DNA of 64,000 nucleotides from Haliclystus octoradiatus. Its lineage: Eukaryota > Cnidaria > Staurozoa > Stauromedusae > Haliclystidae. The stretch spans positions 16,060,267 to 16,124,266 of the forward strand of contig OU744450.1 in NCBI GenBank assembly GCA_916610825.1, given 5' to 3'. The notes under the pieces were generated by a model that saw only the letters and a program-made list of their open reading frames with translations, did no database searches and had not been told where the DNA came from. The translations under genes were made by a program, and so were the position numbers. Positions 1 to 64,000 of the stretch are shown in pieces; position 1 is the stretch's first letter; every line of letters starts with the position of its first letter.

Positions 1-13
1 TTTTGTAAAATTC

Positions 14-72
14 GAATTCCCTTGGGAATTAGGCATTGTTTTTGGTCATTTTGAGCTGTTTTTGTAAAAGTC
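14..72 (+). repeat. Representative 59-bp monomer
   Basis: Counted from the EcoRI anchor, this unit has 27 T, 12 A, 13 G and 7 C (34% G+C). Unit bases 2-17 form the inverted repeat AATTCCC-TT-GGGAATT. Bases 18-25 are AGGCATTG. T5, T4 and T5 runs sit at unit bases 26-30, 36-39 and 46-50, and an A4 run at 53-56 leads into TTC. The last four bases plus the next anchor make the 10-bp palindrome AATTCGAATT. Variants differ mainly at the AGG/AAG/GGG triplet after GGGAATT, at GAGCTG versus AAGCTG, and at the tail (AAAATTC, AAAAGTC, CAAAATTC). Confidence 0.95.
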
Positions 73-170
73 GAATTCCCTTGGGAATTAAGCATTGTTT
101 TTTCTCATTTTTCATTCCCAAGGGTACAAAGCATTGTTTTTGGTCATTTTAAGCTGTTTTTGTAAAATTC
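73..170 (+). repeat. Representative 98-bp fused variant unit
   Basis: This unit begins as an ordinary monomer through GCATTG and a T6 run, changes GGTCA to CTCA, then passes straight from a T5 run into a second core (CATTCCCAAGGG) and a second GCATTG segment before the normal tail. Its length equals two monomers (118 bp) minus 20 bp. The missing piece corresponds to GAGCTG, the second T5 run and the AAAATTC tail of the first monomer. The second core is CCCAAGGG, the reverse complement of the usual CCCTTGGG. The unit recurs roughly every 275-335 bp through the window, so on the order of two hundred copies are present. This copy carries GGGTAC where most have GGGAAC. Confidence 0.93.
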
Positions 171-288
171 GAATTCCCTTGGGAATTAAGCATTGTTTTT
201 GGTCATTTGAAGCTGTTTTTGTAAAATTCGAATTCCCTTGGGAATTGGGCATTGTTTTTGGTCATTTTGAGCTGTTTTTGTAAAAGTC

Positions 289-346
289 GAATTCCCTTGG
301 GAATTAGGCATTGTTTTTGGTCATTTTGAGCTGTTTTGTAAAATTC
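289..346 (+). repeat. Representative 58-bp unit (short T run)
   Basis: The second T run of this unit is one base shorter (GAGCTG-TTTT-GTAAAA), giving 58 bp. It normally sits just before a 98-bp unit and so marks the end of a super-unit. A different 58-bp class, for example at 445-502, has lost one G (TTTTTGTCATTTT in place of TTTTTGGTCATTTT) and normally sits just after a 98-bp unit. The fixed positions of the two classes show that the super-unit, not the monomer, is what has been amplified. Confidence 0.88.
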
Positions 347-678
347 GAATTCCCTTGGGAATTACGCATTGTTTTTTCTCATTTTTCATTCCCAAGCGAA
401 CAAAGCATTGTTTTTGGTCATTTTAAGCTGTTTTTGTAAAATTCGAATTCCCTTGGGAATTAAGCATTGTTTTTGTCATTTTGAGCTGTTTTTGTAAAAT
501 TCGAATCCCCTTGGGAATTAGGCATTGTTTTTGGTCATTTTGAGCTGTTTTTGTAAAATTCTAATTCCCTTGGGAATTGGGCATTGTTTTTGGTCATTTT
601 GAGCTGTTTTTGTAAAAGTCGAATTCCCTTGGGAATTAGGCATTGTTTTTGGTCATTTTGAGCTGTTTTGTAAAATTG
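347..678 (+). repeat. Super-unit B, 332 bp (98+58+59+59+58)
   Basis: This is the longer common super-unit: a 98-bp unit, a 58-bp TTTTTGTCATTTT unit, a 59-bp unit (here with GAATCCCC replacing the EcoRI site), a 59-bp unit starting TAATTCCC with GGGCATTG and the AAAAGTC tail, and a 58-bp unit. The next copy, 679-1009, is one base shorter in its last tail (GTAAATTGG). Runs of this super-unit dominate 9.0-9.6 kb, 13.7-14.7 kb, 15.7-16.4 kb, 18.2-18.95 kb, 28.3-32.6 kb and 36.4-37.9 kb. Confidence 0.85.
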
Positions 679-2119
679 GAATTCCCTTGGGAATTAAGCA
701 TTGTTTTTTCTCATTTTTCATTGCCAAGGGAACAAAGCATTGTTTTTGGTCATTTTAAGCTGTTTTTGTAAAATTCGAATTCCCTTGGGAATTAAGCATT
801 GTTTTTGTCATTTTGAGCTGTTTTTGTAAAATTCGAATTCCCTTGGGAATTAGGCATTGTTTTTGGTCATTTTGAGCTGTTTTTGTAAAATTCTAATTCC
901 CTTGGGAATTCGGCATTGTTTTTGGTCATTTTGAGCTGTTTTTGTAAAAGTCGAATTCCCTTGGGAATTAGGCATTGTTTTTGGTCATTTTGAGCTGTTT
1001 TGTAAATTGGAATTCCCTTGGGAATTAAGCATTGTTTTTTCTCATTTTTCATTCCCAAGGGAACAAAGCATTGTTTTTGGTGATTTTAAGCTGTTTTTGT
1101 AAAATTCGAATTCCCTTGGGAATTAAGCATTGTTTTTGTCATTTTGAGCTGTTTTTGTAAAATTCGAATTCTCTTGGGAATTAGGCATTGTTTTTGATCG
1201 CTTTAAGCTGTTTTTGCAAAATTCGAATTCCCTTGGGGATTAAGCATTGTTTTTTCTCATTTTTCATTCCCAAGGGAACAAAGCATTGTTTTTGGTCATT
1301 TTAAGCTGTTTTTGTAAAATTCGAATTCCCTTGGGAATTAAGCATTGTTTTTGGTCATTTGAAGCTGTTTTTGTAAAATTCGAATTCCCTTGGGAATTGG
1401 GCATAGTTTTTGGTCATTTTGAGCTGTTTTTGTAAAAGTCGAATTCCCTTGGGAATTAGGCATTGTTTTTGGTCATTTTGAGCTGTTTTTGTAAAATTCG
1501 AATTCCCTTGGGAATTAAGCATTGTTTTTTCTCATTTTTCATTCCCAAGGGAACAAAGCATTGTTTTTGGTCATTTTAAGCTGTTTTTGTAAAATTCAAA
1601 TTCCCTTGGGAATTAAGCATTGTTTTTGGTCATTTGAAGCTGTTTTTGTAAAATTCGAATTCCCTTGGGAATTGGGCATTGTTTTTGGTCATTTTGAGCT
1701 GTTTTTGTAAAAGTCGAATTCCCTTGGGAATTAGGCATTGTTTTTGGTCATTTTGAGCTGTTTTGTAAAATTCGAATTCCCTTGGGAATTAAGCATTGTT
1801 TTTTCTCATTTTTCATTCCCAAGGGAACAAAGCATTGTTTTTGGTCATTTTAAGCTGTTTTTGTAAAATTCGAATTCCCTTGGGAATTAAGCATTGTTTT
1901 TGTCATTTTGAGCTGTTTTTGTAAAATTCGAATTCCCTTGGGAATTAGGCATTGTTTTTGGTCATTTTGAGCTGTTTTTGTAAAATTCGAATTCCCTTGG
2001 GAATTAAGCATTGTTTTTGTCATTTTGAGCTGTTTTTGTAAAATTCGAATCCCCTTGGGAATTAGGCATTGTTTTTGGTCATTTTGAGCTGTTTTTGTAA
2101 AATTCTAATTCCCTTGGGA

Positions 2120-3228
2120 AGTAAGCATTGTTTTTGTCATTTTGAGCTGTTTTTGTAAAATTCGAATTCTCTTGGGAATTAGGCATTGTTTTTGATCGCT
2201 TTAAGCTGTTTTTGCAAAATTCGAATTCCCTTGGGAATTAAGCATTGTTTTTTCTCATTTTTCATTCCCAAGGGAACAAAGCATTGTTTTTGGTCATTTT
2301 AAGCTGTTTTTGTAAAATTCGAATTCCCTTGGGAATTAAGCATTGTTTTTGTCATTTTGAGCTGTTTTTATAAAATTCAAATTCCCTAGGGAATTGGGCA
2401 TTGTTTTTGGTCGTTTTGAGCTGTTTTTGTAAAATTCGAATTCCCTTGGGAATTAGGCATTGTTTTTGGTCATTTTGAGCTGTTTTTGTAAAATTCGAAT
2501 TCCCTTGGGAATTAAGCATTGTTTTTGTCATTTTGAGCTGTTTTTGTAAAATTCGAATTCTCTTGGGAATTAGGTATTGTTTTTGATCGGTTTAAGCTGT
2601 TTTTGTAAAATTCGAATTCCCTTGGGAATTGTTTTTGGTCATTTTGAGCTGTTTTTATAAAATTCAAATTTTCTTGGGAATTGGGCATTGTTTTTGGTCG
2701 TTTTAAGCTGTTTTTGTAAAATTCGAATTCCCTTGGGAATTAAGCATTGTTTTTGGTCATTTGAAGATGTTTTTGTAAAATTCGAATTCCCTTGGGAATT
2801 GGGCATTGTTTTTGGTCATTTTGAGCTGTTTTAGTAAAAGTCGAATTCCCTTGGGAATTAGGCATTGTTTTTGGTAATTTTGAGCTGTTTTGTAAAATTC
2901 GAATTCCCTTGGGAATTAAGCATTGTTTTTTCTCATTTTTCATTCCCAAGGGAACAAAGCATTGTTTTTGGTCATTTTAAGCTGTTTTTGTAAAATTCGA
3001 ATTCCCTTGGGAATTAAGCATTGTTTTTGTCATTTTGAGCTGTTTTTGTAAAATTCGAATTCCCTTGGGAATTGAGCATTGTTTTTGGTCATTTGAAGAT
3101 GTTTTTGTAAAATTCGAATTCCCTTGGGAATTGGGCATTGTTTTTGGTCATTTTGAGCTGTTTTTGTAAAAGTCGAATTCCCTTGGGAATTAGGCATTTT
3201 TTTTGGTCATTTTGAGCTGTTTTGTAAA
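2120..3228. repeat. Mixed monomer block between duplications
   Basis: This stretch holds only satellite units. It includes GATCGCTTTAAGCTG units with a GCAAAATTC tail (near 2190), one copy of the GATCGG / 52-bp / GGTCGTTTT series (near 2565-2720) and super-units of 98, 58 and 59 bp units. A unit near 3190 reads GGCATTTTTTTTGG, with a T in place of the usual G. Nothing other than satellite is present. Confidence 0.8.
2614..2665 (+). repeat. Representative 52-bp unit (7-bp deletion)
   Basis: The usual GGGAATT-AGGCATT-GTTTTT is reduced to GGGAATT-GTTTTT, a loss of 7 bp between two ATT triplets. Other copies include 4114-4165 and units near 5340, 6298, 10904, 13134, 15184, 33075, 41630, 43634, 47618, 49998, 51602, 53240, 54603, 55635, 57800, 59440, 60280 and 62080. 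The unit nearly always has the same neighbours: upstream a unit with TTGATCGGTTTAAGCTG, downstream one with GGTCGTTT and CTCTTTTTGTAAC. It is therefore a fixed member of one higher-order block rather than a repeatedly arising deletion. Confidence 0.88.
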
Positions 3229-4454
3229 ATTCGAATTCCCTTGGGAATTAAGCATTGTTTTTTCTCATTTTTCATTCCCAAGGGAACAAAGCATTGTTTT
3301 TGGTCATTTTAAGCTGTTTTTGTAAAATTCGAATTCCCTTGGGAATTAAGCATTGTTTTTGTCATTTTGAGCTGTTTTTGTAAAATTCGAATTCCCTTGG
3401 GAATTAGGCATTGTTTTTGGTCATTTTGAGCTGTTTTATTAAAATTCGAATTCCCTTGGGAATTGGGCATTGTTTTTGATCATTTTGAGAATTTTTTGTA
3501 AAATTCGAATTCCCTTTGGAATTAAGCATTGTTTTTTCTCATTTTTCATTCCCAAGGTAACAAAGCATTGTTTTTGGTCATTTTAAGCAGTTTTTGTAAA
3601 ATTCGAATTCCCTTGGGAATTAGGCATTGTTTTTGATCGTTTTGAGCTGTTATTGTAAAATTCGAATTTCCTTAGGAATTAGGCATTATTTTTGGACAAT
3701 TTAAGCTGTTTTTGTGAAATTCGAATTCCCTTCGGAATTAGGCATTGTAATTGGTCATTTTGGGCTGTTTTTGTAAAATTCGAATTCCCTTTGGAATTAG
3801 GCATTGTTTTTTCTCATTTTTCATTCCCAAGGGAATAAAGCATTGTTTTTGGTCATTTTAAGCTGTTTTTGTAAAATTCGAATTCCCTTAGGAATTAGGC
3901 ATTGTTTTTATCATTTTGAGCTGTTTTTGTAAAATTCGAATTCCCTTGGGAATTAGGCATTTTTTTTTGTCATTTTGAGCTGTTTTTAAAAAATTCGAAT
4001 TCCCTTGGGAATTAAGCATTGTTTTTGTCATATTGAGCTGTTTTTGTAAAATTCGAATTCTCTTGGGAATTAGGTATTGTTTTTGATCGGTTTAAGCTGT
4101 TTTTGTAAAATTTGAATTCCCTTGGGAATTGTTTTTGGTCATTTTTAGCTGTTTTTATAAAATTCAAATTCTCATGGGAATTGGGCATTGTTTTTGGTCG
4201 TTTCAAGCTCTTTTTGTAACAATCGAATTCCCTTGGGAATTGGGCATTGTTTTTGGTCATTTTGAGCTGTTTTTGTAAAATTCGAATTCCCTTTGGAATT
4301 AAGCATTGTTTTTGTCATTTTGAGCTGTTTTTGTAAAATTCGAATTCCCTTTGGAATTAAGCATTGTTTTTGTCATTTTGAGCTGTTTTTGTAAAATTCG
4401 AATTCTCTTGGGAATTAGGCATTGTTTTTGATCGCTTTAAGCTGTATTTGCAAA
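3229..4454. repeat. 1.23-kb higher-order repeat, copy 1
   Basis: Markers in this block recur about 1,227 bp to the right: CTGTTTTATTAAAATTC (3431 and 4657), CCCAAGGTAAC (near 3551 and 4777), and GTATTTGCAAAATTAG (near 4443 and 5670). It contains diverged monomers with CATTATTTTTGGACAATTT (near 3684), a GTGAAATTC tail, and CATTGTAATTGGTCATTTTGGG (near 3745), plus a 52-bp unit at 4114-4165. Compared with copy 2 it lacks a 59-bp unit seen near 4833 and has one extra unit near 3890-3950, so whole monomers have been gained and lost in register. Confidence 0.75.
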
Positions 4455-5681
4455 ATTAGAATTCCCTTGGGAATTAAGCATTGTTTTTTCTCATTTTTCA
4501 TTCCCAAGGGAACAAAGCATTGTTTTTGGTCATTTTAAGCTGTTTTTGTAAAATTCGAATTCCCTTGGGAATTAAGCATTGTTTTTGTCATTTTGAACTG
4601 TTTTTGTAAAATTCGAATTCCCTTGGGAATTAGGCATTGTTTTTGGTCATTTTGAGCTGTTTTATTAAAATTCGAATTCCCTTGGGAATTGGGCATTGTT
4701 TTTGATCATTTTGAGAATTTTTTGTAAAATTCGAATTCCCTTTGGAATGAAGCATTGTTTTTTCTCATTTTTCATTCCCAAGGTAACAAAGCATTGTTTT
4801 TGGTCATTTTAAGCAGTTTTTGTAAAATTCGAATTCCCTTGGAAATTGGGCATTGTTTTTGGTCATTTTGAGCTGTTTTTGTAAAAGTCGAATTCCCTTG
4901 GGAATTAGGCATTGTTTTTGATCGTTTTGAGCTGTTATTGTAAAATTCGAATTTCCTTAGGAATTAGGCATTATTTTTGGACAATTTAAGCTGTTTTTGT
5001 GAAATTCGAATTCCCTTCGGAATTAGGCATTGTAATTGGTCATTTTGGGCTGTTTTTGTAAAATTCGAATTCCCTTTGGAATTAGGCATTGTTTTTTCTC
5101 ATTTTTCATTCCCAAGGGAATAAAGCATTGTTTTTGGTCATTTTAAGCTGTTTTTGTAAAATTCGAATTCCCTTAGGAATTAGGCATTTTTTTTTGTCAT
5201 TTTGAGCTGTTTTTAAAAAATTCGAATTCCCTTGGGAATTAAGCATTGTTTTTGTCATTTTGAGCTGTTTTTGTAAAATTCGAATTCTCTTGGGAATTAG
5301 GTATTGTTTTTGATCGGTTTAAGCTGTTTTTGTAAAATTTGAATTCCCTTGGGAATTGTTTTTGGTCATTTTTAGCTGTTTTTATAAAATTCAAGTTCTC
5401 ATGGGAATTGGGCATTGTTTTTGGTCGTTTCAAGCTCTTTTTGTAACAATCGAATTCCCTTGGGAATTGGGCATTGTTTTTGGTCATTTTGAGCTGTTTT
5501 TGTAAAATTCGAATTCCCTTTGAAATTAAGCATTGTTTTTGTCATTTTGAGCTGTTTTTGTAAAATTCGAATTCCCTTTGGAATTAAGCATTGTTTTTGT
5601 CATTTTGAGCTGTTTTTGTAAAATTCGAATTCTCTTGGGAATTAGGCATTGTTTTTGATCGCTTTAAGCTGTATTTGCAAA
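4455..5681. repeat. 1.23-kb higher-order repeat, copy 2
   Basis: This is the tandem partner of 3229-4454, with the same marker order: CTGTTTTATT, CCCAAGGTAAC, GGACAATTT (near 4978), TGTAATTGGTC (near 5030), the 52-bp unit and GTATTTGC. It differs by an inserted 59-bp AAAAGTC unit near 4833, a missing unit near 5190, and scattered substitutions such as TTCAAGTTCTC near 5391 for TTCAAATTCTC in copy 1. Confidence 0.75.
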
Positions 5682-6998
5682 ATTAGAATTCCCTTGGGAA
5701 TTAAGCATTGTTTTTTCTCATTTTTCATTCCCAAGGGAACAAAGCATTGTTTTTGGTCATTTTAAGCTGTTTTTGTAAAATTTGAATTCTCTTGGGAATT
5801 AGGCATTGTTTTTGATCGTTTTGAGCTGTTATTGTAAAATTCGAATTTCCTTAGGTATTAGGCATTATTTTTGGACAATTTAAGCTGTTTTTGTGAAATT
5901 CGAATTCCCTTTGGAATTAGGCATTGTAATTGGTCATTTTGGGCTGTTTTTGTAAAATTCGAATTCCCTTTGGAATTAGGCATTGTTTTTTCTCATTTTT
6001 CATTCCCAAGGGAATAAAGCATTGTTTTTGGTCATTTTAAGCTGTTTTTGTAAAATTCGAATTCCCTTAGGAATTAGGCATTGTTTTTATCATTTTGAGC
6101 TGTTTTTGTAAAATTCGAATTCCCTTGGGAATTAGGCATTGTTTTTGGTCATTTAGAGCTGTTTTTGTAAAATTCGAATTCCCTTGGGAATTAAGCATTG
6201 TTTTTGTCATTTTGAGCTGTTTTTATAAAATTCGAATACTCTTGGGAATTAGGTATTGTTTTTGATCGGTTTAAGCTGTTTTTGTAAAATTCGAATTCCC
6301 TTGGGAATTGTTTTTGGTCATTTTGAGCTGTTTTTATAAAATTCAAATTTTCTTGGGAATTGGGCATTGTTTTTGGTCGTTTTAAGCTCTTTTTGTAACA
6401 TTCGAATTCCCTTGGGAATTGGGCATTGTTTTTGGTCATTTTGAGCTGTTTTTGTAAAATTCGAATTCCCTTGGGAATTAGGCATTGTTTTTGGTCATTT
6501 TGAGCTGTTTTTGTAAAATTCGAATTCCCTTGGGAATTAAGCATTGTTTTTTCTCATTTTTCATTCCCAAGGGTACAAAGCATTGTTTTTGGTCATTTTA
6601 AGCTGTTTTTGTAAAATTCGAATTCCCTTGGGAATTAAGCATTGTTTTTGTCATTTTGAGCTGTTTTTATAAAATTCAAATTCCCTTGGGAATTGGGCAT
6701 TGTTTTTGGTCGTTTTGAGCTGTTTTTGTAAAATTCGAATTCCCTTGGGAATTAGGCATTGTTTTTGGTCATTTTGAGCTGTTTTTGTAAAATTCGAATT
6801 CCCTTGGGAATTAAGCATTGTTTTTTCTCATTTTTCATTCCCAAAGGAACAAAGCATTGTTTTTGGTCATTTTAAGCTGTTTTTGTAAAATTCGAATTCC
6901 CTTGGGAATTAAGCATTGTTTTTGGTCATTTGAAGATGTTTTTGTAAAATTCGAATTCCCTTGGGAATTGGGCATTGTTTTTGGTCATTTTGAGCTGT
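5682..6998. repeat. Partial third copy of the 1.23-kb repeat and right-hand linker
   Basis: The diverged units reappear near 5863 (CATTATTTTTGGACAATTT) and near 5929 (TGTAATTGGTC), 894 bp after their positions in copy 2, so this copy has lost several monomers. The GATCGG / 52-bp / GGTCGTTTT series follows at about 6245-6410. From about 6480 the sequence returns to ordinary super-units, leading into the long-range duplicate that starts at 6999. Confidence 0.7.
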
Positions 6999-9117
6999 TT
7001 TTGTAAAATTCGAATTCCCTTGGGAATTAGGCATTGTTTTTGGTCATTTTGAGCTGTTTTTGTAAAAGTCGAATTCCCTTGGGAATTAAGCATTGTTTTT
7101 TCTCATTTTTCATTCCCAAGGGTACAAAGCATTGTTTTTGGTCATTTTAAGCTGTTTTTGTAAAATTCGAATTCCCTTGGGAATTAAGCATTGTTTTTGG
7201 TCATTTGAAGCTGTTTTTGTAAAATTCGAATTCCCTTGGGAATTGGGCATTGTTTTTGGTCATTTTGAGCTGTTTTTGTAAAAGTCGAATTCCCTTGGGA
7301 ATTAGGCATTGTTTTTGGTCATTTTGAGCTGTTTTGTAAAATTCGAATTCCCTTGGGAATTACGCATTGTTTTTTCTCATTTTTCATTCCCAAGCGAACA
7401 AAGCATTGTTTTTGGTCATTTTAAGCTGTTTTTGTAAAATTCGAATTCCCTTGGGAATTAAGCATTGTTTTTGTCATTTTGAGCTGTTTTTGTAAAATTC
7501 GAATCCCCTTGGGAATTAGGCATTGTTTTTGGTCATTTTGAGCTGTTTTTGTAAAATTCTAATTCCCTTGGGAATTGGGCATTGTTTTTGGTCATTTTGA
7601 GCTGTTTTTGTAAAAGTCGAATTCCCTTGGGAATTAGGCATTGTTTTTGGTCATTTTGAGCTGTTTTGTAAAATTGGAATTCCCTTGGGAATTAAGCATT
7701 GTTTTTTCTCATTTTTCATTGCCAAGGGAACAAAGCATTGTTTTTGGTCATTTTAAGCTGTTTTTGTAAAATTCGAATTCCCTTGGGAATTAAGCATTGT
7801 TTTTGTCATTTTGAGCTGTTTTTGTAAAATTCGAATTCCCTTGGGAATTAGGCATTGTTTTTGGTCATTTTGAGCTGTTTTTGTAAAATTCTAATTCCCT
7901 TGGGAATTCGGCATTGTTTTTGGTCATTTTGAGCTGTTTTTGTAAAAGTCGAATTCCCTTGGGAATTAGGCATTGTTTTTGGTCATTTTGAGCTGTTTTG
8001 TAAATTGGAATTCCCTTGGGAATTAAGCATTGTTTTTTCTCATTTTTCATTCCCAAGGGAACAAAGCATTGTTTTTGGTGATTTTAAGCTGTTTTTGTAA
8101 AATTCGAATTCCCTTGGGAATTAAGCATTGTTTTTGTCATTTTGAGCTGTTTTTGTAAAATTCGAATTCTCTTGGGAATTAGGCATTGTTTTTGATCGCT
8201 TTAAGCTGTTTTTGCAAAATTCGAATTCCCTTGGGGATTAAGCATTGTTTTTTCTCATTTTTCATTCCCAAGGGAACAAAGCATTGTTTTTGGTCATTTT
8301 AAGCTGTTTTTGTAAAATTCGAATTCCCTTGGGAATTAAGCATTGTTTTTGGTCATTTGAAGCTGTTTTTGTAAAATTCGAATTCCCTTGGGAATTGGGC
8401 ATAGTTTTTGGTCATTTTGAGCTGTTTTTGTAAAAGTCGAATTCCCTTGGGAATTAGGCATTGTTTTTGGTCATTTTGAGCTGTTTTTGTAAAATTCGAA
8501 TTCCCTTGGGAATTAAGCATTGTTTTTTCTCATTTTTCATTCCCAAGGGAACAAAGCATTGTTTTTGGTCATTTTAAGCTGTTTTTGTAAAATTCAAATT
8601 CCCTTGGGAATTAAGCATTGTTTTTGGTCATTTGAAGCTGTTTTTGTAAAATTCGAATTCCCTTGGGAATTGGGCATTGTTTTTGGTCATTTTGAGCTGT
8701 TTTTGTAAAAGTCGAATTCCCTTGGGAATTAGGCATTGTTTTTGGTCATTTTGAGCTGTTTTGTAAAATTCGAATTCCCTTGGGAATTAAGCATTGTTTT
8801 TTCTCATTTTTCATTCCCAAGGGAACAAAGCATTGTTTTTGGTCATTTTAAGCTGTTTTTGTAAAATTCGAATTCCCTTGGGAATTAAGCATTGTTTTTA
8901 TCATTTTGAGCTGTTTTTGTAAAATTCGAATTCCCTTGGGAATTAGGCATTGTTTTTGGTCATTTTGAGCTGTTTTTGTAAAATTCGAATTCCCTTGGGA
9001 ATTAAGCATTGTTTTTGTCATTTTGAGCTGTTTTTGTAAAATTCGAATCCCCTTGGGAATTAGGCATTGTTTTTGGTCATTTTGAGCTGTTTTTGTAAAA
9101 TTCTAATTCCCTTGGGA
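6999..9117. repeat. Long-range duplication, right copy (partner 1-2119)
   Basis: It is nearly identical to 1-2119 at a constant offset of 6,998 bp with no indel visible over about 2.1 kb, although this family gains and loses units readily. Constant offset and shared private variants point to a recent single event, or to homogenisation, rather than independent amplification. The copy ends near 9117. Confidence 0.85.
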
Positions 9118-11153
9118 ATTGGGCATTGTTTTTGGTCATTTTGAGCTGTTTTTGTAAAAGTCGAATTCCCTTGGGAATTAGGCATTGTTTTTGGTCATTT
9201 TGAGCTGTTTTGTAAAATTGGAATTCCCTTGGGAATTAAGCATTTTTTTTTCTCATTTTTCATTCCCAAGGGAACAAAGCATTGTTTTTGGTCATTTTAA
9301 GCTGTTTTTGTAAAATTCGAATTCCCTTGGGAATTAAGCATTGTTTTTGTCATTTTGAGCTGTTTTTGTAAAATTCGAATTCCCTTGGGAATTAGGCATT
9401 GTTTTTGGTCATTTTGAGCTGTTTTTGTAAAATTCTAATTCCCTTGGGAATTGGGCATTGTTTTTGGTCATTTTGAGCTGTTTTTGTAAAAGTCGAATTC
9501 CCTTGGGAATTAGGCATTGTTTTTGGTCATTTTGAGCTGTTTTGTAAAATTGGAATTCCCTTGGGAATTAAGCATTGTTTTTTCTCATTTTTCTTTCCCA
9601 AGGGAACAAAGCATTGTTTTTGGTCATTTTAAGCTGTTTTTGTAAAATTCGAATTCCCTTGGGAATTAAGCATTGTTTTTTCTCATTTTTCATTCCCAAG
9701 GGAACAAAGCATTGTTTTTGGTCATTTTAAGCTGTTTTTGTAAAATTCGAATTCCCTTGGGAATTAAGCATTGTTTTTGGTCATTTGAAGCTGTTTTTGT
9801 AAAATTCGAATTCCCTTGGGAATTGGGCATAGTTTTTGGTCATTTTGAGCTGTTTTAGTAAAAGTCGAATTCCCTTGGGAATTAGGCATTATTTTTGGTC
9901 ATTTTGAGCTGTTTTGTAAAATTCGAATTCCCTTGGGAATTAAGCATTGTTTTTTCTAATTTTTCATTCCCAAGGGAACAAAGCATTGTTTTTGGTCATT
10001 TTAAGCTGTTTTTGTAAAATTCGAATTCCCTTGGGAATTAAGCATTGTTTTTGTCATTTTGAGCTGTTTTTGTAAAATTCGAATTCCCTTGGGAATTGGG
10101 CATTGTTTTTGGTCATTTTGAGCATTTTTTGTAAAATTCGAATTCCCTTGGGAATTAAGCATTGTTTTTTCTCATTTTTCATTCCCAAGGGAACAAAGCA
10201 TTGTTTTTGGTCATTTTAAGCTGTTTTTGTAAAATTCGAATTCCCTTGGAAATTGGGCATTGTTTTTGGTCATTTTGAGCTGTTTTTGTAAAAGTCGAAT
10301 TCCCTTGGGAATTAGGCATTGTTTTTGGTCATTTTAAGCTGTTTTGTAAAATTCAAATTCCCTTGGGAATTACGCATTGTTTTTTCTCATTTTTCATTCC
10401 CAAGGGAACAAAGCATTGTTTTTGGTCATTTTAAGCTGTTTTTGTAAAATTCGAATTCCCTTTGGAATTAAGCATTGTTTTTGTCATTTTGAGCTGTTTT
10501 TGTAAAATTCGAATTCTCTTGGGAATTAGGCATTGTTTTTGATCGCTTTAAGCTGTATTTGCAAAATTCGAATTCCCTTGGGAATTAAGCATTGTTTTTT
10601 CTCATTTTTCCTTCCCAAGGGAACAAAGCATTGTTTTTGGTCATTTTAAGCTGTTTTTGTAAAATTCGAATTCCCTTGGGAATTGGGCATTGTTTTTGGT
10701 CATTTTGAGCTGTTTTTGTAAAAGTCGAATTCCCTTGGGAATTAGGCATTGTTTTTGGTCATTTTGAGCTGTTTTTGTAAAATTCGAATTCCCTTGGGAA
10801 TTAAGCATTGTTTTTGTCATTTTGAGCTGTTTTTGTAAAATTCGAATTCTCTTGGGAATTAGGTATTGTTTTTGATCGGTTTAAGCTGTTTTTGTAAAAT
10901 TCGAATTCCCTTGGGAATTGTTTTTGGTCATTTTGAGCTGTTTTTAAAAAATTCAAATTCTCTTGGGAATTGGGCATTGTTTTTGGTCGTTTCAAGCTCT
11001 TTTTGTAACAATCGAATTCCTTTGGGAATTGGGCATTGTTTTTGGTCATTTTGAGCTGTTTTTGTAAAATTCGAATTCCCTTGGGAATTAGGCATTGTTT
11101 TTGGTCATTTTGAGCTGTTTTTGTAAAATTCGAATTCCCTTGGGAATTAAGCA
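9118..11153. repeat. Super-unit run followed by a 52-bp-unit series
   Basis: Positions 9118-9600 continue the 332-bp super-units, including T8-run variants (GCATTTTTTTTTCTC near 9242) and a CTTTCCC core near 9594. From about 10,080 the units include the GAGCATTTTTTG tail variant. Positions 10,801-11,153 carry the GATCGG / 52-bp / GGTCGTTTCAAGCTC series. Only satellite is present. Confidence 0.8.
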
Positions 11154-11857
11154 TTGTTTGTTCTCATTTTCCATTCCCAAAGGAACAAAGCATTGTTTTT
11201 GGTCATTTTAAGCTGTTTTTGTAAAATTCGAATTCCCTTGGGAATTAAGCATTGTTTTTGGTCATTTGAAGCTGTTTTTGTAAAATTCGAATTCCCTTTG
11301 GAATTGGGCATTGTTTTTGGTCATTTTGAGCTGTTTTTGTAAAAGTCGAATTCCCTTTGGAATTAGGCATTGTTTTTGGTCATTTTGAGCTGTTTTGTAA
11401 AATTCGAATTCCCTTGGGAATTAAGCATTGTTTTTTCTCATTTTTCATTCCCAAGGGAACAAAGCATTGTTTTTGGTCATTTTAAGCTGTTTTTTTAAAA
11501 TTCGAATTTCCTTGGGAATTAAGCATTGTTTTTGGTCATTTTGAGCTGTTTTTGTAAAAGTCGAATTCCCTTGGGAATTAGGCATTGTTTTTGGTCATTT
11601 TGAGCTGTTTTGTAAAATTCAAATTCCCTTGGGAATTACGCATTGTTTTTTCTCATTTTTCATTCCCAAGGGAACAAAGCATTGTTTTTGGTCATTTTGA
11701 GCTGTTTTTGTAAAATTCGAATTCCCTTTGGAATTAAGCATTGTTTTTGTCATTTTGAGCTGTTTTTGTAAAATTCGAATTCTCTTGGGAATTAGGCATT
11801 GTTTTTGATCGCTTTAAGCTGTATTTGCAAAATTCGAATTCCCTTGGGAATTAAGCA
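11154..11857. repeat. 704-bp higher-order repeat, copy 1
   Basis: Repeats at 11858. Shared markers 703-704 bp apart include CTGTTTTTTTAAAATTC (11487 and 12190), the following TTCGAATTTCC, TTCAAATTCCC, TTACGCATTG and GTATTTGCAAAATTC. This copy starts with a variant T run (TTTGTTCTC) and a CCATTCCCAAAGG core. Confidence 0.8.
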
Positions 11858-12560
11858 TTGTTTTTTCTCATTTTTCATTCCCAAGGGAACAAAGCATTGT
11901 TTTTGGTCATTTTAAGCTGTTTTTGTAAAATTCGAATTCCCTTGGGAATTAAGCATTGTTTTTGGTCATTTGAAGCTGTTTTTGTAAAATTCGAATTCCC
12001 TTGGGAATTGGGCATTGTTTTGGTCATTTTGAGCTGTTTTTGTAAAAGTCGAATTCCCTTTGGAATTAGGCATTGTTTTTGGTCATTTTGAGCTGTTTTG
12101 TAAAATTCGAATTCCCTTGGGAATTAAGCATTGTTTTTTCTCATTTTTCATTCCCAAGGGAACAAAGCATTGTTTTTGGTCATTTTAAGCTGTTTTTTTA
12201 AAATTCGAATTTCCTTGGGAATTAAGCATTGTTTTTGGTCATTTTGAGCTGTTTTTGTAAAAGTCGAATTCCCTTGGGAATTAGGCATTGTTTTTGGTCA
12301 TTTTGAGCTGTTTTGTAAAATTCAAATTCCCTTGGGAATTACGCATTGTTTTTTCTCATTTTTCATTCCCAAGGGAACAAAGCATTGTTTTTGGTCATTT
12401 TAAGCTGTTTTTGTAAAATTCGAATTCCCTTTGGAATTAAGCATTGTTTTTGTCATTTTGAGCTGTTTTTGTAAAATTCGAATTCTCTTGGGAATTAGGC
12501 ATTGTTTTTGATCGCTTTAAGCTGTATTTGCAAAATTCGAATTCCCTTGGGAATAAAGCA
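11858..12560. repeat. 704-bp higher-order repeat, copy 2
   Basis: Tandem partner of 11154-11857. It has lost one G in TTTTGGTCATTTTGAG near 12,020, which shifts the offset from 704 to 703, and carries GGGAATAAAGC near 12,550. Positions 12,561-12,851 beyond it are ordinary satellite, including an AAGATTTGTTTTTT variant near 12,771. Confidence 0.8.
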
Positions 12561-12851
12561 TTGTTTTTTCTCATTTTTCATTCCCAAGGGAACAAAGCAT
12601 TGTTTTTGGTCATTTTAAGCTGTTTTTGTAAAATTCGAATTCCCTTGGGAATTGGGCATTGTTTTTGGTCATTTTGAGCTTTTTTTGTAAAAGTCGAATT
12701 CCCTTGGGAATTAGGCATTGTTTTTGGTCATTTTGAGCTGTTTTGTAAAGTTCGAATTCCTTTGGGAATTAAGATTTGTTTTTTCTCATTTTTCATTCCC
12801 AAGGGAATAAAGCATTGTTTTTGGTCATTTTAAGCTGTTTTTGTAAAATTG

Positions 12852-14899
12852 GAATTCCCTTGGGAATTAAGCATTGTTTTTGTCATTTTGAGCTGTTTTT
12901 GTAAAATTCGAATTCTCTTGGGAATTAGGCATTGTTTTTTCTCATTTTTCATTCCCAAGTGAACAAAGCATTGTTTTTGGTCATTTTAAGCTGTTTTTGT
13001 AAGATTCGAATTCCCTTGGGAATTAAGCATTGTTTTTTTCATTTTGAGCTGTTTTTGTAAAATTCGAATTCTCTTGGGAATAAGAAGGCATTGTTTTTGA
13101 TCGGTTTAAGCTGTTTTTGTAAAATTCGAATTCTCTTGGGAATTGTTTTTGGTCATTTTGAGCTGTTATTATAAAATTCGAATTCTCTTGGGAATTGGGC
13201 ATTGTTTTTGGTCGTTTTAAGCTCTTTTTGTGAAAGTCGAATTCCCTTGGGAATTAGGCATTGTTTTTGGTCATTTTGAGCTGTTTTGTAAAATTTGAAT
13301 TCCCTTGGGAATTGGGCATTGTTTTTGGTCATTTTGAGCTGTTTTTGTAAAATTCGAATTCTCTTGGGAATTAGGCATTGTTTTTGATCGCTTTAAGCTG
13401 TTTTTGCAAAATTCGAATTCCCTTGGGAATTAAGCATTGTTTTTTCTCATTTTTCATTCCCAAGGGAACAAAGCATTGTTTTTGGTCATTTTAAGCTGTT
13501 TTTGTAAATTTCGAATTCCCTTGGGAATTGGGCATTGTTTTTGGTCATTTTAAGCTGTTTTTGTAAATTTCGAATTCCCTTGGGAATTGGGCATTGTTTT
13601 TGGTCATTTTGAGCTGTTTTTGTAAAAGTCGAATTCCCTTGGGAATTAGGCATTGTTTTTGGTCATTTTGAGCTGTTTTGTAAAATTCGAATTCCCTTGG
13701 GAATTACGCATTGTTTTTTCTCATTTTTCATTCCCAAGGGAACAAAGCATTGTTTTTGGTCATTTTAAGCTGTTTTTGTAAAATTCGAATTCCCTTGGGA
13801 ATTAAGCATTGTTTTTGTCATTTTGAGTTGTTTTTGTAAAATTCGAATCCCCTTGGGAATTAGGCATTGTTTTTGGTCATTTTGAGCTGTTTTTGTAAAA
13901 TTCTAATTCCCTTGGGAATTGGGCATTGTTTTTGGTCATTTTGAGCTGTTTTTGTAAAAGTCGAATTCCCTTGGGAATTAGGCATTGTTTTTGGTCATTT
14001 TGAGCTGTTTTGTAAAATTGGAATTCCCTTGGGAATTAAGCATTGTTTTTTCTCATTTTTCATTCCCAAGGTAACAAAGCATTGTTTTTGGTCATTTTAA
14101 GCTGTTTTTGTAAAATTCGAATTCCCTTGGGAATTAAGCATTGTTTTTGTCATTTTGAGCTGTTTTTGTAAAATTCGAATTCCCTTGGGAATTAGGCATT
14201 GTTTTTGGTCATTTTGAGCTGTTTTTGTAAAATTCGAATTCCCTTGGGAATTGGGCATTGTTTTTGGTCATTTTGAGCTGTTTTTGTAAAAGTCGAATTC
14301 CCTTGGGAATTAGGCATTGTTTTTGGTCATTTTGAGCTGTTTTGTAAAATTGGAATTCCCTTGGGAATTAAGCATTGTTTTTTCTCATTTTTCATTCCCA
14401 AGGGAACAAAGCATTGTTTTTGGTCATTTTAAGCTGTTTTTGTAAAATTCGAATTCCCTTGGGAATTAAGCATTGTTTTTGTCATTTTGAGCTGTTTTTG
14501 TAAAATTCGAATTCCCTTGGGAATTAGGCATTGTTTTTGGTCATTTTGAGCTGTTTTTGTAAAATTCTAATTCCCTTGGGAATTGGGCATTGTTTTTGGT
14601 CATTTTGAGCTGTTTTTGTAAAAGTCGAATTCCCTTGGGAATTAGGCATTGTTTTTGGTCATTTTGAGCTGTTTTGTAAAATTGGAATTCCCTTGGGAAT
14701 TAAGCATTGTTTTTTCTCATTTTTCATTCCCAAGGGAACAAAGCATTGTTTTTGGTCATTTTAAGCTGTTTTTGTAAAATTCGAAATCCCTTGGGAATTA
14801 AGCATTGTTTTTGTCATTTTGAGCTGTTTTTGTAAAATTCGAATTCTCTTGGGAATTAGGCATTGTTTTTGATCGCTTTAAGCTGTTTTTGCAAAATTC
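12852..14899. repeat. About 2-kb higher-order repeat, copy 1 of 4 (2,048 bp)
   Basis: The defining marker is a unit reading GGGAATAAGAAGGCATTG at about 13,077, in which the usual TTAGG is replaced by TAAGAAGG, followed by TTGATCGG, a 52-bp unit, GTTATTATAAAATTC and GTGAAAGTC. The same order returns 2,048 bp later. CCCAAGTGAAC (12,954) and GTAAGATTC (near 12,999) are shared with copy 2 at the same offset. After the marker series come a GATCGCTTTAAGC unit and three 332-bp super-units. Confidence 0.82.
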
Positions 14900-16832
14900 G
14901 AATTCCCTTGGGAATTAAGCATTGTTTTTGTCATTTTGAGCTGTTTTTGTAAAATTCGAATTCTCTTGGGAATTAGGCATTGTTTTTTCTCATTTTTCAT
15001 TCCCAAGTGAACAAAGCATTGTTTTTGGTCATTTTAAGCTGTTTTTGTAAGATTCGAATTCCCTTGGGAATTAAGCATTGTTTTTTTCATTTTGAGCTGT
15101 TTTTGTAAAATTCGAATTCTCTTGGGAATAAGAAGGCATTGTTTTTGATCGGTTTAAGCTGTTTTTGTAAAATTCGAATTCTCTTGGGAATTGTTTTTGG
15201 TCATTTTGAGCTGTTATTATAAAATTCGAATTCTCTTGGGAATTGGGCATTGTTTTTGGTCGTTTTAAGCTCTTTTTGTGAAAGTCGAATTCCCTTGGGA
15301 ATTAGGCATTGTTTTTGGTCATTTTGAGCTGTTTTGTAAAATTTGAATTCCCTTGGGAATTGGGCATTGTTTTTGGTCATTTTGAGCTGTTTTTGTAAAA
15401 TTCGAATTCTCTTGGGAATTAGGCATTGTTTTTGATCGCTTTAAGCTGTTTTCGCAAAATTCGAATTCCCTTGGGAATTAAGCATTGTTTTTTCTCATTT
15501 TTCATTCCCAAGGGAACAAAGCATTGTTTTTGGTCATTTTAAGCTGTTTTTGTAAATTTCGAATTCCCTTGGGAATTAAGCATTGTTTTTGGTCATTTGA
15601 AGCTGTTTTTGTAAAATTCGAATTCCCTTGGGAATTGGGCATTGTTTTTGGTCATTTTGAGCTGTTTTTGTAAAAGTCGAATTCCCTTGGGAATTAGGCA
15701 TTGTTTTTGGTCATTTTGAGCTGTTTTGTAAAATTCGAATTCCCTTGGGAATTACGCATTGTTTTTTCTCATTTTTCATTCCCAAGGGAACAAAGCATTG
15801 TTTTTGGTCATTTTAAGCTGTTTTTGTAAAATTCGAATTCCCTTGGGAATTAAGCATTGTTTTTGTCATTTTGAGTTGTTTTTGTAAAATTCGAATCCCC
15901 TTGGGAATTAAGCATTGTTTTTGGTCATTTTGAGCTGTTTTTGTAAAATTCTAATTCCCTTGGGAATTAGGCATTGTTTTTGGTCATTTTGAGCTGTTTT
16001 TGTAAAAGTCGAATTCCCTTGGGAATTAGGCATTGTTTTTGGTCATTTTGAGCTGTTTTGTAAAATTGGAATTCCCTTGGGAATTAAGCATTGTTTTTTC
16101 TCATTTTTCATTCCCAAGGGAACAAAGCATTGTTTTTGGTCATTTTAAGCTGTTTTTGTAAAATTCGAATTCCCTTGGGAATTAAGCATTGTTTTTGTCA
16201 TTTTGAGCTGTTTTTGTAAAATTCGAATTCCCTTGGGAAATAGGCATTGTTTTTGGTCATTTTGAGCTGTTTTTGTAAAATTCTAATTCCCTTGGGAATT
16301 GGGCATTGTTTTTGGTCATTTTGAGCTGTTTTTGTAAAAGTCGAATTCCCTTGGGAATTAGGCATTGTTTTTGGTCATTTTGAGCTGTTTTGTAAAATTG
16401 GAATTCCCTTGGGAATTAAGCATTGTTTTTTCTCATTTTTCATTCCCAAGGGAACAAAGCATTGTTTTTGGTCATTTTAAGCTGTTTTTGTAAAATTCGA
16501 AATCCCTTGGGAATTAAGCATTGTTTTTGTCATTTTGAGCTGTTTTTGTAAAATTCGAATTCTCTTGGGAATTAGGCATTGTTTTTGATCGCTTTAAGCT
16601 GTTTTTTGCAAAATTCGAATTCCCTTGGGGATTAAGCATTGTTTTTTCTCATTTTTCATTCCCAAAGGAACAAAGCATTGTTTTTGGTCATTTTAAGCTG
16701 TTTTTGTAAAATTCGAATTCCCTTGGGAATTAAGCATTGTTTTTGGTCATTTGAAGCTGTTTTTGTAAAATTCGAATTCCCTTGGGAATTGGGCATAGTT
16801 TTTGGTCATTTTGAGCTGTTTTTGTAAAAGTC
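14900..16832. repeat. About 2-kb higher-order repeat, copy 2 of 4 (1,933 bp)
   Basis: The marker GGGAATAAGAAGG lies at about 15,124. CCCAAGTGAAC and GTAAGATTC are present as in copy 1. It is shorter than copy 1 because it carries one fewer group of units in the super-unit run. A GCTGTTTTTTGC tail near 16,600 has one extra T. Confidence 0.8.
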
Positions 16833-19312
16833 GAATTCCCTTGGGAATTAGGCATTGTTTTTGGTCATTTTGAGCTGTTTTGTAAAATTCGAATTCCCTT
16901 GGGAATTAAGCATTGTTTTTTCTCATTTTTCATTCCCAAGGGAACAAAGCATTGTGTTTGGTCATTTTAAGCTGTTTTTGTAAGATTCGAATTCCCTTGG
17001 GAATTAAGCATTGTTTTTTTCATTTTGAGCTGTTTTTGTAAAATTCGAATTCTCTTGGGAATAAGAAGGCATTGTTTTTGATCGGTTTAAGCTGTTTTTG
17101 TAAAATTCGAATTCTCTTGGGAATTGTTTTTGGTCATTTTGAGCTGTTATTATAAAATTCGAATTCTCTTGGGAATTGGGCATTGTTTTTGGTCGTTTTA
17201 AGTTCTTTTTGTGAAAGTCGAATTCCCTTGGGAATTAGGCATTGTTTTTGGTCATTTTGAGCTGTTTTGTAAAATTTGAATTCCCTTGGGAATTGGGCAT
17301 TGTTTTTGGTCATTTTGAGCTGTTTTTGTAAAATTCGAATTCTCTTGGGAATTAGGCATTGTTTTTGATCGCTTTAAGCTGTTTTTGCAAAATTCGAATT
17401 CCCTTGGGAATTAAGCATTGTTTTTTCTCATTTTTCATTCCCAAGGGAACAAAGCATTGTTTTTGGTCATTTTAAGCTGTTTTTGTAAATTTCGAATTCC
17501 CTTGGGAATTGGGCATTGTTTTTGGTCATTTTAAGCTGTTTTTGTAAAATTCGAATTCCCTTGGGAATTGGGCATTGTTTTTGGTCATTTTGAGCTGTTT
17601 TTGTAAAAGTCGAATTCCCTTGGGAATTAGGCATTGTTTTTGGTCATTTTGAGCTGTTTTGTAAAATTCGAATTCCCTTGGGAATTACGCATTGTTTTTT
17701 CTCATTTTTCATTCCCAAGGGAACAAAGCATTGTTTTTGGTCATTTTAAGCTGTTTTTGTAAAATTCGAATTCCCTTGGGAATTAAGCATTGTTTTTGTC
17801 ATTTTGAGTTGTTTTTGTAAAATTCGAATCCCCTTGGGAATTAGGCATTGTTTTTGGTCATTTTGAGCTGTTTTTGTAAAATTCTAATTCCCTTGGGAAT
17901 TGGGCATTGTTTTTGGTCATTTTGAGCTGTTTTTGTAAAAGTCGAATTCCCTTGGGAATTAGGCATTGTTTTTGGTCATTTTGAGCTGTTTTGTAAAATT
18001 GGAATTCCCTTGGGAATTAAGCATTGTTTTTTCTCATTTTTCATTCCCAAGGGAACAAAGCATTGTTTTTGGTCATTTTAAGCTGTTTTTGTAAATTTCG
18101 AATTCCCTTGGGAATTAAGCATTGTTTTTGGTCATTTGAAGCTGTTTTTGTAAAATTCGAATTCCCTTGGGAATTGGGCATTGTTTTTGGTCATTTTGAG
18201 CTGTTTTTGTAAAAGTCGAATTCCCTTGGGAATTAGGCATTGTTTTTGGTCATTTTGAGCTGTTTTGTAAAATTCGAATTCCCTTGGGAATTACGCATTG
18301 TTTTTTCTCATTTTTCATTCCCAAGGGAACAAAGCATTGTTTTTGGTCATTTTAAGCTGTTTTTGTAAAATTCGAATTCCCTTGGGAATTAAGCATTGTT
18401 TTTGTCATTTTGAGTTGTTTTTGTAAAATTCGAATCCCCTTGGGAATTAGGCATTGTTTTTGGTCATTTTGAGCTGTTTTTGTAAAATTCGAATTCCCTT
18501 GGGAATTAGGCATTGTTTTTGGTCATTTTGAGCTGTTTTTGTAAAAGTCGAATTCCCTTGGGAATTAGGCATTGTTTTTGGTCATTTTGAGCTGTTTTGT
18601 AAAATTGGAATTCCCTTGGGAATTAAGCATTGTTTTTTCTCATTTTTCATTCCCAAGGGAACAAAGCATTGTTTTTGGTCATTTTAAGCTGTTTTTGTAA
18701 AATTCGAATTCCCTTGGGAATTAAGCATTGTTTTTGTCATTTTGAGCTGTTTTTGTAAAATTCGAATTCCCTTGGGAATTAGGCATTGTTTTTGGTCATT
18801 TTGAGCTGTTTTTGTAAAATTCTAATTCCCTTGGGAATTGGGCATTGTTTTTGGTCATTTTGAGCTGTTTTTGTAAAAGTCGAATTCCCTTGGGAATTAG
18901 GCATTGTTTTTGGTCATTTTGAGCTGTTTTGTAAAATTGGAATTCCCTTGGGAATTAAGCATTGTTTTTTCTCATTTTTCATTCCCAAGGGAACAAAGCA
19001 TTGTTTTTGGTCATTTTAAGCTGTTTTTGTAAAATTCGAAATCCCTTGGGAATTAAGCATTGTTTTTGTCATTTTGAGCTGTTTTTGTAAAATTCGAATT
19101 CTCTTGGGAATTAGGCATTGTTTTTGATCGCTTTAAGCTGTTTTTGCAAAATTCGAATTCCCTTGGGGATTAAGCATTGTTTTTTCTCATTTTTCATTCC
19201 CAAAGGAACAAAGCATTGTTTTTGGTCATTTTAAGCTGTTTTTGTAAAATTCGAATTCCCTTGGGAATTAAGCATTGTTTTTGGTCATTTGAAGCTGTTT
19301 TTGTAAAATTCG
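16833..19312. repeat. About 2-kb higher-order repeat, copy 3 of 4 (2,480 bp)
   Basis: The marker lies at about 17,057. This copy keeps GTAAGATTC (near 16,981) but has CCCAAGGGAAC and the private substitution TTGTGTTTGG near 16,953. It is the longest copy because an extra block is inserted: the GTAAATTTC super-unit occurs both near 17,486 and near 18,092. Confidence 0.78.
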
Positions 19313-21061
19313 AATTCCCTTGGGAATTGGGCATAGTTTTTGGTCATTTTGAGCTGTTTTTGTAAAAGTCGAATTCCCTTGGGAATTAGGCATTGTTTTT
19401 GGTCATTTTGAGCTGTTTTGTAAAATTCGAATTCCCTTGGGAATTAAGCATTGTTTTTTCTCATTTTTCATTCCCAAGGGAACAAAGCATTGTTTTTGGT
19501 CATTTTAAGCTGTTTTTGTAAAATTCGAATTCTCTTGGGAATAAGAAGGCATTGTTTTTGATCGGTTTAAGCTGTTTTTGTAAAATTCGAATTCTCTTGG
19601 GAATTGTTTTTGGTCATTTTGAGCTGTTATTATAAAATTCGAATTCTCTTGGGAATTGGGCATTGTTTTTGGTCGTTTTAAGCTCTTTTTGTGAAAGTCG
19701 AATTCCCTTGGGAATTAGGCATTGTTTTTGGTCATTTTGAGCTGTTTTGTAAAATTTGAATTCCCTTGGGAATTGGGCATTGTTTTTGGTCATTTTGAGC
19801 TGTTTTTGTAAAATTCGAATTCTCTTGGGAATTAGGCATTGTTTTTGATCGCTTTAAGCTGTTTTTGCAAAATTCGAATTCCCTTGGGAATTAAGCATTG
19901 TTTTTTCTCATTTTTCATTCCCAAGGGAACAAAGCATTGTTTTTGGTCATTTTAAGCTGTTTTTGTAAATTTCGAATTCCCTTGGGAATTAAGCATTGTT
20001 TTTGGTCATTTGAAGCTGTTTTTGTAAAATTCGAATTCCCTTGGGAATTGGGCATTGTTTTTGGTCATTTTGAGCTGTTTTTGTAAAAGTCGAATTCCCT
20101 TGGGAATTAGGCATTGTTTTTGGTCATTTTGAGCTGTTTTGTAAAATTCGAATTCCCTTGGGAATTACGCATTGTTTTTTCTCATTTTTCATTCCCTGGG
20201 AATTAGGCATTGTTTTTGGTCATTTTAAGCTGTTTTTGTAAAATTCGAATTCCCTTGGGAATTAAGCATTGTTTTTGTCATTTTGAGTTGTTTTTGTAAA
20301 ATTCGAATCCCCTTGGGAATTAGGCATTGTTTTTGGTCATTTTGAGCTGTTTTTGTAAAATTCTAATTCCCTTGGGAATTGGGCATTGTTTTTGGTCATT
20401 TTGAGCTGTTTTTGTAAAAGTCGAATTCCCTTGGGAATTAGGCATTGTTTTTGGTCATTTTGAGCTGTTTTGTAAAATTGGAATTCCCTTGGGAATTAAG
20501 CATTGTTTTTTCTCATTTTTCATTCCCAAGGGAACAAAGCATTGTTTTTGGTCATTTTAAGCTGTTTTTGTAAAATTCGAATTCCCTTGGGAATTAAGCA
20601 TTGTTTTTGTCATTTTGAGCTGTTTTTGTAAAATTCGAATTCCCTTGGGAATTAGGCATTGTTTTTGGTCATTTTGAGCTGTTTTTGTAAAATTCTAATT
20701 CCCTTGGGAATTGGGCATTGTTTTTGGTCATTTTGAGCTGTTTTTGTAAAAGTCGAATTCCCTTGGGAATTAGGCATTGTTTTTGGTCATTTTGAGCTGT
20801 TTTGTAAAATTGGAATTCCCTTGGGAATTAAGCATTGTTTTTTCTCATTTTTCATTCCCAAGGGAACAAAGCATTGTTTTTGGTCATTTTAAGCTGTTTT
20901 TGTAAAATTCGAAATCCCTTGGGAATTAAGCATTGTTTTTGTCATTTTGAGCTGTTTTTGTAAAATTCGAATTCTCTTGGGAATTAGGCATTGTTTTTGA
21001 TCGCTTTAAGCTGTTTTTGCAAAATTCGAATTCCCTTGGGGATTAAGCATTGTTTTTTCTC
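19313..21061. repeat. About 2-kb higher-order repeat, copy 4 of 4
   Basis: The marker lies at about 19,537 but is entered directly from an ordinary GTAAAATTC tail. The CCCAAGTGAAC and GTAAGATTC units that precede it in copies 1 and 2 are missing, so part of the left side has been deleted. It also holds the shortened core junction near 20,195. The right edge merges into the 1,096-bp duplication. Confidence 0.75.
20181..20210. repeat. Recombination junction inside the CCC/GGG core
   Basis: The 98-bp unit here reads CTCATTTTTCATTCCC and then TGGGAATTAGGCATTG. The left part belongs to the flipped-core half of a 98-bp unit, which normally continues AAGGGAAC. The right part belongs to an ordinary monomer, which normally reads CCCTTGGGAATT. 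The join leaves CCC-T-GGG, one base short of either parent, so the crossover fell inside the palindromic core. Confidence 0.8.
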
Positions 21062-22157
21062 ATTTTTCATTCCCAAAGGAACAAAGCATTGTTTTTGGTC
21101 ATTTTAAGCTGTTTTTGTAAAATTCGAATTCCCTTGGGAATTAAGCATTGTTTTTGGTCATTTGAAGCTGTTTTTGTAAAATTCGAATTCCCTTGGGAAT
21201 TGGGCATAGTTTTTGGTCATTTTGAGCTGTTTTTGTAAAAGTCGAATTCCCTTGGGAATTAGGCATTGTTTTTGGTCATTTTGAGCTGTTTTGTAAAATT
21301 CGAATTCCCTTGGGAATTAAGCATTGTTTTTTCTCATTTTTCATTCCCAAGGGAACAAAGCATTGTTTTTGGTCATTTTAAGCTGTTTTTGTAAAATTCG
21401 AATTCCCTTGGGAATTAGGCATTGTTTTTGGTCATTTTGAGCTGTTTTTGTAAAATTCGAATTCCCTTGTGAATTAAGCATTGTTTTTTCTCATTTTTCA
21501 TTCCCAAGGGAACAAAGCATTGTTTTTGGTCATTTTAAGCTGTTTTTGTAAAATTCGAATTCCCTTGGGAATTAAGCATTGTTTTTGGTCATTTGAAGCT
21601 GTTTTTGTAAAATTCGAATTCCCTTGGGAATTGGGCATTGTTTTTGGTCATTTTGAGCTGTTTTTGTAAAAGTCGAATTCCCTTGGGAATTAGGCATTGT
21701 TTTTGGTCATTTTGAGCTGTTTTGTAAAATTCGAATTACCTTGGGAATTAAGCATTGTTTTTTCTCATTTTTCATTCCCAAGGGAACAAAGCATTGTTTT
21801 TGGTCATTTTAAGCTGTTTTTGTAAAATTCGAATTCCCTTGGGAATTAAGCATTGTTTTTGTCATTTTGAGCTGTTTTTGTAAAATTCGAATACCCTTGG
21901 GAATTAGGCATTGTTTTTGGTCATTTTGAGCTGTTTTTGTAAAATTCGAATTCCCTTGGGAATTAAGCATTGTTTTTGTCATTTTGAGCTGTTTTTGTAA
22001 AATTCGAATTCCCTTGGGAATTAAGCATTGTTTTTGGTCATTTGAAGCTGTTTTTGTAAAATTCGAATTCCCTTGGGAATTGGGCATAGTTTTTGGTCAT
22101 TTTGAGCTGTTTTTGTAAAAGTCGAATTCCCTTGGGAATTAGGCATTGTTTTTGGTC
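21062..22157. repeat. 1,096-bp tandem duplication, copy 1
   Basis: Markers recur 1,096 bp on: CCCAAAGGAAC (near 21,072 and 22,168), GGGCATAG, CTTGTGAATTAAGC (near 21,468 and 22,564), GAATTACCTTGGG (near 21,734 and 22,830) and GAATACCC (near 21,890 and 22,986). The sequences are otherwise alike by eye. Confidence 0.85.
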
Positions 22158-22170
22158 ATTTTTCATTCCC
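22150..22170. repeat. Unequal-exchange junction starting the 1,096-bp copy 2
   Basis: An ordinary monomer (AGGCATTG, T5, GGTCATTTTT) runs directly into CATTCCCAAAGG, the flipped-core half of a 98-bp unit. Normal 98-bp units have CTCA before that T run, so GGTCA followed by TTTTTCATTCCC is a hybrid. The CATTTT shared by both parents gives the short homology at the crossover. It lies exactly where copy 2 begins. Confidence 0.8.
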
Positions 22171-23105
22171 AAAGGAACAAAGCATTGTTTTTGGTCATTT
22201 TAAGCTGTTTTTGTAAAATTCGAATTCCCTTGGGAATTAAGCATTGTTTTTGGTCATTTGAAGCTGTTTTTGTAAAATTCGAATTCCCTTGGGAATTGGG
22301 CATAGTTTTTGGTCATTTTGAGCTGTTTTTGTAAAAGTCGAATTCCCTTGGGAATTAGGCATTGTTTTTGGTCATTTTGAGCTGTTTTGTAAAATTCGAA
22401 TTCCCTTGGGAATTAAGCATTGTTTTTTCTCATTTTTCATTCCCAAGGGAACAAAGCATTGTTTTTGGTCATTTTAAGCTGTTTTTGTAAAATTCGAATT
22501 CCCTTGGGAATTAGGCATTGTTTTTGGTCATTTTGAGCTGTTTTTGTAAAATTCGAATTCCCTTGTGAATTAAGCATTGTTTTTTCTCATTTTTCATTCC
22601 CAAGGGAACAAAGCATTGTTTTTGGTCATTTTAAGCTGTTTTTGTAAAATTCGAATTCCCTTGGGAATTAAGCATTGTTTTTGGTCATTTGAAGCTGTTT
22701 TTGTAAAATTCGAATTCCCTTGGGAATTGGGCATTGTTTTTGGTCATTTTGAGCTGTTTTTGTAAAAGTCGAATTCCCTTGGGAATTAGGCATTGTTTTT
22801 GGTCATTTTGAGCTGTTTTGTAAAATTCGAATTACCTTGGGAATTAAGCATTGTTTTTTCTCATTTTTCATTCCCAAGGGAACAAAGCATTGTTTTTGGT
22901 CATTTTAAGCTGTTTTTGTAAAATTCGAATTCCCTTGGGAATTAAGCATTGTTTTTGTCATTTTGAGCTGTTTTTGTAAAATTCGAATACCCTTGGGAAT
23001 TAGGCATTGTTTTTGGTCATTTTGAGCTGTTTTTGTAAAATTCGAATTCCCTTGGGAATTAAGCATTGTTTTTGTCATTTTGAGCTGTTTTTGTAAAATT
23101 CGAAT
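22158..23105. repeat. 1,096-bp tandem duplication, copy 2
   Basis: Repeats 21,062-22,009 and then departs near 23,105, where a GAATCCCC unit replaces GAATTCCC. It starts at the hybrid junction described at 22,150-22,170. From 23,106 to 23,845 the window returns to 332-bp super-units, including a T7-run variant (GCATTTTTTTCTC) with a CATTCTCAAGG core near 23,320. Confidence 0.82.
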
Positions 23106-23845
23106 CCCCTTGGGAATTAGGCATTGTTTTTGGTCATTTTGAGCTGTTTTTGTAAAATTCTAATTCCCTTGGGAATTGGGCATTGTTTTTGGTCATTTTG
23201 AGCTGTTTTTGTAAAAGTCGAATTCCCTTGGGAATTAGGCATTGTTTTTGGTCATTTTGAGCTGTTTTGTAAAATTGGAATTCCCTTGGGAATTAAGCAT
23301 TTTTTTTCTCATTTTTCATTCTCAAGGGAACAAAGCATTGTTTTTGGTCATTTTAAGCTGTTTTTGTAAAATTCGAATTCCCTTGGGAATTAAGCATTGT
23401 TTTTGTCATTTTGAGCTGTTTTTGTAAAATTCGAATTCCCTTGGGAATTAGGCATTGTTTTTGGTCATTTTGAGCTGTTTTTGTAAAATTCTAATTCCCT
23501 TGGGAATTGGTCATTGTTTTTGGTCATTTTGAGCTGTTTTTGTAAAAGTCGAATTCCCTTGGGAATTAGGCATTGTTTTTGGTCATTTTGAGCTGTTTTG
23601 TAAAATTGGAATTCCCTTGGGAATTAAGCATTGTTTTTTCTCATTTTTCATTCCCAAGGGAACAAAGCATTGTTTTTGGTCATTTTAAGCTGTTTTTGTA
23701 AAATTCGAATTCCCTTGGGAATTAAGCATTGTTTTTGTCATTTTGAGCTGTTTTTGTAAAATTCGAATTCTCTTGGGAATTAGGCATTGTTTTTGATCGC
23801 TTTAAGCTGTTTTTGCAAAATTCTAATTCCCTTGGGGATTAAGCA

Positions 23846-25491
23846 TTGTTTTTTCTCATTTTTCATTCCCAAGGGAACAAAGCATTGTTTTTGGTCATTT
23901 TAAGCTGTTTTTGTAAAATTCGAATTCCCTTGGGAATTAAGCATTGTTTTTGGTCATTTGAAGCTGTTTTTGAAAAATTCGAATTCCCTTGGGAATTGGG
24001 CATAGTTTTTGGTCATTTTGAGCTGTTTTTGTAAAAGTCGAATTCCCTTGGGAATTAGGCATTGTTTTTGGTCATTTTGAGCTGTTTTGTAAAATTCGAA
24101 TTCCCTTGGGAATTAAGCATTGTTTTTTCTCATTTTTCATTCCCAAGGGAACAAAGCATTGTTTTTGGTCATTTTAAGCTGTTTTTGTAAAATTCGAATT
24201 CCCTTGGGAATTAGGCATTGTTTTTGGTCATTTTGAGATGTTTTTGTAAAATTCGAATTTCCTTGGGAATTAAGCATTGTTTTTTCTCATTTTTCATTCC
24301 CAAGGGAACAAAGCATGGTTTTTGGTCATTTTAAGCTGTTTTTGTAAAATTCGAATTCCCTTGGGAATTAAGCATTGTTTTTGTCATTTTGAGCTGTTTT
24401 TGTAAAATTCGAATTCCCTTTGGAATTAGGCATTGTTTTTGGTCATTTTGAGCTGTTTTTGTAAAATTCGAATTCCCTTGGGAATTAAGCATTGTTTTTG
24501 TCATTTTGAGCTGTTTTTGTAAAATTCGAATCCCCTTGGGAATTAGGCATTGTTTTTTGTCATTTTGAGCTGTTTTTGTAAAATTCTAATTCCCTTGGGA
24601 ATTGGGCATTGTTTTTGGTCATTTTGAGCTGTTTTTGTAAATGTCGAATTCCCTTGGGAATTAGGCATTGTTTTTGGTCATTTTGAGCTGTTTTGTAAAA
24701 TTGGAATTCCCTTGGGAATTAAGCATTTTTTTTTCTCATTTTTCATTCCCAAGGGAACAAAGCATTGTTTTTGGTCATTTTAAGCTGTTTTTGTAAAATT
24801 CGAATTCCCTTGGGAATTAAGCATTGTTTTTGTCATTTTGAGCTGTTTTTGTAAAATTCGAATTCCCTTGGGAATTAGGCATTGTTTTTGGTCATTTTGA
24901 GCTGTTTTTGAAAAATTCGAATTCCCTTTGGAAATAAGCATTGTTTAAGGTCATTTTGAGCTGTTTTTGTAAAATTCGAATTCCCTTGGGAATTGGGCAT
25001 TGTTTTTGGTCATTTTGAGCTGTTTTTGTAAAAGTCGAATTCCCTTGGGAATTAGGCATTGTTTTTGGTCATTTTGAGCTGTTTTGTAAAATTGGAATTC
25101 CCTTGGGAATTAAGCATTTTTTTTTCTCATTTTTCATTCCCAAGGGAACAAAGCATTGTTTTTGGTCATTTTAAGCTGTTTTTGTAAAATTCGAATTCCC
25201 TTGGGAATTAAGCATTGTTTTTGTCATTTTGAGCTGTTTTTGTAAAATTCGAATTCCCTTGGGAATTAAGCATTGTTTTTGGTCATTTGAAGCTGTTTTT
25301 GTAAAATTCGAATTCCCTTGGGAATTGGGCATAGTTTTTGGTCATTTTGAGCTGTTTTTGTAAAAGTCGAATTCCCTTGGGAATTAGGCATTGTTTTTGG
25401 TCATTTTGAGCTGTTTTGTAAAATTCGAATTCCCTTGGGAATTAAGCATTGTTTTTTCTCATTTTTCATTCCCAAGGGAACAAAGCATTGT
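23846..25491. repeat. 1.76-kb higher-order repeat, copy 1
   Basis: Repeats at an offset of 1,762 bp. Shared private variants include GTTTTTGAAAAATTC near 23,968, GAGATGTTTTTG near 24,236, AAAGCATGGTTTTT (24,311), GTAAATGTC near 24,638 and runs of T8 before CTC. Private differences include TTTTTTGTCAT near 24,555 and GGAAATAAGCATTGTTTAAGG near 24,930. Confidence 0.82.
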
Positions 25492-25505
25492 TCCCTTGGG
25501 GATTA
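25480..25505. repeat. Deletion junction: TTG joined to TTCCCTTGGGG
   Basis: A 98-bp unit is cut right after CAAAGCATTG and joined to TTCCCTTGGGGATTAAGC, the start of another unit. The T run, GGTCATTTTAAGCTG, second T run and tail that should lie between them are missing, about 35 bp, with a TT shared at the join. It ends the region matched by 25,608-27,253. Confidence 0.82.
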
Positions 25506-25607
25506 AGCATTGTTTTTTCTCATTTTTCATTCCCAAGGGAACAAAGCATTGTTTTTGGTCATTTTAAGCTGTTTTTGTAAAATTCGAATTCCCTTGGGAA
25601 TTAAGCA

Positions 25608-27253
25608 TTGTTTTTTCTCATTTTTCATTCCCAAGGGAACAAAGCATTGTTTTTGGTCATTTTAAGCTGTTTTTGTAAAATTCGAATTCCCTTGGGAATT
25701 AAGCATTGTTTTTGGTCATTTGAAGCTGTTTTTGAAAAATTCGAATTCCCTTGGGAATTGGGCATAGTTTTTGGTCATTTTGAGCTGTTTTTGTAAAAGT
25801 CGAATTCCCTTGGGAATTAGGCATTGTTTTTGGTCATTTTGAGCTGTTTTGTAAAATTCGAATTCCCTTGGGAATTAAGCATTGTTTTTTCTCATTTTTC
25901 ATTCCCAAGGGAACAAAGCATTGTTTTTGGTCATTTTAAGCTGTTTTTGTAAAATTCGAATTCCCTTGGGAATTAGGCATTGTTTTTGGTCATTTTGAGA
26001 TGTTTTTGTAAAATTCGAATTTCCTTGGGAATTAAGCATTGTTTTTTCTCATTTTTCATTCCCAAGGGAACAAAGCATGGTTTTTGGTCATTTTAAGCTG
26101 TTTTTGTAAAATTCGAATTCCCTTGGGAATTAAGCATTGTTTTTGTCATTTTGAGCTGTTTTTGTAAAATTCGAATTCCCTTTGGAATTAGGCATTGTTT
26201 TTGGTCATTTTGAGCTGTTTTTGTAAAATTCGAATTCCCTTGGGAATTAAGCATTGTTTTTGTCATTTTGAGCTGTTTTTGTAAAATTCGAATCCCCTTG
26301 GGAATTAGGCATTGTTTTTGGTCATTTTGAGCTGTTTTTGTAAAATTCTAATTCCCTTGGGAATTGGGCATTGTTTTTGGTCATTTTGAGCTGTTTTTGT
26401 AAATGTCGAATTCCCTTGGGAATTAGGCATTGTTTTTGGTCATTTTGAGCTGTTTTGTAAAATTGGAATTCCCTTGGGAATTAAGCATTTTTTTTTCTCA
26501 TTTTTCATTCCCAAGGGAACAAAGCATTGTTTTTGGTCATTTTAAGCTGTTTTTGTAAAATTCGAATTCCCTTGGGAATTAAGCATTGTTTTTGTCATTT
26601 TGAGCTGTTTTTGTAAAATTCGAATTCCCTTGGGAATTAGGCATTGTTTTTGGTCATTTTGAGCTGTTTTTGTAAAATTCGAATTCCCTTTGGAATTAAG
26701 CATTGTTTTTGGTCATTTTGAGCTGTTTTTGTAAAATTCGAATTCCCTTGGGAATTGGGCATTGTTTTTGGTCATTTTGAGCTGTTTTTGTAAAAGTCGA
26801 ATTCCCTTGGGAATTAGGCATTGTTTTTGGTCATTTTGAGCTGTTTTGTAAAATTGGAATTCCCTTGGGAATTAAGCATTTTTTTTTCTCATTTTTCATT
26901 CCCAAGGGAACAAAGCATTGTTTTTGGTCATTTTAAGCTGTTTTTGTAAAATTCGAATTCCCTTGGGAATTAAGCATTGTTTTTGTCATTTTGAGCTGTT
27001 TTTGTAAAATTCGAATTCCCTTGGGAATTAAGCATTGTTTTTGGTCATTTGAAGCTGTTTTTGTAAAATTCGAATTCCCTTGGGAATTGGGCATTGTTTT
27101 TGGTCATTTTGAGCTGTTTTTGTAAAAGTCGAATTCCCTTGGGAATTAGGCATTGTTTTTGGTCATTTTGAGCTGTTTTGTAAAATTCGAATTCCCTTGG
27201 GAATTAAGCATTGTTTTTTCTCATTTTTCATTCCCAAGGGAACAAAGCATTGT
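25608..27253. repeat. 1.76-kb higher-order repeat, copy 2
   Basis: Partner of 23,846-25,491 with the same marker order: GAAAAATTC, GAGATG, GCATGG (26,075), GTAAATGTC and T8 runs. It differs by GGGCATTG near 27,087 where copy 1 has GGGCATAG. A linker of two units at 25,492-25,607 separates the two copies. Confidence 0.82.
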
Positions 27254-27523
27254 TTTTGGTCATTTTAAGCTGTTTTTGTAAAATTCGAATTCCCTTGGGG
27301 ATTAAGCATTGTTTTTTCTCATTTTTCATTCCCAAGGGAACAAAGCATTGTTTTTGGTCATTTTAAGCTGTTTTTGTAAAATTCGAATTCCCTTGGGAAT
27401 TAAGCATTGTTTTTGTCATTTTGAGCTGTTTTTGTAAAATTCGAATTCTCTTGGGAATTAGGCATTGTTTTTGATCGCTTTAAGCTGTTTTTGCAAAATT
27501 CTAATTCCCTTGGGGATTAAGCA

Positions 27524-29748
27524 TTGTTTTTTCTCATTTTTCATTCCCAAGGGAACAAAGCATTGTTTTTGGTCATTTTAAGCTGTTTTGTAAAATTCGA
27601 ATTCCCTTGGGAATTAAGCATTGTTTTTGGTCATTTGAAGCTGTTTTTGAAAAATTCGAATTCCCTTGGGAATTGGTCATTGTTTTTGGTCATTTTGAGC
27701 TGTTTTTGTAAAAGTCGAATTCCCTTGGGAATTAGGCATTGTTTTTGGTCATTTTGAGCTGTTTTGTAAAATTCGAATTCCCTTGGGAATTAAGCATTGT
27801 TTTTTCTCATTTTTCATTCCCAAGGGAACAAAGCATTGTTTTTGGTCATTTTAAGCTGTTTTTGTAAAATTCGAATTCCCTTGGGAATTAGGCATTGTTT
27901 TTGGTCATTTTGAGATGTTTTTGTAAAATTCGAATTTCCTTGGGAATTAAGCATTGTTTTTTCTCATTTTTCATTACCAAGGGAACAAAGCATGGTTTTT
28001 GGTCATTTTAAGCTGTTTTGTAAAATTCGAATTCCCTTGGGAATTAAGCATTGTTTTTTCTCATTTTTCATTCCCAAGGGAACAAAGCATTGTTTTTGGT
28101 CATTTTAAGCTGTTTTTGTAAAATTCGAATTCCCTTGGGAATTAGGCATTGTTTTTGGTCATTTTGAGATGTTTTTGTAAAATTCGAATTTCCTTGGGAA
28201 TTAAGCATTGTTTTTTCTCATTTTTCATTACCAAGGGAACAAAGCATGGTTTTTGGTCATTTTAAGCTGTTTTTGTAAAATTCGAATTCCCTTGGGAATT
28301 AAGCATTGTTTTTGTCATTTTGAGCTGTTTTTGTAAAATTCGAATTCCCTTTGGAATTAGGCATTGTTTTTGGTCATTTTGAGCTGTTTTTGTAAAATTC
28401 GAATTCCCTTGGGAATTAAGCATTGTTTTTGTCATTTTGAGCTGTTTTTGTAAAATTCGAATCCCCTTGGGAATTAGGCATTGTTTTTGGTCATTTTGAG
28501 CTGTTTTTGTAAAATTCTAATTCCCTTGGGAATTGGGCATTGTTTTTGGTCATTTTGAGCTGTTTTTGTAAATGTCGAATTCCCTTGGGAATTAGGCATT
28601 GTTTTTGGTCATTTTGAGCTGTTTTGTAAAATTGGAATTCCCTTGGGAATTAAGCATTTTTTTTTCTCATTTTTCATTCCCAAGGGAACAAAGCATTGTT
28701 TTTGGTCATTTTAAGCTGTTTTTGTAAAATTCGAATTCCCTTGGGAATTAAGCATTGTTTTTGTCATTTTGAGCTGTTTTTGTAAAATTCGAATTCCCTT
28801 GGGAATTAAGCATTGTTTTTGTCATTTTGAGCTGTTTTTGTAAAATTCGAATTCCCTTGGGAATTAGGCATTGTTTTTGGTCATTTTGAGCTGTTTTTGT
28901 AAAATTCGAATTCCCTTTGGAATTAGGCATTGTTTTTGGTCATTTTGAGCTGTTTTTGTAAAATTCGAATTCCCTTGGGAATTGGGCATTGTTTTTGGTC
29001 ATTTTGAGCTGTTTTTGTAAAAGTCGAATTCCCTTGGGAATTAGGCATTGTTTTTGGTCATTTTGAGCTGTTTTGTAAAATTGGAATTCCCTTGGGAATT
29101 AAGCATTTTTTTTTTCTCATTTTTCATTCCCAAGGGAACAAAGCATTGTTTTTGGTCATTTTAAGCTGTTTTTGTAAAATTCGAATTCCCTTGGGAATTA
29201 AGCATTGTTTTTGTCATTTTGAGCTGTTTTTGTAAAATTCGAATTCCCTTGGGAATTAGGCATTGTTTTTGGTCATTTTGAGCTGTTTTTGTAAAATTCG
29301 AATTCCCTTGGGAATTAAGCATTGTTTTTGTCATTTTGAGCTGTTTTTGTAAAATTCGAATCCCCTTGGGAATTAGGCATTGTTTTTGGTCATTTTGAGC
29401 TGTTTTTGTAAAATTCTAATTCCCTTGGGAATTGGGCATTGTTTTTGGTCATTTTGAGCTGTTTTTGTAAAAGTCGAATTCCCTTGGGAATTAGGCATTG
29501 TTTTTGGTCATTTTGAGCTGTTTTGTAAAATTGGAATTCCCTTGGGAATTAAGCATTTTTTTTTCTCATTTTTCATTCCCAAGGGAACAAAGCATTGTTT
29601 TTGGTCATTTTAAGCTGTTTTTGTAAAATTCGAATTCCCTTTGGAATTAAGCATTGTTTTTGTCATTTTGAGCTGTTTTTGTAAAATTCGAATTCCCTTG
29701 GGAATTAGGCATTGTTTTTGGTCATTTTGAGCTGTTTTTGTAAAATTG
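27524..29748. repeat. 1.76-kb repeat, copy 3 with internal duplication, then super-unit run
   Basis: This copy sits 1,916 bp after copy 2 and shows the same GAAAAATTC, GAGATG, GCATGG and GTAAATGTC markers. It contains a 254-bp local duplication (27,761-28,268). From about 28,650 the units are 332-bp super-units with T8 or T9 runs before CTC, continuing to 29,748. Confidence 0.78.
27761..28268. repeat. 254-bp tandem duplication, two copies
   Basis: Copy 1 is 27,761-28,014 and copy 2 is 28,015-28,268. Both carry the rare core CATTACCAAGGG and GCATGG, which lie 254 bp apart (GCATGG at 27,990 and 28,244). The other 1.76-kb copies have CATTCCCAAGGG there, so the A substitution predates this local duplication but is younger than the 1.76-kb amplification. 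Confidence 0.85.
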
Positions 29749-30568
29749 TAATTCCCTTGGGAATTGGGCATTGTTTTTGGTCATTTTGAGCTGTTTTTGT
29801 AAAAGTCGAATTCCCTTGGGAATTAGGCATTGTTTTTGGTCATTTTGAGCTGTTTTGTAAAATTGGAATTCCCTTGGGAATTAAGCATTGTTTTAGGTCA
29901 TTTTGAGCTGTTTTTGAAAAATTCGAATTCCCTTGGGAATTAAGCATTGTTTTTGTCATTTTGAGCTGTTTTTGTAAAATTCGAATTCCCTTGGGAATTA
30001 GGCATTGTTTTTGGTCATTTTGAGCTGTTTTTGTAAAATTCGAATTCCCTTGGGAATTAAGCATTGTTTTTGTCATTTTGAGCTGTTTTTGTAAAATTCG
30101 AATCCCCTTGGGAATTAGGCATTGTTTTTGGTCATTTTGAGCTGTTTTTGTAAAATTGTAATTCCCTTGGGAATTGGGCATTGTTTTTGGTCATTTTGAG
30201 CTGTTTTTGTAAAAGTCGAATTCCCTTGGGAATTAGGCATTGTTTTTGGTCATTTTGAGCTGTTTTGTAAAATTGGAATTCCCTTGGGAATTAAGCATTG
30301 TTTTAGGTCATTTTGAGCTGTTTTTGAAAAATTCGAATTCCCTTGGGAATTAAGCATTGTTTTTGTCATTTTGAGCTGTTTTTGTAAAATTCGAATTCCC
30401 TTGGGAATTAGGCATTGTTTTTGGTCATTTTGAGCTGTTTTTGTAAAATTCGAATTCCCTTGGGAATTAAGCATTGTTTTTGTCATTTTGAGCTGTTTTT
30501 GTAAAATTCGAATCCCCTTGGGAATTAGGCATTGTTTTTGGTCATTTTGAGCTGTTTTTGTAAAATTC
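29749..30568. repeat. 410-bp tandem duplication, two copies
   Basis: Copies at 29,749-30,158 and 30,159-30,568. Shared markers 410 bp apart are TTGTAATTCCC (29,747 and 30,157) and TTTTAGGTCATTTTGAG (29,891 and 30,301), followed by a GAAAAATTC tail. There is no 98-bp unit inside, which is unusual for this array. TTGTAATTCCC recurs once more near 30,899 and at 36,133. Confidence 0.83.
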
Positions 30569-30799
30569 TAATTCCCTTGGGAATTGGGCATTGTTTTTGG
30601 TCATTTTGAGCTGTTTTTGTAAAAGTCGAATTCCCTTGGGAATTAGGCATTGTTTTTGGTCATTTTGAGCTGTTTTGTAAAATTGGAATTCCCTTGGGAA
30701 TTAAGCATTTTTTTTTCTCATTTTTCATTCCCAAGGGAACAAAGCATTGTTTTTGGTCATTTTAAGCTGTTTTTGTAAAATTCGAATTCCCTTGGGAAT

Positions 30800-33700
30800 T
30801 AAGCATTGTTTTTGTCATTTTGAGCTGTTTTTGTAAAATTCGAATTCCCTTGGGAATTAGGCATTGTTTTTGGTCATTTTGAGCTGTTTTTGTAAAATTG
30901 TAATTCCCTTGGGAATTGGGCATTGTTTTTGGTCATTTTGAGCTGTTTTTGTAAAAGTCGAATTCCCTTGGGAATTAGGCATTGTTTTTGGTCATTTTGA
31001 GCTGTTTTGTAAAATTGGAATTCCCTTGGGAATTAAGCATTGTTTTAGGTCATTTTGAGCTGTTTTTGAAAAATTCGAATTCCCTTGGGAATTAAGCATT
31101 GTTTAAGGTCTTTTTGAGCTGTTTTTGAAAAATTCGAATTCCCTTTGGAATTAGGCATTGTTTTTGGTCATTTTGAGCTGTTTTTGTAAAATTCGAATTC
31201 CCTTGGGAATTAAGCATTGTTTTTGTCATTTTGAGCTGTTTTTGTAAAATTCGAATCCCCTTGGGAATTAGGCATTGTTTTTGGTCATTTTGAGCTGTTT
31301 TTGTAAAATTCTAATTCCCTTGGGAATTGGGCATTGTTTTTGGTCATTTTGAGCTGTTTTTGTAAATGTCGAATTCCCTTGGGAATTAGGCATTGTTTTT
31401 GGTCATTTTGAGCTGTTTTGTAAAATTGGAATTCCCTTGGGAATTAAGCATTTTTTTTTCTCATTTTTCATTCCCAAGGGAACAAAGCATTGTTTTTGGT
31501 CATTTTAAGCTGTTTTTGTAAAATTCGAATTCCCTTGGGAATTAAGCATTGTTTTTGTCATTTTGAGCTGTTTTTGTAAAATTCGAATTCCCTTGGGAAT
31601 TAGGCATTGTTTTTGGTCATTTTGAGCTGTTTTTGTAAAATTCGAATTCCCTTTGGAATTAGGCATTGTTTTTGGTCATTTTGAGCTGTTTTTGTAAAAT
31701 TCGAATTCCCTTGGGAATTGGGCATTGTTTTTGGTCATTTTGAGCTGTTTTTGTAAAAGTCGAATTCCCTTGGGAATTAGGCATTGTTTTTGGTCATTTT
31801 GAGCTGTTTTGTAAAATTGGAATTCCCTTGGGAATTAAGCATTTTTTTTTCTCATTTTTCATTCCCAAGGGAACAAAGCATTGTTTTTGGTCATTTTAAG
31901 CTGTTTTTGTAAAATTCGAATTCCCTTGGGAATTAAGCATTGTTTTTGTCATTTTGAGCTGTTTTTGTAAAATTCGAATTCCCTTGGGAATTAGGCATTG
32001 TTTTTGGTCATTTTGAGCTGTTTTTGTAAAATTCGAATTCCCTTGGGAATTAAGCATTGTTTTTGTCATTTTGAGCTGTTTTTGTAAAATTCGAATCCCC
32101 TTGGGAATTAGGCATTGTTTTTGGTCATTTTGAGCTGTTTTTGTAAAATTCTAATTCCCTTGGTAATTGGGCATTGTTTTTGGTCATTTTGAGCTGTTTT
32201 TGTAAAAGTCGAATTCCCTTGGGAATTAGGCATTGTTTTTGGTCATTTTGAGCTGTTTTGTAAAATTGGAATTCCCTTGGGAATTAAGCATTTTTTTTTT
32301 CTCATTTTTCATTCCCAAGGGAACAAAGCATTGTTTTTGGTCATTTTAAGCTGTTTTTGTAAAATTCGAATTCCCTTGGGAATTAAGCATTGTTTTTGTC
32401 ATTTTGAGCTGTTTTTGTAAAATTCGAATTCCCTTGGGAATTAGGCATTGTTTTTGGTCATTTTGAGCTGTTTTTGTAAAATTCTAATTCCCTTGGGAAT
32501 TGGGCATTGTTTTTGGTCATTTTGAGCTGTTTTTGTAAAAGTCGAATTCCCTTGGGAATTAGGCATTGTTTTTGGTCATTTTGAGCTGTTTTGTAAAATT
32601 GGAATTCCCTTGGGAATTAAGCATTTTTTTTTCTCATTTTTCATTCCCAAGGGAACAAAGCATTGTTTTTGGTCATTTTAAGCTGTTTTTGTAAAATTCG
32701 AATTCCCTTGGGAATTAAGCATTGTTTTTTCTCATTTTTCATTCCAAAGGGAACAAAGCATTGTTTTTGGTCATTTTAAGCTGTTTTTGTAAAATTCGAA
32801 TTCCCTTGGGAATTGGGCATTGTTTTTGGTCATTTTGAGCTGTTTTTGTAAAAGTCAAATTCTCTTGGGAATTAGGCATTGTTTTTGGTCATTTTGAGCT
32901 GTTTTGTAAAATTCGAATTCCCTTGGGAATTAAGCATTGTTTTTTCTCATTTTTCATTCACAAGGGAACAAAGCATTGTTTTTGGTCATTTTAAGCTGTT
33001 TTTGTAAAATTCGAATTCTCTTGGGAATTAGGCATTATTTTTGATCGGTTTAAGCTGTTTTTGTAAAATTCGAATTCCCTTGGGAATTGTTTTTGGTCAT
33101 TTTGAGCTGTTTTTATAAATTTCAAATTCTCTTGGGAATTGGGCATTGTTTTTGGTCGTTTCAAGCTCTTTTTGTAACAATCGAATTCCCTTGGGAATTG
33201 GGCATTGTTTTTGTTCATTTTGAGCTGTTTTTGTAAAATTCGAATTCCCTTGGGAATTAGGCATTGTTTTTGGTCATTTTGAGCTGTTTTTGTAAAATTC
33301 GAATTCCCTTGGGAATTAAGCATTGTTTTTTCTCATTTTTCATTCCCAAGGGAACAAAGCATTGTTTTTGGTCATTTTAAGCTGTTTTTGTAAAATTCGA
33401 ATTCCCTTGGGAATTAAGCATTGTTTTTGGTCATTTGAAGCTGTTTTTGTAAAATTCGAATTCCCTTGGGAATTGGGCATTGTTTTTGGTCATTTTGAGC
33501 TGTTTTTGTAAAAGTCGAATTCCCTTGGGAATTAGGCATTGTTTTTGGTCATTTTGAGCTGTTTTGTAAAATTCGAATTCCCTTGGGAATTAAGCATTGT
33601 TTTTTCTCATTTTTCATTCCCAAGGGAACAAAGCATTGTTTTTGGTCATTTTAAGCTGTTTTTGTAAAATTCGAATTCCCTTGGGAATTAGGCATTGTTT

Positions 33701-36040
33701 TTGGTCATTTTGAGATGTTTTTGTAAAATTCGAATTTCCTTGGGAATTAAGCATTGTTTTTTCTCATTTTTCATTCCCAAGGGAACAAAGCATGGTTTTT
33801 GGTCATTTTAAGCTGTTTTTGTAAAATTCGAATTCCCTTGGGAATTGGGCATTGTTTTTGGTCATTTTGAGCTGTTTTTGTAAAAGTCGAATTCCCTTGG
33901 GAATTAGGCATTGTTTTTGGTCATTTTGAGCTGTTTTGTAAAATTCGAATTCCCTTGGGAATTAAGCATTGATTTTTCTCATTTTTCATTCCCAAGGGAA
34001 CAAAGCATTGTTTTTGGTCATTTTAAGCTGTTTTTGTAAAATTCGAATTCCCTTGGGAATTAAGCATTGTTTTTGTCATTTTGAGCTGTTTTTGTAAAAT
34101 TCGAATTCCCTTTGGAATTAGGCATTGTTTTTGGTCATTTTGAGCTGTTTTTGTAAAATTCGAATTCCCTTGGGAATTAAGCATTGTTTTTGTCATTTTG
34201 AGCTGTTTTTGTAAAATTCGAATCCCCTTGGGAATTAGGCATTGTTTTTGGTCATTTTGAGCTGTTTTTGTAAAATTCTAATTCCCTTGGGAATTGGGCA
34301 TTGTTTTTGGTCATTTTGAGCTGTTTTTGTAAAAGTTGAATTCCCTTGGGAATTAGGCATTGTTTTTGGTCATTTTGAGCTGTTTTGTAAAATTGGAATT
34401 CCCTTGGGAATTAAGCATTTTTTTTTCTCATTTTTCATTCCCAAGGGAACAAAGCATTGTTTTTGGTCATTTTAAGCTGTTTTTGTAAAATTCGAATTCC
34501 CTTGGGAATTAAGCATTGTTTTTGTCATTTTGAGCTGTTTTTGTAAAATTCGAATTCCCTTGGGAATTAGGCATTGTTTTTGGTCATTTTGAGCTGTTTT
34601 TGTAAAATTCTAATTCCCCTGGGAATTGGGCATTGTTTTTGGTCATTTTGAGCTGTTTTTGTAAAAGTCGAATTCCCTTGGGAATTAGGCATTGTTTTTG
34701 GTCATTTTGAGCTGTTTTGTAAAATTGGAATTCCCTTGGGAATTAAGCATTTTTTTTTCTCATTTTTCATTCCCAAGGGAACAAAGCATTGTTTTTGGTC
34801 ATTTTAAGCTGTTTCTGTAAAATTCGAATTCCATTGGGAATTAAGGATTGTTTTTGTCATTTTGAGCTGTTTTTGTAAAATTCGAATTCTCTTGGGAATT
34901 AGGCATTGTTTTTGATCGCTTTAAGCTGTTTTTGCAAAATTCGAATTCCCTTGGGGATTAAGCATTGTTTTTTCTCATTTTTCATTCCCAAGGGAACAAT
35001 GCATTGTTTTTGGTCATTTTAAGCTGTTTTTGTAAAATTCGAATTTCCTTGGGAATTAAGCATTGTTTTTGGTCATTTGAAGCTGTTTTTGTAAAATTCG
35101 AATTCCCTTGGGAATTGGGCATAGTTTTTGGTCATTTTGAGCTGTTTTTGTAAAAGTCGAATTCCCTTGGGAATTAGGCATTGTTTTTGGTCATTTTGAG
35201 CTGTTTTGTAAAATTCGAATTCCCTTGGGAATTAAGCATTGTTTTTTCTCATTTTTCATTCCCAAGGGAACAAAGCATTGTTTTTGGTCATTTTAAGCTG
35301 TTTTTGTAAAATTCGAATTCCCTTGGGAATTAGGCATTGTTTTTGGTCATTTTGAGCTGTTTTTGTAAAATTCGAATTCCCTTGGGAATTAAGCATTGTT
35401 TTTTCTCATTTTTCATTCCCAAGGGAACAAAGCATTGTTTTTGGTCATTTTAAGCTGTTTTTGTAAAATTCGAATTCCCTTGGAAATTGGGCATTGTTTT
35501 TGGTCATTTTGAGCTGTTTTTGTAAAAGTCGAATTCCCTTGGGAATTAGGCATTGTTTTTGGTCATTTTGAGCTGTTTTGTAAAATTCGAATTCCCTTGG
35601 GAATTAAGCATTGTTTTTTCTCATTTTTCATTCCCAAGGGAACAAAGCATTGTTTTTGGTCATTTTAAGCTGTTTTTGTAAAATTCGAATTCCCTTTGGA
35701 ATTAAGCATTGTTTTTGTCATTTTGAGCTGTTTTTGTAAAATTCGAATTCTCTTGGGAATTAGGCATTGTTTTTGATCGCTTTAAGCTGTATTTGCAAAA
35801 TTCGAATTCCCTTGGGAATTAAGCATTGTTTTTTCTCATTTTTCATTCCCAAGGGAACAAAGCATTGTTTTTGGTCATTTTAAGCTGTTTTTGTAAAATT
35901 CGAATTCCCTTGGGAATTGGGCATTGTTTTTGGTCATTTTGAGCTGTTTTTGTAAAAGTCAAATTCTCTTGGGAATTAGGCATTGTTTTTGGTCATTTTG
36001 AGCTGTTTTGTAAAATTCGAATTCCCTTGGGAATTAAGCA
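30800..36040. repeat. 5.2-5.45 kb higher-order repeat, copy 1
   Basis: The longest repeat with both copies inside the window. Markers paired with copy 2: GTTTAAGGTCTTTTTGAG (31,101/36,336), GTAAATGTC (31,364/36,599), AAAGTCAAATTCTC (32,851/38,085), CATTCACAAGG (32,955/38,189), TATAAATTTC (33,114/38,511), GCATGG (33,790/39,187), CATTGATTTTTCTC (near 33,968/39,424), TTCCATTGGGAATTAAGGATTG (near 34,828/40,284) and CTTGGAAATTGGG (near 35,478/40,933). The offset rises in steps from 5,234 to 5,397 to 5,455, each step being whole units gained in copy 2. Confidence 0.85.
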
Positions 36041-39000
36041 TTGTTTTTGTCATTTTGAGCTGTTTTTGTAAAATTCGAATCCCCTTGGGAATTAGGCATT
36101 GTTTTTGGTCATTTTGAGCTGTTTTTGTAAAATTGTAATTCCCTTGGGAATTGGGCATTGTTTTTGGTCATTTTGAGCTGTTTTTGTAAAAGTCGAATTC
36201 CCTTGGGAATTAGGCATTGTTTTTGGTCATTTTGAGCTGTTTTGTAAAATTGGAATTCCCTTGGGAATTAAGCATTGTTTTAGGTCATTTTGAGCTGTTT
36301 TTGAAAAATTCGAATTCCCTTGGGAATTAAGCATTGTTTAAGGTCTTTTTGAGCTGTTTTTGAAAAATTCGAATTCCCTTTGGAATTAGGCATTGTTTTT
36401 GGTCATTTTGAGCTGTTTTTGTAAAATTCGAATTCCCTTGGGAATTAAGCATTGTTTTTGTCATTTTGAGCTGTTTTTGTAAAATTCGAATCCCCTTGGG
36501 AATTAGGCATTGTTTTTGGTCATTTTGAGCTGTTTTTGTAAAATTCTAATTCCCTTGGGAATTGGGCATTGTTTTTGGTCATTTTGAGCTGTTTTTGTAA
36601 ATGTCGAATTCCCTTGGGAATTAGGCATTGTTTTTGGTCATTTTGAGCTGTTTTGTAAAATTGGAATTCCCTTGGGAATTAAGCATTTTTTTTTCTCATT
36701 TTTCATTCCCAAGGGAACAAAGCATTGTTTTTGGTCATTTTAAGCTGTTTTTGTAAAATTCGAATTCCCTTGGGAATTAAGCATTGTTTTTGTCATTTTG
36801 AGCTGTTTTTGTAAAATTCGAATTCCCTTGGGAATTAGGCATTGTTTTTGGTCATTTTGAGCTGTTTTTGTAAAATTCGAATTCCCTTGGGAATTAGGCA
36901 TTGTTTTTGGTCATTTTGAGCTGTTTTTGTAAAATTCGAATTCCCTTGGGAATTGGGCATTGTTTTTGGTCATTTTGAGCTGTTTTTGTAAAAGTCGAAT
37001 TCCCTTGGGAATTAGGCATTGTTTTTGGTCATTTTGAGCTGTTTTGTAAAATTGGAATTCCCTTGGGAATTAAGCATTTTTTTTTCTCATTTTTCATTCC
37101 CAAGGGAACAAAGCATTGTTTTTGGTCATTTTAAGCTGTTTTTGTAAAATTCGAATTCCCTTGGGAATTAAGCATTGTTTTTGTCATTTTGAGCTGTTTT
37201 TGTAAAATTCGAATTCCCTTGGGAATTAGGCATTGTTTTTGGTCATTTTGAGCTGTTTTTGTAAAATTCTAATTCCGTTGGGAATTAAGCATTGTTTTTG
37301 TCATTTTGAGCTGTTTTTGTAAAATTCGAATCCCCTTGGGAATTAGGCATTGTTTTTGGTCATTTTGAGCTGTTTTTGTAAAATTCTAATTCCCTTGGGA
37401 ATTGGGCATTGTTTTTGGTCATTTTGAGCTGTTTTTGTAAAAGTCGAATTCCCTTGGGAATTAGGCATTGTTTTTGGTCATTTTGAGCTGTTTTGTAAAA
37501 TTGGAATTCCCTTGGGAATTAAGCATTTTTTTTTCTCATTTTTCATTCCCAAGGGAACAAAGCATTGTTTTTGGTCATTTTAAGCTGTTTTTGTAAAATT
37601 CGAATTCCCTTGGGAATTAAGCATTGTTTTTGTCATTTTGAGCTGTTTTTGTAAAATTCGAATTCCCTTGGGAATTAGGCATTGTTTTTGGTCATTTTGA
37701 GCTGTTTTTGTAAAATTCTAATTCCCTTGGGAATTGGGCATTGTTTTTGGTCATTTTGAGCTGTTTTTGTAAAAGTCGAATTCCCTTGGGAATTAGGCAT
37801 TGTTTTTGGTCATTTTGAGCTGTTTTGTAAAATTGGAATTCCCTTGGGAATTAAGCATTTTTTTTTCTCATTTTTCATTCCCAAGGGAACAAAGCATTGT
37901 TTTTGGTCATTTTAAGCTGTTTTTGTAAAATTCGAATTCCCTTGGGAATTAAGCATTGTTTTTTCTCATTTTTCATTCCCAAGGGAACAAAGCATTGTTT
38001 TTGGTCATTTTAAGCTGTTTTTGTAAAATTCGAATTCCCTTGGGAATTGGGCATTGTTTTTGGTCATTTTGAGCTGTTTTTGTAAAAGTCAAATTCTCTT
38101 GGGAATTAGGCATTGTTTTTGGTCATTTTGAGCTGTTTTGTAAAATTCGAATTCCCTTGGGAATTAAGCATTGTTTTTTCTCATTTTTCATTCACAAGGG
38201 AACAAAGCATTGTTTTTGGTCATTTTAAGCTGTTTTTGTAAAATTCGAATTCTCTTGGGAATTAGGCATTATTTTTGATCGGTTTAAGCTGTTTTTGTAA
38301 AATTCGAATTCCCTTGGGAATTGGGCATTGTTTTTGGTCATTTTGAGCTGTTTTTGTAAAAGTCGAATTCCCTTGGGAATTAGGCATTGTTTTTGGTCAT
38401 TTTGAGCTGTTTTGTAAAATTCGAATTCCCTTGGGAATTAAGCATTGTTTTTTCTCATTTTTCATTCCCAAGGGAACAAAGCATTGTTTTTGGTCATTTT
38501 GAGCTGTTTTTATAAATTTCAAATTCTCTTGGGAATTGGGCATTGTTTTTGGTCGTTTCAAGCTCTTTTTGTAACAATCGAATTCCCTTGGGAATTGGGC
38601 ATTGTTTTTGGTCATTTTGAGCTGTTTTTGTAAAATTCGAATTCCCTTGGGAATTAGGCATTGTTTTTGGTCATTTTGAGCTGTTTTTGTAAAATTCGAA
38701 TTCCCTTGGGAATTAAGCATTGTTTTTTCTCATTTTTCATTCCCAAGGGAACAAAGCATTGTTTTTGGTCATTTTAAGCTGTTTTTGTAAAATTCGAATT
38801 CCCTTGGGAATTAAGCATTGTTTTTGGTCATTTGAAGCTGTTTTTGTAAAATTCGAATTCCCTTGGGAATTGGGCATTGTTTTTGGTCATTTTGAGCTGT
38901 TTTTGTAAAAGTCGAATTCCCTTGGGAATTAGGCATTGTTTTTGGTCATTTTGAGCTGTTTTGTAAAATTCGAATTCCCTTGGGAATTAAGCATTGTTTT

Positions 39001-41500
39001 TTCTCATTTTTCATTCCCAAGGGAACAAAGCATTGTTTTTGGTCATTTTAAGCTGTTTTTGTAAAATTCGAATTCCCTTGGGAATTAGGCATTGTTTTTG
39101 GTCATTTTGAGATGTTTTTGTAAAATTCGAATTTCCTTGGGAATTAAGCATTGTTTTTTCTCATTTTTCATTCCCAAGGGAACAAAGCATGGTTTTTGGT
39201 AATTTTAAGCTGTTTTTGTAAAATTCGAATTCCCTTGGGAATTAAGCATTGTTTTTGGTCATTTGAAGCTGTTTTTGTAAAATTCGAATTCCCTTGGGAA
39301 TTGGGCATTGTTTTTGGTCATTTTGAGCTGTTTTTGTAAAAGTCGAATTCCCTTGGGAATTAGGCATTGTTTTTGGTCATTTTGAGCTGTTTTGTAAAAT
39401 TCGAATTCCCTTGGGAATTAAGCATTGATTTTTCTCATTTTTCATTCCCAAGGGAACAAAGCATTGTTTTTGGTCATTTTAAGCTGTTTTTGTAAAATTC
39501 GAATTCCCTTGGGAATTAAGCATTGTTTTTGTCATTTTGAGCTGTTTTTGTAAAATTCGAATTCCCTTTGGAATTAGGCATTGTTTTTGGTCATTTTGAG
39601 CTGTTTTTGTAAAATTCGAATTCCCTTGGGAATTAAGCATTGTTTTTGTCATTTTGAGCTGTTTTTGTAAAATTCGAATCCCCTTGGGAATTAGGCATTG
39701 TTTTTGGTCATTTTGAGCTGTTTTTGTAAAATTCTAATTCCCTTGGGAATTGGGCATTGTTTTTGGTCATTTTGAGCTGTTTTTGTAAAAGTCGAATTCC
39801 CTTGGGAATTAGGCATTGTTTTTGGTCATTTTGAGCTGTTTTGTAAAATTGGAATTCCCTTGGGAATTAAGCATTTTTTTTCTCATTTTTCATTCCCAAG
39901 GGAACAAAGCATTGTTTTTGGTCATTTTAAGCTGTTTTTGTAAAATTCGAATTCCCTTGGGAATTAAGCATTGTTTTTGTCATTTTGAGCTGTTTTTGTA
40001 AAATTCGAATTCCCTTGGGAATTAGGCATTGTTTTTGGTCATTTTGAGCTGTTTTTGTAAAATTCTAATTCCCCTGGGAATTGGGCATTGTTTTTGGTCA
40101 TTTTGAGCTGTTTTTGTAAAAGTCGAATTCCCTTGGGAATTAGGCATTGTTTTTGGTCATTTTGAGCTGTTTTGTAAAATTGGAATTCCCTTGGGAATTA
40201 AGCATTTTTTTTTCTCATTTTTCATTCCCAAGGGAACAAAGCATTGTTTTTGGTCATTTTAAGCTGTTTTTGTAAAATTCGAATTCCATTGGGAATTAAG
40301 GATTGTTTTTGTCATTTTGAGCTGTTTTTGTAAAATTCGAATTCTCTTGGGAATTAGGCATTGTTTTTGATCGCTTTAAGCTGTTTTTGCAAAATTCGAA
40401 TTCCCTTGGGGATTAAGCATTGTTTTTTCTCATTAATCATTCCCAAGGGAACAATGCATTGTTTTTGGTCATTTTAAGCTGTTTTTGTAAAATTCGAATT
40501 CCCTTGGGAATTAAGCATTGTTTTTGGTCATTTGAAGCTGTTTTTGTAAAATTCGAATTCCCTTGGGAATTGGGCATAGTTTTTGGTCATTTTGAGCTGT
40601 TTTTGTAAAAGTCGAATTCCCTTGGGAATTAGGCATTGTTTTTGGTCATTTTGAGCTGTTTTGTAAAATTCGAATTCCCTTGGGAATTAAGCATTGTTTT
40701 TTCTCATTTTTCATTCCCAAGGGAACAAAGCATTGTTTTTGGTCATTTTAAGCTGTTTTTGTAAAATTCGAATTCCCTTGGGAATTAGGCATTGTTTTTG
40801 GTCATTTTGAGCTGTTTTTGTAAAATTCGAATTCCCTTGGGAATTAAGCATTGTTTTTTCTCATTTTTCATTCCCAAGGGAACAAAGCATTGTTTTTGGT
40901 CATTTTAAGCTGTTTTTGTAAAATTCGAATTCCCTTGGAAATTGGGCATTGTTTTTGGTCATTTTGAGCTGTTTTTGTAAAAGTCGAATTCCCTTGGGAA
41001 TTAGGCATTGTTTTTGGTCATTTTGAGCTGTTTTGTAAAATTCGAATTCCCTTGGGAATTAAGCATTGTTTTTTCTCATTTTTCATTCCCAAGGGAACAA
41101 AGCATTGTTTTTGGTCATTTTAAGCTGTTTTTGTAAAATTCGAATTCCCTTTGGAATTAAGCATTGTTTTTGTCATTTTGAGCTGTTTTTGTAAAATTCG
41201 AATTCTCTTGGGAATTAGGCATTGTTTTTGATCGCTTTAAGCTGTATTTGCAAAATTCGAATTCCCTTGGGAATTAAGCATTGTTTTTTCTCATTTTTCA
41301 TTCCCAAGGGAACAAAGCATTGTTTTTGGTCATTTTAAGCTGTTTTTGTAAAATTCGAATTCCCTTGGGAATTGGGCATTGTTTTTGGTCATTTTGAGCT
41401 GTTTTTGTAAAAGTCAAATTCTCTTGGGAATTAGGCATTGTTTTTGGTCATTTTGAGCTGTTTTGTAAAATTCGAATTCCCTTGGGAATTAAGCATTGTT
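36041..41500. repeat. 5.2-5.45 kb higher-order repeat, copy 2
   Basis: Follows copy 1 directly. It carries 163 extra bases at about 38,310-38,480 (two monomers plus part of a 98-bp unit) and one extra 59-bp GGTCATTTGAAGCTG unit near 39,250. Private differences include TCATTAATCATTCCC near 40,433 and GGTAATTTTAAGC near 39,198. Beyond about 41,500 copy 1 continues with a different unit. Confidence 0.85.
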
Positions 41501-41640
41501 TTTTCTCATTTTTCATTCACAAGGGAACAAAGCATTGTTTTTGGTCATTTTAAGCTGTTTTTGTAAAATTCGAATTCTCTTGGGAATTAGGCATTGTTTT
41601 TGATCGGTTTAAGCTGTTTTTGTAAAATTCGAATTCCCTT

Positions 41641-42098
41641 GGGAATTGTTTTTGGTCATTTTGAGCTGTTTTTATAAATTTCAAATTCTCTTGGGAATTG
41701 GGCATTGTTTTTGGTCGTTTCAAGCTCTTTTTGTAACAATCGAATTCCCTTGGGAATTGGGCATTGTTTTTGGTCATTTTGAGCTGTTTTTGTAAAATTC
41801 GAATTCCCTTGGGAATTAGGCATTGTTTTTGGTCATTTTGAGCTGTTTTTGTAAAATTCGAATTCCCTTGGGAATTGTTTTTGGTCATTTTGAGCTGTTT
41901 TTATAAATTTCAAATTCTCTTGGGAATTGGGCATTGTTTTTGGTCGTTTCAAGCTCTTTTTGTAACAATCGAATTCCCTTGGGAATTGGGCATTGTTTTT
42001 GGTCATTTTGAGCTGTTTTTGTAAAATTCGAATTCCCTTGGGAATTAGGCATTGTTTTTGGTCATTTTGAGCTGTTTTTGTAAAATTCGAATTCCCTT
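41641..42098. repeat. 229-bp tandem duplication, two copies
   Basis: Copies at 41,641-41,869 and 41,870-42,098. Each consists of a 52-bp unit followed by three 59-bp units (52+59+59+59 = 229). TATAAATTTC lies at 41,673 and 41,902, and GGTCGTTTCAAGCTC recurs at the same spacing. Other blocks in the window have this series once, so the duplication is local. Confidence 0.87.
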
Positions 42099-43564
42099 GG
42101 GAATTAAGCATTGTTTTTTCTCATTTTTCATTCCCAAGGGAAAAAAGCATTGTTTTTGGTCATTTTAAGCTGTTTTTGTAAAATTCGAATTCCCTTGGGA
42201 ATTAAGCATTGTTTTTGGTCATTTGAAGCTGTTTTTGTAAAATTCGAATTCCCTTGGGAATTGGGCATTGTTTTTGGTCATTTTGAGCTGTTTTTGTAAA
42301 AGTCGAATTCCCTTGGGAATTGGGCATTGTTTTTGGTCATTTTAAGCTGTTTTTGTAAAATTCGAATTCCCTTGGGAATTAAGCATTGTTTTTGTCATTT
42401 TGAGCTGTTTTTGTAAAATTCAAATTCCCTTGGGAATTAGGCATTGTTTTTGGTCATTTTGAGCTGTTTTTGTAAAATTCGAATTCCCTTGGGAATTGGG
42501 CATTGTTTTTGGTCATTTTGAGCATTTTTTGTAAAATTCGAATTCCCTTGGGAATTAAGCATTGTTTTTTCTCATTTTTCATTCCCAAGGGAACAAAGCA
42601 TTGTTTTTGGCCATTTTAAGCTGTTTTTGTAAAATTCGAATTCCCTTGGGAATTGGGCATTGTTTTTGGTCATTTTGAGCTGTTTTTGTAAAAGTCGAAT
42701 TCCCTTGGGAATTAGGCATTGTTTTTGGTCATTTTGAGCTGTTTTGTAAAATTCGAATTCCCTTGGGAATTAACCATTGTTTTTTCTCATTTTTCATTCC
42801 CAAGGGAACAAAGCATTGTTTTTGGTCATTTTAAGCTGTTTTTGTAAAATTCGAATTCCCTTGGGAATTAAGCATTGTTTTTGGTCATTTGAAGGTGTTT
42901 TTGTAAAATTCGAATTCCCTTGGGAATTGGGCATTGTTTTTGGTCATTTTGAGCTGTTTTTGTAAAAGTCGAATTCCCTTGGGAATTGGGCATTGTTATT
43001 GGTCATTTTGAGCTGTTTTTGTAAAATTCGAATTCCCTTGGGAATTAGGCATTGTTTTTGGTCATTTTGAGCTGTTTTTGTAAAATTCGAATTCCCTTGG
43101 GAATTGGGCATTGTTTTTGGTCATTTTGAGCATTTTTTGTAAAATTCGAATTCCCTTGGGAATTAGGCATTGTTTTTGGTCATTTTGAGCTGATTTGTAA
43201 AATTCGAATTCCCTTGGGAATTAAGCATTGTTTTTTCTCATTTTTCATTCCCAAGGGAACAAAGCATTGTTTTTGGTCATTTTAAGCTGTTTTTGTAAAA
43301 TTCGAATTCCCTTTGGAATTAAGCATTGTTTTTGTCATTTTGAGCTGTTTTTGTAAAATTCGAATTCTCTTGGGAATTAGGCATTGTTTTTGATCGCTTT
43401 AAGCTGTATTTGCCAAATTCGAATTCCCTTGGGAATTAAGCATTGTTTTTTCTCATTTTTCATTCCCAAGGGAACAAAGCATTGTTTTTGGTCATTTTAA
43501 GCTGTTTTTGTAAAATTCGAATTCCCTTGGGAATTAAGCATTGTTTTTGTCATTTTGAGCTGTT
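42099..43564. repeat. Ordinary satellite between the 5-kb and 4-kb repeats
   Basis: Contains super-units with the GGTCATTTGAAG unit (near 42,220), GAGCATTTTTTG tail units (near 42,520 and 43,130), a GAAGGTGTTTTTG variant near 42,892, GTTATTGG near 42,996 and a GCCAAATTC tail near 43,411. No other kind of sequence is present. Confidence 0.8.
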
Positions 43565-46500
43565 TTTGTAAAATTCGAATTCTCTTGGGAATTAGGCATT
43601 GTTTTTGATCGGTTTAAGCTGTTTTTGTAAAATTCGAATTCCCTTGGGAATTGTTTTTGGTCATTTTGAGCTGTTATTATAAAATTCGAATTCTCTTGGG
43701 AATTGGGAATTGTTTTTGGTCGTTTTAAACTCTTTTTGTAACATTCGAATTCCCTTGGGAATTGGGCATTGTTATTGGTCATTTTGAGCTGTTTTTGTAA
43801 AATTCGAATTCCCTTGGGAATTAGGCATTGTTTTTGGTCATTTTGAGCTGTTTTTGTAAAAGTCGAATTCCCTTGGGAATTGGGCATTGTTTTTGGTCAT
43901 TTTGAGCATTTTTTGTAAAATTCGAATTCCCTTGGGAATTAAGCATTGTTTTTTCTCATTTTTCATTCCCAAGGGAACAAAGCATTGTTTTTGGTCATTT
44001 GAAGCTGTTTTTGTAAAATTCGAATTCCCTTGGGAATTGGGCATTGTTTTTGGTCATTTTGAGCTGTTTTTGTAAAAGTCGAATTCCCTTGGGAATTAGG
44101 CATTGTTTTTGGTCATTTTGAGCTGTTTTGTAAAATTGGAATTCCCTTGGGAATTAAGCATTGTTTTTTCTCATTTTTCATTCCCAAGGTAACAAAGCAT
44201 TGTTTTTGGTCATTTTAAGCTGTTTTTGTAAAATTCGAATTCCCTTGGGAATTAAGCATTGTTTTTGTCATTTTGAGCTGTTTTTGTAAAATTCGAATTC
44301 TCTTGGGAATTAGGCATTGTTTTTGATCGCTTTAAGCTGTTTTTGCAAAATTCGAATTCCCTTGGGAATTAAGCATTGTTTTTTCTCATTTTTCATTCCC
44401 AAGGGAACAAAGCATTGTTTTTGGTCATTTCAAGCTGTTTTTGTAAAATTTGAATTCCCTTGGGAATAAAGCATTGTTTTTGGTCATTTGAAGCTGTTTT
44501 TGTAAAATTCGAATTCCCTTGGGAATTGGGCATAGTTTTTGGTCATTTTGAGCTGTTTTTGTAAAAGTCGAATTCCCTTGGGAATTAGGCATTGTTTTTG
44601 GTCATTTTGAGCTGTTTTGTAAAATTCGAATTCCCTTGGGAATTAAGCATTGTTTTTTCTCATTTTTCATTCCCAAGGGAACAAAGCATTGTTTTTGGTC
44701 ATTTTAAGCTGTTTTTGTAAAATTTGAATTCCCTTGGGAATTAAGCATTGTTTTTGTCATTTTGAGCTGTTTTTGTAAAATTCGAATTCTCTTGGGAATT
44801 AGGCATTGTTTTTGATCGCTTTAAGCTGTTTTTGCAAAATTCGAATTCCCTTGGGAATTAAGCATTGTTTTTTCTCATTTTTCATTCCCAAGGGAACAAA
44901 GCATTGTTTTTGGTCATTTTGAGCTGTTTTTGTGAAATTCGAATTCCATTGGAAATTAGGCATTTTTTTTTCTCATTTTTAATTCCCAAAGGAATTAAGC
45001 ATTGTCTTAATCATTTTAAGCTGTTTTGAACTGTCCTTGTAAAATTCGAATTCCCTTGGGAATTAGGCATTGTTTTTTCTCATTTTTCATTCCCAAGGGA
45101 ATAAAGAATTGTTTTTGGTCATTTTAAGCTGTTTTTGTAAAATTCGAATTCCCTTGGGAATTAAGCATTGTTTTTGTCATTTTGAGCTGTTTTTGTAAAA
45201 TTCGAATTCTCTTGGGAATTAGGCATTGTTTTTGATCGCTTTAAGCTGTATTTGCAAAATTCGAATTCCCTTGGGAATTAGGCATTGTTTTTTCTCATTT
45301 TTCATTCCCAAGGGAATAAAGAATTGTTTTTGGTCATTTGAAGCTGTTTTTGTGAAATTCGAATTCCCTTGGGAATTAGGCATTTTTTTTCTTCTTATTT
45401 TTCATTCCCGATCGAATTGAGCCTTGTTTTTGGTCATTTTGAGCTTTTTTTGTAAAATTCAAATTCCCTTGGGAATTGGGCATAGTTTTTGGTCATTCTT
45501 CAATTCCAAGGGAAACGAACATTATTTTTGGTCATTTTAAGCTGTTTTTGTAAAATTCGAATTTCCTTAGGAATTAGGCATTATTTTTGGACAATTTAAG
45601 CTGTTTTTGTGAAATTCGAATTCCCTTGGGAATTAGGCATTGTAATTGGTCATTTTGGGCTGTTTTTGTAAAATTCGAATTCCCTTTGGAATTAGGCATT
45701 GTTTTTTCTCATTTTTCATTCCCAAGGGAATAAAGCAATGTTTTTGGTCATTTTAAGCTGTTTTTGTAAAATTCGAATTCCCTTGGGAATTAGGCATTGT
45801 TTTTATCATTTTGAGCTGTTTTTGTAAAATTCGAATTCCCTTGGGAATTAGGCATTGTTTTTGGTCATTTTGAGCTGTTTTTGTAAAATTCGAATTCCCT
45901 TGGGAATTAAGCATTGTTTTTGTCATTTTGAGCTGTTTTTGTAAAATTTCTAATTCTCTTGGGAATTAGGTATTGTTTTTGATCAGTTTAAGCTGTTTTT
46001 GTAAAATTCGAATTCCCTTGGGAATTGTTTTTGGTCATTTTGAGCTGTTTTTATAAAATTCAAATTCTCTTGGGAATTGGGCATTCTTTTTGGTCGTTTT
46101 AAGCTCTTTTTGTAACATTCGAATTCCCTTGGGAATTGGGCATTGTTTTTGGTCATTTTGAGCTGTTTTTGTAAAATTCGAATTCCCTTGGGAATTACGC
46201 ATTGTTTTTGGTCATTTTGAGCTGTTTTTGTAAAATTCGAATTCCCTTGGGAATTGGGCATTGTTTATTCGCTTTAAGCTGTTTTTGCAAAATTCGAATT
46301 CCCTTAGGAATTAAGCATTGTTTTTTCTCATTTTTCATTCCCAAGGGAACAAAGCATTGTTTTTGGTCATTTTGAGCTGTTTTTGTGAATTTCAAATTCC
46401 ATTGGAAATTAGGCATTTTTTTTTCTCATTTTTAATTCCCAAAGGAATTAAGCATTGTCTTAATCGTTTTAAGCTGTTTTGAACTGTCCTTGTAAAATTC

Positions 46501-47548
46501 GAATTCCCTTGGGAATTAGGCATTGTTTTTTCTCATTTTTCATTCCCAAGGGAATAAAGAATTGTTTTTGGTCATTTGAAGCTGTTTTTGTGAAATTCGA
46601 ATTCCCTTGGGAATTAGGCATTTTTTTTCTTCTTATTTTTCATTCCCGATTGAATTGAGCCTTGTTTTTGGTCGTTTTGAACTGTTTTTGTAAAATTAGA
46701 ATTCCCTTGGGAATTGGGCATAGTTTTTGAACATTTTTCAATTCAAAGGGAATCGAACATTATTTTTGGTCGTTTTAAGCTGTTTTTGTAAAATTCGAAT
46801 TTCCTTAGGAATTAGGCATTATTTTTGTACAATTTAAGCTGTTTTTGTGAAATTCGAATTCCCTTGGGAATTAGGCATTGTAATTGGTCATTTTGGGCTG
46901 TTTTTGTAAAATTCGAATTCCCTTGGGAATTAAGCATTGTTTTTGGTCATTTGAAGCTGTTTTTGTAAAATTCGAATTCCCTTGGGAATTGGGCATTGTT
47001 TTTGGTCATTTTGAGCTGTTTTTGTAAAAGTCGAATTCCCTTGGGAATTAGGCATTGTTTTTGGTCATTTTGAGCTGTTTTGTAAAATTCGAATTCCCTT
47101 GGGAATTACGCATTGTTTTTTCTCATTTTTCATTCCCAAGGGAACGAAGCATTGTTTTTGGTCATTTTAAGCTGTTTTTGTAAAATTCGAATTCCCTTGG
47201 GAATTAAGCATTGTTTTTGTCACTTTGAGCTGTTTTTGTAAAATTCGAATTCCCTGGGAATTAGGCATTGTTTTTGGTCATTTTGAGCTGTTTTTGTAAA
47301 ATTCGAATTCCCTTGGGAATTGGGCATTGTTTTTGGTCATTTCGAGCATTTTTTGTAAAATTCGAATTCCGTTGGGAATTAAGCATTGTTTTTTCTCATT
47401 TTTCATTCCCAAGGGAACAAAGCATTGTTTTTGGTCTATTTAAGCTGTTTTTGTAAAATTCGAATTCCCTTTGGAATTAAGCATTGTTTTTTCTCATTTT
47501 TCATTCCCAAGGGAACTAAGCATTGTTTTTGGTCATTTTAAGCTGTTT
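43565..47548. repeat. 3,984-bp higher-order repeat, copy 1
   Basis: Matches 47,549-51,532 at a constant 3,984-bp offset. It begins with GATCGG, a 52-bp unit and GTTATTATAAAATTC, continues through super-units, and contains the diverged island 44,937-46,900. Differences seen by eye are few: GG at 43,588-43,589 against AA, G45,577 against C, A46,698 against C, GA at 46,953-46,954 against TG, and T47,500 against A. Such closeness implies very recent duplication or conversion. Confidence 0.88.
44937..46900. repeat. Diverged-monomer island (copy at 48,921-50,884)
   Basis: The units here are the most diverged in the window. Examples are TTCCATTGGAAATTAGG, a second core AATTCCCAAAGGAATT at 44,981-44,996 and 46,434-46,449, CATTGTCTTAATC, TTTTGAACTGTCCTTG, TTCCCGATCGAATTGAGCC near 45,405 with a GATTG form near 46,646, TTCAATTCCAAGGGAAACG near 45,500, CATTATTTTTGGACAATTT near 45,580 and TGTAATTGGTC near 45,650. 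The last two types also occur at 3.6-6.0 kb. The 59-bp framework can still be followed throughout, so this is old satellite and not foreign DNA. Confidence 0.85.
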
Positions 47549-50500
47549 TTTGTAAAATTCGAATTCTCTTGAAAATTAGGCATTGTTTTTGATCGGTTTA
47601 AGCTGTTTTTGTAAAATTCGAATTCCCTTGGGAATTGTTTTTGGTCATTTTGAGCTGTTATTATAAAATTCGAATTCTCTTGGGAATTGGGAATTGTTTT
47701 TGGTCGTTTTAAACTCTTTTTGTAACATTCGAATTCCCTTGGGAATTGGGCATTGTTATTGGTCATTTTGAGCTGTTTTTGTAAAATTCGAATTCCCTTG
47801 GGAATTAGGCATTGTTTTTGGTCATTTTGAGCTGTTTTTGTAAAAGTCGAATTCCCTTGGGAATTGGGCATTGTTTTTGGTCATTTTGAGCATTTTTTGT
47901 AAAATTCGAATTCCCTTGGGAATTAAGCATTGTTTTTTCTCATTTTTCATTCCCAAGGGAACAAAGCATTGTTTTTGGTCATTTGAAGCTGTTTTTGTAA
48001 AATTCGAATTCCCTTGGGAATTGGGCATTGTTTTTGGTCATTTTGAGCTGTTTTTGTAAAAGTCGAATTCCCTTGGGAATTAGGCATTGTTTTTGGTCAT
48101 TTTGAGCTGTTTTGTAAAATTGGAATTCCCTTGGGAATTAAGCATTGTTTTTTCTCATTTTTCATTCCCAAGGTAACAAAGCATTGTTTTTGGTCATTTT
48201 AAGCTGTTTTTGTAAAATTCGAATTCCCTTGGGAATTAAGCATTGTTTTTGTCATTTTGAGCTGTTTTTGTAAAATTCGAATTCTCTTGGGAATTAGGCA
48301 TTGTTTTTGATCGCTTTAAGCTGTTTTTGCAAAATTCGAATTCCCTTGGGAATTAAGCATTGTTTTTTCTCATTTTTCATTCCCAAGGGAACAAAGCATT
48401 GTTTTTGGTCATTTCAAGCTGTTTTTGTAAAATTTGAATTCCCTTGGGAATAAAGCATTGTTTTTGGTCATTTGAAGCTGTTTTTGTAAAATTCGAATTC
48501 CCTTGGGAATTGGGCATAGTTTTTGGTCATTTTGAGCTGTTTTTGTAAAAGTCGAATTCCCTTGGGAATTAGGCATTGTTTTTGGTCATTTTGAGCTGTT
48601 TTGTAAAATTCGAATTCCCTTGGGAATTAAGCATTGTTTTTTCTCATTTTTCATTCCCAAGGGAACAAAGCATTGTTTTTGGTCATTTTAAGCTGTTTTT
48701 GTAAAATTTGAATTCCCTTGGGAATTAAGCATTGTTTTTGTCATTTTGAGCTGTTTTTGTAAAATTCGAATTCTCTTGGGAATTAGGCATTGTTTTTGAT
48801 CGCTTTAAGCTGTTTTTGCAAAATTCGAATTCCCTTGGGAATTAAGCATTGTTTTTTCTCATTTTTCATTCCCAAGGGAACAAAGCATTGTTTTTGGTCA
48901 TTTTGAGCTGTTTTTGTGAAATTCGAATTCCATTGGAAATTAGGCATTTTTTTTTCTCATTTTTAATTCCCAAAGGAATTAAGCATTGTCTTAATCATTT
49001 TAAGCTGTTTTGAACTGTCCTTGTAAAATTCGAATTCCCTTGGGAATTAGGCATTGTTTTTTCTCATTTTTCATTCCCAAGGGAATAAAGAATTGTTTTT
49101 GGTCATTTTAAGCTGTTTTTGTAAAATTCGAATTCCCTTGGGAATTAAGCATTGTTTTTGTCATTTTGAGCTGTTTTTGTAAAATTCGAATTCTCTTGGG
49201 AATTAGGCATTGTTTTTGATCGCTTTAAGCTGTATTTGCAAAATTCGAATTCCCTTGGGAATTAGGCATTGTTTTTTCTCATTTTTCATTCCCAAGGGAA
49301 TAAAGAATTGTTTTTGGTCATTTGAAGCTGTTTTTGTGAAATTCGAATTCCCTTGGGAATTAGGCATTTTTTTTCTTCTTATTTTTCATTCCCGATCGAA
49401 TTGAGCCTTGTTTTTGGTCATTTTGAGCTTTTTTTGTAAAATTCAAATTCCCTTGGGAATTGGGCATAGTTTTTGGTCATTCTTCAATTCCAAGGGAAAC
49501 GAACATTATTTTTGGTCATTTTAAGCTGTTTTTGTAAAATTCGAATTTCCTTAGGAATTACGCATTATTTTTGGACAATTTAAGCTGTTTTTGTGAAATT
49601 CGAATTCCCTTGGGAATTAGGCATTGTAATTGGTCATTTTGGGCTGTTTTTGTAAAATTCGAATTCCCTTTGGAATTAGGCATTGTTTTTTCTCATTTTT
49701 CATTCCCAAGGGAATAAAGCAATGTTTTTGGTCATTTTAAGCTGTTTTTGTAAAATTCGAATTCCCTTGGGAATTAGGCATTGTTTTTATCATTTTGAGC
49801 TGTTTTTGTAAAATTCGAATTCCCTTGGGAATTAGGCATTGTTTTTGGTCATTTTGAGCTGTTTTTGTAAAATTCGAATTCCCTTGGGAATTAAGCATTG
49901 TTTTTGTCATTTTGAGCTGTTTTTGTAAAATTTCTAATTCTCTTGGGAATTAGGTATTGTTTTTGATCAGTTTAAGCTGTTTTTGTAAAATTCGAATTCC
50001 CTTGGGAATTGTTTTTGGTCATTTTGAGCTGTTTTTATAAAATTCAAATTCTCTTGGGAATTGGGCATTCTTTTTGGTCGTTTTAAGCTCTTTTTGTAAC
50101 ATTCGAATTCCCTTGGGAATTGGGCATTGTTTTTGGTCATTTTGAGCTGTTTTTGTAAAATTCGAATTCCCTTGGGAATTACGCATTGTTTTTGGTCATT
50201 TTGAGCTGTTTTTGTAAAATTCGAATTCCCTTGGGAATTGGGCATTGTTTATTCGCTTTAAGCTGTTTTTGCAAAATTCGAATTCCCTTAGGAATTAAGC
50301 ATTGTTTTTTCTCATTTTTCATTCCCAAGGGAACAAAGCATTGTTTTTGGTCATTTTGAGCTGTTTTTGTGAATTTCAAATTCCATTGGAAATTAGGCAT
50401 TTTTTTTTCTCATTTTTAATTCCCAAAGGAATTAAGCATTGTCTTAATCGTTTTAAGCTGTTTTGAACTGTCCTTGTAAAATTCGAATTCCCTTGGGAAT

Positions 50501-51532
50501 TAGGCATTGTTTTTTCTCATTTTTCATTCCCAAGGGAATAAAGAATTGTTTTTGGTCATTTGAAGCTGTTTTTGTGAAATTCGAATTCCCTTGGGAATTA
50601 GGCATTTTTTTTCTTCTTATTTTTCATTCCCGATTGAATTGAGCCTTGTTTTTGGTCGTTTTGAACTGTTTTTGTAAAATTCGAATTCCCTTGGGAATTG
50701 GGCATAGTTTTTGAACATTTTTCAATTCAAAGGGAATCGAACATTATTTTTGGTCGTTTTAAGCTGTTTTTGTAAAATTCGAATTTCCTTAGGAATTAGG
50801 CATTATTTTTGTACAATTTAAGCTGTTTTTGTGAAATTCGAATTCCCTTGGGAATTAGGCATTGTAATTGGTCATTTTGGGCTGTTTTTGTAAAATTCGA
50901 ATTCCCTTGGGAATTAAGCATTGTTTTTGGTCATTTTGAGCTGTTTTTGTAAAATTCGAATTCCCTTGGGAATTGGGCATTGTTTTTGGTCATTTTGAGC
51001 TGTTTTTGTAAAAGTCGAATTCCCTTGGGAATTAGGCATTGTTTTTGGTCATTTTGAGCTGTTTTGTAAAATTCGAATTCCCTTGGGAATTACGCATTGT
51101 TTTTTCTCATTTTTCATTCCCAAGGGAACGAAGCATTGTTTTTGGTCATTTTAAGCTGTTTTTGTAAAATTCGAATTCCCTTGGGAATTAAGCATTGTTT
51201 TTGTCACTTTGAGCTGTTTTTGTAAAATTCGAATTCCCTGGGAATTAGGCATTGTTTTTGGTCATTTTGAGCTGTTTTTGTAAAATTCGAATTCCCTTGG
51301 GAATTGGGCATTGTTTTTGGTCATTTCGAGCATTTTTTGTAAAATTCGAATTCCGTTGGGAATTAAGCATTGTTTTTTCTCATTTTTCATTCCCAAGGGA
51401 ACAAAGCATTGTTTTTGGTCTATTTAAGCTGTTTTTGTAAAATTCGAATTCCCTTTGGAATTAAGCATTGTTTTTTCTCATTTATCATTCCCAAGGGAAC
51501 TAAGCATTGTTTTTGGTCATTTTAAGCTGTTT
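47549..51532. repeat. 3,984-bp higher-order repeat, copy 2
   Basis: Direct tandem partner of 43,565-47,548. Its end leads into a third partial copy: CTCTTGAAAATTAGG near 51,550 lies 3,983 bp after its position in copy 2. The match continues with one monomer missing (offset 3,924) at 51,746-52,170. Confidence 0.88.
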
Positions 51533-52953
51533 TTGTAAAATTCGAATTCTCTTGAAAATTAGGCATTGTTTTTGATCGGTTTAAGCTGTTTTTGTAAAAT
51601 TCGAATTCCCTTGGGAATTGTTTTTGGTCATTTTGAGCTGTTATTATAAAATTCGAATTCTCTTGGGAATTGGGCATTGTTTTTGGTCGTTTTAAACTCT
51701 TTTTGTAACATTCGAATTCCCTTGGGATTTAGGCATTGTTTTTGGTCATTTTGAGCTGTTTTTGTAAAATTCGAATTCCCTTGGGAATTGGGCATTGTTT
51801 TTGGTCATTTTGAGCATTTTTTGTAAAATTCGAATTCCCTTGGGAATTAAGCATTGTTTTTTCTCATTTTTCATTCCCAAGGGAACAAAGCATTGTTTTT
51901 GGTCATTTGAAGCTGTTTTTGTAAAATTCGAATTCCCTTGGGAATTGGGCATTGTTTTTGGTCATTTTGAGCTGTTTTTGTAAAAGTCGAATTCCCTTGG
52001 GAATTAGGCATTGTTTTTGGTCATTTTGAGCTGTTTTGTAAAATTCGAATTCCCTTGGGAATTAAGCATTGTTTTTTCTCATTTTTCATTCCCAATGGAA
52101 CAAAGCATTGTTTTTGGTCATTTTAAGCTGTTTTTGTAAAATTCGAACTCCCTTGGGAATTAAGCATTGTTTTTGTCATTTTGAGCTGTTTTTGAAAAAT
52201 TCGAATTCCCTTGGGAATTAAGCATTGTTTAAGGTCATTTTGAGCTGTTTTTGAAAAATTCGAATTCTCTTGGGAATTAAGCATTGTTTTAGGTCATTTT
52301 GAGCTGTTTTTGAAAAATTCGAATTCCCTTGGGAATTAAGCTTTGTTTTAGGTCATTTTGAGCTGTTTTTGTAAAATTCGAATTCCCTTGGGAATTTGGC
52401 ATTGTTTTTGGTCATTTTAAGCTGTTTTTGAAAAAATTCGAATTCCCTTGGGAATTAGGCATTGTTTTTGGTCATTTTGAGCTGTTTTTGTAAAATTCGA
52501 ATTCCCTTGGGAATTGGGCATTGTTTTTGGTCATTTTGAGCATTTTTTGTAAAATTCGAATTCCCTTGGGAATTAAGCATTGTTTTTTCTCATTTTTCAT
52601 TCCCAAGGGAACAAAGCATTGTTTTTGGTCATTTGAAGCTGTTTTTGTAAAATTCGAATTCCCTTGGGAATTGGGCATTGTTTTTGGTCATTTTGAGCTG
52701 TTTTTGTAAAAGTCGAATTCCCTTGGGAATTAGGCATTGTTTTTGGTCATTTTGAGCTGTTTTGTAAAATTCGAATTCCCTTGGGAATTAAGCATTGTTT
52801 TTTCTCATTTTTCATTCCCAATGGAACAAAGCATTGTTTTTGGTCATTTTAAGCTGTTTTTGTAAAATTCGAATTCCCTTGGGAATTAAGCATTGTTTTT
52901 GTCATTTTGAGCTGTTTTTGTAAAATTCGAATTCTCTTGGGAATTAGGCATTG
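51314..52953. repeat. 1,640-bp repeat, copy 1
   Basis: GGTCATTTCGAGCATTTTTTG near 51,318 followed by TTCCGTTGGG recurs 1,640 bp on, near 52,958. GGTCTATTTAAGC and CTCTTGAAAATTAGG do the same. Inside it a shorter segment (about 51,715-52,170) repeats at about 52,441-52,895, 726 bp away. A one-unit loss relative to the 3,984-bp repeat lies near 51,720. Confidence 0.78.
52180..52440. repeat. Cluster of GAAAAATTC-tailed monomers
   Basis: Four to five successive units have the tail TTTTTGAAAAATTC instead of TTTTTGTAAAATTC, and AAGGTCA or TAGGTCA in place of TTGGTCA. The same subfamily appears at about 29,890-29,925, 30,300-30,335, 31,040-31,140, 36,280-36,375, 58,760-59,010 and 61,390-61,640. It forms the only long runs in which 98-bp units are absent. 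Confidence 0.82.
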
Positions 52954-53830
52954 TTTTTGGTCATTTCGAGCATTTTTTGTAAAATTCGAATTCCGTTGGG
53001 AATTAAGCATTGTTTTTTCTCATTTTTCATTCCCAAGGGAACAAAGCATTGTTTTTGGTCTATTTAAGCTGTTTTTGTAAAATTCGAATTCCCTTTGGAA
53101 TTAAGCATTTTTTTTTCTCATTTATCATTCCCAAGGGAACTAAGCATTGTTTTTGGTCATTTTAAGCTGTTTTTGTAAAATTCGAATTCTCTTGAAAATT
53201 AGGCATTGTTTTTGATCGGTTTAAGCTGTTTTTGTAAAATTCGAATTCCCTTGGGAATTGTTTTTGGTCATTTTGAGCTGTTATTATAAAATTCGAATTC
53301 TCTTGGGAATTGGGCATTGTTTTTGGTCGTTTTAAACTCTTTTTGTAACATTCGAATTCCCTTGGGAATTAGGCATTGTTTTTGGTCATTTTGAGCTGTT
53401 TTTGTAAAATTCGAATTCCCTTGGGAATTGGGCATTGTTTTTGGTCATTTTGAGCATTTTTTGTAAAATTCGAATTCCCTTGGGAATTAAGCATTGTTTT
53501 TTCTCATTTTTCATTCCCAAGGGAACAAAGCATTGTTTTTGGTCATTTGAAGCTGTTTTTGTAAAATTCGAATTCCCTTGGGAATTGGGCATTGTTTTTG
53601 GTCATTTTGAGCTGTTTTTGTAAAAGTCGAATTCCCTTGGGAATTAGGCATTGTTTTTGGTCATTTTGAGCTGTTTTGTAAAATTCGAATTCCCTTGGGA
53701 ATTAAGCATTGTTTTTTCTCATTTTTCATTCCCAATGGAACAAAGCATTGTTTTTGGTCATTTTAAGCTGTTTTTGTAAAATTCGAATTCCCTTGGGAAT
53801 TAAGCATTGTTTTTGTCATTTTGAGCTGTT
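52954..53830. repeat. 1,640-bp repeat, copy 2 (partial)
   Basis: Matches 51,314-52,190 and includes the same CCCAATGGAAC core variant (near 53,732, also near 52,092 and 52,818). It has CATTTTTTTTTCTC near 53,108 where copy 1 has CATTGTTTTTTCTC. Similarity is lost where the GAAAAATTC cluster of copy 1 begins. Confidence 0.75.
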
Positions 53831-56800
53831 TTTGTAAAATTCGAATTCTCTTGGGAATTAGGCATTGTTTTTGATCGCTTTAAGCTGTTTTTGCAAAATT
53901 CGAATTCCCTTGGGAATTAAGCATTGTTTTTTCTCATTTTTCATTCCCAAGGGAACAACTCATTGTTTTTGGTCATTTTAAGCTGTTTTTGTAAAATTCG
54001 AATTCCCTTGGGAATTAAGCATTGTTTTTGGTCATTTGAAGCTGTTTTTGTAAAATTCGAATTCCCTTGGGAATTGGGCATAGTTTTTGGTCATTTTGAG
54101 CTGTTTTTGTAAAAGTCGAATTCCCTTGGGAATTAGGCATTGTTTTTGGTCATTTTGAGCTGTTTTGTAAAATTCGAATTCCCTTGGGATTTAAGCATTG
54201 TTTTTTCTCATTTTTCATTCCCAAGCGAACAAAGCATTGTTTTTGGTCATTTTAAGCTGTTTTTGTAAAATTCGAATTCCCTTGGGAATTAAGCATTGTT
54301 TTTGTCATTTTGAGCTGTTTTTGTAAAATTTGAATTCTCTTGGGAATTAGGCATTGTTTTTGTTCGCTTTAAGCTGTTTTTGCAAAATTCGAATTCCCTT
54401 GGGAATTAAGCATTGTTTTTTCTCATTTTTCATTCCCAAGGGAACAAAGCATTGTTTTTGGTCATTTTAAGCTGTTTTTGTAAAATTCGAATTCCCTTTG
54501 GAATTAAGCATTGTTTTTTTCATTTTGAGCTGTTTTTGTAAAATTCGAATTCTCTTGGGAATAAGGCATTGTTTTTGATCGGTTTAAGCTGTTTTTGTAA
54601 AATTCGAATTCCCTTGGGAATTGTTTTTGGTCATTTTGAGCTGTTATTATAAAATTCGAATTCTCTTGGGAATTGGGCATTGTTTTTGGTCGTTTTAAGC
54701 TCTTTTTGTGAAAGTCGAATTCCCTTGAGAATTAGGCATTGTTTTTGGTCATTTTGAGCTGTTTTGTAAAATTCGAATTCCATTTGGAATTGGGCATTGT
54801 TTTTGGTCAATTTGAGCTGTTTTTGTAAAATTCGAATTCTCTTGGGATCTAGGCATTGTTTTTATCGCTTTAAGCTGTTTTTGCAAAATTCGAATTCCCT
54901 TGGGAATTAAGCATTGTTTTTTCTCATTTTTCATTCCCAAGGGAACAAAGCATTGTTTTTGGTCATTTTAAGCTGTTTTTGTAAAATTCGAATTCCCTTG
55001 GGAATTAAGCATTGTTTTTGGTCATTTGAAGCTGTTTTTGTAAAATTCGAATTCCCTTGGGAATTGGGCATTGTTTTTGGTCATTTTGAGATGTTTTTGT
55101 AAAAGTCGAATTCCCTTGGGAATTAGGCATTGTTTTTGGTCATTTTGAGCTGTTTTGTAAAATTCGAATTCCCTTGGGAATTACGTATTGTTTTTTCTCA
55201 TTTTTCATTCCCAAGGGAACAAATCATTGTTTTTGGTCATTTTAAGCTGTTTTTGTAAAATTCGAATTCCCTTGGGAATTAAGCATTGTTTTTGTCATTT
55301 TGAGCTGTTTTTGTAAAATTCGAATTCCCTTGGGAATAGGGCATTGTTTTTGGTCATTTTGAGCATTTTTTGTAAAATTCGAATTCCCTTGGGAATTAAG
55401 CATTGTTTTTTCTAATTTTTCAATCCCAAGGGAACAAAGCATTGTTTTTGGTCATTTTAAGCTGTTTTTGTAAAATTCGAATTCCCTTAGGAATTAAGCA
55501 TTGTTTTTTCTCATTTTTCATTCCCAAGGGAACAAAGCATTGTTTTTGGTCATTTTAAGCTGTTTTTGTAAAATTATAATTCTCTTGGGAATTAGCCATT
55601 GTTTTTGATCGGTTTAAGCTGTTTTTGTAAAATTCGAATTCCCTTGGGAATTGTTTTTGGTCATTTTGAGCTGTTAATATAAAATTCGAATTCTCTTGGG
55701 AATTGGGCATTGTTTTTGGTCGTTTTAAACTCTTTTTGTAACATTCGAATTCCCTTGGGAATTGGGCATTGTTTTTGGTCATTTTGAGCTGTTTTTGTAA
55801 AATTCGAATTCCCTTGGGAATTAGGCATTTTTTTTGGTCATTTTGAGCTGTTTTTGTAAAATTCGAATTACCTTGGGAATTGGGCATTGTTTTTGGTCAT
55901 TTTGAGCATTTTTTGTAAAATTCGAATTCCCTTGGGAATTAAGCATTGTTTTTTCTCATTTTCCATTCCCAAGGGAACAAAGCATTGTTTTTGGTCATTT
56001 GAAGCTGTTTTTGTAAAATTCGAATTCCCTTGGGAATTGGGCATTGTTTTTTCTCATTTTTCATTCCCAAGGGAACAAAGCATTGTTTTTGGTCATTTTT
56101 AGCTGTTTTTGTAAAATTCGAATTCCCTTGGGAATTAAGCATTTTTTTGAGATTTTGAGCTGTTTTTGTAAAATTCGAATTCTCTTGGGAATTAGGCATT
56201 GTTTTTGATCGCTTTAAGCTGTTTTTGAAAAATTCGAATTCCCTTGGGAATTGGGCATTGTTTTTGGTCATTTTGAGCTGTTTTTGTAAAAGTCGAATTC
56301 CCTTGGGAATTGGGCATTGTTTTTGGTCATTTTCCATTCCCAAGGGAACAAAGCATTGTTTTTGGTCATTTGAAGCTGTTTTTGTAAAATTCGAATTCCC
56401 TTGGGAATTAAGCATTGTTTTTGGTCGTTTTAAACTCTTTTTGTAACATTCGAATTCCCTTGGGAATTGGGCATTGTTTTTGGTCATTTTGAGATGTTTT
56501 TGTAAAAGTCGAATTCCCTTGGGAATTAGGCATTGTTTTTGGTCATTTTGAGCTGTTTTGTAAAATTCGAATTCCCTTGGGAATTACGCATTGTTTTTTC
56601 TCATTTTTCATTCCCAAGGGAACAAAGCATTGTTTTTGGTCATTTTAAGCTGTTTTTGTAAAATTCGAATTCCCTTGGGAATTAAGCATTGTTTTTGTCA
56701 TTTTGAGCTGTTTTTGTAAAATTCGAATTCCCTTGGGAATTAGGCATTGTTTTTGGTCATTTCGAGCTGTTTTTGTAAAATTCGAATTCCCTTGGGAATT

Positions 56801-57349
56801 GGGCATTGTTTTTGGTCTTTTTGAGCATTTTTTGTAAAATTCGAATTCCCTTGGGAATTAAGCATTGTTTTTTCTCATTTTTCATTCCCAAGGGAACAAA
56901 GCATTGTTTTTGGTCATTTTAAGCTGTTTTTGTAAAATTCGAATTCCCTTGGGAATTAAGCATTGTTTTTGGTCATTTGAAGCTGTTTTTGTAAAATTCG
57001 AATTCCCTTGGGAATTAAGCATTGTTTTTGTCAGTTTGAGCTGTTTTTGTAAAATTCGAATTCTCTTGGGAATTAGGCATTGTTTTTTCTCATTTTTCAT
57101 TCCCAAGGGAACAAAGCATTGTTTTTGGTCATTTTAAGCTGTTTTTGTAAAATTCGAATTCCCTTGGGAATTAAGCATTATTTTTTCATTTTGAGCTGTT
57201 TTTGTAAAATTCGAATTCTCTTGGGAATAAGGCATTGTTTTTGATCGGTTTAAGCTGTTTTTGTAAAATTCGAATTCCCTTGGGAATTGGGCATTGTTTT
57301 TGGTCATTTTGAGCTGTTTTTGTAAAAGTCGAATTCCCTTGGGAATTAG
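53831..57349. repeat. Mixed super-unit region
   Basis: Only satellite. Local landmarks are GGGAACAACTCATTG near 53,951, GGGATCTAGGCATTG near 54,845 (recurring near 63,130, about 8,285 bp away), GTTAATATAAAATTC near 55,673, a GAGATTTTGAGC variant near 56,149 and the hybrid junction at 56,318-56,345. The minus strand at 55,939-56,487 happens to be open for 182 codons, which I treat as chance in repeat DNA. Confidence 0.78.
56318..56345. repeat. Second hybrid junction, GGTCATTTT joined to CCATTCCCAAGGG
   Basis: As at 22,150-22,170, an ordinary monomer head (GGGCATTG, T5, GGTCATTTT) runs into the flipped-core half of a 98-bp unit, skipping the CTCA seen in normal fused units. The core entry CCATTCCC matches the variant near 55,963, so that unit or a close relative is the likely parent. 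Confidence 0.72.
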
Positions 57350-59788
57350 GCATTGTTTTTGGTCATTTTGAGCTGTTTTGTAAAATTCGAATTCCCTTGG
57401 GAATTAAGCATTGTTTTTTCTCATTTTTCATTCCCAAGGGAACAAAGCATTGTTTTTGGTCATTTTGAGCTGTTTTTGTAAAAGTCGAATTCCCTTGGGA
57501 ATTAGGCATTGTTTTTGGTCATTTTGAGCTGTTTTGTAAAATTCGAATTCCCTTGGGAATTAAGCATTGTTTTTTCTCATTTTTCATTCCCAAGGGAACA
57601 AAGCATTGTTTTTGGTCTATTTAAGCTGTTTTTGTAAAATTCGAATTCCCTTTGGAATTAAGCATTGTTTTTTCTCATTTTTCATTCCCAAGGGAACTAA
57701 GCATTGTTTTTGGTCATTTTAAGCTGTTTTTGTAAAATTCGAATTCTCTTGGGAATTAGGCATTGTTTTTGATCGGTTTAAGCTGTTTTTGTAAAATTCG
57801 AATTCCCTTGGGAATTGTTTTTGGTCATTTTGAGCTGTTATTATAAAATTCGAATTCTCTTGGGAATTGGGCATTGTTTTTGGTCGTTTTAAACTCTTTT
57901 TGTAACATTCGAATTCCCTTGGGAATTAGGCATTGTTTTTGGTCATTTTGAGCTGTTTTTGTAAAATTCGAATTCCCTTGGGAATTGGGCATTGTTTTTG
58001 GTCATTTTGAGCATTTTTTGTAAAATTCGAATTCCCTTGGGAATTAAGCATTGTTTTTTCTCATTTTTCATTCCCAAGGGAACAAAGCATTGTTTTTGGT
58101 CATTTGAAGCTGTTTTTGTAAAATTCGAATTCCCTTGGGAATTGGGCATTGTTTTTGGTCATTTTGAGCTGTTTTTTTAAAATTCGAATTCCCTTGGGAA
58201 TTAAGCATTGTTTTTGTCATTTTGAGCTGTTTTTGTAAAATTCGAATTCCCTTGGGAATTGGGCATTGTTTTTTCTCATTTTTCATTCCCAATGGAACAA
58301 AGCATTGCTTTTGGTCATTTTAAGCTGTTTTTGCAAAATTCGAATTCCCTTGGGAATTAAGCATTGTTTTTTCTAATTTTTCATTCCCAAGGGAACAAAG
58401 CATTGTTTTTGGTCATTTTAAGCTGTTTTTGTAAAATTCGAATTCCCTTGGGAATTAAGCATTGTTTTTGGTCATTTGAAGCTGTTTTTGTAAAATTCGA
58501 ATTCCCTTGGGAATTGGGCATAGTTTTTGGTCATTTTGAGCTGTTTTGTAAAATTCGAATTCCCTTGGGAATTAAGCATTGTTTTTTCTCATTTTTCATT
58601 CCCAAGGGAACAAAGCATTGTTTTTGGTCATTTTAAGCTGTTTTTGTAAAATTCGAATTCCTTTGGGAATTAATCATTGTTTTTATCATTTTGAGCTGTT
58701 TTTGTAAAATTCGAATTCTCTTGGGAATTAGGCATTGTTTTTGATCGCTTTAAGCTGTTTTTGAAAAGTTCGAATTCCCTTGGGAATTAAGCATTGTTTT
58801 AGGTCATTTTGAGCTGTTTTTGAAAAATTCGAATTCCCTTGGGAATTAAGCATTGTTTAAGGTCATTTTGAGCTGTTTTTGAAAAATTCGAATTCCCTTG
58901 GGAATTAGGCATTGTTTTAGGTCATTTTGAGCTGTTTTTGTAAAATTCGAATTCCCTTGGGAATTAAGCATTGTTTTAGGTCATTTTGAGCTGTTTTTGA
59001 AAAATTCGAATTCCCTTGGGAATTAAGCATTGTTTTTGTCATTTTGAGCTGTTTTTGTAAAATTCGAATTCCCTTGGGAATTAGGCATTGTTTTTGGTCA
59101 TTTTGAGCTGTTTTTGTAAAGTTCGAATTCCCTTGGGAATTGGGCATTGTTTTTAGTCATTTTGAGCATTTTTTGTAAAATTCGAATTCCCTTGGGAATT
59201 AAGCATTGTTTTTTCTCATTTTTCATTCCCAAGGGAACAAAGCATTGTTTTTGGTCTATTTAAGCTGTTTTTGTAAAATTCGAATTCCCTTGGGAATTAA
59301 GCATTGTTTTTTCTCATTTTTCATTCCCAAGGGAACAAAGCATTGTTTTTGGTCATTTTAAGCTGTTTTTGTAAAATTCGAATTCTCTTGGGAATTAGGC
59401 ATTGTTTTTGATCGGTTTAAGCTGTTTTTGTAAAATTCGAATTCCCTTGGGTATTGTTTTTGGTCATTTTGAGCTGTTATTATAAAATTCGAATTCTCTT
59501 GGGAATGGGGCATTGTTTTTGGTCGTTTTAAACTCTTTTTGTAACATTCGAATTCCCTTGGGAATTGGGCATTGTTTTTGGTCATTTTGAGCTGTTTTTG
59601 TAAAATTCGAATTCCCTTGGGAATTGGGCATTGTTTTTGGTCATTTTGAGCATTTTTTGTAAAATTCAAATTCCCTTGGGAATTAAGCATTGTATTTTCT
59701 CATTTTTCATTCCCAAGGGAACAAAGCATTGTTTTTGGTCATTTGAAGCTGTATTTGTAAAATTCGAATTCCCTTGGGAATTGGGCAT
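57350..59788. repeat. 2.5-2.6 kb higher-order repeat, copy 1
   Basis: Paired with copy 2 by GGTCTATTTAAGC (57,614/60,088), GTTTTTTTAAAATTC (58,171/60,801), GCATTGCTTTTGG (near 58,302/60,932), the GAAAAATTC cluster (near 58,800/61,430), TTTTTAGTCATTTTGAGC (near 59,150/61,780), GGGTATTG (near 59,450/62,080) and TTGTATTTTCTC (near 59,690/62,320). The offset is 2,474 bp before 58,171 and 2,630 bp after it. The 156-bp step equals one 98-bp plus one 58-bp unit. Confidence 0.85.
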
Positions 59789-59823
59789 TGTTTTTTCTCA
59801 TTTTTCATTCCCAAGGGAACAAA

Positions 59824-62418
59824 GCATTGTTTTTGGTCATTTTGAGCTGTTTTGTAAAATTCGAATTCCCTTGGGAATTAAGCATTGTTTTTTCTCATTT
59901 TTCATTCCCAAGGGAACAAAGCATTGTTTTTGGTCATTTTGAGCTGTTTTTGTAAAAGTCGAATTCCCTTGGGAATTAGGCATTGTTTTTGGTCATTTTG
60001 AGCTGTTTTGTAAAATTCGAATTCCCTTGGGAATTAAGCATTGTTTTTTCTCATTTTTCATTCCCAAGGGAACAAAGCATTGTTTTTGGTCTATTTAAGC
60101 TGTTTTTGTAAAATTCGAATTCCCTTTGGAATTAAGCATTGTTTTTTCTCATTTTTCATTCCCAAGGGAACAAAGCATTGTTTTTGGTCATTTTAAGCTG
60201 TTTTTGTAAAATTCGAATTCTCTTGGGAATTAGGCATTGTTTTTGATCGGTTTAAGCTGTTTTTGTAAAATTCGAATTCCCTTGGGAATTGTTTTTGGTC
60301 ATTTTGAGCTGTTATTATAAAATTCGAATTCTCTTGGGAATTGGGCATTGTTTTTGGTCGTTTTAAACTCTTTTTGTAACATTCGAATTCCCTTGGGAAT
60401 TAGGCATTGTTTTTGGTCATTTTGAGCTGTTTTTGTAAAATTCGAATTCCCTTGGGAATTGGGCATTGTTTTTGGTCATTTTGAGCATTTTTTGTAAAAT
60501 TCGAATTCCCTTGGGAATTAAGCATTGTTTTTTCTCATTTTTCATTCCCAAGGGAACAAAGCATTGTTTTTGGTCATTTGAAGCTGTTTTTGTAAAATTC
60601 GAATTCCCTTGGGAATTGGGCATTGTTTTTGGTCATTTTGAGCTGTTTTTGTAAAAGTTGAATTCCCTTGGGAATTAGGCATTGTTTTTGGTCATTTTGA
60701 GCTGTTTTGTAAAATTCGAATTCCCTTGGGAATTAAGCATTGTTTTTTCTCATTTTTCATTCCCAATGGAACAAAGCATTGTTTTTGGTCATTTTAAGCT
60801 GTTTTTTTAAAATTCGAATTCCCTTGGGAATTAAGCATTGTTTTTGTCATTTTGAGCTGTTTTTGTAAAATTCGAATTCCCTTGGGAATTGGGCATTGTT
60901 TTTTCTCATTTTTCATTCCCAATGGAACAAAGCATTGCTTTTGGTCATTTTAAGCTGTTTTTGCAAAATTCGAATTCCCTTGGGAATTAAGCATTGTTTT
61001 TTCTAATTTTTCATTCCCAAGGGAACAAAGCATTGTTTTTGGTCATTTTAAGCTGTTTTTGTAAAATTCGAATTCCCTTGGGAATTAAGCATTGTTTTTG
61101 GTCATTTGAAGCTGTTTTTGTAAAATTCGAATTCCCTTGGGAATTGGGCATAGTTTTTGGTCATTTTGAGCTGTTTTGTAAAATTCGAATTCCCTTGGGA
61201 ATTAAGCATTGTTTTTTCTCATTTTTCATTCCCAAGGGAACAAAGCATTGTTTTTGGTCATTTTAAGCTGTTTTTGTAAAATTCGAATTCCCTTGGGAAT
61301 TAAGCATTGTTTTTGTCATTTTGAGCTGTTTTTGTAAAATTCGAATTCTCTTGGGAATTAGGCATTGTTTTTGATCGCTTTAAGCTGTTTTTGAAAAATT
61401 CGAATTCCCTTGGGAATTAAGCATTGTTTTAGGTCATTTTGAGCTGTTTTTGAAAAATTCGAATTCCCTTGGGAATTAAGCATTGTTTAAGGTCATTTTG
61501 AGCTGTTTTTGAAAAATTCGAATTCCCTTGGGAATTAGGGATTGTTTTAGGTCATTTTGAGCTGTTTTTGTAAAATTCGAATTCCCTTGGGAATTAAGCA
61601 TTGTTTTAGGTCATTTTGAGCTGTTTTTGAAAAATTCGAATTCCCTTGGGAATTAAGCATTGTTTTTGTCATTTTGAGCTGTTTTTGTAAAATTCGAATT
61701 CCCTTGGGAATTAGGCATTGTTTTTGGTCATTTTGAGCTGTTTTTGTAAAGTTCGAATTCCCTTGGGAATTGGGCATTGTTTTTAGTCATTTTGAGCATT
61801 TTTTGTAAAATTCGAATTCCCTTGGGAATTAAGCATTGTTTTTTCTCATTTTTCATTCCCAAGGGAACAAAGCATTGTTTTTGGTCTATTTAAGCTGTTT
61901 TTGTAAAATTCGAATTCCCTTGGGAATTAAGCATTGTTTTTTCTCATTTTTCATTCCCAAGGGAACAAAGCATTGTTTTTGGTCATTTTAAGCTGTTTTT
62001 GTAAAATTCGAATTCTCTTGGGAATTAGGCATTGTTTTTGATCGGTTTAAGCTGTTTTTGTAAAATTCGAATTCCCTTGGGTATTGTTTTTGGTCATTTT
62101 GAGCTGTTATTATAAAATTCGAATTCTCTTGGGAATGGGGCATTGTTTTTGGTCGTTTTAAACTCTTTTTGTAACATTCGAATTCCCTTGGGAATTGGGC
62201 ATTGTTTTTGGTCATTTTGAGCTGTTTTTGTAAAATTCGAATTCCCTTGGGAATTGGGCATTGTTTTTGGTCATTTTGAGCATTTTTTGTAAAATTCAAA
62301 TTCCCTTGGGAATTAAGCATTGTATTTTCTCATTTTTCATTCCCAAGGGAACAAAGCATTGTTTTTGGTCATTTGAAGCTGTATTTGTAAAATTCGAATT
62401 CCCTTGGGAATTGGGCAT
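59824..62418. repeat. 2.5-2.6 kb higher-order repeat, copy 2
   Basis: Partner of 57,350-59,788 with 156 extra bases near 60,645-60,800. Small differences include TTAGGGATTG near 61,538 where copy 1 has TTAGGCATTG, and AAAAGTTG near 60,654. The copies part at 59,789/62,419, where copy 1 enters a 98-bp unit (TTTTTTCTC) and copy 2 an ordinary monomer. Confidence 0.85.
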
Positions 62419-63061
62419 TGTTTTTGGTCATTTTGAGCTGTTTTTGTAAAAGTCGAATTCCCTTGGGAATTAGGCATTGTTTTTGGTCATTTTGAGCTGT
62501 TTTGTAAAATTCAAATTCCCTTGGGAATTAAGCATTGTTTTTTCTCATTTTTCATTCCCAAGGGAACAAAGCATTGTTTTTGGTCATTTTAAGCTGTTTT
62601 TGTAAAATTCGAATTCCCTTGGGAATTAAGCATTGTTTTTGTCATTTTGAGCTGTTTTTGTAAAATTCGAATTCCCTTGTTAATTAAGCATTGTTTTTGG
62701 TCATTTGAAGCTGTTTTTGTAAAATTCGAATTCCCATGGGAATTGGCCATAGTTTTTGGTCATTTTGAGCTGTTTTTGTAAAAGTCGAATTCCCTTGGGA
62801 ATTAGGCATTGTTTTTGGTCATTTTGAGCTGTTTTGTAAAATTCGAATTCTCTTGGAAATTAGGCATTGTTTTTGATCGGTTTAAGCTGTTTTTGCAAAA
62901 GTCGAATTCCCTTGGGAATTAAGCATTGTTTTTTCTCATTTTTCATTCCCAAGGGAACAATGCATTGGTTTTGGTCATTTTAAGCTCTTTTTGTGAAAGT
63001 CGAATTCCCTTGGGAATTAGGCATTGTTTTTGGTCATTTTGAGCTGTTTTGTAAAATTCGA
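62365..63061. repeat. 939-bp tandem repeat, copy 1
   Basis: Markers 939 bp apart: TTCAAATTCCC (near 62,510/63,449), CCCTTGTTAATTAAGC (62,674/63,613), GGCCATAG (near 62,745/63,684), CTCTTGGAAATTAGG (near 62,850/63,789), GCAAAAGTC (near 62,894/63,833) and CTCTTTTTGTGAAAGTC (near 62,985/63,924). Confidence 0.83.
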
Positions 63062-63303
63062 ATTCCCTTGGGAATTGGGGATTGTTTTTGGTCATTTTGA
63101 GCTGTTTTTGTAAAATTCGAATTCTCTTGGGATCTAGGCATTGTTTTTGATCGCTTTAAGCTGTTTTTGCAAAATTCGAATTCCCTTGGGAATTAAGCAT
63201 TGTTTTTTCTCATTTTTCATTCCCAAGGGAACAAAGCATTGTTTTTGGTCATTTTAAGCTGTTTTTGTAAAATTCGAATTCCCTTGGGAATTAAGCATTG
63301 TTT

Positions 63304-64000
63304 TTGGTCATTTGAAGCTGTTTTTGTAAAATTCGAATTCCCTTGGGAATTGGGCATTGTTTTTGGTCATTTTGAGATGTTTTTGTAAAAGTCGAATTCC
63401 CTTGGGAATTAGGCATTGTTTTTGGTCATTTTGAGCTGTTTTGTAAAATTCAAATTCCCTTGGGAATTAAGCATTGTTTTTTCTCATTTTTCATTCCCAA
63501 GGGAACAAAGCATTGTTTTTGGTCATTTTAAGCTGTTTTTGTAAAATTCGAATTCCCTTGGGAATTAAGCATTGTTTTTGTCATTTTGAGCTGTTTTTGT
63601 AAAATTCGAATTCCCTTGTTAATTAAGCATTGTTTTTGGTCATTTGAAGCTGTTTTTGTAAAATTCGAATTCCCTTGGGAATTGGCCATAGTTTTTGGTC
63701 ATTTTGAGCTGTTTTTGTAAAAGTCGAATTCCCTTGGGAATTAGGCATTGTTTTTGGTCATTTTGAGCTGTTTTGTAAAATTCGAATTCTCTTGGAAATT
63801 AGGCATTGTTTTTGATCGCTTTAAGCTGTTTTTGCAAAAGTCGAATTCCCTTGGGAATTAAGCATTGTTTTTTCTCATTTTTCATTCCCAAGGGAACAAT
63901 GCATTGTTTTTGGTCATTTTAAGCTCTTTTTGTGAAAGTCGAATTCCCTTGGGAATTAGGCATTGTTTTTGGTCATTTTGAGCTGTTTTGTAAAATTCGA
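63304..64000. repeat. 939-bp tandem repeat, copy 2, cut by the window edge
   Basis: Partner of 62,365-63,061, running to the last base. Differences include TTGATCGCTTTAAGC near 63,813 where copy 1 has TTGATCGGTTTAAGC, and GCATTGTTTTTGG near 63,900 where copy 1 has GCATTGGTTTTGG. The intervening 63,062-63,303 holds a GGGATCTAGG unit and the start of a 274-bp super-unit. Confidence 0.83.

What the first reader, a model, noticed from the sequence alone, without database searches (positions are those of the whole stretch)
1..64000. A gene-free 64-kb satellite with at least four nested levels of periodicity
The sequence shows monomers (52/58/59/98 bp), super-units (274 and 332 bp), kilobase repeats (0.23 to 2.6 kb) and very large repeats (3,984 bp, 5.2-5.45 kb and 6,998 bp), with no interruption. 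Nested higher-order structure is known from alpha satellite and some plant centromeres. I do not recognise this 59-bp family, so it may be undescribed. That it marks a centromere or another specialised domain is inference.
Basis: partly seen in the sequence, partly recalled or inferred. Interest (0 to 1): 0.75.

Follow-up and report, generated by a model that had tools for sequence, protein, structure and literature searches.

The report
Short-unit satellite DNA with layered repeats
The 64,000 bases are a tandem repeat without recognisable genes, made of two related short units (59 and 39 bases) arranged in larger blocks that have been copied again and again; it is a good example of satellite DNA from an unknown host, but of a familiar kind, and nothing in it shows that it is a centromere.

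Summary
The window is one uninterrupted, single-orientation satellite tiled by two monomers: A (59 bp, 942 copies) and B (39 bp, 227 copies; A without ~20 bp, palindrome centre AA instead of TT). Runs of A closed by one B make 215-, 274- and 332-bp blocks, and monomers carry position-specific variants, so a higher-order repeat exists, though equal blocks follow one another at most 3-4 times. The kilobase "levels" are not regular periods but separate duplications: 18 of 19 strictly tandem ones have 1.85-2.73 copies; one of ~5.2-5.5 kb is interrupted; the 6,998 lag is a 2.6-kb match. Some are truly nested. A weaker ~20-bp sub-repeat lies below the monomer. Best explanation: neutral or selfish expansion by out-of-register copying. 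Host, chromosomal place and centromere role could not be tested. No CENP-B box; bending and selection on the palindrome not supported. The palindrome matches the animal COE/EBF consensus in 701 of 942 A copies, a curiosity while the host is unknown. Possibly a new family; the kind is known.

The parts
1..64000 (+). Continuous head-to-tail satellite array, one orientation, T-rich on the + strand, about 33% GC; neither end is in the window
   Evidence: 63,978 of 64,000 bases in units at 70% identity or more; 0 minus-strand self-hits at 97% or more
131..189 (+). Example of a 59-bp A monomer: commonest variant (89 of 942 copies), here the first monomer after a B unit; ends with the dyad AATTCCCTTGGGAATT and two more bases
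92..130 (+). Example of a 39-bp B monomer (a one-base variant of the consensus). B consensus resembles A positions 1-20 joined to 41-59 (30 of 39 identical), with dyad centre AA in place of TT
6580..7402 (+). Run of three consecutive A4B blocks (274, 275, 274 bp)
13747..14742 (+). Run of three consecutive A5B blocks (332 bp each); the local 333-bp lag is the only tandem match with more than 3 copies (4.56, 13,471-14,987)
43529..51861 (+). Tandem duplication, lag 3,982-3,984 bp, 2.09 copies, 99.5% identical
30744..41503 (+). Duplication of a unit of 5,235-5,455 bp (two copies, aligned in two pieces, unaligned at this setting near 33.2-33.8 kb), with smaller duplications (lags 841 and 450) in both copies
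1..9582 (+). 6,998-bp lag: bases 1-2,584 match 6,999-9,582 at 98.8%; cut by the window start
58146..62425 (+). Direct duplication, lag 2,630 bp (58,146-59,795 and 60,776-62,425, 99.6%)
23784..27254 (+). Tandem duplication, lag 1,762 bp, 1.97 copies, 99.3%
43500..64000 (+). Right-hand sub-array: more B units (B/A 0.32 then 0.27, against 0.20-0.23 to the left), runs of alternating A and B, at most 893 bp of 97%-identical match to the left part

Best explanation
This is a eukaryotic satellite array that grew by repeated out-of-register copying. Inferred history: a ~20-bp T-rich unit gave a 59-bp trimer (A); loss of ~20 bp and changes in the palindrome centre gave the 39-bp B; A runs closed by one B became blocks (A3B, A4B, A5B) whose monomers gained position-specific variants; later, segments of 0.3 to 5.5 kb were duplicated, mostly once each, at different places and times. 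Unequal sister exchange or break-induced replication can give this pattern with no sequence function needed. Shown: the units, blocks, position-specific variants and the size and identity of the duplications. Inferred: eukaryotic host, the order of events, the copying mechanism, and residence in heterochromatin (centromeric, pericentromeric, subtelomeric or interstitial not separable here).
For: Two-monomer tiling of the window. B is closest to A with one ~20-bp piece removed (30 of 39 identical, three adjacent deletion positions tie); A matches itself at shift 20 at 0.492 against a 99th percentile of 0.441 for shuffles at shifts 19/20. Higher-order test: same position in different blocks is more alike than different positions in one block (0.940 v 0.906 for 50 A3B, 0.957 v 0.922 for 48 A4B, 0.980 v 0.934 for 25 A5B, 0.953 v 0.927 for 17 A7B; above all 200 permutations each). 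It survives removal of identical blocks (35, 35, 18 and 16 distinct: 0.935 v 0.904, 0.948 v 0.919, 0.975 v 0.932, 0.951 v 0.926; above all 200 permutations each). Matches of 97% or more (the cut-off) and 500 bp or more touch 92.8% of the window. Of 490 such hits 19 are strictly tandem, lags 331-3,982 bp; 18 have 1.85-2.73 copies and one 4.56. The review PMC8997354 (passages seen) gives unequal exchange and break-induced replication as models for higher-order repeats.
Against: Block sizes are not random: n=3 and 4 are over-represented (50 and 48 against 23.5 and 18.6) and n=0 nearly absent (2 against 44.1); copying in blocks can give this, but so could selection on spacing. Distinct blocks are still related by descent, so the permutations are not independent tests. 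Exact copies of nearly 2 kb could partly be assembly artefact; reads were not available. No flanking chromosome sequence is in the window, and no test here separates unequal exchange from break-induced replication.
Confidence: 0.8

Rival explanations
1. It is the functional centromere core: centromeric nucleosomes sit on the A_nB blocks and the monomer dyads form hairpins or cruciforms that help to place them.
For: Higher-order organisation and recent homogenisation. The A consensus holds a dyad of 7-bp arms (AATTCCC-TT-GGGAATT), and short dyads below 10 bp are reported as enriched in centromeric DNA of several taxa (PMC8997354 and PMC13081366, passages seen). An A+B pair folds better than shuffles (z -2.48; 1 of 200 as well).
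Against: No CENP-B box, 0 on either strand (motif recalled), though many centromeres lack it. The single A monomer does not fold unusually (z -1.32, 20 of 200 shuffles as good; reverse strand z -0.57, 50 of 200) and B not at all (z 0.31, 118 of 200). Abundant satellites also occur away from centromeres: FokI of Vicia faba lies in bands of long arms (PMC5895790, passages seen).
Confidence: 0.25
2. The palindrome is a protein-binding site kept by selection, with COE/EBF (an animal transcription factor) as the best match I know, making the array a sink or organiser for that protein.
For: ATTCCCNNGGGAAT, the EBF consensus quoted in PMC4512700 (passages seen), occurs 713 times and TTCCCNNGGGAA 881 times; the full form lies in 701 of 942 A and 12 of 227 B copies, the 12-bp core in 703 and 178. 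The 16-bp dyad is the least variable of 59 circular windows of A by departure rate. In B rare alleles are somewhat fewer in the dyad (0.42 against 0.63 per column; 9 of 39 windows as low).
Against: Counting alleles, the A dyad is not constrained: 33 to 40 of 59 circular windows carry as few or fewer; B departs as often in the dyad as elsewhere (0.0253 against 0.0251). Changes on both sides that keep the pair are few: 3 copies at pair 47-52 and 1 at 48-51, against 106 and 69 changed on one side. The host is unknown; no motif library was searched.
Confidence: 0.05
3. Structural DNA: phased T-tracts bend the array and compact heterochromatin.
For: AA/TT dinucleotides have their strongest period at 9.76 bp (power 51.8, next 6.52 bp at 46.0), and tracts of 4 or more A or T are phased at 9.78 bp (0.679 against 0.344 for shuffles).
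Against: A wedge model (parameters recalled) predicts DNA no more bent than shuffles (end-to-end/contour 0.922 against 0.894, lower is more bent), and phasing at 10.5 bp is below shuffles (0.135 against 0.318).
Confidence: 0.05
4. The kilobase layer is an assembly artefact: wrongly duplicated contig ends or haplotypes.
For: Exact repeats of 1,987 and 1,901 bp.
Against: The 490 matches of 500 bp or more have identities of 97.0-99.6% (median 97.5, cut-off 97), many different lags, and small duplications nested in both copies of a larger one, which assembly errors would not readily give.
Confidence: 0.1

Closest known systems
FokI satellite of Vicia faba (59 bp)
   Same: 59-bp monomer with a shorter variant (59/57 in print, PMC5895790, passages seen), very abundant
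   Different: FokI site GGATG absent on both strands of the window (site recalled); the two FokI primers match no better than in 5 shuffled windows (12 and 6 mismatches, shuffles 7-10 and 5-7); AT 59.3% in print against 67% here
59-bp pericentromeric satellite of Mus caroli
   Same: 59 bp, rich in A/T runs, many variants, arrays near centromeres (PMC13371928, passages seen)
   Different: three of the six printed guide sequences were tested; they match no better than in shuffles (5, 6 and 6 mismatches, shuffles 3 to 5)
Primate alpha satellite higher-order repeats (recalled, except monomer length)
   Same: monomers with position-specific variants repeated as blocks; homogenised copies
   Different: 171-bp monomer in alpha satellite (passage in PMC11917152); here 59/39 bp, blocks of variable size, at most 3-4 equal blocks in a row, no CENP-B box
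Higher-order satellites of the Drosophila ananassae subgroup
   Same: long, rarely interrupted higher-order arrays outside primates (PMC11917152, passages seen)
   Different: monomers of 99-411 bp there
TmSat1/TmSat2 of Tribolium madens
   Same: short dyads in subunits, subunit-built repeats (PMC13081366, passages seen)
   Different: ~110-bp ancestral unit and large inverted subarrays there; here no inverted segment at 97% identity

Membership tests
Satellite DNA (tandem, non-coding) | Long head-to-tail array of related short units | tested here: met
   1,169 units, 63,978 of 64,000 bases; no inverted copies at 97% or more
Satellite DNA (tandem, non-coding) | No recognisable genes | tested here: met
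   (4 of 13 listed ORFs were scanned against Pfam)
Higher-order repeat | Same-position monomers of different blocks more alike than monomers within a block | tested here: met
   for 140 of 227 blocks (sizes 3, 4, 5, 7), for the 104 distinct ones among them
Higher-order repeat | One block size repeated regularly | tested here: not met
   longest runs 3-4 equal blocks; 43 of 226 neighbours equal against 32.2 expected, p 0.028
CENP-B-type centromeric satellite | CENP-B box (motif recalled) | tested here: not met
   0 on both strands
FokI satellite of Vicia faba | FokI site and printed primer sequences | tested here: not met
Centromeric satellite | CENH3/CENP-A occupancy | not testable with these tools
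   no chromatin data, host unknown
Named satellite in a eukaryotic repeat library | Library match | not testable with these tools
   no such library; strings from the monomers in held papers: 0 papers for 6 terms; 6 and 2 papers for 7 terms, on other subjects by title and abstract start

The most novel reading that the evidence does not exclude
An animal satellite in which most monomers (703 of 942 A and 178 of 227 B) carry a palindromic COE/EBF-type core site, about 14 per kilobase, so that the array could bind and sequester, or be organised by, a developmental transcription factor.
Probability: 0.03. Interest if true: 0.7.

Novelty: new member of a known kind. Interest (0 to 1): 0.3.

Why it matters
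It is a readable record of how a satellite grows: a ~20-bp unit, two monomers, blocks with position-specific variants, then tandem duplications, some nested in others so that their order can be told. That makes it a usable test case for models of unequal exchange against break-induced replication. If the host has no described centromeric satellite, the 59/39-bp pair is a ready probe for FISH and chromatin profiling.

Tried and rejected
Bent DNA: rejected. Selection on the dyad: suggested by the departure rate, not borne out by allele counts in A (26 of 942 A rows and 1 of 227 B rows with gaps of five or more were dropped there). Hairpin strength of the single monomer: not unusual. CpG decay as a sign of methylation: the consensus CpG (positions 40-41) is not the most mutated site, so I drew no inference about the host. 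Coding: ORFs of up to 182 aa, mostly on the minus strand; 4 of 13 given to Pfam, hits at E 0.035 to 0.39 all well under their cut-offs.

Relatives: none by blastn with bases 1-4,000 in plasmids or phages, none by exact pattern in viral contigs or prokaryote genomes. The first genome-contig scan had a wrong spacing (three N in place of two), so its zero means nothing; one search used a pattern first shown to match the window 613 times. These collections are not eukaryotic, so the absence is expected. Ten printed primers and guides of other satellites were compared with the window and 5 shuffles: nine match no better than the shuffled range; one, the CentO primer, has 6 mismatches of 25 against 7 in each shuffle, too weak to mean kinship.

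Papers: ten searches gave none that I could see to hold this sequence. I saw listings for all (one search lists 20 of 74) and passages of nine papers. In the crayfish and Prochilodus papers '59 bp' is a median monomer length. The other papers that mention 59 bp were not opened. Supplements could not be read, so satellite tables there were not checked.
Full report
What is there. The window is one satellite array from end to end. A two-template dynamic-programming decomposition divides it into 1,169 units: 942 of type A (59 bp; GCATTGTTTTTGGTCATTTTGAGCTGTTTTTGTAAAATTCGAATTCCCTTGGGAATTAG; mean identity to consensus 0.949, minimum 0.779) and 227 of type B (39 bp; GCATTGTTTTTTCTCATTTTTCATTCCCAAGGGAACAAA; mean 0.974, minimum 0.487 in one 22-bp remnant). 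Units at 70% identity or more cover 63,978 of 64,000 bases. Self-matches at 97% or more are all in one orientation. The strongest lags in the identity autocorrelation are 59, 215, 117, 274 and 98. The 58-bp forms (240 of 942) fit loss of one base in a G or T run, at position 12 (gap in 14.4% of A copies) or 27 (12.6%).

Below the monomer. A matches itself at shift 20 with identity 0.492; the 99th percentile of shuffled monomers at shifts 19/20 is 0.441, and the 95th percentile of the best of shifts 5-29 is 0.458. B is best explained as A without 20 bp starting at 21, 22 or 23 (30 of 39 identical, a tie). In A the dyad centre is TT (CCCTTGGG in 741 of 942, CCCAAGGG in 0); in B it is AA (182 of 227; TT in 1). 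Whether this came by inversion of the palindrome or by two substitutions cannot be told.

Blocks. Runs of n A units closed by one B have n = 3 (50), 4 (48), 1 (35), 5 (25), 7 (17), 6 (16), 2 (15) and others, 227 in all. A3B, A4B and A5B are mostly 215, 274 and 332 bp. Against a random order of the same units, n = 3 and 4 are more than twice as frequent and n = 0 nearly absent (2 against 44.1). Monomers at a given place in a block are more alike across blocks than are monomers within one block, for all four sizes tested (140 of 227 blocks), above every one of 200 permutations. Identical blocks could inflate this, so I repeated it on the 104 distinct blocks among the 140: the result stands for all four sizes. 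This is the mark of a higher-order repeat. But equal blocks seldom follow each other: the longest runs are 3-4, and 43 of 226 neighbouring pairs are equal against 32.2 expected, p 0.028.

Kilobase layer. 3,984: 43,529-47,878 against 47,511-51,861, 99.5%, 2.09 copies. 5,235/5,455: 30,744-33,212 against 35,980-38,452 and 33,788-36,048 against 39,244-41,503, read here as one two-copy duplication with an indel; a partial third match lies at 26,073-27,218. 6,998: 1-2,584 against 6,999-9,582. Of 490 hits of 500 bp or more at 97% or more, 19 are strictly tandem (lag at most 1.3 times the match): lags 331 to 3,982 bp; 18 have 1.85-2.73 copies and one, the 333-bp lag at 13,471-14,987, has 4.56. Some are nested: lags of 841 and 450 recur in both copies of the 5.2-kb duplication (31,035 and 36,270; 31,485 and 36,720), so the small ones are probably older. 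Of the 490 hits, 52 link the part left of 43 kb with the part right of 43.5 kb, none longer than 893 bp: two sub-arrays of different history seem to meet there.

Genes and relatives. No tRNA, no Rfam family at the gathering score, no Pfam family at its cut-off in the 4 ORFs given of 13 listed; longest open frame 214 codons. No relative of bases 1-4,000 in the phage and plasmid collections and no exact pattern match in viral contigs or prokaryote genomes (one search was wrongly built and does not count). No whole genome is held for the window. That the host is a eukaryote is inference from 64 kb of gene-free satellite; nothing tells which.

Function tests. CENP-B box 0 (motif recalled). Bending not above shuffles. 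Dyad: least variable stretch of A by departure rate (rank 1 of 59) but not by number of alleles (33 to 40 of 59 windows as low); in B the departure rate is the same as elsewhere while rare alleles are somewhat fewer (9 of 39 windows as low). Changes on both sides of the dyad that keep the pair number 4 copies in all. So selection on the dyad is not supported. Single-strand folding of A is ordinary (z -1.32; reverse strand -0.57), of B too (z 0.31), and of an A+B pair mildly unusual (z -2.48), because the two dyads can pair with each other. The EBF consensus ATTCCCNNGGGAAT (PMC4512700, passages seen) occurs 713 times; with the host unknown this is a curiosity.

Comparison. Two other ~59-bp satellites that could be compared by printed primers or guides are different sequences: FokI of Vicia faba and the pericentromeric satellite of Mus caroli. 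Full-text searches for 13 strings from the monomers found 8 papers, all on other subjects by title and abstract start. So the family may be undescribed, but no eukaryotic repeat library was searched.

Verdict. Real, strongly non-random, and of a known kind: satellite DNA with an irregular higher-order structure, most likely made by out-of-register copying. A centromere role is possible but untested.

Noticed in passing
window 43,500-64,000: Change of array character: more B units, runs of alternating A and B (46,354-46,756 and 50,338-50,740), slightly lower GC skew, little long match to the left part.
   Followed up: partly
window 25,485-25,506: A 22-bp remnant unit, apparently a deletion that joins the start of one monomer to its dyad.
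   Followed up: no
window 44,999; 46,452; 48,983; 50,436: Four 68-bp monomers with about 9 extra bases, found in both copies of the 3,984-bp duplication.
   Followed up: no
window 2,631; 4,131; 5,358; 6,310 and others (22 copies): 54-bp monomers lacking the first five bases, in the places listed often right after a 57-bp monomer lacking its last two: a linked junction variant that may mark one lineage of blocks.
   Followed up: no
whole window: In B the palindrome centre is AA (182 of 227) where A has TT (741 of 942), as if the palindrome had been turned round.
   Followed up: partly
window, 13 ORFs of 100 aa or more, 12 on the minus strand (e.g. 55,939-56,487): Repeat-derived open frames up to 182 aa, which an automatic annotation may list as hypothetical proteins.
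   Followed up: partly
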